A stretch of 64,000 nucleotides of DNA from Tubulanus polymorphus (lineage: Eukaryota; Nemertea; Palaeonemertea; Tubulaniformes; Tubulanidae), in contig NC_134029.1 in assembly GCF_964204645.1 (NCBI RefSeq), positions 21,284,450 to 21,348,449 on the forward strand. Direction: 5' to 3'. Within the stretch, counting starts at the first letter, position 1, and each line of letters begins with the position of its first letter. Both the position numbers and the translations under genes were made by a program. Shown piece after piece: positions 1-64,000 of the stretch. A model generated the notes under the pieces. The model had not been told where the DNA came from, searched no databases, and worked only from the letters and a program-made list of their open reading frames with translations.

Positions 1-637
1 TTCGCTGTCTTGTGTTTATGCAATCAAACTAAATGGCAACTAGATACAATATATTAGGACGCGGTTTAAGTTTGTTCGTGAATTGGAACGAACAGGACAG
101 CGTTTTCGATGCGAAAAATGAAGCAAACAGGTAAATAGATCCGTTTAACCAATTGTACTGCCATCTATTGGGTTTTTTATGTACTGTTTGAGTTAAGGGG
201 ACGAATTGACCAGTGAGATTTCTTATCTACCGAAAATGACATTAACCGACACTTTCAGTTTAGTGAATTGAGATTTTGAAAGTCACTTAGCGTTATACGA
301 GGGGCTATCATGTCTCCATTATCTGGCGACCTTTTAACGATATTTAATCAGTGAAATTATTCAAACTTAACCTTAATATTTCAACATTCATGTTGTGTGT
401 AGTATGTGTAAAGGTTCTATTGAATGGTAGTCTAGCTTAAACATATCGTCGGTTTTGGAAAAATTTGCGCGAAATGGATTCGAACGTGACTCACTGTTTG
501 CATTTCATTGTAACATATTAATTTATCAGTCAGCTGTTAATGGTCACAATAAACATTAGGGCAGATTCTATATGTTGATATGTGCTATGGAGAGATATGG
601 TTATTAATGTATATAAGTGTTGCCGGTCGGAAGTTTC
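1..637. other. Upstream of first visible Shroom exon, no gene seen
   Basis: AT-rich non-coding sequence. I see no splice-compatible coding exon, RNA gene or clear repeat here. It may be an intron of a longer Shroom transcript whose 5' exons (for example a PDZ-coding part) lie before the window, or the promoter-proximal region of a short Shroom transcript. Confidence 0.5.
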
Positions 638-641
638 ACTC
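610..641 (+). promoter_or_regulatory. TATA box and initiator-like core promoter (short Shroom transcript)
   Basis: TATATAAG lies at 610-617. An initiator-like TTCACTC has its A at 638, 28 bp from the start of the TATA box, which is the usual animal spacing. The next ATG downstream (685) opens a frame that splices in phase into the rest of the Shroom coding sequence, and an in-frame stop at 643-645 precedes it. The arrangement is seen directly; promoter activity is inference. The alternative is that 672-812 is an internal exon using the acceptor ending at 671, but its polypyrimidine tract is poor. Confidence 0.45.
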
Positions 642-684
642 TTAATATATACCGTGTTCTAAGGATTTTAGCCGTATAGGAATA

Positions 685-3600
685 ATGAGACGATACAGTT
701 GCTTTACGTACGCGAGTCCTTATTCGAGTCCAATTTCGAGTCCGCAGTCTAGTCCTTGTTCTAGTCCTCGTTTGAGGGCGAAATTATCTAGATCTCCGTC
801 TAGACCGAGACGGTGAGATTCAATCGTACCTGTTCACGTATTTAGGTAATATTTATTCTAATCCTGTGATTTTAATTTTCGCTGTTTTCCAGTCGTATGC
901 GGCACGAAGAAAGGAGTAAATCGGTCGACGATGCCTCGGCGCCAGTGCTGCCACCTAGGAAGTACTTGCAAGACGAAGAATGGGCCGAGACGTCGTCTTC
1001 GAACGCTTCGGAAAAATCCCCGGAGAAAGGTTCGTCGTCGTACGCCGCTCAGCTACGCCAACAAGCGAAACGATTCTCTCAACCGCAACAACCGGCGACA
1101 TCGTCGACGGCGACCGCTCGTACGGGTGTTTACCGCTACAAAATGTTAGGATCTATGCCGGAAACGTCGTCCGTACGAACATCAGCTCATTTGGTGCAAA
1201 GTAAAAGTGAGTCGAGCGTTCCGTCGCAGTTGAGCGTCGATTTTCATCACAATCGACCGCTGCAGACGTCGTCGCCGGTTACGACGACGGCAGACGTCGA
1301 CGAGTCGAACGACAGCCCGAAACTAGTGCGAACCCCGGAACGACGGTATTTAGAGACTTCATTTCCGGCGAGTCCGGAACTGCCCCTTCCACCTCCGCCT
1401 GTTGCTCGAGATGGTTATAATAGCTCGTATAACGAAGACGATATCCCATTACCGGAGCCGCCACCTCTTCCTGCTGACCCTCCTCCGAGCATTTCTACTC
1501 CGACCGATACAAATAGGTAAGTGCGAACGTTCCATTCAGTTTTCTCAATTCATAGATTTTCTGTTTTCCGGTAGTTAGAAATTATTGATCTAGGATTCGG
1601 TGCAGTTCATGTTTGAAATTTTGAACGTTTTGAAATGGAAATGGGTCAATTCTAGGCCTTGAGTATCATGGAAAAATGTTGAATGGCATCAGTCATGCTG
1701 ATTACAAGAATGCCTGGAAAATGTTGATTACAGGATTCCTGGCAATTGTATATAAGTCATGGATTCGGAGTCCTTGAAAATCATTAATTAATGAGATAAA
1801 CATTTAGGGCTAGGTCATGAGCACTATGAACCCTGTCAGTGTTTGATTTGCTTTGATTCCGTGAAATATTGAATATTACACATTTGAATTCTCTGTACAT
1901 CTGATCATCGATTATATTATAATCAAAGATGACCACATGCGGTAGATCAGATATGTACATGTCTGATTCTATTAGTTTCGGTAATTACTACAAAGCTAGG
2001 CATTCGTTCAGATATTTCTGGAATACTCACCTGAAGAAGCACTGCATCTGCTGCTAGTTGATTTATTATTGCAAGGGGTTCAGTTAGATAACAATCATCA
2101 AGTAGGTTAGGAGAACATTTGGGATATGAAGGTAATCTATCTAGTCTTTGGTAGAGTTTATAAATAAGTTGTAAAAAGGTAATCTCGGTGTTTTGATGAT
2201 CCAGGAGTTTGTTGCTTTTTAGGACTTGTCAATAAGTTAGATTTGAACTATTGAAGCCACCCCTGATCTTTATGGAATTTCTGTAATATCTAATACGCTG
2301 AATGCCAACAGGTTTCATGGCACTGGCACATCATGTTTATGTTTATGTAAGTGGAAATTTGATTACGTATCTTGGCCCATTGCCTGAGGGTTGGGTTTCT
2401 CTGCAGGTCAATTACCTATATCCACAACCTAAATGCCCTGGACCCAGTTCCACAGTTTAGAGCTAGGATTTGACTCGAGAGTTACTGTAATTCTTTGAAA
2501 ATGACCTGGGTCCAGTTCCACAGTTCTGAGATAAGATTTAACTCAAGAAAGAGTTAACTCATTGAAAATGAACTAACTTTAACTCGCAACTGTGGAACTG
2601 GATCCTGGTTAAGGTTTTAAGATTTGATTTTTATGGAAAATAGAATTCCCCTTTGTCCATGATTTTAATCATGTCGTGCATATCTAGGCCAACGCATTAC
2701 TAAAAATAATGAAGACAAACTATTTTATCTTTTTCCTCATCTTCGGGTGTATATTTTTATCTCGAGAATGTTTATAAGTGGGAGTGTACTTTGATTTGGA
2801 TCAAACAACTGCGCCAGTTCGAAACTACGAATGAATTCTTACTTCTATCTCTGTGCGAGAGGTAAAGGAGAAATATTCGAGTACAGTTTGAGAAATGGAG
2901 CACTGGGAAATAAAGGTATTTGAGAACTGTTGTAAATTACTGCAGCATACAACAACAACCTCATACTAAGAGCGGCGAGATATTTATACGCGCGGAGGTA
3001 AGTTTGACAGGTTAAGAGTGGCTTCTCTTCTCACCGGGATACCTGAAAGCACTGAGAGTTAGCAATCTGAAACTTGGCGCAGGTGCTTACCAAAAAACAT
3101 TATCATTCTTTACCTGTACTTTGTTCAGCGCATGTTCATTCAGTCGGTTTATCCTCGAAGCCGCAGCCGTATTTTAAAGACCTCGGGTGATATTTTTTAG
3201 GAAGAAATTAAGAGGTTTCGCTATTTGATCACATGTGAAATTATCTGTTTATCTATTAAGTTTGTACACATTTCACCAGTCAACAGAGGATTAGACTGTT
3301 CTAATACGAGAATTTACTGACAAATACTTGAGTCATCATGAGGAAGGCAGATAATTTTTGCCGGATTTATTTACGTTTGTCTGCTTATGCCTCTAACGCT
3401 ACCGGTATTCAGTTCTTGCCTTCTAATCGATGGTAGATCGGGAGTTGTAGGCTGGGGAAGAAAAGTGCGCGAACTAGGAAGTTTGTTAGGATTATAAATA
3501 AATCTGATGACCGCAAAGCAACTTTAGCGGTTTGAAAATATCTGCTCGATTTCGAGAGCAAATTACCGCGATTCTTCTGGGATGATTTTAATTTGCGTCG

Positions 3601-6600
3601 AATTTCGATAATCGATGACATGGTAAACATGCCGGGAGGAATTATGGACGAAACCGGCAAAAACGGAAATCATTTTCGAAAGTTGAAAAACGGTCGATTG
3701 TGGAAAACGATGGAAGTGATGTAAGTTTTTTTTTTTTTAAAGGATCCGCGACGATGTTTGTCGATCGTGAATCATATCATCGCCACTCTCACTCCCGGGG
3801 TTTTGCTCGCTCGTCACGCTTCCTTTTTTGGCTCTGCTCTACTACAGTCATCTCGTGTATATGTCACGATGAATATAAATCATCGGCGGTATTTCTGCGG
3901 TCAGCCGCCGCTGAATTCATCGCGCCATCACAGATGTCCCTTTCATGTGGTCATGTGGTTAACTCTAAATTTAATATCGACGTCAGATATTGGCAAGTTT
4001 TCATATATGTTATATTCCCCTGAAATATTTCCGTATGATTTCATTAATTCCGATTAATACGAATTTCGTTGAATTTCACAGTTTCCGCTGTAAGTCCTTT
4101 GTCGGTGTTTAATGAGGCTTTGTGATTTAAGTATTAATTAAAGGGACAGTTGGAGAGCTTTCTCAGCTGATGTTTGTTGTGAGCGGAGCCATCGTGATTA
4201 CCGCCATTATCATGACGAACAATTGGCTAATTATTTTACTAATAAAAGTCTGCATTGAAAAACTGTGGGACAAACTTGTCACCACCATATCGCACCTACC
4301 TACCCTAAATCGGTTTAGTGAGATCACCCGCTGAGTCACGGATCAGTCTACTGTGAGTAAGGTTAGGTAGTTTCTATTGTGCGTCAACTCTGACCAGTTC
4401 ATTTTGCCTTCAAAAAGATATTCGAAGTGTGAACTCAGTGAAATAATCCGGATTTGCAATAACACATACTGATTATTACACGTTAGCAATAGACAGTTAT
4501 TTGGTAAGTGTTTCAGTTATTTCATATCACGCAAAAACAATGCGATATATGTATGTAGTAGGTGGATATAATGTATCAGGCCATCTCTGATTGATGAGGA
4601 TGTTGCTCGAGGTGACATCCATGCCAGCACCTCACGTGAAGCCTGCATCATTTTTGTCTTTTGGTTACTGAAAGTTGAATCCATATCGTTCATGAAAATA
4701 CCTTTCGAATCGACGAATGAAGTATTTGGTTTTTTTTTCCTTTTCAAAAAACGAGCACCAAAGATGTTAGGAATATCGGATATCGCAACCTACTGGCATT
4801 CGTATTCGTACACATTTCTTCGATTTAGGTCACTTGAGAACGGTGCGCGATAATTGTAGCTCTAAATACTAGCATTTATGCGATGTGATATCCTTTATAG
4901 AATGTATTCTTTCGATGCAGCGAGTGCGTTGTGTACACAGAGAAATAGACCTCGGCTTGAATAGAAATAAATAAAACTCATTTCGGATTAAAGACCGTCC
5001 AATTAGTAGCTAGCGTTATTTCTACACTGCGTTCTATTCCCTCTGATTTTATTATGGTTTTGAACTTGTATTATTGCACTCGCTGGTATACTAAAAAAAC
5101 TGACTAGCGCGAACGTTATTCTAGCTGATTTAAATACACCATTCGTTAATACGTTTCTTTCTCGCGTTATTCTGAGCTCGGCAAAAAAAAAGAAGAAAAT
5201 AACGTAATTGCGAAAGAAATTCGATAGCCACGCGCCATTAACTGCTGTTTTCGGCAATCTGTTATCGATAGTCAATCAAAAAACAATAATTCTGATTGAT
5301 TATGCGATATTGATCTGCCGTCGGTAAGGTAGTCGTAAATCATCGCGATTTCTAAGCTGCTTTCGTAAACAACTCGGCGGGCGCATTCGCAAGGAAAGTA
5401 TGCAAAATTTTCTTCAGGACTTTCAGGAATTTCCAAAGTATATTTCTTTTTGCGTATAATGACCGTGAAACAAGTGCTTAATGTCGATGCGTTTCTGATA
5501 TAGATAATTTATTTCATAAAGAAACATTTATTTTCTTTAGAATTTGTGAATTTTTTATGACTCGACGAGACGTTTAAATAGAATTTATTATTATCATCGA
5601 GAAAAACTATTCCGAATAGTGTGTATTTAAACTTAGATCCGCGAGGTCATCGTGAATAGTGGAAGCACTGGTTCACCTTGTTTTCTAATCTGTTGAAAGG
5701 CAAATATTCGAAACTGCTCAGTCCGTTTTATACTCGCTACGTCGTTATGACCGTCAGGAATTCGTATCGGTAAGAAATCTGTCATATCGTAGCTCTAACA
5801 CAAAAAATAGATGACAGGATTTTGAATGAGAGAATTTCGTTTGATTTTCTATTTACCGACGTTCTCGCGAATTTATTTATCTTGGAAATAATTCCCGTTG
5901 GAATGATTTTCAAATGATGTGTTATTGAATAGATCGGACGGGTTTCTATACAAATACATTGTGAATGTGGTGTGAACTATTAAACAAATATACAGACTTT
6001 GAAGACAGTTCGTCGGGTGACTTTAAAGTTAAAATTTTTGCCGAGATTGACAGTAGAATTCCTACTCAAACAAACTCCTATGAATTTTATTATCGCTCTG
6101 ATTTATTCGTAATGATTGATATTGATGTAACGTTGTTGTTACAGTGATTTAGATGTTGAGCCATGCCAGTCTCGGAGACGTGCTAATTTTCTCAATAATA
6201 ACTGTTTGGAGAATGTTTGCTTATTAATCGCCAATCAGGTCTAGTTTAGGTGGGATTATTCGCCCTTTGTTCCAACAGTAGATTTATTAAAGACCCGAAA
6301 CAAGGTAGTTTCATTAATAGAAATAAGCTCGACTGAATATTGAGTCAGTGTATTGAGTCTCATTGATAAATTTGGAGGTACAGTAAAAGTTCTTTGTAAC
6401 GCCATCATTGGGACCGATGAAAATCATGGCATCGTCACGAATTTGGCGTTATAAAGAATGGCGTTGTTTATGGAATTTGAGTCGAATTGAGTAAATTTGT
6501 TGTCTGAAAAATGTTGGCGTTATGTGAGCAGCGACATTTACTGTGGTTCTTATTGATTCTTTGGGATGGCAAATTTTCTAGATGACACTTAGTAATCAAT

Positions 6601-9422
6601 CGAATGAATTAGATGTAATTTCTCTACTTCGAGATCAAAAATTCTAATGTGAGTTTATTTTCTATGTATATTTTCAGCTATTCGAGTGAATCGTATATGT
6701 CAAATCGGACTCAAAGAGTTCCGGTCGGAGGATTTGCTGGAAACTATCGCCGTTCGAGTTCGTCGTCCGGAGTCCCGATCGCGACTAACGTATCGACGTC
6801 TATACCGACCGACAATCCGATAACGTCTCGCGCGCCTGCTTCGCACCCGTTCAACAATACAGACGCGCGTAACTACGACAGCGGTAGCATGAGCACCGAC
6901 AGCGACGACAGCGAAGGCAGGCGCCAACCGGTGCGCGATCTGGCGGCGAATTTCGAGAAGCAGCCTCGTCGTTTTCACACGCCGGAACGCGAGGCGGCGA
7001 AACCGCGCAACCCGAACCGGTCGCACGTCGCCGTGCTGACTGCGAAATTCGGCGGTAGCTACGAGAACCTGACGCGATCGAACGAAAGTCTGAGCAGTTC
7101 GAACGAAAACATCTGTGATAACAAACAAACGTTGTTAAACGCGAAGCGGCACGTCGAACCCCCGCCGGTTGCCGCGAAAACGACGCCGTCTAGGCAGCCG
7201 TTGACGCCGCATCGGCAGAACGGATCGTACAACAACGGTCACGCCGAACGGACTGACGTTTCGACTCCGGCTCGACAGATGGCGCCGGCGGATACCGCGA
7301 CTAGTCATAATAACGACGCAGCGACCCCGGCGATCGTTCACGTGCGACAGAAATCGCAGGAGGAAATCGACTGCGATCAACACGCGAAGATTCTCGCCAA
7401 TGAACTGAAAAAGAAAGATCGTAAACTATCGGAAGTGATCTCGCCGCCACAGTATCATAAAACGACGAAAGATTACATGGGCGATTTATATAACAATACG
7501 GATAATATTCCGACGAGGCGTATATCGATCGGAACGCCTAACTCGCGATATAGCGTGGCTAAACCGGAAAATTCACCTTCGCAGTAAGTATCCATAGAAT
7601 CTAAACCCCTGGACCCAGTTCCTCAGTTGTGAGTTAAAGTTAGTTCGTTTTCAATGAGTTGGCTCAGAGTCGATTCTTAACTCAGAACTGTGGAACTGAA
7701 CCCAGTTCAGTTCCTGGCTGGTGTGGTGGGTTTGTAAGGGACACAATAAAAAAAGGGGGTAGTTCCCTGTTCCATTTACAATTTCAAAATCAAACACCCC
7801 GTTTCGCTCCTGGCAGGTGTGACTGGTGGGTTGGTAAGAGACTCAATATCAAATAAAAATCTATCACTCAATCAAATAAATAAAATGGATAATTTCCTAT
7901 TCTGAGATCAAAAAAGATTGCGCAAAACCTGTCACTAGAAAAATAGGAGTTCTTCTTTACTGTCTGAAATATTTAATGTGCGTTCTTCTGTATATTTTTC
8001 TGTAGCTCCAGTCAACTTCCATCATCTCCATTTGCTACCGGTACGTTGAATGATGACGACATACGACAAAACTTGAAAGATGAATTCAACACATTGTCTC
8101 TCGATCAGAAAAAGGTACGAAATCGTTCCTTTCTAACTTGAAAATTTTGTAATACGTTCAAACGCTTTTAAAATCTGTATTATTTCTAGTAGATTAGCCA
8201 CAGACTGATGTGGAGAACATACAATAAGTTTAGAACCCACTATATACAAAATATAGAGGATTAAACACAAAATTTATTACTGTACTCAAGAATTAGAGAT
8301 AAGAGACCATCATCGGGTGCTTCCCTGGAGAGAGTCCAAAACGTTTATTTTCAATTCTTGAATAATAAATTTTGCTTTTATAATCTTAGAAATTTAGTAT
8401 ATAGTCCATTCTAAACTTGTATTCATTCTGTATTCAAAGAGTTTCCCGTGTTTTCATTTTACAGGAAGAACTTATCATACGCATAAACAAGAAACTCGAA
8501 AGTCTATCGGAAGTCAGGAATAGTCTCGAAGACGATATCGCCGAAAATAACAATCTCGAGAAGGATATATCGCGTTTGGTCGAGGAACGATGTAAAAACC
8601 ATAGAGAACTTGAGAAATATCAAAGTTTCGTCGGAGAATTGGATAAGATACTTCATTTATTGTTGAAACTATCTGGTCGTCTTGCCCGCTCTGAAAATGC
8701 AGTTCTCGGTCTCCCCAATGATGCCGATCCAAAGGAAAAGGTTAGTTACATTAACTTCATGTTTCAGCTTGTTAGTAAATGGAATATAAAAAAAAAACAA
8801 ACATGAGAACTTGAACAAGGTGGCCACTTACCTGGAAAAGCGAGAAAAGTCAGGGAATTTCCTTTTCTTTAAAAAAGTTGGGGAATAGTCACGGAATAGT
8901 CGGGGAATTTGGTTTTAAAAAAACGCTTCAAATCAGGGAATTTTTGGGATAGTTAGATAAGAGATTGCGTAAAAAAATCAAACAGTTTCCGTCTATGTCT
9001 TATTTGACTGTGTTAATTGATTGGATTCTTAGCAAAGCAACGTGCATGTCAGGAAAAAGCAAGTCAAAAGTGGCCACACTGAGCTAGTAACAGATGTATC
9101 TCTCCTGCTTCTGCTTAACTGAACTCTATTTGTCATTTTTTAGGCTTCGCTGGTTTCGAAACGAGACAAACTTAAACAACAACTGGAAGACGCTCGTAAA
9201 CTGAAGGAAGGTATCGATCGTCGGGAGGTACAGGTCAGCGGTTTCTTGAAGAATTATCTCAACGACGAGGAATTCGCCGATTTCGAACATTTAGTGAAAA
9301 TGAAATCGAAAATCACGTTGGAACAACAGGAAATCGACGACAAAGTCAACGTCGGAACCGAACAACTGAAAGCGTTAAAGAAAAGCATGTCACATCACGG
9401 TGATATGGACGATATTTACTAG
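685..9422 (+). CDS. Shroom: Shroom-family actin/Rho-kinase-binding protein, six exons seen
   Basis: Shroom proteins recruit Rho-associated kinase to apical actomyosin and drive apical constriction in epithelia. Exons: 685-812, 893-1516, 6678-7583, 8006-8114, 8465-8740, 9144-9422 (stop TAG 9420-9422). All introns are GT-AG and in phase, giving 773 aa from the ATG at 685. The N-terminal part is low complexity: SSP repeats (about residues 12-28), Ser-rich stretches, and proline-rich segments such as LPLPPPPVARDG and LPEPPPLPADPPPS in exon 2. The C-terminal ~200 residues form the family's hallmark ASD2 (SD2) coiled-coil domain. No PDZ domain is present in the window, so this is either a PDZ-less form with its own promoter or the 3' part of a longer gene. 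Other 5' exons could exist upstream, and additional in-phase exons could exist in the 5.2-kb second intron. Family assignment is strong; the start is uncertain. Confidence 0.88.
1517..6677 (+). other. Shroom intron 2 (5.2 kb)
   Basis: GT-AG intron between the proline-rich exon and exon 3 (AG|C serine codon split across it). It contains one family-D palindromic repeat at 2439-2606. I found no other recognisable gene or RNA. Small ORFs here (for example 3700-4023 and 5965-6147) have no family signature and no splice-phase support. Confidence 0.6.
2439..2606. mobile_element. Family D palindromic MITE-like repeat, copy 1
   Basis: Begins with CTGGACCCAGTTCCACAG and ends with CTGTGGAACTGGATCCTGG, near-perfect terminal inverted repeats. 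The interior also carries GAGTTAACTC-type inverted segments. Other copies are at 7609-7704 and 25722-25818. The size and lack of coding capacity fit a non-autonomous MITE; the superfamily is unknown. Confidence 0.7.
7609..7704. mobile_element. Family D MITE-like repeat, copy 2
   Basis: In Shroom intron 3, 26 bp after the donor. GGACCCAGTTCCTCAGTTG at the left end and CAGAACTGTGGAACTG near the right end are the terminal inverted repeats shared with 2439-2606 and 25722-25818. This is the short (~96 bp) form. Confidence 0.7.
7780..7910 (+). repeat. Family G dispersed repeat, copy 1 (SINE-like)
   Basis: Contains TTTCAAAATC, then CGTTTCGCTCCTGGCAGGTG, then GGTTGGTAAGAGAC and an AT-rich tail with ATTTCCTATTCTGAGAT. 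The same order of segments recurs at 45523-45665 and 59740-59890. No terminal inverted repeat was found, so a SINE or fragment of a larger element is more likely than a MITE. A second partial CTGGCTGGTGTGGTGGG segment lies just upstream at 7712. Confidence 0.55.
8006..9422 (+). CDS. Shroom: Shroom ASD2 (SD2) domain exons
   Basis: The last three exons (8006-8114, 8465-8740, 9144-9422) encode about residues 553-773. They start with DDDIRQNLKDEFNTL, pass through INKKLESLSEVRNSLEDDI and FVGELDKILHLLLKLSGRLA, and end with the helix FLKNYLNDEEFADFEHLV, then a short tail ending DDIY. The regular heptad pattern and the order of these segments match the ASD2 Rho-kinase-binding domain, a segmented antiparallel coiled-coil dimer in known Shroom proteins. 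Introns split the domain at phase 0 twice. One intron (8741-9143) contains a family-C MITE-like element. Confidence 0.92.
8818..9080. mobile_element. Family C hAT-like MITE, copy 1
   Basis: Lies in Shroom intron 5. Begins AGGTGGCCACTTACCTGG and ends with the inverse GTGGCCACACT. The interior has repeated TCAGGGAATTT-type motifs. Other copies are at 27875-28085, 39631-39922 and 41196-41432. No coding capacity. Confidence 0.7.
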
Positions 9423-9440
9423 ATGATTTCCTCTCTACAG

Positions 9441-9795
9441 GGTCCCTACGACTCCTTGATTCCTCCTAAAAACTCTTTCAAACCAGAAAATGCTTTTAAA
9501 GGTGCTCGAAACTCCTTTAATTTGATGACCAAAATGCCCAAAACTCCTTCAATTTTGATAAATAGGCAATTCGAAATTTTTGTCCAGTTTGCTGTTGTAC
9601 AGTAGTAGACTACGCCTAAATCGGTACAGTTGGGACCAGGATATTTTTTCTTTACCCAATAAGGGCTGTTACCGAATTAGAAACCGAGTTAAGTACTGTA
9701 ATTGGGATATGAAAGTGATGCAGATGCTTCCTCAAAATTTGAAATTTTCTCCCTGAAAACTCCTTATATCCGGGAATGACTGATCTGTAGGGACC
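9441..9795. mobile_element. Family B MITE-like repeat, copy 1, in Shroom 3' UTR
   Basis: Begins GGTCCCTACGACTCCTTG and ends GTAGGGACC, a short terminal inverted repeat. It starts 18 bp after the Shroom stop codon and must be part of the 3' UTR unless the transcript ends at once. Copies at 24091-24502, 26131-26470 and 42011-42529 share the interior order (AACTCCTTTAATTT..., then AAAGTGATGCAGA, then TTTCTCC). This copy shows the uninterrupted CCAGGAT site where another copy carries a nested insertion. Confidence 0.75.
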
Positions 9796-10756
9796 TTGTT
9801 CCAACAAACCTTGTCATTTCTATCCCTAGTACTGAATTATCGAGTATTTCAAACTCGTGTATGAAATCATAGTGAGCTTTCGGTATTTTTGGTGTTTATT
9901 TTGGAGATTGTAAAATTTTTACCAGTGCCGAGAGATTGCGCGAAAATATTGGAGACAGATTCGTCGGAACTGCTGAGTAAAGTAACGTACAGTCACAATA
10001 TCTTACAAGAATCTGGATGTGATTATCGCGGATATAGCGTCGGCATTATGATACAGGCCGGAACGAGCACTGCTCATCTATTTTAGTGAATTATTGTCAA
10101 CTGCTGTGCTGTTTTATAATATGTGAGCGTGGGTCCATGCATGTGTGTGTGTGTGCGTATATGTGAGAGTAGAATGTATGATTACTTGCTTGGTTATTTT
10201 TCATAAGTCATGATGTGTCCACTGAATTAGCAATATTTCGAATTCAACAAGATTCATCGAGAAAGAATGATGTTTGCATTGATCGTATCGGAAAGAAATC
10301 GCCATATTAGTAGAAATCTTCATCGGTAGAGTATAGAACTAATGGAAATACTGTTAGCTCTATAAATAGTATTATTGTAGTCAGTCTATCAGACGAGACA
10401 GGTATTACATATTAGTGGGAGTTGTTGAGCTTTTTATTGGCAGATTAGACATGACATGGCAATTTGGCATACTGCTTAACACCGTATCATTTGAACTGTA
10501 TATTCTATGTTTTTGCTGTATATAATGTGTATTAGTGAATGTAATTATCGATTGTAGTAATTATTTGGTGGCGATCCAATTGATTTCTTATGTTTCGCTG
10601 ATATATCTGTAGTCATTTCATTCGCCTCTTCGCAACTAAGAGAAGTTTTAGCACGTAATTCATTTCTATACATTATGAGCTGTGTATGTGTGTGGATTAT
10701 TTTGTGTATGATATATTGTGATATTGGTATGTTATACATATATCTTCATCAGGATT

Positions 10757-10762
10757 AATAAA
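10757..10762 (+). terminator. Candidate poly(A) signal for Shroom
   Basis: AATAAA followed by a T-rich stretch (GTTTTTCGTTTTTT at about 10788-10800) that could serve as the downstream element. A second AATAAA at 11459-11464 is an alternative. Which is used cannot be told from sequence. Confidence 0.5.
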
Positions 10763-11458
10763 TTCATTTGTAAAAATTCATTATTAGTTTTTCGTTTTTT
10801 TGGTGAAGACATTTTCTGTGGTTATGTGCCTGCTATGAGTCCAGCACTCAGATTCGAATTCTAACTCCAGCAAGTCCATTCTAGCAAATATTAACATCAA
10901 CAAGGATTCAATTGAAAAACTGTGAATGCAATCAACCCCTACCCTGAGGAGTCTGCACCCCTCATTTAGATCTGCATTTCGTACATTATGGATTGGCCCA
11001 CTAAACAAATTTTGGGTCGAATATCTCAACAATAACCTAAGACATTAACTACCTATCCCCCTTCCAATTCACTCTGCCTGGGTACTGGATAAATAGAGGA
11101 CACCAAAAAGACATGATGAGTGGAGTAAGAGGAGCTGTGTTAACCTGCTGGAGTTGAATCAGTTAAAGTTAAACGAGTATAGTTGGATAAGGTTAACCAG
11201 TAATTACGGTAGGCTATTTGATTTTTCGCTACTGAATGAAACTACTATACGTTAGTAGCGAAAGCTTGTATCATGAATAACTATTTTTTTCTTCAGGATG
11301 AATGTGAGTGTGTATGTGATACTGATAGTGTGATTGTAGCAGTGTTTTGAGGTGACCCTTTTGGCTAGCATTTTGCCTCTCGGGCACCTCTTCATTGATA
11401 TGAACTAACATATTTACGTATAAAACTGAGTATTATATTATGTTATAATTTCGATGTA

Positions 11459-11464
11459 AATAAA
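11459..11464 (+). terminator. Alternative poly(A) signal
   Basis: AATAAA 2 kb after the Shroom stop and about 320 bp before the hnRNP start codon. It would give a longer Shroom 3' UTR. Confidence 0.35.
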
Positions 11465-11596
11465 GAATATTATTATTATCAGACGAAACCAATTTAACTC
11501 TACATTTTTACTGATTCAATTTGTAAAAAGGACAAATTTTTCCTAGGTGAGAAAAGGCTATTATTTCCCGTAGGATTAAATAGTACAGAGAGACCG

Positions 11597-11672
11597 CCAA
11601 TGAGCGCCCTCTGTGACCGGGTACTCCGTGTGGGAACCCCACTTTACGCACTCTCAAACTCGTCGCCATTTT
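11597..11672 (+). promoter_or_regulatory. hnRNP gene promoter region with CCAAT box and YY1-like motif
   Basis: CCAAT lies at 11597-11601 in the context CCGCCAATGAG, typical of NF-Y sites. CGTCGCCATTTTG at about 11661-11673 is the reverse complement of the YY1 core (AAAATGGCG). Both are 110-185 bp upstream of the hnRNP ATG (11781). No TATA box is seen, as is common for housekeeping RNA-binding protein genes. Motif identity is seen; function is inference. Confidence 0.4.
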
Positions 11673-11780
11673 GCGAAGTATTCTACTACGATACACTCCA
11701 CTCAAACTAGAGCCGGCTTCGTGCTGTTGTAAACTACCACCATTAATAACATCGAGATTCGCCCCCACACTAGTCCAGAA

Positions 11781-14700
11781 ATGGATTTCGTGTCAGCAGA
11801 AGTTCTGGAGTCGAATGAGTCGCTCAGGTTAGTAGTAGATATGTGATTAATGAGTTTAAAAACGGGCCAAAATGTTGAGTCGTTGTGAGGAAAGAAGTTT
11901 CTTCTTGGGAATCACCACCGGGGCAAGACTAGATGTAACATCTAAATCTGCGGGAGATTTCTGTGAGGATGTAGACTATAGGCCTACCCTAGTTCATAGA
12001 TGGGACCTTGTGGATGTTGTAGTGTGAAAGAGCCCTTTGTGGTTTTCTGTTGGGATCCTCCCAGTCGGAAAAAATATCAGTGGAACTGGATGGACATTCA
12101 AAATGCATTCTATTCTTGGTGGCGAAAATGTTTTTCCCTCCCATTGCTGTTGCCCACTGCCACTTGAAATTTTATCTAAATCATTAATTGAAAGTAGGGT
12201 CTTTTAAAAAGATTCATATTTTCAATTGATCACAAAGGATCTCTTAAGGGTTGGCTCCTTTTTGGTCCAATAACTGGCTTCGGTTCCTTTACTTTCATTG
12301 CCCTTGATTAATTAGTTGCGTTCTTCTTTTCCAGGAAACTCTTTATCGGTGGACTTAGCGATAAAACTACAGATGGTAAAAAGAATTGTTTTAACCTAAA
12401 ATGAAATAAATTTGAAGTTGAGCTCTTTCTTAACGTTAGCGACGACTAACTGATTTGTATGTTTTTCATTTGTAGATAGTCTCAAAGAATATTTCAGTCA
12501 GTTTGGTGAACTCGTAGACTGTATCGTCATTCGTGATAGTATAACCAAAGAATCGCGAAAGTTTGGATTCGTGACATACAGCGATATGGAGGCTGCGGAT
12601 AAATGTATCGCTCATGTTAATCAAGCTGATCATATAGTCGATACCAAAAGTGTAAGTTTTATTGGCTGGTTCGGTTCACAGGCTTTGCCATTTCCTTCAG
12701 TAAAAGGGCTCTTAATAAATGTACAAAATCCAGTAGTTACGGATTTATTTTTACACCTGCCCGGAAATCCGGATTTTGAGGGAGAATGGAATTTGGATTT
12801 TTGGTGTCTTATTCTTGTTGATGATGATGGGAACAATGAACCTTTGAGAGGAAATGGTTCCCGCGGGGATACCAGCGTATCTGAAGTCCATCATGGCGAA
12901 CTCTTTTTTACTGCTATTCTATATTTATTGTCCACTTCTAGTACAAAATCTTGTTCAATATACAGACAGCCTTAAAATATAATTAAATCTGGATTTTTAG
13001 TCAAGGGTCTAGAAAATACCAGCCTGGAATTTTTGATTCCCCCAACTATTAGAACCAGTTTTCTACCTTGGTAATTAATTACTTATGCTGTTTCTGATTT
13101 GTTTCTATTAATCAGGTTGAGGTGAAAAGAGCTATTCCACGAGATCTTGTAAGTTTAGTGTTTTCGAGGCGTAATAACCTCCGCATTAATTATTGTTCGT
13201 ACAAGTGTTTGCAAATTCACCTTTGAAATTTCTAGGCTGATTATTCGACGCAAAAGACGAAGAAAGTGTTTATCGGCGGTATACCCAGAGACGTTACAGA
13301 GGCAAAAATTAAACAGCTTTTCGACGAATGTCCATTAAATGTTCAAGTGAGTGAAAATAGATTGATCTTGTTTACGATTTGGTGTGAGGATTGTTTAGGT
13401 CTAGAACAGGGTGACCATGATTCGAAAAATAAACGCAGAGAACTTTCAGGGAATACAGATTTTTTTAGGAAAATGGGTGGAAATAAACATGGAAAGTGTG
13501 TTTATGTGGCTGGTGCATTTTCTCTGCGGATTGTTCTGCATGCCAATTTTCAACAGACCTTGACGACTACAATCTTAATTTCGTATTACTGGCAGATTAA
13601 AATTCCTACAAAAATATTTAAGCCGATAGTCAATATGCTTATAGGGCTTGCTTAGTGCAGTGGAACCTCGTTACAGCGAACTTCACTGGACCAGAAAATG
13701 TGTTCGTTTTAACCGATAGTTCGTTATATCCAGTATGAAATTGATTAGATTTTTTAGCTCGGGACAAGATTCTGTATTTGTTATATCCGAGAAATTGTCG
13801 TATCGGAGTTAGTTATAACTAAGTTCGACTGTACTTCGGCTTGTCAAGATAGCAATACTCAGGTCATTCTTGCTGTTATTCGTTAGCACGCATGGCTTTA
13901 CTAGGAAAAAGTGGATGGATTTAAGAACCCTGAGATTGTCTGGTCGTAATATCATGCTGCACCTTTTTTGCAGGTTGCTAATGTGTCGCTTATAAAAGAC
14001 CGAGAGACCGATCAGTCGAAAGGTAAGTCGCCCGATGTCGGGAATCGCCACTGTTCGCACAGCCGGAGACAACGAAACGACACCGCCGTTTTTAAACAAC
14101 GAAAAAAAGAAAGAACAAAATATTCTCAATTTGGGATAATATCTTATTAAACATAGTTCATTCATCGAGGCCCGTGTGTTTACATATGTGTAGTTTAAGA
14201 TAGAACGATTAACTACATTAAGTAAGGCTCGACTATGTGTTATAACTACTGATAGATTGTGTATATTGCTAATTGATACATTGTACTTAATTATACTATA
14301 CTCGATATATATATATATATATTTTGTGTATACATTATTTTATTTTTATAGTTTTACACTAGGTTGTGATCCAGCTAGAACAATATAACGTGAAGACTGA
14401 ATCATACATAAACCTGCGCGATAACGATCGTCGTTTAAAAGCGTCGTCCGTCGCGACCGTGTTTAATCGATTTATCGTCGATCGCGCATTTTTCTCAACC
14501 GAGTCGCGCGGACGGCGTTTTTCCGATAGGTTTTATCGACGCTTTGCTCTGAGTGATGTCTACTATATGCAGCTGTTATTCTCTCTTTTGACTCGGTCCT
14601 TATGACAATCTAGGGTTTGGCTTTGTGACATTTGAAGATGAAGATCATGTAGCGAAAGTAGTAATTGTACATTATTTCAACATAGGTCAAAGAAAGGTCA

Positions 14701-17584
14701 AGTTTAATGAATTATTTATACATATTTATATATTGCCATTATCGAATTTTGCATTCGAAGTCAACCTGTAGTAGGAAAAAAGAGCATAACTAGGACATTT
14801 TCTAGGCATGTTAATCTAGGTCTATAGCTTAGGTCTAGAGATTTTAAGGCAGTTAATATAAATAAGATATAAGTTTAGGCCGCTACAGGTTGACACACAT
14901 TGTTGTGTATGTTATGTTAGTACTTGCATATTGAAGAATCCTGGGCATGTTTCATGTAATTAGGGGGCAGGGTTATACCTAGGCATAATTCAGTTCAATG
15001 GTTAATGCCGGAGGTTCCCTTCAAAAACTGGGCAAAAATCTATTAATTAATTATATTTATTTACACGTAAACCTCAAAAACTACCGAAATTTCCATTAAA
15101 AAAAAAGATAAATCAATTTGAAAATTCGAATTTATTTTATTTATGAAATCTATTCTACTAAATTGATTGGATTAAAATTTAAATTGATTTGAGCTGTTGA
15201 TGGTCTATATGTTGTATGGCCACCAGTTGTCTCTGTCTATAGTAGAATAGCTTTCATGAATTTGTCGATTTCAATCGATATTAACGGAATCGGGTGTGTT
15301 ATTGTAGGTCGAGGTACGTTGCGCGGAGCCTAAGGAAGGAGGCGGCGGCGGAGGAGGTATGCGAGGTGGACGCGGCGGTAGAGGTGGAATGAGAGGTTCA
15401 TCGCGAGGCGGAGGCCGCGGCGGTGGAAATTACGGAAACTACGGCGGTGGACGCGGAGGTGGCGGTGGAAACTGGCACCAAGGTAATTATCCAAGTCCAA
15501 AATGGCCACGGAATTCTCTCGCTTCAAATTTTTAAGTGTGATTTGAACTTTAATTTGTCGATATCCTTTAATAAAGGATATCGACACGACAAAGTCTTAA
15601 GTCTTAAAATAAATTATTTTAAGACTTATAAAATAACGAGGCAACCATTCGTATCAGCCTTTGTTATTGTTTTGCGATCACAACGCAATAGTCGATGTAG
15701 ACTTACACATTAACCTTTCGGTCCTTTTACTAAAGTATGAGTTGTAGGCTCGTCAATTTGCGACATATAACCCGTATTTTTTTTTATCATTAAGGCGGTT
15801 ACGATGGTGCATACGACCAGCAGTATAACGGTAATGGCTACGGAGGAGGAAACAGCTATCAGAATTATAATTCCGGTTATCAGAACGATCAAGGTTTCGG
15901 CCAATACGGTAAGATAACTCTGCTAAACGAGATAATCGTCATTAATTTGGAGATATGCGTTACTAATTATTGATTTGATTTCATTCCACTAGGTGGCAGC
16001 GGCGGTGGCGGCGGCTACTGGGATCAAAGTCAAGGTAAGATATCCTCCTTGTTTCTGTAACTGTGGGAAAATGGATTGAAATTGATTAGCTTGAGTTAGT
16101 TAAAGTGATGCGGTCGATTTGAGTTGAATGCATGTAAATACTGTGTTGGAGTAGATGTCTTCATTCAGAGAATATAGATTACTATAATTGATAGAGCTAG
16201 TGTTAACGTAGTAGCGTGTACGCTCAATTTCGGGAGTAAGTTTTACACGGGAACTAAGTCGTGAAATTATATGTACTGGAAGTATTCTCATAAGTGACTT
16301 TTTCGTTGTTCGGCCTTGCTTATTGTTTGTCACAGAAACGATGTATAACACAGAGATCTAGGGATGATGTACGGGGCATTTTTAGGTACTTGGTGGTTGC
16401 TAGTTTAGGTACACAGTTTACGGGCAGTATGTGAAATGTGTAGTTTTTTTATGAAAAGTCCTGGAATCGAGTTGCAGTGTTTCGTTTCTTTATTTCTAGC
16501 AGCTGCGTCTGGCTATGCTGCTTCTGATGACTCGTCGACAAATACAAAAGGTCATTTTACAACAAATACGCAACTCTTTATTTTGGGGATTTTTTTTCCG
16601 ATAGATCATACCTCTGTGGTCCGAAGCCTTTTGACCTTTTGAATTTCAGCTTAGTATGTGTAACACATAACCACATAACAGTGCAGGGTGTCGTCTACCT
16701 GACAACCTTAGAATTCTGAAATTCAGCCCTTGTCCCCTCAAATTCTAAACATTTAACAAAGTTATGTCTATTAAGTGATATTTTACTAAAAATATCTTAA
16801 TAAGGTGTGTTTAGTCACAAGGTTTACTGTAGATGTTAGTTCATTTTATATACATTCTATTACTAGTGTGGTGAAGTTGAGGTTGAATATAAAGGTTACC
16901 ATTAGCTGAAAGAGAAATTAAGCCTACACAAAACATTTTCGTACGCTATTGATGTTTGCTGTAACTCAATGAGAACGAGATATAAATCTGCATAAACTGT
17001 AGTTACCCTCCTAGAAAATGGATATGACTCTCCATATTTCAATCTCCATGTCTCTTATCTCGATAATAGGCGTCTTAATTTGAAAGGGGAATTTCAGTTT
17101 AATTTTCTCCTGACCCCGCAGACATGCCGGTAGGCATTTTATCGCAATGTATTGAGGATTATTGTATCCTGAATGGTGGGTGGGGTGTACTAAAGGCAGC
17201 AGCTCATTATCTGGCATAAGGGAAGATTGAACTGTACTTTGGTTTTAGGCTAGAAAAAAATGATACCTTGTTTCTCCCAATTGGCCTGATCAGTTCGGTT
17301 CTATAGCTGCCAGGTCTATTATGGTTAGCTTGATGAAAAAAGTAATGGACAAGGTTGATAGGTAGTCAACCGGGTCAACTTTAAAGCTTAGCAGAAATGA
17401 GAAAAAAAGGTATCAATTTTTTAGCCTGAATCTTTGAATTTCATTGATGATACAAGTATTCTCTTATTTTTTTTCAGGAGGTGGTTACGGAGGTGGTAAC
17501 TATAGTCAGGGAGGTGGTGGCTACGGCGGCGGCCGAGGTGGAGGTGGCCCCGGGCGCGGACAAAACCGATATCGTCCATATTAA
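11781..17584 (+). CDS. hnRNP A/B-type RNA-binding protein (two RRMs, glycine-rich tail)
   Basis: Nuclear RNA-binding protein of the hnRNP A1/A2B1 type, expected to bind pre-mRNA and act in splicing, export and mRNA stability. Exons: 11781-11827, 12335-12375, 12476-12651, 13116-13148, 13236-13346, 13974-14022, 14614-14696, 15308-15482, 15795-15908, 15993-16034, 17478-17584 (stop TAA 17582-17584). All junctions are GT-AG and in phase; the product is 325 aa. RRM1 is about residues 16-97 (RNP2 KLFIGGL, RNP1 RKFGFVTY), RRM2 about 109-190 (RNP2 KVFIGGI, RNP1 KGFGFVTF). The tail from about 192 is RGG/GGY-rich and ends NRYRPY. RRM1 RNP1 has Lys where the family usually has Gly. The linker VEVKRAIPRD and the RRM order match hnRNP A/B rather than hnRNP D or Musashi, but I leave the symbol blank. 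Confidence 0.92.
12335..13148 (+). CDS. hnRNP RRM1 exons
   Basis: Exons 12335-12375, 12476-12651 and 13116-13148 encode RRM1 and the start of the inter-RRM linker. RNP2 (KLFIGGL) sits at the start of exon 2 and RNP1 (RKFGFVTY) in exon 3, with the conserved aromatic residues on beta-3 and beta-1 present. The 33-nt exon 4 carries only the end of beta-4 and the VEVKRAIPRDL linker. Confidence 0.9.
13236..14696 (+). CDS. hnRNP RRM2 exons
   Basis: Exons 13236-13346, 13974-14022 and 14614-14696 encode RRM2: KKVFIGGIPRDVTEAKIKQL, then ETDQSKGFGFVTFEDEDH, then HYFNIGQRKVEVRCAEPKE (last part in the next exon). Both RNP motifs are intact. The donor after 14696 is GTCAAG, weaker than the others in this gene, so this splice may be regulated or the retained form may occur. 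Confidence 0.88.
13658..13832. mobile_element. Family F pogo/Tigger-like MITE, copy 1
   Basis: In hnRNP intron 5. Begins CAGTGGAACCTCGTTACAGC and ends GTTCGACTGTA, roughly inverse of each other, with TTCGTTATATCC-type motifs inside. The CAGTGGAACCTCGTTA end resembles the ends of pogo/Tigger-type elements. A truncated inverted copy is at 36751-36830. Confidence 0.55.
15308..17584 (+). CDS. hnRNP glycine-rich RGG/prion-like tail and PY-NLS
   Basis: Exons 15308-15482, 15795-15908, 15993-16034 and 17478-17584 encode the Gly-rich tail. The first has RGG boxes (GGRGGRGGMRGSSRGG), the second is Tyr/Gln/Asn-rich (YDQQYNGNGYGG; SYQNYNSGYQND), the last is GGY-rich and ends GRGQNRYRPY. Phase-1/phase-1 borders on the three internal tail exons mean each can be skipped without shifting the frame, a common arrangement for tuned tail length. 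The terminal R-x2-PY fits a PY nuclear-localisation signal read by transportin. Confidence 0.85.
15557..15627. repeat. Twin perfect hairpins in hnRNP intron 8
   Basis: Two adjacent perfect inverted repeats. The first, 15557-15585, has 14-nt arms (left arm GTCGATATCCTTTA) around one central A. The second, 15599-15627, has 14-nt arms (left arm AAGTCTTAAAATAA) again around one central A. They are separated by 13 nt. In RNA each would be a stable stem with a tiny loop. They lie between tail exons 15308-15482 and 15795-15908. Confidence 0.85.
16500..16550 (+). CDS. Possible in-frame cassette exon of the hnRNP gene
   Basis: A 51-nt segment after a good acceptor (TTTATTTCTAG) and before a GT (GTCATT, weak). 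It has the same phase (1,1) as the neighbouring tail exons, so inclusion would insert AAASGYAASDDSSTNTK with no frameshift. It lies inside the 1.4-kb intron 16035-17477. The residues suit a low-complexity tail, but the donor is poor and the match could be chance. Confidence 0.3.
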
Positions 17585-18211
17585 ACTGATGATCGACTGA
17601 TCTTTGTGTCATGTTTCGGTGTTGTATAGACTCTTAACGCATTGATGATTGTGGTTATTTCCGTGCGTCGGTATTTATACGATAAACCTCGCGTGTGAAC
17701 TGAGATCATGTCTCCGAACTTACGAACTTTACTTAAACCGTGTTACGAAACCGTTGTGTCGTCGATATATAATAATAATGATATAAAACAACCTGCCCGT
17801 TCTTACCACTTCTCGGCTTGGTGAGAAAAATACAATACAAATTACTGTAACCTTGTTTTGTGATGGGCAGCATTTAAAACAAGATCTGTAAATATAAGTT
17901 GATGTTACTATACGGGTGGAGATAGTGACTAACTCTTAGCTGAACACGCTCTCTTATCGTGATGTTTGTCCGTCGGTTTGATCGATTGTTGTTGTAAATA
18001 GAACCGTATAAATTTAAGTCATATATTTGTCAACGATTCTTAAAACATAGGCAGATTGGGGGTCGGATTTTTACATGAACTCATCGCTATCACATTCATT
18101 CATAAATGCAACGATTCTTTTAATTCCTGTGGGGAAAAGTGAGCATAAAACGTTATTTTGTCGTTTTGAATATTTTTAATTTGAATTGAGAGCTCATTCC
18201 TTGTAATATTG

Positions 18212-18217
18212 AATAAA
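18212..18217 (+). terminator. hnRNP poly(A) signal
   Basis: AATAAA 628 bp after the stop codon, followed by a T/G-rich stretch (ATATGTTTTGTCTTATC). No earlier canonical signal is evident between 17585 and 18211, so the predicted 3' UTR is about 650 nt. Confidence 0.6.
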
Positions 18218-18239
18218 TGAAAATTGTCATATTTTGAAA

Positions 18240-19158
18240 TATATGTTTTGTCTTATCATTTGGATTTCGCAGGAAAGCAATTTGAAAGGTGCTGTCGTCA
18301 TAAGTTTGCACATGCCAAATGAATATTTTGCTTAAAATGGCATTGCTGGAAATTTAAGTCCCAAGTATTTGGTTGGAGTTTGCCTTGATTGGTTGTATTA
18401 CTATTTAATAGCGTCCGGTTCGATGCGTGTGGGTGTTTCATTCAGTGCCTCTTGAGTTATCGTCCAAGTCGCTATCTTTATTTATGGCTTTGAAATAAAA
18501 ATGACTTAGAGTTGGAAGAGTAGGAGAATTTTCTCGGCATCTGGCCCGGAAATCGAAAAATACTTTGTCCACTCCATCCGTCCTAAGCCTCTGGCAAGTG
18601 AGTATTACTTTAGTTTTCGGTTTCGCCGCTTTCGTTATACATAGAGGCAGCACTTGACGGTCAAGATCCGACCTCGAAGAACTTATGCTTAATTCAATTT
18701 AGTTAGCCACTTAGATAATTCAGATTTTGAAGTAACTGTCTTGAGATTGGAATTTTTCTCAATTTGTTTAGGCGTATGATATAGTTTTGATATTGCCTGG
18801 TTAAGAAAGTTGCCCGCGTAACGACCAGCAACCCGCGTGGAAAAAAGTGCTGCCAACAACAAACCATGTTGTTGGTGAAACCTAAACAAGCTATTTCTGA
18901 GTTCGAAATATCAAAGTAACACGATATGTTATTTGTGTCAATATTTGAAAGGTTTCGCGGCCGATCCGGATATTTGCGCGATCAATATAAAGTATCTGGA
19001 TATTTTCGGAGCCACCCATCCGCCCCAAAATCCCAATAGATGGCATCAATTTCTACTTTATGAAAATTCTTAAGGATTTTTGCGATCTTTTCCTTAGAAA
19101 ATTCATTCCGTGGCCACAAAAGCGGAATTAAGCTCTAACCACGGTTTCCCGATTCACG
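18240..19158. other. Intergenic region between hnRNP and SCAPER
   Basis: About 0.9 kb with no recognised gene or repeat. A weak TATA-like ATATAAAG lies at 18985-18992, about 170 bp before the SCAPER ATG, and may belong to its promoter. The genes are head-to-tail on the same strand. Confidence 0.45.
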
Positions 19159-22100
19159 ATGAGTGATTTTCGCAGCAAGAAGCGAATCGGATCGGGGCAA
19201 AAAAGCCGCACGAACAGTCGAGAAAATCTGCACAAATTGCAGAAAAGCCCTTCGTCTTCAACTTCATCTCTATCCAGCATCACCGGTGGCACTAATAACT
19301 CTAGAAATAGAAATGGCACCAAGGTAAAACTAAGAGTAACTTGCTGGCTTTAGAAAGTTGTGTCAATTTTGTCATGAAACATCATTATTGTGTCATTCCT
19401 TTTTACCACCGTGGTTCTAGTTGAATCAGTTACTTAAGAAATTTAAACAAATTTTGGCTTTTTCTCACGCGTTCACTTTCAGTCGAGCCGTCAGACGAAT
19501 GATGATGTAGTTAGATCAATCGTAAAGGAAGAAGGGAGGACCGCCCGCAATTTAATTGCCTACAGCGTTCCTTTACAAGAAGAATCGGACAAAGGTACGC
19601 GATGCAACAACAGTGCGGTTGCTATGGCAGTCAACCCTCAACCCTAAATCATCTGACATTAGATTATTTTCCGCCCAAATCCAAAAAACCCGATTACAAA
19701 AATTAAATTCAGGGTCAAGTACTTTTGAATAGGCTTATCTCATTAAAAGTTTTTGCTCCCAAGGGTCCATAGGGGCCTATATCGACTTAAGCGTTCCCAC
19801 TATACCCTGAAAATCCTGGAAAAGGGAATTATTGGTGATCAATAATTTTTCCAAAGGCTTGGAAAAGTTTTGAGAATTTAGGTTTCATGTCTAAAGCTAT
19901 AGAAAGCTATGGAATTTCAGAAATTTGGTCTGAATAATAGTACCATCCGTAGGCCAAGTTATAGTATTTTCTGTTAAATTTCAATTCTGCCTTGGTGAGT
20001 AGGCCTATCAGCTTATACCTCATTTAAGTAGCAATAGAAATACGATTTTCGGCCTGAAAAAGGTATTGAAAATCAAAGACTTCAAATGATACAAAGCTCA
20101 CTGATCTGACCTGTTTGCCGTGGCGTTTTTCTATTTAATAACGGAAATGTCTAATTTTCAGTTGGGAAAACAATGAAATTGTCAGCATCGCCTCGGAAAT
20201 CATCGCAGCCAAATCTGAGGACGCGAAGTGCCGATCCGAGTACTCGTTTCGGTCGACAACGAAAACGCAGCGGACGAGATGAAACTCCGCCGAGTAAAAA
20301 AAACGAATCAGCCTCACGAAGATCGAGCGGGTCGGGCATAGGCAAAAAACCGGATCTTCGAGCGAGATATTGGGCGTTCCTGTTCGATAACTTACAGAGA
20401 GCAGTCGACGAGATTTATAAAACTTGCGAAGCGGATGAAAGTGAACTGGAATGTCGGGTAAGATATAATATATTGCGATGTCAATGCGGCACCGCTACTG
20501 TGGCAAGTGAGGATAATTCGAGGGGCGAGTTCACTAGTGGTTACTTTAACCATTTCAGTATTGCATTTTGAAAGCCTAAAAATCCGCTTCAATTTTCATC
20601 TGAATTCAACCAATATTCATGATGAATAACCCTTGGCCTGGTTTTATAGACTGAGGTATTAATTTCAACCCAGGGGTTGACTCAATTGAAAACAAACTGA
20701 ATTAGCCCCAGGGTTAATGTTGATACCAGTCTATAAAACTGGGCCCTGGGTATTGTTGCGACGTCTGGTGCGTGCCTGTACATAATTTTGCATCTGAGGA
20801 CCTGGAGCTGTTAACTTAATATGAGAAAAACATTTGTATTGCAGGAAGTGATTATGATGTTAGAGCGATGCACGCATGATTTCAAAACTTTGATACAGCG
20901 ATTTCGTGTCATCAAAGAATTCGAAAACGCCGATGATGGGAAAAGGTAATTTTGTAGCGATTAAACTGAATCAATTTTCCGTATCGAAAATGGTCGTCGA
21001 TTAATTCAACGACTATTAAATTTTCAGGCCGACATCTCTAGCCTGGGAACTGCGAAAAACTTCACCGGGAAAATCGTTAGTCGCGGCGAACGCGTCTCAG
21101 TCGTCTTTGATCGATAAACAACCGTCGAGTGCGGCTCAACGCGCTCTGAAATTCGCTTCATTCGAGGAGTGAGTATCGTAGAATCATACACATGTTAACA
21201 CCAGGGGCCAGTTGCACAGTCGTGACTTAAGTCCAAAAGTGGTCTTCAATCTTAAAACTGGTCTTAAATTGTTAGGTTGGCTATAGAACAAAGTTGGTCT
21301 TAGTCCGGTCTTAAGTCTAAGCCATGACTATGCAACCGGCCCTGATTATAACTTTCACTCTTTTTAAGAGCTCAACTACTCCCTAAAATGTCAAAATATT
21401 CTCAATCAAAATATTCTCAAAATCAGAATAATTTCAAGTAAACTGTTTTTATTTCAAATTACTCTTATTTTTTGGTGCAAACTTTTACAATTTGAGATAT
21501 CAGGTAGTCTTGTCTGACAAGCAAACAGTCTGCATATTAAGATAATTAAATGTACTCCAGTGCAAAACAATTTTTCTCTTAATCATACAGGCCTCATTAC
21601 TTCTTGAACAACTGTGAAACTGATTATATGACAAAATATTCGTCATGATGGAATCTTCTTAATACCTAATACTGATAAAATCAGTTATTAAAACTAATCG
21701 AAAATGGGAAGAAAATATTTTAGACTTACAATTGAATGCTTGCACAGTTTCCTCAAATAGGAATGATATTATGATTAGATGAGTTGGTTTTGCTTCATTC
21801 TGTTAGATATCGATGATTTATTTGATATTTGCTTCAGGCGTCCGACCGATGACATACCCGCCGTACCCGTACAACGCTCGCCGAATGTCGTCTCCGGTGG
21901 AAACAGCTGGGCCGATCGAGTAAAAGGCATATCAACAACCCCACCCCTCAAGAAACAGCCTAATTCAGGAGATACTGAAAATGTTCCTGCGATTAACGAT
22001 GGTAATTATAGTCTTCGCTTTCATTGAAAATAATGCAAAACAGATTTCGTCAATTTTGTTCACCTAGTCTGTCGCAAGTTACAATTTTGTGATTTCATTA

Positions 22101-25100
22101 TAGGTCCAGTCGATATGGACGGATGGGAAACTGTACATAATCATAAAAAAGACAAAACGAAATCTCGAAATTCACCGGGACAAAAAATTGGACCGAGTCG
22201 ACTTAAAAACAGCCGTGTAACTCCAAACAAACAGAATGCCGCCAAAGCGAACCAGTTGCGCCCGAATGGCGTACGAACATCAGGTGGACTTAATCGCAAA
22301 AAAAGTCCATCTGATTCGAATCTGCATAATAAAACAATCGGTTCATCTCAGTCGAACAAATCATCGACGAAAACTACCGACGATCGCGAACCGGAACGAC
22401 CGGTTAAAAGCGAGCGCTGCATCGTAACCGCTTTAGAACAAGAACGTCTCGATAATAATAATGATATCGATTCTACTGTGATATCCGTCGACGCGGCGTT
22501 GGAGCAGACCGCCGAGCCGCAGTCGGAGAAGCGTAACGCGTGGGTCGCATCCGGTCGACAGCACTCCGACCCTGGGGCAGCACCCGCCGTTCAGAACGGC
22601 GGAGATGTCTTTGTCGCGGATGAAGATATCGATTTACAAATTCGCACTTTGCGTACGTTATCTGAGCCGGGGTTTAACGGTCATTGTGACGATTTAGACG
22701 AAAATGGTTTGGCATATACCGCGAGTAACGGAGCAGAAATAGCCGGAAATCTCACGGTTGACGACGATCAAACGAAAGATGAAGGGATGGGGAAGAAACT
22801 GAAGGTTAGGTTGTGTCTCGTTACTTTTCTTTTAATCCTTTCTATGCGTCTACACTGCATTGCGGTGTATAAATCGGTGATGGACTTTGCTAGTACACCG
22901 CACTGCGGTGTATTATGTAATTCGTAAACATCTTTATCTCTAACGAAAGATGGCAGCACCTGTCAAACACAGGTAGATATAAGTAACTAATGATACACTG
23001 CACCGCGGTGTAGATGCATTAAAGTGGATGCCTGTTATTTGATGCACTTGGCTGGGAATTTTTCAAAAATTTTCAAATCATCTCCAGCACTTTAGGGTAT
23101 TAATTAGTCAGCACTGAAAGAGTTTTAATCAAAATTCCGGAGCTTTCTCGAGCGGCGAGATTCACGATTATTGTTCCTCTTATGAAGAGACCATGAATTA
23201 AAAAACTCAGCTGCGACCAGGATTCGAACACCTGTTCCCCTTGATTTTACGACACTGACAGCTTAAACCACTACTTTGGTATCTTGGCCAGTTTTGGAAA
23301 AAGTTCTCGGAAATTATTTCTTTTTACGGCTTCAGGTTATCGACGATGACGAAGAAGAGGAAGACGAAGATAATCGTTTGGAAGAGGAGCAAGAACAGGC
23401 GATACAATCGGCGATCAAAGAAGAGGAATCGTATCTGAAAGAAATCGAAGAAGAAGAGAATAACGTGATCGCTGCTTCAATTGTCGACGATGAACCTGAA
23501 AATGATGTAAGACTCAATAAAATTCAATAGTTTTGTCAATTTTGAAATTGGATTTTGTCCTCTCATTGTAACCATACTTGCAGTGTTACCCTATGAATAC
23601 TCGGTACTTTTCATTCTTAATGTCTCTTTCAATACTCTGAAACTATTGATAAAAGAATGATTTCATTTTCAAATTTTGATTTTTGTAGGGTTCAGATCCT
23701 CTTGATTGGGAAGGGATACTCGCTGAAGATGAAGGTACGTAGATAAAGGTTGTTAGAAAAGAGAAGCGGTCGCGATAGGGTTCAAAATCATGAAATTGTC
23801 AACTGAAAAAATATACTTTGGAATTTGTAGCGCGACGAAATTCGCATGAAATTCTGACTTGGGGCGATCAGGTCGAGTCGGAGATGGACGATTCACGCAC
23901 GCCGGGTCGCTGCGTTCACATGCACGAGAAACTGTCGTCGCCGTCGCGCAAACGTTCGATTCGCGAATCGCAAAAACGCCACGAAGAAAAACAAGCGAAA
24001 GCCGAGGAACTTCGAGAAAAACAGCAACGAGATAAATCGGAAAGACTGAAATATTTGTCTAATAAGGTGTGTTGGCTGCGTTTTTAACCATGTCCCTACG
24101 ACTCCTTGGCTCCTGGAAAACTCCTTATGAACAGAAAATACTTTTAAAGATGCTTGAAACTCTTAATTTGGGAAAAATGCCCGAAACGTTTTTAAAACTC
24201 CTTCACAGGCAATTAAAAATTGTAGACTAGCCATAACTCGTCCTTATTTGGAAACAGAATTTGTTTTAACCCTAATGGTAACCATTAAGTGGTTACCTAA
24301 GTAGAAACAGTGTCAAAGAAGAAAATTTGATTACAAAATCACTGAATGAATGGTTTACCAAGATAAACCGGTCAGCGATTGTTCAGGAGGAGTCTATTGT
24401 AATGTAAGTCGGATATAAAAGTGATGCAGATTGCTTCCTCAAAATATGAAATTTTCTCCTTTTAAACTCTTCATAACCAGCAATGGCTAATCCGAGGGGA
24501 CCCTGTTTAAGCTCAGTCCCGACTGTCGTCATGAATGGAAAAAACATACGAAATTATGGATAAAAAAGATAATCCTTTCAAGTGAACTAGGAGTGAATAG
24601 ACTGATAAGCCATTTGTTTTATGCTGTGTTGTAGGTGGAAGAAGTGCGAGCGCATAAACTCGGATTAATGCAAGTGAAACGAGAAACGATGGAACAGAAA
24701 TTAGCGAGAGCCGACTCGATCAGACGTATACAGATAAAAAACAAAGTGAAAAAAGCCCACGAAGAAGAGACGAAGGTATGAATTATACGAATTCTATTTA
24801 AGCTCCTGAAAGAAAACGCTGTAAATTTGTTCATCACAACTTGTTTTATTTCATCTTCAAGGCGAATGAGATTGCATTTATAAACAGTCTAGAGGCGCTT
24901 AACAAGAAACATGATATAATGTCGAAACACCAGGAATCGGAGGCCAGACTTCATGATATACAGGTACGATTTACCAGTAATGTCTCAAATTTGGATTTGT
25001 ATTCTCTACTTGTTAACTCAAAATGTGTGTTTTGTATGATGTTTAGGAAGAAAGACAAAGGAAACATGAAGAAAAAGCAGCAATGGAGGCGAAGGCAGCT

Positions 25101-28100
25101 GTAAGTATGATAGTTTGTTCAACGCAAAGTTTCCTTCAGTTCACTGTTTCATTGAAGAAGCTAAATCTAATCGGATATCATTGCCCTCGTGATGGAGCGA
25201 ATTATTGCTGATGTGATAGCCCTCGTGGCTGGGTTAATAATGGAAGCTGAAAAATTGATGCGCATTTTCTAATCGTCTCGATTTAGGAAAGACGTCGAAA
25301 TATAGAAGCCGAACGAATGAATCGAATACAAGAAATTCAAGAAAAACGCAAACAGCGCGAGCAGGTCGTCGAGCAGAGACAACAGGAGAAAGAGAAGGAA
25401 CGTTTAGAATCGGCGAAGGCTAAAGAGAAAGATCGCGAGCAGAGAATAGCGGCGTTAAACGCGCAGCAGCAAGCTCATATAGAAGAATTAAAGCATAAGA
25501 TTAAACACAAGGTGTGTTCAATTTACTAGTCCTGATATTATCATCGAACACTGCTGCCATCTACCAGTGTTACAATGAATCAAATATGAACTTTTCGACA
25601 ATCAATTTTATAGACTCTAATTTCTCTGTGTAAGGAGGTGGTATGTATTATGGCGATTTTATCCAGGATGACGCATGAAAAAGAATCGATAAGTCTTGCT
25701 TCCACCTCTTGCAGACTAAATTGGATCCAATTTCACAGGTGTGAGTTGGTTGACTCATTGAAAATGCCCTCATTTTAACCAAGAATTAATTCTAACTCAC
25801 ATTTGTGGAACTGGATCCTTAATTCTCGATGAACCAGAACAACCCTTGTTTCGAACTTCCCTCATCCTCGAATGAAAATGAAGTTTACCATTTTATTTTA
25901 CGTCTTCGTTTCGTAGCAAGAAGAAAGTACGCGTCGGCATCAGGAAAAATTGGACGAAATTCGCGAGAAAGCGTTCGAAATGAGTTTGTTGCGCCATTCG
26001 ACCGAAGATCACAACGAAGCTCCGAAACTGACTCCGTACGATAAGAAAAAACTCTGCCACGTCTGTAACGTTCTCGTAAGTTTATTAATTCATCAGGAAT
26101 AACTTCATAATTTGGCGTCTAATTCTCAAAGGTCCCTACGACTCCTTGATTCCCTAAAAAGCTCCTTCAACATGCAAGATGCTTTAGAAGTGCTTGAAAC
26201 TCTTTCCAAATGCCCGAAATGCCTTTGAAACTCCTTAATTTTGAGAAATAGACAATTTGAAATTTTTGTCTAGTTTGTTGTTGAAATAGAGTTAAGGTAA
26301 TGTATAGGAGATAGACCCACTGAATGAATGGTTTATTGAGATAAACGGTACTGATTTAGGAGGAGTCTACAGTTATTGGGGTATGAAAGTGATGCAGACG
26401 CTTCCTCCAAATTTTGAAATTTTCTCCTTTAAAACTCCTTACATCGAGGAATGATTGATCTGTAGGAACCAAAGTCGACAAAAGTCGACAAAAATTAGAA
26501 AAGAAATTGGAAATATTGTTTCATAGGAGATGAATTTATGATTTTTTCCATGTATACCCGGTTTCATATAAATTACCCAGTTCAGTTTCATTAAACCTGA
26601 AAAAGCTCACATTCTAAATGAATCTAGTTTTTTACGTGTGTGTATTTTAGTTGCCGTCTGAAGTTCATTTGTTGAGTCATTTGCGAGGTAGACAACACCA
26701 ACAGTCGATCCAGGACGGAAACTCCGGAAAGGACCTCTCGAAACAGGACATTGTAAGTGATGAAATCTTTCTTTATTACTTATATGTAAAATAAAACCTA
26801 TTTCTATGGTAATGAAAGAGTAGACTGGGCCGATTCAAAGATGATTTTCTCTGTATTTTCAAATTTTGTTGCATTTTTTATTTCGTCAACAAAAAGATTA
26901 TAGGGTTGCATTTCCACTGCCATCTGAGAATTTCAGAATTCTTGCTGAATTTTCCTGAACATTAATTTCGAGCTGACATCAGCCTTGTTTAGCTCTAGGC
27001 TACCCAGCAAATACCGACTGGGTATGGCTTCCGAGCCACCCCTGCTTGATCCGAACAAGATTTCATGATTGGAAATTATGTTTATTTTATCCAACCTTTT
27101 GATTTTATCGCGCCGTAAGTTCAAGCGAGTCGATCAAATTGAATTAAATATCGGGTCGTCAGTTCGGGCTCAAATTCGTCGAGATCGCGTTATCGTTCTA
27201 CGTTTGAAGCGTTGCATGTTTTCGTTAGCGAGACGTCTCGCAACCTCGCGGCTACTTTTAAGATCTAAAACCTTCAATTCATTAGGTTAGCAAATGCGTC
27301 CAAATTGGATTAATTTGCATTCTTTTTGCCGTGGAAATGCAATTACGGGTGAGATTTACGCAGTGCCTTAGGTGAACTACTCGCCGACATATGGGGATCA
27401 TTTTGTTACTGACACCAGTAGAACTGGACCATCAGTTTGTCCAAATTAAACATTTGAAGAATATGAAAGTCGATTTTGAAAACAATTTTTACGTTAAATT
27501 TTTTTCTTCAAATGATAATTACATTTCTATATATTTGATTTCTATAATTCCCTTTTCACTGTGATACCATGTGATACAACAGCGCTTTTTATTGAATTGG
27601 TATTATTACTCCCGGCCTATATCTCTTGACTCTAAATCTTCTTTCGCAGGAATCGTTCAATTTGAAGAACATAACGAACGCTCCGTTGGATCGTCCCGAC
27701 CCGAAAGCCGTCTCCGACCGCGAGCGACAAAAAGCGCAGAAAAAACGATGCAAGAAGTTACGCCAACGGATGACGCAAAGGTAAGGGACAAAAAGATCTA
27801 GAAGCATAGAATAGATGAAGGAAAAAGCATGATTTTATATTATTATCAACTAGAAAGGAGATTTTGCTATAGAACAGGGCGGCCTCTTTCCTGGAAATTA
27901 GGAAAGAGTCGGGGAACTGTCAGAGAATTTTGTAACAAAGCTAAAAAATCAGGGAAAAGTCAGAGAGAGTTTGTTGAGATTGTAGGATCGCGCGTATAAT
28001 CAAATGTTTCCATCTATGTCTTACATGTTTTGAGTGTGAAGTGAGAAAAGTTAAGAAAAAAGCAAATCAAATAAATGGCCACCCTGTACATTGCCCAGAC

Positions 28101-31100
28101 CTTCAAGACTTAACTATAATGACCGCTAAAAAGGACGTACGTTTTAATTTCTATTACGCCTCGGGTAAATTGAACATTCAGCCTCGTGAATTTAAAAACA
28201 ACGACTCGCACTCGCGCGCGCGCGCGTCTTGATTTAATCACTGAGCTTTCTCTCTCTCTTCCTGTCGGTTCTGTATTCCTAATACAATCGCCGGAATTTC
28301 ATTTACGATTCAAAGCTTCGTAATTTGTCAGACATTACGGTGATTAGATTCGGTGCGCCGCTATCCGGTTACCCGTATTGATAACTCTACGTATCGGTGT
28401 AGTTTCTTACCCCCGTGATTAGATTGCTTATCACAATCTGCTCTACATATATCTGCTTTAACCCTTACGACTGTCGCAGAATTTCTCTCGAAACTTCAGT
28501 TGAGAAATTGGGCTAGGAAACTCATACGTCGAATGAGACCCGAATTTTTCATGGTTTCTAGCAAGTGCTGATTTACTTAGTGCTAAATTTTGAGAAAAAT
28601 CTGTTGAGGCCCTAATTTGTGTTTACTTTTCTCACAAAAATGCTGAAAATGCTGACAGGAAAGCCACCTGAAAATGTTTCGTCATAGCATGTGTTATATT
28701 GGGATACCTCGTCTTGATCAAATAATAAGCCAACTAACCGTTGCTTCTGTGCAATTAACATGTCCTAGTGCATGAATGATATGAGTGATTTGACATAGGT
28801 TATTGTATTGCGTTGACAAATTGTGATGATCAGTTACGATGTCCATCCGCATCAAAATGCTGTCAAGTGCTTACTTTTGCTGCTACAAAACCATGTTTTT
28901 AATGAAGGAAGTTTTTCAACTTCTCGATAACTCGCTAATTAGTCAGCTATACGTCGTTCAGGATTGCGAAGGGTTAAATCTATCGGATCACGGGAGTCGT
29001 TCGGTGATGAAATGCGTCCTGCCACGGCGAACAATGGCGTCGGTGATGGATGTTCGGATTGTCTTTTATTTCGCGAACATTTCAACGAGATGAGATGTTC
29101 GCCGCGACGTCTTGAATATCTAATCGTGCACCTCGGTGTTGTTGCAGCGACGATGAATGTTTAACTTAGCGAATTAACTGAACGTGATTCTATTGTTTCG
29201 CGATCGACTCGCCGCGGACCTCGCCGATGAACGCGCCGGCGTTTTAGAATTCGTGACCCTCGTGTCTGTTCCTCGCGTGACTGGCCTTGCGCATTACGTT
29301 TTGAATTTTTGCCTGGTAGGAAAAAATGCAGAAATTCTCCTAATCCTTATTCATTATTTATACAACTCAGGGGCCAGTTCCGTGGTCATGGCTTAGACTT
29401 AAGACCAGTGTAAGACTATATCTTAGTTCTATAGCTAATCTAACAGCTTAACACCAGTCTTAAGATTTAAGACCATTTTTGGACATAAGTCTAGACTATG
29501 GAACCGGCCCCAGGGGTCAGTTCTTTATACAAAAATGGTCTTCAATCTTAGGACAGGTCTTAAGTTGTTAGATAATCTATAGAACTAAGATCGTCCCGGA
29601 CTGGTCTTAAAGTCTAAGCTATGGCGATGGAACCGGCCCTTAGAGAGTATCTTCTTGTGATGCGGGATCCTCTATTTTCACTATCGCTTTTTGTCAAATT
29701 TTTTTGGTATCCCTGATTGCCTTTAAGTTTCTGTAATGAAAGAAAACCAAGGATAGAATGAAAAAAAAACATCTTCCTTTGTGAAATCAGAAATTTCTTT
29801 AATATCCTGTCTGGATAGTTTCATTTCCATTTTTGCGAAACATAAGATCTTGTACTCTCCGGATACTAGCGGATCAACTGCCGAAATTGAGCCGTGAAAA
29901 TTCATAAACTGCATTAAATGTGTTTTATACAGTATTTTGTACAGAATTGCCTCCAAAATCTCAGGAATCTCGGTTGATTCATTGCCTGATTCTTCTTAGC
30001 TGCTCATCAGCCGTATGAATTCTAATGAATGGACCGAATGAATTAGTGGGTCGAGACTTGATGAACTGTTGTCATTAGTGATTGACACCGGTCTCCGTCT
30101 GTCCGCGTCGACGCGGCGACCATTTGTGTCATTGTTGATCTGATAGACTATGCGTCCTAACTCGGCTCGGAGCATCATCGGCGTGATAGAATAGATGGAC
30201 TGTCAACTCGTGATCCTCCGTCGGTTGATATCGGTTAATATCTCTGACTAATGATCTGAATCAAGGTTCGAATCGCTTCCAACTTTCTCTACGTACTCCA
30301 ACTAAAACAAGGCTCTTATATCAGCTAACTAGAAAAACTAATTAACGCTTTACACTAATTAAAGGGGTATGGTCGTAGTTTCTTGGAATATATTAATCTG
30401 TTAAATTCTTTCGACTATTAGTACATGTTAGTAAGTGTTAATGAGTTTATCTTGGATGTGGGTCGAACTTTTCAGTTTCATAAGGATGGCTTAGATTGCA
30501 GTCAAAGACCATCTCATTTCTAATGCCAATCTAACAACGTAAGACCAGTTTAAAGATTTATGACCAATTTTGGACATAAGTCGCGACTATGTAACTGGCC
30601 TAGGGCCCGTAATCATAAAGAAACCACTTACTATTTTACGTTATATAGAAATGTTCTATTTACATGATGAACTGGAGAAAGGTGAACATTTCCCTAGAGA
30701 ATTCAATCTGGGGCCTTTTCTTAAGTCGAGACTTAAGTCCAAAAGAGGTCTTAAATCTGTAGACTGGTTAGCTGTAAGATTGACTATTGAACAAAATGAG
30801 CTTAGACTAGTCTGAAGTTGTTAGATTGGCTATAGAACCAAAATGAGCTTAGATTGGCCTTAAGTTGTAAGATTGGCTGTAGAAACAAAATGAGCTTAGA
30901 CTAATCTTAAGTTGTAAGATTGGCTATAGAACCAAAATGAGCTTAGATTGGCCTTAAGTTGTAAGATTGGCTGTAGAACCAAAATGAGCTTAGATTGGAC
31001 TTAAGTTTTAAGATTGGCTGTAGAACCAAAATGAGCTTAGACTAATCTTAAGTTGTAAGATTGGCTATAGAACCACAATGAGCTTAGATTGGCCTTAAGT

Positions 31101-34100
31101 CAAAGCGATGACTATTGAAGAAGTGGCCCCCGCCGGTCGTATTTCGTGAGATTGGTTCCACTTATTTCCGCGCTGATTAAGAATATACGCTATGCGTCGT
31201 TCAATGAATACGTTCGGCTCATCAACGACGATCATAATTTCGAAAACATCGCGTTTCATCACACGTTGTATTTGGTCAGTATAATCGCGTGCGAGATGGT
31301 TTTACGAGTTTATGAATAGACAGCCGCGTCTGCTACGTGTAATCCCGTAATCCTCCGAACGAGTCGACGCATATTTTATCGATTCGATTGATGTGATGAA
31401 TTTTGCTAGCGTCGCGTATTAAACAGCATCGCAGGTACACAACGCCACTCACTACCCCTCCCCTCCACTCACTACCCCTCCACGCCGCTCGCTACCCCTC
31501 CCCGCCGCTCACTACCCCTCCCCGCCACTCGCTACCCCTCCCCGCCACTCACTACCCCTCCACGCCGCTCGCTACCCCTCCCCGCCGCTCGCTACCCCTC
31601 CCCGCCGCTCGCTACCCCTCCCCTCCACTCACTACCCCTCCACGCCGCTCGCTACCCCTCCCCGCCGCTCGCTACCCCTCCCCGCCGCTCGCTACCCCTC
31701 CCCTCCACTCACTACCCCTCCACGCCGCTCGCTACCCCTCCCCGCCGCTCACTACCCCTCCCCACCACTCGCTTCCCCTCTCCGCCGCTCACTACCCCTC
31801 CCCGCCGCTCGCTACCCCTCCCTGCCGCTCACTACCCCTCCCCACCACTCGCTACCCCTCCCCTCCGCTCACTACCCCTCCCCACCACTCGCTACCCCTC
31901 CCCTCCGCTCGCTACCCCTCCCCACCGCTCGCTACCCCTCCCCTCCGTTCGCTACCCCTCCCTGCCGCTCGCTACCCCTCCCCGCCGCTCGCTACCCCTC
32001 CCCGCCACTCGCTACCCCTCCCCGCCACTCGCTACCCCTCCCCACCGCTCGCTACCCCTCCCCCGCTCGCTACCCCTCCCCGCCGCGCGCTGCCGCTCGT
32101 TACATCTCCCCGCCACTTGCTTCCCCTCCACGCCGCTCGCTAACCCTCCCTGCCGCTCGCTACCCCTCCCCTCTGCTCGCTACCCCTCCCCACCACTCGC
32201 TACCCCTCCCCGCCCACTGCCAAGGCATAAATATTTACCAAAAACCCGAAATTTCAAACTTCGTAATCCAAATACATGTGGCAGAAAATAATGTAGAGAC
32301 TAATTTCTTGATAAATGGCTTCATTTTTTGCTTGATTTGTAATTGACATTCCAAGAGGATGTCTGTTTTAGTAAATTCTATGTTTATATTACAGGGGACA
32401 AGAGTATGAAAAATCACTGGATGTAAAACTTCAAGTTCCCGACTCTGAGCATAAAGCAAAGTAAGTTCATATATACATCTATACGATATATAAGTCGGTA
32501 ATTACGTAATTTGCAAAAATACTCAATAAATCGCTGTAGTACGATGCTAATTGTCTTTGATAGCGTTCATTCACAACCGTTCGAGAGTTTGATTCTGATT
32601 AGATTTCCTAAGCTAATCCTAAACGCGGACGATCAGCTCGTTCGTACCTCGCTGATGTCTGAATCTCGTCGCGTCGCGATTAGGCTCAGTGAATTAAACG
32701 GGAGTTTGAGTAGATAGCTTGTAGTTATTGTAGTTGTACGTCGGGCATTTAAACGTAATCGATCATTCTGATTTTCAGGCAATTGTAACTTTTTTTCACC
32801 GAACGCTATTACTATAATGCACTCCGAATGTCCTGCCCCTCAGTATAGTTTTTAAATTTGAGTGAAGGTTGTATCTTTTCATTGTAATGGCCCTGTATAG
32901 CGTCTTCCAAATATATATCAGGACCCGATTCGACGTTACTTTGTTAAGTTTTGACTTCAGAGTTAAAGACATTTCCAATATTCAGAGCCAAATTCTAATA
33001 AAAACAGTAGAACTGGGTTTTAGAACTTCAAAATACTTAAAAGATATGATCACATACATTAAGAGAGTGAATTTTATTACAAATCAAGATTTCAATGCTT
33101 TTATCGATATAATTCGGATTCTAAGCTTCCCGTACGCGCGCGCGCGGCCATCCTCTCCTCAGTCGAGCTGATCCGGATAACAGCTGGCTCTTCTCTAAAA
33201 TCCACCTTCAGGGGTTGCGCGTCGGAAAATAATAGACTAGCAAAAATCATCGACGAAACATCGGATTAGATTTGAAAGTCGGTCGGTCGGGTATCGAACG
33301 GCGACGACGACGTTTTTCCACTTGATAACGGCGACGGTAATCAGATCAACGGCATCGCGACTTTTCATAAAGGCTCGTATTATCCGGTGAACGCGTAGTC
33401 GGCCGCGTCAGCTTACCCCACGCCGTCTGGGGACCGCGCGTAATCGCATGGTCGAAATTAAATTCCGTCGTCGACAAATTAATTTCGACAACGCCTCGAC
33501 GCACGTCACGGTCGATTACGGCTCGAGCGGCCGGTCGCGAATTCACGTCGATATTACGCTCGGTTATCTGGCGACGTCGGTTTTTTTTTTTCATCGGCGC
33601 GCGCGTCCCGGTCGCGTCGCGTAAGCTCTGATCTCCTGCAGGGACGACTCATTATTGCCCTATTATGTTCACTCACGGTTGAGAATCGCGATTTCTCTAG
33701 CGAGTACTTGAATTACCGATCGACGACTGATTTCTTCTGTTCATCCCTTTACAACCATCATAAATTGATGAATTTCATCTACCACCTCGTGTAAATAATA
33801 GCTATTGTTTCAATCAGGGCCTACGCCATGGAGTCCCGGTATAATGATAAGAATTTTGTCGATCGTACAGCCTAGAAAAGATAGGGCACATTTACACTAT
33901 TACTAGTTCGAAATAGGTCGTACCTAGAACGTGCCGAATTTAGAACGGGAGAAATCAAAGAGGCGTTCGCACACGCCTTGCTACAACAATGTTACAACGT
34001 TGCTACAATAAGTTACTTCAACAATAAATTAAAATTGGTACAGATGCAAAGTGGAATATATTCTGTAAAAAGTTTGATATAAGGAATATAAGATAATTTT

Positions 34101-37100
34101 ATATAAATTTGAAAACTGCATGTTTTGTTCAACCTCTGGTGGGAATTTGGTGCATCTAATCAGGCTCGGAGAAATTCAGTTTTGAAAAAGTTGTGTGGCT
34201 TATTGGACACCCTGTTTTTTGGCTACCTATAGTTATCACTGGCCCCACGAGATGTTGCCATGAGTATTTGACCCCAAAATTTATATCTAAATGATAGGTT
34301 TTTTGATGAGATTTTTTGCTAGTGTCAAGGCTTGGTCAATTCTAGAATGGTCCAAATTTAGACCGTTCTAAATAACATAGCGCGAACACAGCTCTACCCT
34401 TCTAATTGTTTTATTTTCTACTGGTTATCTCAGGATTCAGAAGGTTCTGAAAGATTTGTGCAAATACGTCCAGCAGCAGAGCTCCGGTCCTTGGCCGCAA
34501 AACCGCGTTTCAGCGCTGGATCGAGCTCTCGGTGAAATCAGTCGCATATTGGAGAAAAAGGTAGTTGAAATATCAGGGAACAATTGCGGAGATAAATCTT
34601 AAGTAGGGACATAGCGTTTCGGTCTTTTAGAAAATGAACTAAATTCAATGTTGAAACGAATCAAATTATTCTTACGATTGTTACGACGAAGAATAATTGC
34701 TGAATTTCGACTGATTGTAAATGATTTGTTTATTTTAGGTAGCGGTGGATCAGAACACATTTCGTATTTGTGGCGGGATACCGATCGTGTGTAATATACT
34801 GTCCGTGATCGAGAATTCCAGTCTTACCTTGCCTCCCGTTATCCCTAACAAGTAAGTAAAGCAAAGTTGGAACATTTCTGTAAAATTCTACGATTTTTTC
34901 TTTGTTTCAATTTTATGCGATACGCCTTAAACATTTTGTTTGGTTTGTCGTATAGGTCGCTAATCCTGGCGTGTAACGTGCTTCGTTTTGCCTGTAAGGG
35001 ATCGTATGAGAATTGCCATTACATGTTGTTCAGTAATAAAATTGCGTTGATTACCGACCTCCTAGCCCACCGCCTAGAGGTAAGATTTGACTAATTAGAT
35101 CTTTTCTCATTGACATCGGATAAGAACATCCGACAGTGTTCTGTGGAACCTTGAATAAATAGATGAATGTCTACAGCGTTTAATGCATGTTCATTATTTA
35201 TTTTGTTTTCGAGATTCAAATTTACTTAATAACATTTGGCATGGACAGAGCCATAAAGGCTCGCATACAGCGCATACAGAATTCAAATTCGAATAAAGCA
35301 GAGTTTTTCATTTCAATTCCTGTCTTATTCCGGTCTTTTACTTATTGAACTATTGTGTTATTTCGTAGATCTTGATTCCGGATCATTTCAACTCGTTGTT
35401 AGAGAGCAGCCTGAACAGTCTGTCGAGTTTGATGATCAAACTGCCCGATGATTCCGTCAGTACGGGATTGATGCAGGTCATATCGACGAGTTTGTCGTGT
35501 TTGGCGAAGAAGAACCCGACGGCGACCTCGAGCGAAGCGTCGGCCGAACGGATGACCGTCTCGGCGGACGCTTTCATTAACCGTAGTAACGATATCATCA
35601 GGTAAATACGACGTGAACAGTAACGGATGCAATAAGTTGTTTTCAATCACGAGATTGATTTATCATCAAATGAAAAATTTTATGGGAACGGTATTAAGAT
35701 TCGGAATAAGTCTGCGTCAATTTGTTGATTATTTTTGCCAAACTTTCTCAAGGTACCTCGGTAAAATCGAGCCTTTTAATCAGTCAGAATATTTCGCACT
35801 TGACAGCGTATACAACTGCACTTGAGCGGAATTAGCGAATTCATACCCGAGATTGCTTACGCATGTTGCGCGTTATCCGATTGATGTTTACCGGTAATTG
35901 CTTTGTTTTACAGTTATTTAATCAGCGTCGGAGTCGTCGATAAGTTGCACCAGTATTTCAGCGGAGTTCGCGAACCAATCGACGACGACATACCTGCGTC
36001 AGACTTCCTCACCCATAGTCTCGCTCTACTCTGTTCGATGATCCGAGTTAATACTAAAAAGTATGTGACACTTTAAACCTGTTCAACTGTCAGAATCGAC
36101 AAAATATCGACGGAATTTTACTCCCAATTCACACTGAGAACTTGTTAGATAATCATACAATCTTTAATTAAATCCACTTAAAACTTTGATACTCTGGATA
36201 ATGTTTGAGCACTTACTTGTAAGCTTTCGCGTACTACTTATTATGGGAGCATTCATTTATTACGTAAATAATAAATAATTTTTCAACCCCCCTCCCCCTC
36301 TGTACGCAAAATCGGCCATTTTTTCATATACATTAAACATTACATTACGCAGTTGCACTGACCCCTCCTCTCCCCTAATGCGAACGTATTTAATGAATGA
36401 CCCCTATCTAAAACCTGGATAGATGAATCTACATCAATGTCATACAATCTTGCTGATGTTAGAATTGATTACTTTTGCAGAAGTTCGAACGTTTTTGAGA
36501 AGAATTGTAAAATTCAAGACCCCACCCAACTGATCAGTACGTTCAGCGCGACCGAACTGTTCGGCATCGTATCGTTACTGTACGGCATGTTACTGCACGG
36601 TGACGCCCCCTCTAGGAGAGATACGGAATCACCTCCCGAGCTACCCCTTCATACGCTGAACGTGACGGTGAGCGCCATCAAAATGCTGAACTCGATGGCC
36701 GCCCTCGATTTGAATACATTCCAGGTAAGATTCACAATCTCGATTATTTCATACTGGATATAATGAACTATCGGCTATAACGAACATATTTTCTGGTCGC
36801 CTAAAGTTCGTCGTAACGAGGTTCCACTGTGAGAGTCTATAGCCGAAACGTTTCTCAAATACCGTATGAACCTTTCTCGAGAATTTGATATCTTTGGCTG
36901 AATTATTGTGGGATTTCTCTTATATTCATTTTACACTTGGATCTTCTTGATTTAATCTTTGAAGAATGTATTCGGAAAAAAAATTGGCTTGAATACAATT
37001 TTGATGATAATGGATTTTATATAATTTTTTAATTATAGAAATCGCTCGGCGAAGAAGGCACGTGGCTCGAATATCGTCATATATGTAGTTATTTATTGTG

Positions 37101-40100
37101 GTATTGTTCTCATTACCCGAGCAATGACGATCTTCAACACGAAATCATTTTGTGCGTCGGATATTTCACCGCTTTAAACCAGGACAATCAGGTAGATTTC
37201 TTGCCTTTCAAGTCCGTCCTTCACCTTTTCAGGCTGTTGATTTCTGTGTTAGTCGCTTAAAGTCTTGCCTTAGTTCCATTGTTTAAGGTTAATCTTTAAG
37301 ATTAAATGACCAATTTATTTGACTCCAATTTAATTCGTTACTGTTGGATTCTCCTGAATTAGTGAATCTTAGTTCTAAAATTTGCGCCAGTCTTGGCTTT
37401 TTTTATTTACAAATGGCACTCAGGATTTCCTGATCACACGCGGCCAGTACTCAAAAATTATTTAGAGTTAGCCGATGGACGGTTGACATGGTGACAATTA
37501 AAACTTCATTATTATTTGCAGCCGCGCATAAGTATTTTGCCATCAGGAAGTGCTGACACCTTCAGGGCGAATTTCCAACTAAACTAACGTCGTCTACTCG
37601 TTCTCAGATGGCCCTCTATAAGTTGTATTGTTATTTTCGAGTTTTTACACGCTCTTAATGTGTCATTCTTCCCCATTAAAAAAAAGACAACTTTTCGAAT
37701 GCTTGTATTGTGCATTAGACGAGTATACTTGACCGGCGTTCGAGCGATGCGCGTTCAGCGATCTGAACGACAACTTCACGTCAACATTTCCCGTACATCG
37801 CGACTTTTTACCCCATTAGAGTCGAGTTATAACAAGTTCAGTTCGTGTCTCCGAATCCAGCACAATTATGCTTGTATTATATAGGCCTATACGGTACACA
37901 TGTAATTATAGCTTCATGTGGTAATATTCTTTTAATAATAATGATAATAAGTCTTAATTTCGTACAAAAAGTACAGACTACAGGACGAAAAAAAGAGAAT
38001 ACAAAAGTGCAAAAAAATACTCATTCAATTGGAAAAACGTATTTACACAATGAATTATTCAAGGACATAGATTCAAGCTACGTGTTGGCTACATGACTCA
38101 GCAGATATACAGCAATGGTTGATTAGGTCTTTCATCTCATATTTGCTAAATTGAAAGTCAGGGGATGGATGAAACAGTACGTAAACTAAGTCAAAAATAT
38201 GCTGGGCTGCGCAACTGTGGGTTTAAATTCAACCCTTTACTAGTTATCAGACAGCCATTTTGATAAATTTTGTTACCTTTCGATAAAATATCTAAATGGC
38301 CTATTACATAGCGTGCTAAACTTGATCAATATCCACTATGGGTAAACATCGACTAGTTATTATCATTATTATTACAACTACCGTAATTTAACTTGCTGGT
38401 TCATTCATTTAACGTTTTGTTACATTGGTTGAATTCTAGTACCTACTACTAACATACGATTAATTATCACCTGACAATCCTCTAGTGGGAGGGTGGTCAT
38501 CACCTGGCTGGGGGTATTATTCCTGGTACGAATTACCCGTGAACTAAGGCCCATCGTAGGCGTTACATTAGTTAAATCCTAAAACCGCCAAAATTAATTT
38601 TCACCGCACAATCCTCTAGAGTCCTGGGGGTCGTCACTTCTGGACTGTGGCTGTTGGTGGTATCATTCCTAGACCCTATGAAAATGACCCTACAGCGTGA
38701 AAAATCATTTTTTCGTCGTGCGGAATTTTCAGTAATATGAGATAGCGAAACTCTGTGATAGTGATACAATAAACAGTGATTATAAGGCCGAAAAATTAAT
38801 ACCTTGTTTCGTGACAAGGTATCGTTTTTGTTTAGCCTAATGTATAGTTTTTATACAGGTTCTGCAAATGTCTTAATGAATTACGACGATATTTTGTATA
38901 TATTTTCAGTTATTCATTCAGTCTGGCCAGCCTCCGACCGTGTTGCAGCAGTTGTGTTCGTTGCCGTTCCAGTATTTCAGCGACCCGAAACTGATGAACA
39001 TACTTTATCCGACCCTCATCGCCTGTTGCTATGACAACTCGGCCAACCGTGCCATTCTCGAACACGAGCTCAGTTGTGAATTGTTGGCGAACTTTTTGGA
39101 GGTGCGTATGTATGGTAGATAGGAAATAATTGAATTATCGCTTGCTCGATGCGTAACACGTAACCTTATGAATTCTTTACTGATGGAGGAACTGTAAGCA
39201 TGTTGGTTATAAGAGGTTCGCAACTTTGACGATTCAGCGTAAAGAAGGACACGCGATCGATGGTTCGCGGCTTGTAAGATTTTTGTTGAAGGAATGAACC
39301 GGTCTTAAGTGAGAAACACGTTCAAGTAAAACATCTAGGTCATATATTTGTTTATTAGAACATAGCGATATTCAGTGCAGCGATATATATCCACCGATGA
39401 ATGTGGATTTCATATAAGCGGCTATCGCAGAAGCGTTTTTGCCAGTGTCGGATTAGGACCGCCCCAGCTGTTCGCATCAGCGTCAAATGAGTCCGTGTAT
39501 GTTTGACTTAAGCACGGGTCAAATTATATCCGGTGATCGCTAATTCTTGGTTCTGGAAGTGACTCACCTCACTCGTTTTGATAGTATTTTAGTGTTGAGT
39601 GAGTGGTTTACTTGTAAATGCAGTTATAACAGGGTGGCCACTTAGCTGGAAATCAGGGAAAAGTCAGGGAATTTTCTAATCTTAAGAATAGTCAGACAAT
39701 AGTCAGGGAATTTTGTAAAAAGCTAAAAATCAGGGAACAGTGCAGGCAATTTGTTGATATTGCTACCGTTATATCGTGCGTAAAATCAAACAGTTTCTGT
39801 GAATGTGTCACGTACGTATTTGATCGTGTTAATTGATTGGATTCTTAGCAGATCTGGAAAAACAACGTGCATGCCAGGGAAAAGTCAGGGGGAAAAGCAT
39901 GTCAACTTAAAGTGGCCACCCTTTATAAGCCACAGGTCTAGTCCGGGTCAAATCATCCCCACGTGAAACCATGGCTAAAGAAACCATGGCTAAAGAACGT
40001 ACAACTTTCATATTAAGTTTCTTGGAAGGATAAAAGTTCTGTTACGAGTTGAAACAGGATAGAGTGGGTGACTGGCTGAAACGACGCGAGTTGATCAGGA

Positions 40101-43100
40101 AATCTCACACACTCGTCGATAGGTTGACGCGGTACATACGAAATCCTATTTTCATTGTTAGCGCCACCGCCCGCACTCTCCCTTTCTCTTCATCTGAGAA
40201 AACAGGATGAAATTTATGAGATTTTGATGAGGACACACGAACTCACTCACTCACTCGAGTCGAATCTCACTGGTGATGATTTACACAATAACGCAAACAG
40301 CTCGGTATTGTTCATTGATGAAAAATCATGGCGCAATACGACGTGTTTCTCGTCGTAAAGATTACCGACCCCGGCTGCGAGCTTCGTAATTATCAATTTT
40401 GAAATTTACCTTCGTTTAAACGCGTTGTTTATTTCGAAGGCTTTCACCGAGCTTCTACGATGTAATTACGGTATAATTTCGTTTCTGAAAATAAGAAATA
40501 ATTGATGGTTTATACGGAGTACAACTCATCTGGGATGCTTCAGTCATCTGTGTACCGTACTATCACTGATTACACAGCTCCGTGGTTAATGTTGATTCTA
40601 TTTCTGCATTTGTCGAGGGATAAATTTTTTAGTATTCGAATTAAATGTTGATTTCAATTTATTTCGATAATTCAGTCACTAGGAATAAAAAAGATCATAT
40701 TTTCGGTTTTCTTAAAGCTTTTTCGATATCCCGAGCTGTTTTAAGAACCTAGGATCGGAGATACCGACGTAAATTGTTGGCGCCTGTTCGTCGCGGTCCG
40801 CCGCGGTAGAGATTAATTCTAAACAGTAACTCGATCAAATTGTGATTAATATTGAGCCGGTATTTCTGTAGCATCTGGTGTAATATTTGCTCTTCGGCGA
40901 TTGTTTTAACGTTAATCATCTTGACCTAAGGTTTCGATGTTTGTCGAGTGTACTCCACCCATATGCCCCGACAATTCCTGCTTTATCCCGCGCGGCGTTC
41001 CGGGTGTGATTAAATGTCAACAGGGTTTGTCTCGTAGCGGTTATTACAACGAAACAACGAAGATGAGGTTTATGAACGGAATATGATGGATATTTGAGCG
41101 TTCCGTGTAGATGTTACGTATGGAGAGGTGATAGCTGATGAACATCGCTTATGAATTTCATACTGAGCCATCATTTCATGTCTCATGACTAAACCAGGGT
41201 GGCGACTGACCTGGAAAATCAGGGAAAGTCGGGGAATTTGACAAATTTTACCAAAAAGCAGGAAAACTCGGGGAGTTTGGATAATTCTATTGACTACATG
41301 TTTCTTTAAGGAAACGAGATTCAATGAATTGTAACATTCTAAGCCTAGGAATTTCTCCGATTCACTCAAATGAATTGTGTAATCACATGGAAAAATCAGG
41401 GAATTTCTAAATGGGCGGAAATTAGCCACCCTTTAAACGACAATAATAATGCCGACAGATGATTACTATGATGTATCTTCTAAAGAAATATTAATCATTT
41501 ATCGTGAGCTGTGATGTATGGGGGGGGGGAAGGGGGGGAGGTAGTGTGAAGTTGAAAAGTTAATGGGTTAGCGAATTTCGTATAGATCCTTTATTCAAGA
41601 CGAGAAGTTTTATCTTCAGGTGGGTGTCAGACTTTGTGTTATTCAACACGGCGGTAGTAGTTTCCGCTGGGCGTCTCGCTCGACGTACAGAAGTGCCCGT
41701 TTGTAATTCGATACCTCATCACACGCGGCGTCGCGCACTTTCGGTCTCTTCTTACTGCGCGAATACGAAGTCACGAAATGTCACCAGACGCGGCGGCACA
41801 TTTTATGCGCGAAGCTTTTAGTATAAGTTCCCGGCGTGTTTAGCTTTCTGATCTCGGCACCGATTATAGATACTGTTTAAATGCACAACTGAATTCTGAA
41901 TTTAAGATTATATTTAATCGAGGCGTGGAAGTGTTTGTCACGTTACTTCTCTTAAGTCACGACGCGTGCCGTGGTCTCTGACCGTCAGATTTGACGTACA
42001 AACCTGGCAGGGTCCCCACGACGCTACAACGTCATTTCTTGATTCTTTGAAAGCTTCTAGACGGAAAATGCGTTTTAAGTGAGCTTGAAACTCCTTTAAT
42101 TTTAAAACTCCTTAATTTTTTTTAGAAATAGGCAATTTGGAATTTTTGTAGTACAGTTCGGTTCGGTACAGTTTGGACCAGGGGCCGGTTCCATAGTCAA
42201 GGCTTAAGTCCAAAAGTGGTCTTTAATCTTAAGACTGGTCTTAAGCTGTTAGATTAGCTATGTTACTAAAAAGTCTTAGATTAGTCTTAAGTCTAAGCCA
42301 TGATTATGGAACCGGCCCCAGGATTTTTTTTTTTTACCCAATTAGGTGGTCACCTTAGAAACCGGATTTAATAGCATAAAGGATAAAGTTTTGCTTAAAA
42401 AACCACCAAACAAGATAAACAGTACTGATTTAGGAGTCTACTGTAATTAGGACATGAAATTGATGCATACGCTTCCTTAAAACTCCTTGAAAACTCCTTA
42501 TATCCCGGAATGGCCGATCTGTATGGACCGAGCACTGGGAATATCCTGTATGCGTAGAATGTCCAAATGGCATTAACATTTTGCAATGTTCATAAAAACA
42601 ATAAGAAAAGGCATTAGATACATCGGACAAGATTTTATTTCAGTAATTTCTACCTATACTGCGGACAGGTATTGGCTCGTAGTTTTAACAAGATTGATTA
42701 AGATTTTCGATGGGGGAATGCGATCTTTCCGTGGGTCGTAAAAGAAGAATTTCGTCCGCGCTTAAGGACTCGAATCATTGTTAAAGGAGGACGTTTGTAA
42801 AAACGTTTCTCAGACGGCCGATGAAATTGCGCGTAATCATCCAATCGTAACGTTACCGGTAATTACGGACGTTTCTGCGTAAATGGCCGTCGAAGCGGCG
42901 AGGTAAAATCGCGCGTCCACGCTGTTAAAACTACCGTACGAACCGATGATTACCGCGACGTACGGATTACTGGTCTCTCGCGAGTCGTCGACGCGACGTT
43001 AACAATTTCGTAGCGAAAATCACCGGTGTTACCGAGTCCGTGTTTGTTTAATTGCGTATTTTTCGTTGATTCGATTGTTGTAATCAAACGGGAGGCAGTT

Positions 43101-46100
43101 CCGTTAGTTTCTGCCCCGGTAATTCGCGCCGAGTTTGATGGCTGAAATTGGACAATCTGTATTTGAAAAATTTCTCATTGTCGTATTAATGATATTACTG
43201 GCATTTTATTTACAAAACCACTTAATTTTGTCTGGAACAGTAAGCTGGTGTATTAAAGTTCCCAAAATCTACGATTAAACAAGCATTTTTGGATAAGGCC
43301 GACCATTCACACATATGCCTAATGGGCCCATCCCTGTTTGACTATGGCGAAATTTGGCGCAACCAAAACCCAACCAGGCCTGAGCCAAATTTTAGCATGG
43401 GTCAAATTATTTCGCGTGAATGCTTACTGGTTGTGGAAGTCTCACTTGCCTCACTTGCCACAGCATTGTTTAGTATTGAGTGAGTGGTTTTTGTGCGAAC
43501 GGGCTAAATTTGACACTGTGTGTCTGATCTGGGCCAATTTAACTGGGGCCAAATGGGTCGCCATGTGATCGTGACTATTGTCTCAAATGAATGTGTAGCT
43601 TCTTAAAATCACTTGCACTGCGCAGCCTGTTCACAGTTGTTCAACTTAAGAATCGATGTTTCAAAAAGTTTTTGTTTTCCAAACTCCGATGACATTTAGA
43701 CGCGTCTTTCAGCGCGCGTTACGACGCGCGCGCAGCCGGCGGCGGAATTTTTACGTCAGATTTTCTCGATTCTAACGGCCCCCGAGGCGTATCCGATTGA
43801 TCTTCGATGATAATTTCGAACCGGTAGGATAGGATCGCCGCGAGGGTTCGTAAATATAGCCTCACTTTACTTACACCGACACCATTCACCAATTAATAAG
43901 AATTGTTCTAACCATTAAGGCACGTATACGGTCGCCCCGAGGCGCTATTAGGTGCGCTGATAAATTCAATTTGCGTAACATTTCCCGATCATAAATATAT
44001 ATCTACTATATTCGATCGTTATCGATATGATATTCGTGAATTCGTTTAGACGCGTCGCTTTCATTCCCATCGGCGAAATGATCAATATCGAATATCAAAT
44101 ACTTTGCGAGTCTAAAGTCATTCTATTCTGCTTCCTCGTTGCTTTCTAGTTCGTATTTGTGCTCTTGCCGTCTTCTGCTGCTTACCTGACTCGTACTTTT
44201 TCAGTCCGATATTATTTTACCCGTAGAAAGTTGACAACTGCTCTATACCAACTTTCCCAACTACTTCAGATCAGATTTTTGAATTTTAGGAGTGCACACA
44301 TTGATCGTATTGTAACTCAACCGAATAGGGTATGATTACGTATGAGTTGGTGATTATTCAAAAGCTACCTTCGATTGGTTACCTGATTATCTCTGCAAAC
44401 AACTACGAAGATGAGTGAAGACACAATAAGATGAATGTACCAGACAAAATCCCATAATAATTCAGCCAATGATGATTAGTTAACGAGCAATCTTTCCTAT
44501 TAGCCATCATCAGGAGCAGCATTGGTAGTATATACCTGATGATCTTTCGCATTTCTTGCTCTACCCGAAAACATCGTCATGAACCCGATTTTGAATTATT
44601 CAAAAAGTACTCCCAAAAATATACCTGTTCACTGGATTATATTGAAGCACCTTTTAACATTGAATCAGTTGAATTGGCCGAGATATTATTTCATCATCAT
44701 CATCATCATCATCATTATACCTATGAAATAAAATCTAGTTTATATCGAAATGCAAGGCAACAATCTACGAAATTTTTATCAACGAATTCTACCAAGCAAA
44801 TGTAGAAAGATTATTTGGAATTTTTTCAACTTGTGGCCTTTTTCTGGAACTGGAGCGCGTACTGCAATTCGTTGGCGATATCCGATTGCGACGTCAATTC
44901 GTTCGAGTCCATCATAATTTAGATAATGATAAAAATTAGCCAATTTACCCGAAAGTTGCGCAAGAGTCTAATGGGTAAAGAATCGTTTCTTTTCATCTCT
45001 TGGCGACGACGTTGTTTTGACAGGTTGACGTATCATCAACTCGTCGTCGATTGAACCTCGACTCTTAATGACCGTTATCTGGTATTCGCGCTTCCGTGCG
45101 ACGCCGACGACGCTGTCATATTTTGACAAATATTCTTTAGTTTCGGTTTCAATCTCGAAGTGAAACATCCTGCCATTTTTCATATCGAAAAACGAACGAG
45201 AGAAAGAGAGGGAGGCCGCGTTGTAGGGTATACCGCGATCGTGCTGATGACCAGATATCCTGTATCGGACCATTTTTCATCGCGAAATTGTCGTTATTCA
45301 GACGCGATTTATATTAATTTGTCGTCGAATGCGGACAAGATTTTCGTGATAAATACGACTTTACGATACTATATCGTGCGCATGTATATCGGCGATAATT
45401 GATTTCAATTCGTTTTTATCGCCGATAGTAACATCCTAGCTACTTCAGCGTCTTACTGTTACATTAACTGAGTTTCCCAAACTTCGACTTCAACAAAACA
45501 TTTGACTCATCACTGACTCTATCTGTACTTTGAATTTCGATTTCAAAATCGAATCCCCTGTTGCGTTCCTCCTGTCGGTGTGGTCAGTTTGTAAGGGACA
45601 CCAAATTAGACCAAATCTACCAATCACATGAATAACCGGACCAATCTCTATTCTAAGATAAGAAAAATTCTCATTTTTCATCGAAGAACAGAATCCAAGT
45701 TAGTCCTTTACACTCTGTATTGATTAGCCCTGTGTGTCGCTTCAGGTGACAAGCCCTTCTCATATCGGCCCTTTGATATCCATTCCTTTTGCTGATTTGG
45801 ACCAAACGTCATATTGTTGAAAAGTTGTTTAAGTAGAATTATATCGTTCCCATATTGACCTAAATTTTTGACTCGTTTAGAAAAAAAGAAGACCGCGTTA
45901 ATTGAGTTTGCCGTACTTCATAATTTCTGTCTGGCTTATCAGTCCGATAAAGTAATTAGCGAAGTTCTCCTGTCAGCGCACACTACAGTACACGACTCAC
46001 GAGATATTTATCGTTTATCTATGAAATTTAATTAAATTAGTCCGGCGTAGGTAAGGCCAAAATGCTTCAATATTCAGACGTTTGTTTCTCGCTGATTTGA

Positions 46101-49100
46101 TAGGATCGATGTTACGATTCATCGTTTCATATGTATCTATAGCCGGTGGTTTGATTATGATGTAGAATATCTGAATATGCCTGTATGATATTAAATGATA
46201 ATGATGATGTTTGTTTTTATGTAGTGTCATTCTTTTGACAGACTCGAAACAATGTTTTACATAAAACAGAGTAAAGACGATAAAAATAAGTCAATATAAA
46301 ACAATACACTGCTTATAAAGTTGTGATTACACGTGAGTCAAGTGAGTCAAATTTGGCCGAGGACGCGTTCACATGTAAACCACTCACTCGATACTTAACA
46401 ATGCTTAAACGAAGCAAAGTGCGACATTTTCGGAATCAGTTGCATAGCACGCAATAATTTGGCTTGGGCCTGGTCCGACGTTTTTGGTGGCCAATTCGCT
46501 ATCTCGCCTAGATTTTGGCAAAAAATTCAATGAAGCAGGACTCGCATGGCTAGATTTAGAGCCTATGTTCTTCCTTGGAATTGGTTTACAGAGGATTGAC
46601 TTATCCAAACCTGAGCGTAGTTGACGGCGTGGGAGTTCGGATCAATATTTAGGTGCTGTAGACAATTTTTTCATTGGTACTCGGAAACTTTGAATCATTT
46701 TTCAGAAATTTACATTCACGCCTCGCCAGACGATATAAGCCGAGAATCGCGAATCGCATGTGTCCACGGTGAAGCGAATACTTGACGCGTTTTATCCTTG
46801 GTTTGATATTTGCTCGGCGTTTTCTGTACGCGCGCCAGCGACAGAGGGGTGAGGGTTGCTGTTGATGTCACTAGGCAAGAATAAAGAGTGACAGCCAGCG
46901 CTGGTTTCTGACTCAAGTATAATTAGTCAACGGACTGTGTTTTAAAAGCCCTCCATTACTGAACCATTAGTAACCTAGGATAAATTTGCTTTCATATCCT
47001 TTCCACGTTCTGCGTAGACACTAAATAATATAGCGCGCGCCGGCGTACAGCGGCGAAATAACCATATCTGTATTAAGCTAGCTCGTACAGAACAGCCCCG
47101 CGCTATCTTCGCATTACCGCTTATTTTCGACGTCGGTAGATTTTCCTCGGAATCGGAAGCCCGTGCCTTGGAATTCATTCCTAAAACCCGCATGAAATTC
47201 CTATAGAGTTCGATATCGAAGTCGATTCCGGTCGCGCGTACGTACGGTCTCGGGGGCTTATTCGCGACGCGCGCGAAAATTGCCGTCGCGCGAATATTTC
47301 CAGCCGAGATTGATATGATTTTGGTGAAAAGTAATTCTATCAATGATAAGGCCATAAAGCGTTTCTACCGGGGCTAACGTCATCTCTCGCCGTAGAATAA
47401 CTACAATATACGGGCTGTGTAATGCACTGCGACAATTGGATTCGTCGACATCAAAAACAAGGCGCCAGACATAAAGATAATATGATGTCTTTATGACTGT
47501 TGTGTGTGCTGTTATTTCTATGCAATCCGATTAGTAAAATGTACCTTGGTAAAATGCGTTCGTTTCGTCAATTTTTATCCTTGGAAATCGGAAATATACC
47601 GGTTATTTGAATAAGGCATTTGCGCGGGTTAGAATGTCGTGTTCGCGAATTTTGTTGTTTGTTTGAAAACGTCGAAGGATGTTTTGCGAGGAAAATATTG
47701 CGTGATTTATTTTTTTTTCATCGCGTTTGTTTGAAATCTATTTTTGAAATTCTAATCGAAAATTATGAAATTCTATTTTCAGGAAAAAGATCTAGAATGT
47801 CAGCAGGCTAAATTAACGCCGAGCACTAATGGTAAAAAAACGAAAAGTCAAGGTGAGTTGTCAGATATGGTACAGCGAAATAAAGCTTATTCTATCCAGC
47901 CTGTGTGGTCTTTTCTTAAATTCTTGGTGCAGGGAATTCTACTAAAACCATCAAATTAAAAAGAATAATTTTTTTTCAGTCCTCTAGTCTATTTATCATA
48001 ATCAAAAAAAAAGTTTATCTTGTATGTGATTAGAAACGATTTTTGATAGATTTTCTTCTATCTCTAAAAAAAAAAAATTGATTTTTGATTTGAATTTTTC
48101 CCGTTCTCTCCATTTTAAAATGCCCTTGATAGAAAAAAAGATTCATATCGATTTTCCTTCACCCTTCAATTTTTTCTTGAATGTGATTAGAAATGATTTT
48201 AGATAGATTTTCTTCTACTACCAAAAAAAATTATTTTGAATTTTTTATTTAAATTTTTCTCCCTGTCCCTACATATTGAAATGCCCTTAATAGAAAGAAA
48301 GATTCATATCGATTTTCCTTCACCCTTCAATTTTTTTCTTTAAAAAAATCCGTACTCCTAGTGATTAAATGGGATCTTAGAAAAATATATTCACGAGTCG
48401 ACTTTGAATTTTGATCGCGTCACAATTCGGGCTGCCGTGATTCAGTGACGCGGCGCGGTTCTCGATTAATCATCCCCCATCTGGACTGAAATAAAAAACG
48501 CACGTATCTAATCAAATTAACATCGTGTAATACTAGACCAAAAAATCTGCCATCTTAAAATCTCATTACGTGTAATTCTATCCGCGGTCTTACTCTCAGT
48601 CGCGTTGAGAAACTGCCTCCGGTTTGAAATCAGTGTCGGCCTCAAAACTGACGATAATAATTGATGTTGTTTTAATCACTGTCGTTCGTTCGAGGAATTT
48701 TTCACCGAAACTTAAGACGACGCGATTATTATTATTATTATTATTATTTTAGCCAGGAGTCGGTGTTCTGTTTCTCCGAATTGAAAATACCCGGCTGTTT
48801 ATTAGCGCACAATCAGCGGGGTATATTTTTAAAAAAAAGAAGATTTTAAAATCTTCTGTTCGTAATTCTGTTGTTGATCATTTCGGGTCCCGACCTTTTT
48901 TTTTGTCGTCGACGCCTCCGGGGCGTTTTTGGGAAATTCAATACGGTTTTGCCGTCTGTTAAATGCCCGCCGCGCGTTTGACGAAGTTTCAATCTAAAAC
49001 GTCGGCCATTGTTCGCGTGAATTTACTCCGAAGTCCAGTAGTGATTTCATCGCATTCTCGCGGCGCGATAAGTGGATTGTTTTCAAATATATTCAGGTAC

Positions 49101-52100
49101 ACCCTCTATACAAACGGCCGGCGATGTTTTCGGATATCTGTGAATTAGACATTTGTTGCGATTGTGCGCGCAACAATTTAAAACTTGTTAAAGTGCCGTT
49201 GAATAAAATGATACATTAACTGAATGTAGTTCTTTATCGGTGTGTTTTGTGTTTTTTTTAACGCAGATCGCACGCCCGTTGTCGGATGGAATTAAAAGTC
49301 GTTCATTAATAGGCGTGGCGTGTTGAGTTGCATTAGATTAAAATGAGTCTGTCCAGCGGCGTTTCCGCCCTCGGGGGTCATGTTTTCGGTAATTAGCGCT
49401 GGGTGGACGGTTTTTCGTCGTTGTGCCCGCTGATTTTGTAAAAACATTTCCACGTATCGAGTAACGGCTTGGCGCTCGTCGCTCGCTTACACGTGTCTCC
49501 TTCCTCGTCGCCATCGGTCTTAAAAATCCGTCGAATCTTCTAGTCGAACTTCGCTGGAAAATACAGAAAAGGCTGACGATTTGATCGAGCGAAATATAAA
49601 AATCATACGTGCGTTAATATTCGTACTAGAAATAGACGAAGAAAACTGAAGTTGAAACTTACGCCGCGCACAAATAACGCATCAGATCTGTGAAGTCAAA
49701 CATCGTATATAAAACGCCTATGAAGATAACATGTATATGTTGCTCAATGCTTGGTATTGTCGACACTCGGCAATGTAATGAAAATAATATGATATGTATT
49801 AAGGTTCAATAAAGTAATTTTGAATTTGAACGAATTGGATCGACCGGCAACAACCAATCGAGCCCCAATATTGATGACGTGGCGCACATCCACCCACACA
49901 CTATCCTAATCGCCATTGAAATCCACCATTGAAAAATACATAAAAATTCTTTAAATAGAAATTAAGAGTCACGCAATTAAATAAAGTTCAAAATATTCAT
50001 GATATTAATTGTTATTTTGAAACGCCAATACTGATGACGTAGTGAACATCCACTCACACAGTACCCCTTAGATAACGCATAGTTGCAGTTCCTATGGTGT
50101 CAAAAATCATCTCTGTCAAATCTTCGAGTTTGTAAAACTGTTTGAAAAACAGTTGGCTTTTTTGTCGAAAAATATGTTTTCGGTTGTGGAAATGAGGCGC
50201 CGATTCTTGACTTCCACTTAATCACCGTCGTCGTTTTCATTCGTTTCGCTGATGAGTTCTAATTGTGATATTTATTTACGGCGCTATATCCCGCGCCAGT
50301 TGCGTTCAATCAGAAACGCGGGGGATGAAAAATTTCTCCCTCTTTCTCGAATGTTTGTTCATGGATTTCAGTCCAATATTGACCCGAGTTAAATTGGAAA
50401 GTATTCGGAGACCGAGCCGTTTCCCATTTCCAGCTGTAATTGTTATTTGTCCTCCTCGGTGAAATTCGCATTGAAAAAATCTGTTTGAATTTCATATCGC
50501 AGTCGAATCGTCTGATTAAACATCGCTGCTGAACTGATTGCAGCTGAAATTTACAAATTCATCATTCATTCGGTCATTACCATGAATAGACCTTCTTCTC
50601 TTACTTGAAGTTGACTTGGACCTTGATAGCCCCGCGATTACACGGAGACGATTTGACCTGGGCCAAATTGGCACTGATCAAGCCCGAGTCAAATTCGGCC
50701 CGTTTCTAGTTAGAGAGCGAGTTCGCACGTATAAAGAGCACTAAGCAATGTTTAAAGCGAAATGAGTCACGAAATTTGGCCCGGACCAAACACTAAACTG
50801 AAACTGAAACTGCGATCACGGCTTATATTGCAAATATCATCGTTACCAGCAGAATTAAGGTTATTTCGCCTTAAAGTTTTTTTTCGCACGTTTTAGGTGA
50901 AATCAATTGAAACTGGATATTTTTAAACTAAAAACTACCGTGGAATTTTATGTCGGCGAGATGATCCTTGCAGGCAACGCCTTCAGATTTTCTGGACCTT
51001 TTACGTAAAATCAACGAAAAATGGCAAAAATCTTTTAAAGGTTAGAATTACCTTGTTAATCAGGAGTGCTCGATAGTGAATATTGAAACCCGAGTTCAAC
51101 TCGCTCGGTGGTGATTCGAGTCTACTGAGGTTTTCGACGAGTGCGATTAGTGTGTGTGTGACTGTTAAATACTGTATGTGTTTGAGGAACTCTCAATCAT
51201 CTGATAAGCCGTACACAAATATTGAACAGCACCTCTCTGTCTTCAGCGCCGGCCACTGACTGATGAAGCATCATTAATTAATGACCTCTCAATCCATCTC
51301 TCTTCCCTGTCTCTCTTTCTGTCTCCAGTTTGCGGTTCGTTTGAATGAATCCGATTTCTCCTTGATGTCGCGTCCCCTCGGTATCGAATAGCCGACTTTA
51401 CGAACGGCACATGCGACCAGCGGATTTCTTGCGTCTCCGTAAAAATGTCTACAGACTTTTAACTTTTTTACAGGCAATTCCAAGAAATAGTCGCCAACTT
51501 CTTTGCAATATATATATATGTCCTTTACATTTTCTATTGTTAATTGTTTTGGTTCGTCTAGTCACAGGGGGTACTGAATACATACAAATATATAGTACCC
51601 GGGAATATCGGATGGTCTAAGCTACTGTTGACCCCCCAATCTTAAAAAACGAGCACCCGTGTTCTTGCATGGCCGGTGTAACGGTGAATTTCTTTCCGTG
51701 GCCTGGTCGTTAGAGAATACTTGCCGCATTACAAATCCCTCGGTTATTGTAAGATTGATGTCGGATTTTCGATTAGTGGAACCTAAGTAACGCAGTCGTT
51801 TTCTTCTTAATGGATCTTCGTTTTGAAAAAACTACTAGGTAGCGATATGGAAATGCATTAGTTCGAGGAGCCATTTACTAGAGCTGCTGCTGCCACCGCC
51901 TTAAGATTCGCTCCGTACAAAATGCATTAATTTGACGCCTTCAGTAGTTTCGTCGAAAAAATTCGCTGGCGAAATAAGACGGGGTAGAGTTATATAGCCG
52001 GGTATAGAGTCAGGAGCGATTACCATGGCGATCATTGTGTCGTTTTTCATCGACTAGATCATTAGCGGACGAAAAATAGTTTGCCGTTTGAAATTCCGAT

Positions 52101-55100
52101 CCTTTGCGCCGAGCCCGGGAATCAAATACATTTGTAGAAAATATAACGCAGCGCGCGCGCGCCGGCGCTAATGGAAATATTAATATTTTGATGGCGAATA
52201 TAATCGCTTACAATCAGGCTTCTATTCATCGGTAGCGGCTAATGGATGTATTTGGGTGGTTCGCACGTGTTTCGGGCGTCTGTGGCGACTTAAAGCAATA
52301 AACGGCGATGTGACGATAATGACGACGACAATTGAATCGTACGGGCGAAAATTCGGCGGATTTTAAGCGATTCTACAATCGACACCCATTATAAGTAAGT
52401 CTCGTCGAGTCTTTGAAATCGTACGCTTTTATTTCGAAATGCTTTTAATATATTTGTTTAGGGTGTGACTTGCAATGGATTTGATCGATCGCGGCATTAT
52501 GCGCGCCGAGTATTTCTGAATTTATGTATTTGTGAAATATTTTATCCACGGTTGTGAATTTGATGTAAAAAAAGAAAAAACAAGAAAAGATCGCCCAGGT
52601 TCATTGTTCCAGATTACGGTTTATACATTTTTCTTTCAAATTTCTCTGGAACTGAAAAGTCATTCGGTGTAGTTTTATCGAATATACAAAATAAAGCCAA
52701 AACTATAAAGGGCTACAATATCTATTTTCAGAAGTTTTTAGCTTTTATTTGCCACAGTTTTTATGTTTACCCCGGCGGCCAGTCCGGACACTTAATTTTA
52801 ACCGAGCTAGGCGATTAAGATTTAGAATCGATACATTTTCTTCAATACCGTTTTGCTCATTTTCTATTTTTCTTTAAGTTTGTGATATTGTTGTGTTTAA
52901 ATCTGGAAGGTCGCTCGCTCCTGTTCCCTGTTTAAATCAAGCTCGAACTGAGCAGATTTGTGTTAGAACATCCCCGTGCCCGGTTCAATTGTGGCTTAGA
53001 CTTTCGACCGATCTAATAGACCTTCATTTTCGCTGAATTCTTGTTTTAGAACTGATTTCAAACACAATTCTCAATTCATCCGTTATTTCATTTTCATCAT
53101 TTCCGACGCGAACAAAAAATGAGTAACCGGTTCTTAACTGAGGCTGAGCGGAGGTCGGTTGCATGTTAGACGACAGTTTGTTAGGAATGTCCACCTGTCA
53201 TCGTAAATATCTTAACAATCACAACCGGCCCTGTGATTACCGGCATTGCCCCCAGGGGGTGCTGGTTAATGAACGTTGATTAAAGGCGCCTGGAGCGTTG
53301 GTCATTACTCCGCCCCCTAGCTGCGGGGTCCGGGGGCCTTGTTGTAATGTTGACCGTTTGACGCACGCTCCACTAGCGAATGATAGACGATTTATCACCA
53401 CTATTTATAAAAGCAGATGATGTTTCGGACGGGCTTTGTGTCGCAGAAGTCGGTTCTATTGTGCGGAGATAGCGATCTTGTGTTTGCGGTGACATTTCTT
53501 ACGTAAAGTCTTGTCCTCCCCAAAAATAATTTATTTCGTCGTTTTCTCATTTCCTTCCGAGCAAAAATTCGGATGCCAGTATTTCCTATAAAATCGGAAT
53601 TAATATAGAAAAAAACATTTTTTGTTAATCAGCTAGGGTTACCAGTGAGTGTGTATATATTTATATTCTTCTTTTCAATCGAAAATTATATCTAAAAATG
53701 TGCGTAAAAATCCGGCGATCGGGCAGTGCTGCCACCAGCTGTGAGAAGCTGGCACTAAAACGAGCATCACGCTGACACAAATCTTAGCTGACACAACTTG
53801 TACATAATATCTTAGCTGAACATATCATAGGTTTATATTCGATACACCTGAAGAGTCTCGTGGTTTCTGAAATTATCTTAATCATGAATCCAATACGCAT
53901 TTCGCTCGGTAGACCAGCACTATACACCAGACGTAAAGAGAATCGGGTGCATTTTTTTTGGTCGTCGACAAATCGCCGGCTTAAACAGGAGGCCCCGAGG
54001 ACAGGAAACCGAAATCTGGCGTAATGTCTCCCGATTTGCGGCGTATTTTTCTCGAGCGAAACTAAAAGCGAAAATGAAAATGGTTGCATGTTTGAAACGC
54101 ATGAGTGACGAGGCCCCGCGGCTAATATCCCGTTTAACGTCGTCATAAACATTGTATCCAGTACAATTAATGTTCCCGAGATGACATCTCGCGACAAATT
54201 ATCGCGACTATTTTGCGGTAATTATCCCGCTAGAAATGCCCGGTTATTGTCGGCGGTGGAGTTATCGTCGCGCGAAGATTGCTGGCTAGTTTCGAAAATG
54301 TCGTCGAGCCCTCGGGGGTTTGTTGCGTGGGTTCCTGCGCGCCTAATCAATCCTTCAACTCCTAATAAACCCGCACCTATAGACTTTTCTTCACATTTCC
54401 ATGCCCTACTCTCGTTCGTTTTCACTGGAAATCGTCAACTGCACAAAGTCACTCCCCTCCATATAACACGCATTAAGAAAAAGTACATATAAAACTTCCG
54501 TTGTTAATTTCTTATCTAATGAATTTCGGGATATGTTCTTGTCGATCCAACCCAGGGGTTCCCATTATTACAATTACCACCAATTTCTCTTATCCATCTC
54601 TTTAACACGTCTAACTCCTCTTCCCACAGTCACTCGGTAGCCCTGGCTATCTCTATACGACGACTCTCTATCTGTATACGACGACTCTTTATCTCTATAC
54701 GACGACTCCCTATCTCTATACGACGACTCTTTATCTCTATACGACGACTCCCTATCTCTATACGACGACTCTTTATCTCTATACGACGACTCCCTATCTC
54801 TATACGACGACTCCCTATCTCTATACGACGACTCTCTTTCTCTATACGACGACTCCCTATCTCTATACAACGACTTTCTATCTCTTTACGACGACTCTCT
54901 ATACGACGACTCTCTCTATACGACGACTCTCTATCTCTATACGACGACTCTCTATCTCTATACGACGACTCTCTATCTCTATACGACGACTCTCTATCTC
55001 TATACGACGACTCTCTATCGCTATACGACGACTCTCTATCGCTATACGAAGACTCTCTATCTCTATACGACGACTCTCTATCTCTATACGACGACTCTCT

Positions 55101-58100
55101 ATCTCTATACGACGACTCTCTATCTCTATACGACGACTCCCTATCTCTATACGACGACTCTCTATCTCTATACGACGACTCTCTATCTCTATACGACGAC
55201 TCGTGGTTCATAGTCCACAAACGGTAATTTTGCGTAGAGCAAAAAAGAGTGCATACAAAATGATGTGATGCTACTAGACTGACACAGAAAACAATGGCTC
55301 TAAGAATATAAAGATGGAGAACGTAGATGTAGAGATGTAAAATATTTCAAACCTTTTCTAATATGTAGTATTTAAGTTTCTTTGAGTTGCTCCTATATGG
55401 AGTTCAAAAGTCGACAAAGTTATAGATATTTTCGTGTTTTTCTGTAATACGATTTCGTGTGCAGGTTTCATGTCAGAAAAAAAGGAACTATGTTCTTCAA
55501 TCTCCTCTCCTGTCTTTATGACATCGGTTCTATGTTTAAACCAAGGTATTTTCAGGGTGGAGTTGTTCCTATTCGATATTTTACGATAGTTGACTTGTGG
55601 GGAATATGATCTCTGCTGTAGTTATTGCCAGTTGAAACTGATAGCGTGCAACTTCGCCGCTTCAGTTTAGCGTCGTTTTCTTTTGAGAATTCCCCGGGTG
55701 AAAGTCAAACATATATTTGCGTCTATATAACGGGGCTATTTTTGAAAATGACACATCGAATTGCCGGGGTGTTTATGCCGGTATATGCGCTCGCGAAATG
55801 AAATCTGATCCGAGTTCACCCGACGTCGCTGTAACGATCACATTAAAAATCGCTGATCAAATAAACCCGATTGATTCTCGACACCGATTCGTGTCCGGTT
55901 ACCTTTCACTATTCGCTATTTCCAATTCGATTTTCTCACATCAGCTCGGTCGCTATCTGTGTAGACGATCTATATAAAAACTGATGTAATTGTGTATAAA
56001 TAACCGATTCTGCAATACTAAACCCGGCACCTAATCGTCTGCTATTACCCTTCTAAACATCTCTACACTCCGTCTCGAATCAGCGAATTTTCTAGATGAT
56101 ATTTCGTGATTTTATTTTCCCTCGTAACTCGTATTTATATATTATTTTTAGCGACTGTTATATGTATTCTGTCACCCCTTTTTTACATGGAGTTTAGTGA
56201 CGTCATCCGTCGTCGTCGGAAGAAAAAACCCGGAATCGATCTGAAACGCGATAAAAATTGTTTCATTGTTTATGTTTACGGGTTCGTTATTAGATTTGAT
56301 CAAATGCGACACAAAAGCCGACGGTTTGCACGCGCGCATACTTCTAAATGCGATCGATCCCGGCGCTTTTCTGATATATATATATACTATCCTGGTACTT
56401 GTGACTTTTATTCGTTGGCCTCCAGCTTATATTCTGAAACGATCAATTCGCCTGTAATAACCGTTCAGAATATTCGCTAAAATTGCCACGTACATCCAAC
56501 ACCGTTTTCAACTATAGCGCAGTTTTCCAGTTTCGACCGCCAAAGGTGTTTAATTCTTTCGAGATTCCTAGTTCGATTATTTGTCGGCGACCTCGTGAAA
56601 TTTGCGGTTTATCGACTGTGATATGTGATATTTTCGATGTTATTTTGAGATATTACCACGATCGATGCTTGATTTTGGGTGTAGGCCTATTTTCTCAGGG
56701 TTGATAAACACAAACAAACAACGCGATTGATTCGTAATTCTTTTCCTGCGATTACTTGCAGGTTTAGATTGGTTTTTTCTGTCTCTCTCGACAGGGATGT
56801 ATAGTAGATTGTTTTTAAAAAAGCCGAACGTATCGCAGAGCTGAGAAATACTGATTTGATTTGTTAGATGCGTAGAGAAATACTGAGGGTTTTACTGTTG
56901 ATTACTGATTGATTTAAACAGAAATATGAACGATATTACTGAAGGTCTTACTATTGATTACTGATTAATTTGAACATTTTCTTTCATTTTTCAGTGAAAT
57001 GTTACTGAAAAAATTAAATTTGTTACTTATAGCACTTTTAAAAGACAGGTTGGCAGCACTGCGTATGCCTGGTTTTCGAGTGAGGCATATTTTGTTTCAC
57101 TGTTACAAATCGCCAATCATTTTGTTGAATTATCATTATTCTAACAGTCAGGTGTCAATTATCTGAAGTTAATGAATTTTTACGTTTTCACCGTGGAGGC
57201 TTCCACAAATTGTGGGTGTTGGCTGCCTGATGATTAAAACGTATAAAACATCTCGCCTATTTTGTTTATAACGCATCTCGCTTATCTGACCTGGAGGCAT
57301 ATCATCATCAGCGCTAAAAAAAACTATTCACCAATCCGATTTGATTCCGTGATTACGAAAAAAGAAATGTTTCGGGTTACATTAAAAAAGACATTTTCAT
57401 TTTCTATAGGTTTGAGTAACGGATCCGGGCGCTTTGTGTGGAAACTTCCGGCACCGCGCCTACGAACGATTTACAATTCCTCCCTCAGCAGGGATTCGAA
57501 CCTGATGGCATCGCGAGACTCAGCCACGGCATGAAACCCTGGGCGAACTTCAGTTAGCGGAGTTAGTCGACTTTATAGTCGTACTAAATGAAACCGAATG
57601 TCAGTTAGTCGAAACTATAGTCTTGAAATGGGACTGAGCCTGATCGCTCTAATACGGGCCTATTTCCAAGATGGCCGACACTATGAAATACTCGTTCGGA
57701 AATTAGTTCCGACTACTATTCGAGACATAGCTTCTAAAAACGAAGTTCGACCCTGTCTGATTTCAGTGTCAGCTATCTTGGAACTGTAAGTCTGGTCTAC
57801 GGCGACCGTGCTCGATATCGTGGTTCACTACTTCCGGCTTAGCAAATAGTCGGCTAACTCCGATAACCGAAGTTCGCCCTGGGTTTCGTGCCTTGGCCGA
57901 GTCTCGCCATCAGGTTCGAATCCCAGCCGAGGGAGGATGGAATTTATTAACGACGAATTCATCTACAGTTTCTCTAATAATTGTCATTAATAACGTTACA
58001 CCGTCAATAATTCAAACACGTCGACTCTATGCATGTTCAACCGCGAACAGATGGCCTCGGTAATTATTCATACGATATGATATACTGTTACAAATAGAAC

Positions 58101-61100
58101 GATTGACCAGTCGGTTCGCCCATGACCGATTGACCAGTTATATCATTAAGGTAATGAGTACCGTTGATTAGTTAGTTTTGTCAGTATCTTATGACTAATT
58201 TAAACCGCGGCCGATGCGCGCAGGGGATATGAGTCGACGGTCTTTGTAAAACAATTAACGTATATGACACTTTAGTCATTAACTCTACACGCGTGGACTC
58301 CTCGACTTCACGCGGAATCGCTCAATTCTGATGTATAACCTGTATTATGAGCTTGAAATCATATGCACCCTATCCTCCCTCGGCGGGCGGGGATTCGAAC
58401 TTCGTGGTATATCGCGACTGTCACCATGCCGTGCGCAGCTGAGTCTAGCGATACCATCGGGTTCGAATCCCTACCAAGGGAGGGCACGGTGAAATTTGCA
58501 TTGCATCCCCGATACATGTGTAAATCTTACGGGCAAACGGTAAATTCTCGATATATGCCATCTAGTGATTAATACACATGTATTAGCCGTATAATTCGCC
58601 TATGATTGAATTCGGGAGAACGAGGTTGATACATTTTAGGCGAATTTGGAGCGAAGACTGATTCGCTGCATAAAATCGCCGATATAACGATCACACGATT
58701 CTCACAATATATGTATTGTTTTCGTAAGTGACACAATGGGCGGATTTGGTAATCGCCGATTGAAAATTAGGCAATGATATCACTCGCGTCTCCTGGCACA
58801 CATGGAAAATTCGGCAGGCAAAAATCGAATCGCCGACTAAATTCGCCTCGTCCGTCGCGGGTTTAGAGGTTGGGCTTCGGAAACACGATTCTCACTCTGT
58901 CGCTCTCGCCACAACTACTGAATTGAACAGTAAGATCGGCTAATGTTTTATACATTTATTCCTCATAAATCATTTATTTCTCGAGTTATCCGGCGACTGT
59001 TCGCAGCAGCAGCGGCAGCCGCAGCCATTCTTCTATAAATGATCAGTCCAATTCTCGGGGTCTTGTCAGCGTCTGTATTTCAGTGTGAGTTGCATTAATT
59101 CCATTTACATTGAACAAAGAATGCTACGCTAGTTAAATCGTCATCGGTTGATTGGCCGGCTGAGATTAGACGAGAATCGAATCGTCGACGAGTCCGTGTT
59201 AATTCTGCAATTGTTTTAGGCGGCGGCGCGGGATGATGGAATGGTTGTCGGTGAGGTCGTCTTAGCGTACGGAGGCTGTTAAACAATTAGGCAGTGTTGA
59301 AATTTCATTAGTTCGCCGCGCGACGACAAATTGTGGGTCCACTTTGATGGTTTCGCGGACGTCGCAAATTGACAAGTCGACGAATTTGCGTCCGATAGAA
59401 TGTCAACTTCCAACCGATGGTGGATAGATTTGATATAGAGCAGCCGGGGTCGAGGGAAGCGAGTGGATGCAGCAAGGGTGGGGGGTATATTCGGCGTCTT
59501 GGAGAATGTTTATCTTTGAGGCATTTTATTTAGCAAATGGATTTATGTTTTATTTTTCATTGTCTGATTAAAAGTTCCCATAATGTTAGTCTTTCGGAGG
59601 ATCGGAATATCCAATAGGCCATTCCTCAAATATACCCACAGCCGGTTCTGGCTGGTTTCTAAATTGTTCAAACGAACTGGACCCGAAATTTCCAAAAGCC
59701 TTCCTTCGACTTGAAAAGAATTATGTAAATTCGACCGATCTGTACTTCACGATTTCCGATTTTGAAATCGAAGCCCCTGTTTCGTTCCAGGCACTGGTGA
59801 GTTTGTAGGAAATACAAATCTCAAATCGAAATTTATCAATCAATAGAATTGATACAAAGGGCCAATTCGCTATTTCGCAATAAGAAAAACCCAGTTCCTC
59901 GAATCCGCATGAGATCATCGATAAGATGACGGTCGTTTGAAATGTGTAAACGTCAATGTCGAGTCGTTTTATTTAGATTGGTGAGATCGGGGCCAATTCG
60001 TATTTTTGCTAAGTTGATTATGTTGAACTGAGTGATTATTCAGTGTATTCATTGTTTAAACTGCGTTCAATCTATCGCTACTCGTTCATACGATACTGAT
60101 CAAATTTCATTAGCAAATTTGCGCAGAAAGTTTAAAACGCATCAATCTCGTCGATGCTTCAGACTTTCGGTGAAGTCAATCTTCATTCATCTTCGAAGAC
60201 CAGGTTTTCAGCGAGGATATATCTATTCCGTCATTTCCACTGTCCGATTCTCGTCGCTCTATCAAATGAACATTACCCCGGAACATTCCCAATTATACGC
60301 TTTATCTTAAAACCCTTTTAAAATATAGCGCCGGGTTGAGGTCAACTCGTCAACGGAAGCGTCGGGTGCGCAATTTCGGTAGATGGTTGTTGGTTTACAG
60401 GACGACTTGACTCATGCTGTTGCTGCGGGACGTGAAGAGTCTCAGTATTTCTTCACGGTATCCATTATCGTCGGGCAGGTTTTTGAGTATGCTTGACTGA
60501 ATATCTGTTGTTGACGGACGTGTCAACACTAACTGTCGCCGCGCAGTATAAACTCGTGTCTATCAGTATAGCCGGGCTTTTTTTCTCTCTGTTTTTCGCT
60601 TTCTGCATCTCGTCTGCGCTGCTGGAACTGTCGAAGAGAGCTTTTAGCGAAGGATGTGGCGCATCGATCCAGTATTAAGTGTTCCATTAAAAATCCAATA
60701 GTTGCCAAACATGGAGTCGTTGCCGCCGTCGCTACTGCAGCGCGTCGTGTGCGAAGTTTGTTCCGTCTGACTTTCAGCTGATCGTCAGTCGATCGCAATA
60801 CTTCAATTCATCGATGTTTATCGAGGTTCGAGCCCGCGGTGGTTTTTAGCTTCCGGCACACCCCGATACCCGCCTGGTGTTGATATTAGCGGTTAGTATG
60901 ATTCGTTAAAACGCGTTCCCTCGCAAGTCATGATCCATTTACTATCTTCCCTCGCATGTCATGGTCCATGTATAACTCCCTTCCCTCGCAAGTCCTGGTC
61001 CAAGTACTCCCTTCCCTCGCAAGTCATGGTCCATGTACTCCCTTCCCTCTCAAGACCTGGTCCATGTACTCCCTTCCCTTGTAAGTCTTCATCGATGTAC

Positions 61101-63394
61101 TCTCTTCGTTTGTCGAGTCCGCGGTTGAAAACGTATATTAATTAGCGATCTCCACTAAAAAGACTATAGTATACTTAGTATACTGCTGAGGCAGAATTCA
61201 GCTGCCACGAATAAGAAGCGATATGCTGTGTATATGAAATGAGCTGAATTCGTTTTTACCGCATCGCGTATTCAATGTGCGGTTTTACTAGTAAAGCCGT
61301 GGTGTAATCTCCGGCGTGCAGCTCCACGCAATTCAATCAGGACCCCGAAATCCCAGGTATATGCTTCAAAACCATTAACGTAATGAGAAATCGGTGCATG
61401 GTGTCACAGACGGCGAGAAGTCGGCAGTCAGACGATAGGGTCGGGGGGAGAGTGCTGCAAACGAGATGGATTGAATTTGAAACCATCAGTGAAATGTCGA
61501 TCGTTTTACGCAGTTTCCTTAATCGCTGGTATTTCTATTTGTCATTATGAACTCTGCACTGTATCGCTAAAAGTAATTTTTTTTTTGACGCCGTGAAAAC
61601 TGTTACAACAATGTTTATATACATTGATACCGATCTAGTATGCGGGGTTCTGTGTGAGCCTGTGCACTACGTCATCAATATTGGCGTTTTAAAAGAACAA
61701 TAACAATCCTGAATTTTGGTCTTTATTTTGTAATTGAATATATTTCATGATTCTTATGTTCTATTGAATTTATTTCTTTCGAATAGCTAGTTTTGAATGG
61801 ATGTGTCCTATACGTCATCAATACTGTGTCTAGCCTGTTTAGACTGGTTGCCGGTCAATTCAATTCAATTGTCGATAATCCTTGATATTATATTATCGAT
61901 AGTATTAGGCAATATATATGTGTGTTATTTTTCTTCAAGACGTTAATTAATAGACCTTCAAGTTAGTTTTCTTGTAAAGTTCTTCAATGACTTTTTCGAA
62001 CTGTATATCGTACATAAATCATTTTTAAGGTGGTTTTTAAGCCGATCTGGCGTCGATTGCGTTCGCATTTTTATTGATAATTAATGCGCATCATATCCTC
62101 TAGATTTCCATCCATCAATTGTTTCAAGTATCGCAAGGACGATTCATCATGTCGGCGAACGCGTTCTCCAGGTACAGATTGGAGAATCTCGCGAAATCTC
62201 GCGAGAACTCGGAACGATCATCCGGTTCGCTTCGCGGTGTCTCCAGTCGCCGCTCATTATCTTCACGATCGGACCCTTGAGTAAAATGACAAAAATCAAC
62301 AAAATACAATTAATTATGCAAAAAGAAAGCTTTCGCGCCGATGTATTAGTGATTATGATGCATATTTTATAAGCGCCGAATGTTTATGTCGGTGAAGTCG
62401 ACGCGCGCACAAGATTTGCCTCGCCGCGAAAGTTTACAGAAACTGGTAACTGGTAAAGGATAAAAAGACAAAGAGCTTTTCTCTATTTTATGAAGCAAAG
62501 ATAGATGAAAGCTTATCCGTAATACTTCAATCGATGCGGTTAGAAATGTCGGGAGGTTCTGATATTTTTTTTCACTTAGCGACAGTTGCGTTGGTGTATG
62601 ACTTTATTGAAATAAATATCTCTAGGGTTTTTGAAAAATATGTTCGCTACGTCATTGCGGTGTTTTGTCATCGCGCTATTTTTGCTTCGTAAATTCAGTC
62701 ATAAATGGACGTTTCACAACAAAGGTTCGGTAGTAAGGGAAAGTTTCCAGCGATGTAACGGTTAAGAGATAGATGCTCGGACCCCGGGGGTATTGGGGGC
62801 TATTCTGCGGAAATCTGAACGAAACCTATTCTCAGTTGTTACATTAACGTATACCCTCTATTGTGTTCATCAGCTGTCAGTTTCAGTATTATGTCTCACA
62901 GTCCCTGCGGCCCGCTATCTCGCAGATAGGGCACCTTTAATTGCATCAGTAAACAGCCAGAGGTGAACATGTCACTTTCACCAGCAACATTGTTCACGGC
63001 GAAATCCATTAAAGACAAATTTCAGTCAACACTCTTCACAGTAACGCTCCGATATTGTGTGATTGCAGTTCGTTTCTGTGTACATAAATTAGTTTTAAAT
63101 GGTTCTCTATAAATCCAGCCTCTTGGCTTTCGGGAACACCGGTGTATTGACTATAAGGAGGAGAGTGATGTCTGGCTTTACATCGAGTGTCGCGCCTTGA
63201 CTCAGTCAGGGTTTACGTAAAACCAACGGTGAAAGATACACACTTCGGTGCACAACGTACACGTATATTAATCAGTAAGCTTTAATATTTGATGTTTTTC
63301 AGAAATGAAGGAATGGGAAAGCAGGATGTCTCTGGTCGCGCGATTTCCTCAAGATTACTGGAATAAAGTGCAACTGTACTTCCGCGAAAAATGA
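19159..63394 (+). CDS. SCAPER: SCAPER, S-phase cyclin A-associated protein in the ER, complete
   Basis: SCAPER is known as a cyclin A/CDK2-binding protein of the endoplasmic reticulum, also linked to cilia. 28 exons: 19159-19323, 19483-19594, 20162-20457, 20845-20945, 21028-21168, 21838-22001, 22104-22804, 23336-23506, 23689-23734, 23831-24066, 24635-24775, 24862-24963, 25047-25100, 25287-25511, 25917-26075, 26651-26752, 27650-27780, 32395-32460, 34434-34560, 34739-34851, 34956-35079, 35369-35601, 35914-36060, 36481-36724, 37039-37191, 38910-39101, 47783-47852, 63303-63394. All introns are GT-AG and in phase; the product is 1535 aa, near the ~1400 aa of the human protein. In order: basic Ser-rich N terminus, SCAPER N-terminal domain (about 156-228), disordered middle, acidic stretch and long coiled coil (about 561-938), a C2H2 finger (C932, C935, H948, H954), helical C-terminal half, and last exon ending YFREK. 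Additional small in-phase exons in the two huge introns cannot be excluded. Confidence 0.95.
20162..20945 (+). CDS. SCAPER: SCAPER N-terminal conserved domain exons
   Basis: Exons 20162-20457 and 20845-20945. After a basic Ser/Arg-rich lead, the segment starting [20 protein letters not shown] and continuing [18 protein letters not shown], then [20 protein letters not shown], is the hallmark that identifies SCAPER; it is helical and about 70 residues long. The second exon starts exactly after the ECR codon at phase 0. Confidence 0.93.
20634..20746. mobile_element. Family E palindromic repeat
   Basis: In SCAPER intron 3. Begins TGGCCTGGTTTTATAGACTG and ends CAGTCTATAAAACTGGGCCC, near-perfect inverted ends, with a second inner inverted pair (CCAGGGGTT / CCAGGGTTA). 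113 bp, no coding capacity. Only one copy was seen in the window, so MITE status rests on structure alone. Confidence 0.55.
21204..21342. mobile_element. Family A palindromic MITE, copy 1
   Basis: In SCAPER intron 5. GGGGCCAGTTGCACAGTCG at the left, GACTATGCAACCGGCCC at the right, with GACTTAAGTCCAAAAGTGGTC and its inverse inside; almost the whole element can fold on itself. Other copies are at 29370-29511, 29513-29639, 30710-31130 and 42183-42317. Confidence 0.75.
22104..22804 (+). CDS. SCAPER: SCAPER large exon 7 (disordered region)
   Basis: The largest exon of the gene (701 nt). It opens with [20 protein letters not shown], a conserved-looking DGWETV motif followed by a Lys/Arg/Ser/Asn-rich, probably disordered region, and ends [10 protein letters not shown]. 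No domain other than SCAPER itself was recognised. Confidence 0.9.
22851..23012. repeat. Three 19-bp palindromic motifs
   Basis: TACACCGCACTGCGGTGTA at 22894-22912 is a perfect palindrome with one central base. Near-copies are at 22851-22869 (TACACTGCATTGCGGTGTA) and 22994-23012 (TACACTGCACCGCGGTGTA). They start 47 bp after the exon 7 donor. They may be the ends or subterminal repeats of a small element, or binding sites for a dimeric protein. Confidence 0.7.
23213..23290 (-). repeat. tRNA-like sequence, degenerate (SINE head or tRNA pseudogene)
   Basis: Read on the minus strand it has an A-box-like TGGCCAAGATACC, a TAGTGGTTTAAGC D-arm-like segment, a long variable region, and B-box-like GTGTTCGAATCCTGG. 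This layout is that of a class II (Ser/Leu-like) tRNA. The 5' and 3' acceptor strands do not pair, so it is not a functional tRNA gene. It lies 46 bp before SCAPER exon 8. Confidence 0.5.
23336..26752 (+). CDS. SCAPER: SCAPER coiled coil and C2H2 zinc finger exons
   Basis: Exons 8-16. Exon 8 is strongly acidic ([19 protein letters not shown]). Exons 10-15 give a long charged helix rich in Glu, Lys, Arg and Gln (about residues 650-915), a clear coiled coil. Exons 15 and 16 join a C2H2 finger, CHVC in exon 15 and [11 protein letters not shown] in exon 16: C932-x2-C935-x12-H948-x5-H954, the matrin/U1C-like spacing. The intron therefore splits the finger between its Cys and His pairs. Confidence 0.92.
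24091..24502. mobile_element. Family B MITE-like repeat, copy 2
   Basis: In SCAPER intron 10. Begins TGTCCCTACGACTCCTTGGC and ends near GAGGGGACCC. Interior segments match 9441-9795 (AAAATGCCCGAAAC, then AGTGATGCAGATTGCTTCC), with extra sequence in the middle (TAACCCTAATGGTAACCATT). Confidence 0.7.
25722..25818. mobile_element. Family D MITE-like repeat, copy 3
   Basis: In SCAPER intron 14. TGGATCCAATTTCACAGGTG at the left and CACATTTGTGGAACTGGATCC at the right, with TGAGTTGG and its inverse inside. Same short form as 7609-7704. Confidence 0.65.
26131..26470. mobile_element. Family B MITE-like repeat, copy 3
   Basis: In SCAPER intron 15. Begins GGTCCCTACGACTCCTTGA and ends CTGTAGGAACC. Compact copy closely matching 9441-9795. 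Confidence 0.72.
27875..28085. mobile_element. Family C hAT-like MITE, copy 2
   Basis: Begins AGGGCGGCCTCTTTCCTGG and ends AAATGGCCACCCT. Interior has GTCAGAGAATTTTG and TCAAATGTTTCCATCTATG like the other copies. Somewhat shorter and more degraded than 39631-39922. Confidence 0.65.
29370..29639. mobile_element. Two tandem family A MITEs (copies 2 and 3)
   Basis: Copy 2 spans 29370-29511 (GGGGCCAGTTCCGTGGTC ... GGAACCGGCCCC); copy 3 spans 29513-29639 (GGGGTCAGTTC ... GGAACCGGCCC). They abut with one base between them, so one probably inserted at the edge of the other or they share a target site. Confidence 0.7.
30500..31130. mobile_element. Family A fragment plus internally amplified family A element
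   Basis: 30500-30608 is a right-end fragment of family A. 30710-31130 is a full element (left GGGGCCTTTTCTTAAGTCG, right AAGTGGCCCC) stretched to ~420 bp by about seven copies of an internal 47-bp unit between about 30775 and 31100 (unit contains GTTGTAAGATTGGCTATAG and AACCAAAATGAGCTTAG). Normal copies are ~140 bp. Confidence 0.75.
31434..32215. repeat. 20-bp C-rich minisatellite, about 39 copies
   Basis: Unit CGCTCGCTACCCCTCCCCGC. From 31440 to about 32060 it runs in perfect 20-bp register with point variants (C/A and G/A at fixed positions), then becomes irregular. The + strand is pyrimidine-rich; the complement has GGGGAGGGG in each unit and could form G-quadruplexes. It lies in SCAPER intron 17, about 180 bp before exon 18. 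The 246-aa ORF over it results from the repeat and has no coding support. Confidence 0.95.
32395..39101 (+). CDS. SCAPER: SCAPER C-terminal helical region exons 18-26
   Basis: Nine exons (about residues 1016-1482) with alternating Leu-rich helices, for example [61 protein letters not shown] and [19 protein letters not shown], consistent with the armadillo/HEAT-like helical C-terminal part of SCAPER. A hydrophobic run ([17 protein letters not shown]) could be mistaken for a membrane segment but fits a buried helix. Introns here are mostly 0.1-2 kb. Confidence 0.93.
36751..36830 (-). mobile_element. Family F pogo/Tigger-like element, truncated copy 2
   Basis: In SCAPER intron 24. Reading on the minus strand it begins ACAGTGGAACCTCGTTACG and continues to TTCGTTATAGCC, as in 13658-13832, but only about half is present. 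Confidence 0.5.
39631..39922. mobile_element. Family C hAT-like MITE, copy 3 (best preserved)
   Basis: Left end AGGGTGGCCACTTAGCTGG, right end AAAGTGGCCACCCT. Flanks GTTATAAC and TTTATAAG agree at 6 of 8 bases, suggesting an ~8-bp hAT-type target duplication. No coding capacity. Confidence 0.75.
41196..41432. mobile_element. Family C hAT-like MITE, copy 4
   Basis: Left end AGGGTGGCGACTGACCTGG, right end TTAGCCACCCT; flanks CTAAACC and TTAAACG share TAAAC. Internal TCAGGGAAAGTCGGGGAATTT-like repeats match family C, but much of the centre differs, so this is a subfamily. Confidence 0.65.
41520..41541 (+). repeat. G-rich run
   Basis: Ten or so G, AA, then G runs and GAGG. Could form a G-quadruplex. 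Its exact length is likely to be unreliable in assembly. Confidence 0.7.
42011..42529. mobile_element. Family B MITE-like repeat, copy 4, interrupted
   Basis: Left end GGTCCCCACGACGC, right end CTGTATGGACC. The interior matches 9441-9795 on both sides of a family-A element inserted at 42183-42317, so the B element is older than this A insertion. Confidence 0.75.
42183..42317. mobile_element. Family A MITE, copy 5, nested inside family B
   Basis: Starts GGCCGGTTCCATAGTCAAGG and ends ATGATTATGGAACCGGCC. Flanked on both sides by CCAGG (42178-42182 and 42318-42322). The paralogous B element at 9441-9795 has a single CCAGG at the equivalent place (GGGACCAGGATATTTT), showing the pre-insertion site. 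The duplication is at most 5 bp; the exact border is ambiguous because of the G/C runs. Confidence 0.8.
43290..43590. repeat. Family I dispersed repeat
   Basis: Contains repeated GGGCCAAATT/AAATTTGGC motifs, GAGCCAAATTTTAGCATGG, TTTAGTATTGAGTGAGTGG, and CATGTGATCGTGACTATTG. Related segments occur at 39458-39620, 46320-46600 and 50630-50825. The last has roughly inverse ends (GCGATTACACGG / CCGTGATCGC read inverted), so a MITE or foldback origin is possible. Copies are diverged. Confidence 0.5.
44692..44716 (+). repeat. (CAT)n microsatellite
   Basis: About eight CAT units in tandem. In one frame it reads as a His run, but there is no splice or family support for coding. Confidence 0.85.
45523..45665 (+). 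repeat. Family G dispersed repeat, copy 2
   Basis: TCTGTACTTTGAATTTCGATT leads into TTTCAAAATCGAATCCCCTG, GGTGTGGTCAGTTTGTAAGG and CTATTCTAAGATAAGAAAA. Same segment order as 59740-59890 and 7780-7910. Confidence 0.6.
46320..46600. repeat. Family I dispersed repeat, copy
   Basis: GTGATTACACGTGAGTCAAG, CAAATTTGGCCGAGG, AACCACTCACTCGATACTTA, TAATTTGGCTTGGGCCTGG. Inverse orientation of parts of 43290-43590. Confidence 0.45.
47783..47852 (+). CDS. SCAPER: SCAPER penultimate exon 27
   Basis: 70-nt exon encoding [20 protein letters not shown] and KSQ, phase 0 in and phase 1 out, isolated between 8.7-kb and 15.4-kb introns. Acceptor TTCTATTTTCAG and donor GGTGAGTTG are both strong. Its phase 1 end joins exactly to the last exon (G|AA, Glu). 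Confidence 0.85.
48021..48345 (+). repeat. Two-copy tandem duplication, 157-bp period
   Basis: ATGTGATTAGAAACGATTTT at 48024 recurs as ATGTGATTAGAAATGATTTT at 48181, and GATTCATATCGATTTTCCTT occurs in both copies. AT-rich with poly-A runs. Diverged by scattered substitutions and indels. Confidence 0.8.
49865..50065 (+). repeat. Family J repeat, two direct segments with CRE-like motif
   Basis: CCAATATTGATGACGTGGCG then CACATCCACCCACACACTATCC at 49865, and again AACGCCAATACTGATGACGT then GTGAACATCCACTCACACAG at about 50020. The inverse of this unit is at 61641-61830. TGACGT (CREB/ATF half site) is conserved in all four units. Confidence 0.6.
50630..50825. repeat. Family I dispersed repeat with roughly inverse ends
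   Basis: GCGATTACACGGAGACG at the left and CTGCGATCACGGC at the right, with GACCTGGGCCAAATTGGC and ATTTGGCCCGGACC inside. Shortest and cleanest copy of the family. Confidence 0.5.
53247..53326. promoter_or_regulatory. Two CTCF-like motifs in opposite orientation
   Basis: TTGCCCCCAGGGGGTGCTGG (53246-53265) matches the CTCF core CCAGGGGGCGCT at 11 of 12 positions on the + strand. CCGCCCCCTAGCTGCGG (53310-53326) reads CAGCTAGGGGGCGG on the minus strand, also close to the core. They are about 45 bp apart. CTCF is present in bilaterians generally; occupancy is inference. Confidence 0.45.
53403..53411 (+). promoter_or_regulatory. TATA-like box downstream of CTCF-like pair
   Basis: ATTTATAAAAGCAG, TATA-box-like (TTTATAAAA), 77 bp after the second CTCF-like motif. 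A start site would fall near 53430-53440. No ORF follows, so any transcript would be non-coding or a short SCAPER 3' form. Low confidence. Confidence 0.3.
54643..55202. repeat. 21-bp minisatellite, about 27 copies, with a dimer higher-order pattern
   Basis: Unit CGACGACTCTCTATCTCTAT plus A. Between about 54680 and 54810 units with CTCTTTATC and CTCCCTATC alternate, a 42-bp dimer. The centre (54890-54920) has a shortened unit, and the right part is homogeneous. Since 21 is a multiple of 3, minus-strand ORFs (RDRESSY repeats) stay open by chance. Confidence 0.95.
57479..57937. mobile_element. Foldback element with tRNA-like ends
   Basis: Left arm 57479-57575 and right arm 57848-57937 are inverse copies of about 90-100 bp (GGGCGAACTTCAGTTAGCGG versus inverse GGGCGAACTTCGGTTATCGG). 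The outer part of each arm contains, read outward, TGGCCGAGTCTCG then AGGTTCGAATCCC, resembling pol III A and B boxes of a Ser/Leu tRNA. Interior is unique, non-coding. Confidence 0.65.
58374..58484. mobile_element. Compact foldback element with tRNA-like ends
   Basis: CCTCCCTCGGCGGG then GGGATTCGAACTTCGTGGTA at the left, and the inverse ATACCATCGGGTTCGAATCC then CTACCAAGGGAGGG at the right. Same end sequence as 57479-57937 but with almost no interior (111 bp). Confidence 0.6.
59740..59890 (+). repeat. Family G dispersed repeat, copy 3
   Basis: TCTGTACTTCACGATTTCCG, TTTTGAAATCGAAGCCCCTG, TTTCGTTCCAGGCACTGGTG, GTTTGTAGGAAATACAA and TTCGCTATTTCGCAATAAG. Same order as 45523-45665. Confidence 0.55.
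60919..61100 (+). repeat. 31-bp minisatellite, about six copies
   Basis: Unit contains ATGGTCCATGTACTCCCTTC and CCTCGCAAGTC; first and last copies are diverged. The 71-aa ORF over it reflects the repeat. Confidence 0.85.
61641..61830 (-). repeat. Family J repeat, inverse copy
   Basis: GGTTCTGTGTGAGCCTGTGC then CACTACGTCATCAATATTGG at the left and TACGTCATCAATACTGTG at the right: the inverse complement of the units at 49865-50065, again in two segments separated by AT-rich sequence. Confidence 0.6.
63303..63394 (+). CDS. SCAPER: SCAPER last exon 28
   Basis: Acceptor GATGTTTTTCAG at 63291-63302, then [20 protein letters not shown] and [10 protein letters not shown], stop TGA 63392-63394. The phase (G|AA) fits exon 27 exactly and the residues suit the conserved SCAPER C terminus. 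No AATAAA was seen between the stop and 64000, so the poly(A) site is a variant signal or lies beyond the window. Confidence 0.88.
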
Positions 63395-64000
63395 ACACAT
63401 ATCTTTTTTACGCATTGATATTATCATTACCCGATATACTATCATAAACGACCACGACTTGGTGGTGAAAGTAAATATTTGTAATCTACATTTCATTTAA
63501 GAAAAATTCGAACTGTTAAAAGTCTGTTATATTGATGTACATTATATATAAATTTGTGAATATTTCGGTGTGATTTAACTTGTCGGTTTGTCGGGTTTCT
63601 ATGCGAACTGCTGAATGCATGTGCTAATTCGGAATCTCACGAAGAACCAGTTGTATGCGCATAGCTTGTAAAAATGGTTGTACTGTCGAAATTAGTATTA
63701 GTTTAAATCATATGTTTGTTTTATATTTGTTTGAAATCTTGATCCTGCTGGCAGGTCGTAAAGCTTATTATTATCGATATATCTATAACTGACTCTCATT
63801 CTCGTAAACGTCACCGTAAATCTGTAAGGTTGTTATTTCTGATTTTATGTTTGTACCACGCCATTGTACATATCATTAGATAATTTAATTTGCTTTAGTA
63901 CTTAGTGAAAATACAGATAAATTCTTTTTTCATTTTGCTAAATTGAGATCTTCAGAATTTTTTTTTTGGATCGTCGATCTGAAGAGTTACTTCATCACGC

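Follow-up and report, generated by a model that had tools for sequence, protein, structure and literature searches.

The 64-kb stretch of DNA analysed here (the window, C5:21284450-21348449, in a genome of 267.8 Mb and 77 contigs) holds SCAPER, and its neighbour beyond the window end is, judging by its domains, a LIM-LIM-homeodomain Islet gene. Going by its sequence, the locus is a new lophotrochozoan, chromosome-scale case of the known Islet-Scaper microsynteny. We consider it reasonably probable that the window contains the SCAPER half of an ancient tail-to-tail Islet-Scaper pair forming a genomic regulatory block, with Islet enhancers that probably also occupy the last two SCAPER introns. 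This adds a case to a pair whose linkage, dating back to early animals, is attributed to Islet enhancers. In a locus this compact (~100 kb), the shares of introns and gap in the regulation are directly testable.

The literature agrees with two claims of the earlier note on this DNA. On deep conservation, the excerpt of PMC5429095 describes Isl-Scaper linkage across metazoans, lost in Nematostella and C. elegans. The enhancer from the sponge Scaper region said to work in a vertebrate is found in the excerpt of PMC10176946, where a sponge Islet enhancer from the Islet-Scaper region drives Islet-like expression in zebrafish without sequence similarity. In these excerpts, both papers tie the linkage to enhancers. 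ISL2 and SCAPER also stand together on chr15 in one table row of the excerpt of PMC11321361. Among the titles and abstract openings, no earlier paper on Islet-Scaper in the present genome was found.

SCAPER and its long 3' introns

SCAPER is a + strand gene that starts at about 20.2 kb, with PF16501, and reaches its stop codon at 63394. The SCAPER_N domain (PF16501) at ~20.3 kb marks the single SCAPER place in the genome by this family, and 11 translated stretches between 23.4 and 36.7 kb match human SCAPER (PDB 8bpo chain s2) in order; these matches define the 5' coding part (20155-39101). The joined C-terminal exons match the same human chain with an E value of 3e-35. With PF16501 and human matches along the gene, this is a SCAPER orthologue, as in the known microsynteny.

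Exon 26, just ahead of the first of the two long introns, ends at 39101 in phase 0 (GAG/GTGCGT). It is followed by intron 26 (39102-47782, 8,681 bp), a 70-nt exon (47783-47852), intron 27 (47853-63302, 15,450 bp), and the last coding exon (63303-63394), which is preceded by TTTTCAG, matches the end of human SCAPER and carries the stop; the borders of both introns, which are candidate Islet regulatory DNA, follow from splice sites and frame. The numbers 26 and 27 are those of the earlier note, as the exons of the 5' part are partly mapped. The 70-nt exon has TTTTCAG upstream and GTGAGT downstream and runs from phase 0 to phase 1. Of 39 AG-70-GT candidates with one or more open frames, it was the one picked, on the fit of its splice sites and phase. 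When the three 3' exons are joined, the C-terminal frame stays open until the stop at 63394, and skipping the 70-nt exon gives an immediate stop. In the comparison with human SCAPER, this exon falls in a weakly aligned linker region.

Splice sites and frame therefore agree with the earlier claim that some 24 kb of the gene lie in its last two introns, split by a 70-nt exon: together they make up 24,131 bp of ~43 kb. The companion claim, that the other introns are mostly well under 2 kb, holds with one exception: nine of the ten separations between the 11 human-matching stretches are < 0.9 kb, and the tenth is a third long stretch of 7.7 kb (26758-34429), absent from the earlier note. Reading by eye places a likely exon near 27.6-27.8 kb, and once this is subtracted ~6.6 kb remain with two tandem arrays inside. 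These are a 47/141-bp array at 30773-31100 and a 20-bp array of ~39 copies at 31443-32214, where the window reaches its highest GC content. Another array, of 21 bp with 27 copies and 90% matches, lies in intron 27 at 54647-55202 and is open in several frames on both strands. Upstream of SCAPER, the window contains a Shroom-type ASD2 domain at 8405-8806 and the RRM exons of an RNA-binding protein at 12454-13655.

The neighbouring Islet gene and the gap between the pair

The LIM domains of the neighbouring gene lie at C5:21401671 and 21397350 and its homeodomain at 21393233, all on the - strand. Joined, the LIM-LIM-homeodomain sequence has ISL-1 as its best solved-structure match (4jcj, E 8.8e-72; 1bw5, E 5.6e-33). 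The three domain exons are clearly the best Islet-like places of the genome, the worst of them at E 1.6e-32 and the next place elsewhere at E 1.9e-15. A further exon (C5:21382697-21382873) encodes the LHX3-binding ISL segment as in structure 2rgt (E 4e-11), and a terminal exon placed from splice sites (C5:21380224-21380451) ends the protein. The exons found span C5:21380224-21401841 on the - strand, so by domain and structure matches Islet is adjacent to SCAPER, on the opposite strand and on its 3' side. At L004:4197-4424 (- strand; C5:21382646-21382873), readthrough of the final splice donor of Islet would add a short, different C-terminus that ends in a stop, which may represent a form with a retained intron.

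The earlier note had advised a downstream search for Islet and named its absence near SCAPER as one outcome that would speak against the idea; the search found the gene. Placing it just beyond 64 kb was right as to adjacency and generous as to distance, since from the window end it is 31.8 kb to the stop codon and 44.8 kb to the homeodomain.

The two genes stand tail to tail, and their stop codons are separated by 32,380 bp. This gap (C5:21347844-21380223) begins at window position 63395, has its first part inside the window (63395-64000), and continues through three 10-kb pieces (L001-L003) and the start of L004. A six-frame scan of the three adjoining pieces, covering 30 of 32.4 kb, matched 0 Pfam families, although such a scan is blind to genes that lack Pfam domains or whose domains are divided among short exons. 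At this level, no gene intervenes between the two, as in the known Islet-Scaper microsynteny. From the start of SCAPER to the first Islet exon found the distance is ~100 kb, and from the long introns to the same exon it is 54 to 78 kb, with the promoter further away.

The locus thus resembles the known Islet-Scaper pairs in having one SCAPER adjoining Islet, 30 kb of gap without a Pfam domain, and some SCAPER introns far longer than others. It differs in that here mainly the last two introns are long and the gap measures 32.4 kb, whereas in the excerpt of PMC5429095 it is numbers 10, 17 and 21 of the 25 sponge Scaper introns, not the last ones, that carry enhancer-like marks. It also resembles genomic regulatory blocks with bystander genes: a developmental regulator is linked to an unrelated gene, and the long neighbourhood has no known domains and, in its gap part, few repeats. 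A further likeness is the mouse element mm2285, whose reporter activity is consistent with Isl2 according to the excerpt of PMC10917818. Like the candidate introns it lies at this gene pair; unlike them it is called intergenic there, and the likeness is one of gene pair.

Candidate places of the Islet enhancers

In the block that we propose, distal Islet enhancers would lie across the 32-kb gap and within the introns of Islet itself, with further ones probably in the last two introns of SCAPER, and all of them would reach the Islet promoter from its downstream side. A rearrangement parting SCAPER from Islet would then impair Islet, which would tie SCAPER to it as a bystander. Selection on these enhancers may be what maintains both the intron length and the linkage of the two genes. 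On balance, we expect at least some Islet enhancers in the last two SCAPER introns, and the gap would be an equally good or better place for them.

As a control for repeat load, we used 20 random 10-kb pieces as a 200-kb sample of the genome and defined cover as the share of a sequence that matches this sample. The random pieces, each against the other 19, had a median cover of 4.5% (range 0 to 98.5%; 0.000 in two of 20). Cover was 11.2% in intron 26, 4.2% in intron 27, 0.0% in the gap and 1.1% in Islet from its stop codon to the first exon found. For comparison, cover was 1.2% and 0.0% in two pieces of the Hox cluster and 0.0% in one piece taken upstream of the window. The intron loads are ordinary. 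Zero cover is unremarkable for one 10-kb piece and more notable across 32 kb.

First-look repeat candidates, which are rough counts, numbered 6849 (8.7 kb) and 5116 (15.4 kb) in the two introns and 55, 229 and 216 in the three 10-kb gap pieces. Whole-genome searches of these pieces, with ~40 candidates scored per 10-kb piece, showed that the gap is repeat-poor, not repeat-free: short repeats lie at L001 1-195 and 6992-7194, L002 4048-4305 and L003 7334-7505. A simple repeat lies in the gap near 94.6 kb of the joined sequence.

This contrast bears on the closest alternative, in which the Islet enhancers behind the linkage sit in the 32-kb gap and the Islet introns, and the long 3' introns of SCAPER have none. 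The lower sample cover of gap and Islet body than of the introns, the few first-look candidates in the gap, and the intergenic label of the mouse element near Isl2 and Scaper in the excerpt of PMC10917818 all favour it. Against it stand the short repeats that the gap has too, the enhancer-like marks inside sponge Scaper introns in the excerpt of PMC5429095, and a CpG observed/expected ratio (CpG o/e) at least as Hox-like in the introns (1.45, 1.49) as in the gap (1.30). We regard this alternative as possible but rather unlikely.

The same ratio was 1.35 in the Islet body, 1.43 and 1.46 in the two Hox-cluster pieces and 1.06 in the piece from upstream of the window. It was 0.92 and 0.98 in noncoding-rich DNA upstream of SCAPER and 1.24 in the other long stretch of the gene. 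The 11 intron bins (median 1.42, lowest 1.29) and the 16 gap bins were higher than 26 GC-matched random bins with a median of 1.06 (Mann-Whitney P 5e-5 for the introns, P 0.005 for the gap), both P values being too small because neighbouring bins are not independent. The matched bins came from 15 of the 20 random pieces, five with a repeat cover > 0.4 having been dropped ahead of the CpG comparison, once the cover was known; the dropped pieces had ratios of 1.73, 1.40, 1.04, 0.66 and 0.49, one above the introns and one close to them. A high ratio was also found outside the introns, and along 124 kb the change point at 33 kb was not a significant border of a CpG domain (permutation P 0.066).

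Under the block that we favour, we counted as supporting the intron ratios, nearer to the Hox pieces than to the random bins, and the gap cover of 0.0% against a random median of 4.5%. Counted against it were the intron covers of 11.2% and 4.2%, the absence of enrichment for all 13 motifs considered below, the lack of a significant CpG border, and the 54 to 78 kb to the first Islet exon found, which is long for a 268-Mb genome.

The long introns thus have a ratio like that of the two Hox pieces yet are not repeat-poor, while the gap is. The CpG ratio suggests that germ-line methylation may be absent from this DNA, as it may be from developmental loci. A wider and more speculative form of the block, which we put forward tentatively and think doubtful, would make the last two SCAPER introns, the gap and Islet one Hox-like chromatin domain of ~80 kb, unmethylated in the germ line, with its enhancers split between the introns and the repeat-poor gap. 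If true, CpG o/e could serve to trace ancient regulatory blocks where no close relative of an animal has been sequenced.

Drift and repeat insertion could also have lengthened the introns by themselves, with the proximity of Islet a coincidence. Both introns do contain tandem arrays as well as short dispersed repeats, and tandem arrays abound too in the other long intron stretch of SCAPER, at a greater distance from Islet. All repeat evidence combined, however, covers 14.5% of each long intron, and therefore the repeats found do not explain the intron length; ~85% is unique at the sensitivity used, which old or low-copy repeats would escape. The CpG ratio of the introns also exceeds that of the GC-matched random bins. 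We judge this account improbable, and less likely than enhancers confined to the gap and the Islet introns.

Long introns often house nested genes, noncoding RNAs or regulatory DNA of their own gene. Such content here is very improbable: an unannotated intronic transcript would be compatible with the results, but the 64-kb window had no Rfam family at the gathering threshold and no tRNA with bacterial settings, and Pfam matched none of the four longer intron ORFs tested.

Motif counts and the Hox cluster used for comparison

We counted 13 consensus motifs in the introns, the gap, the two Hox pieces and 15 random pieces, and in Markov shuffles. For none of the 13 did the introns stand above the random pieces. 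The E-box CAGMTG occurred 25 times in the introns against 11.1 in shuffles, and its density there (1.04 per kb vs 1.27 in random pieces) marks this excess over shuffles as genome-wide. In the gap, CCGGAAR had 18 sites spread along its length (0.56 per kb vs 0.16 +- 0.12 in random pieces); we claim no enrichment, because this is one of 39 comparisons.

The Hox pieces come from a cluster in which ten Hox homeodomains lie in one run on one strand (L007-L016, C6:5318050-5635000), a single C6 run that holds 10 of the 12 homeodomain pieces. By their signatures, its members look like Post2, Lox2, Lox4, Antp, Lox5, Scr, Dfd, Hox3, pb and lab. This set argues against a bryozoan, given the Hox losses that PMC13326412 describes in that phylum, and from Post2 to lab it corresponds to a lophotrochozoan Hox complement.
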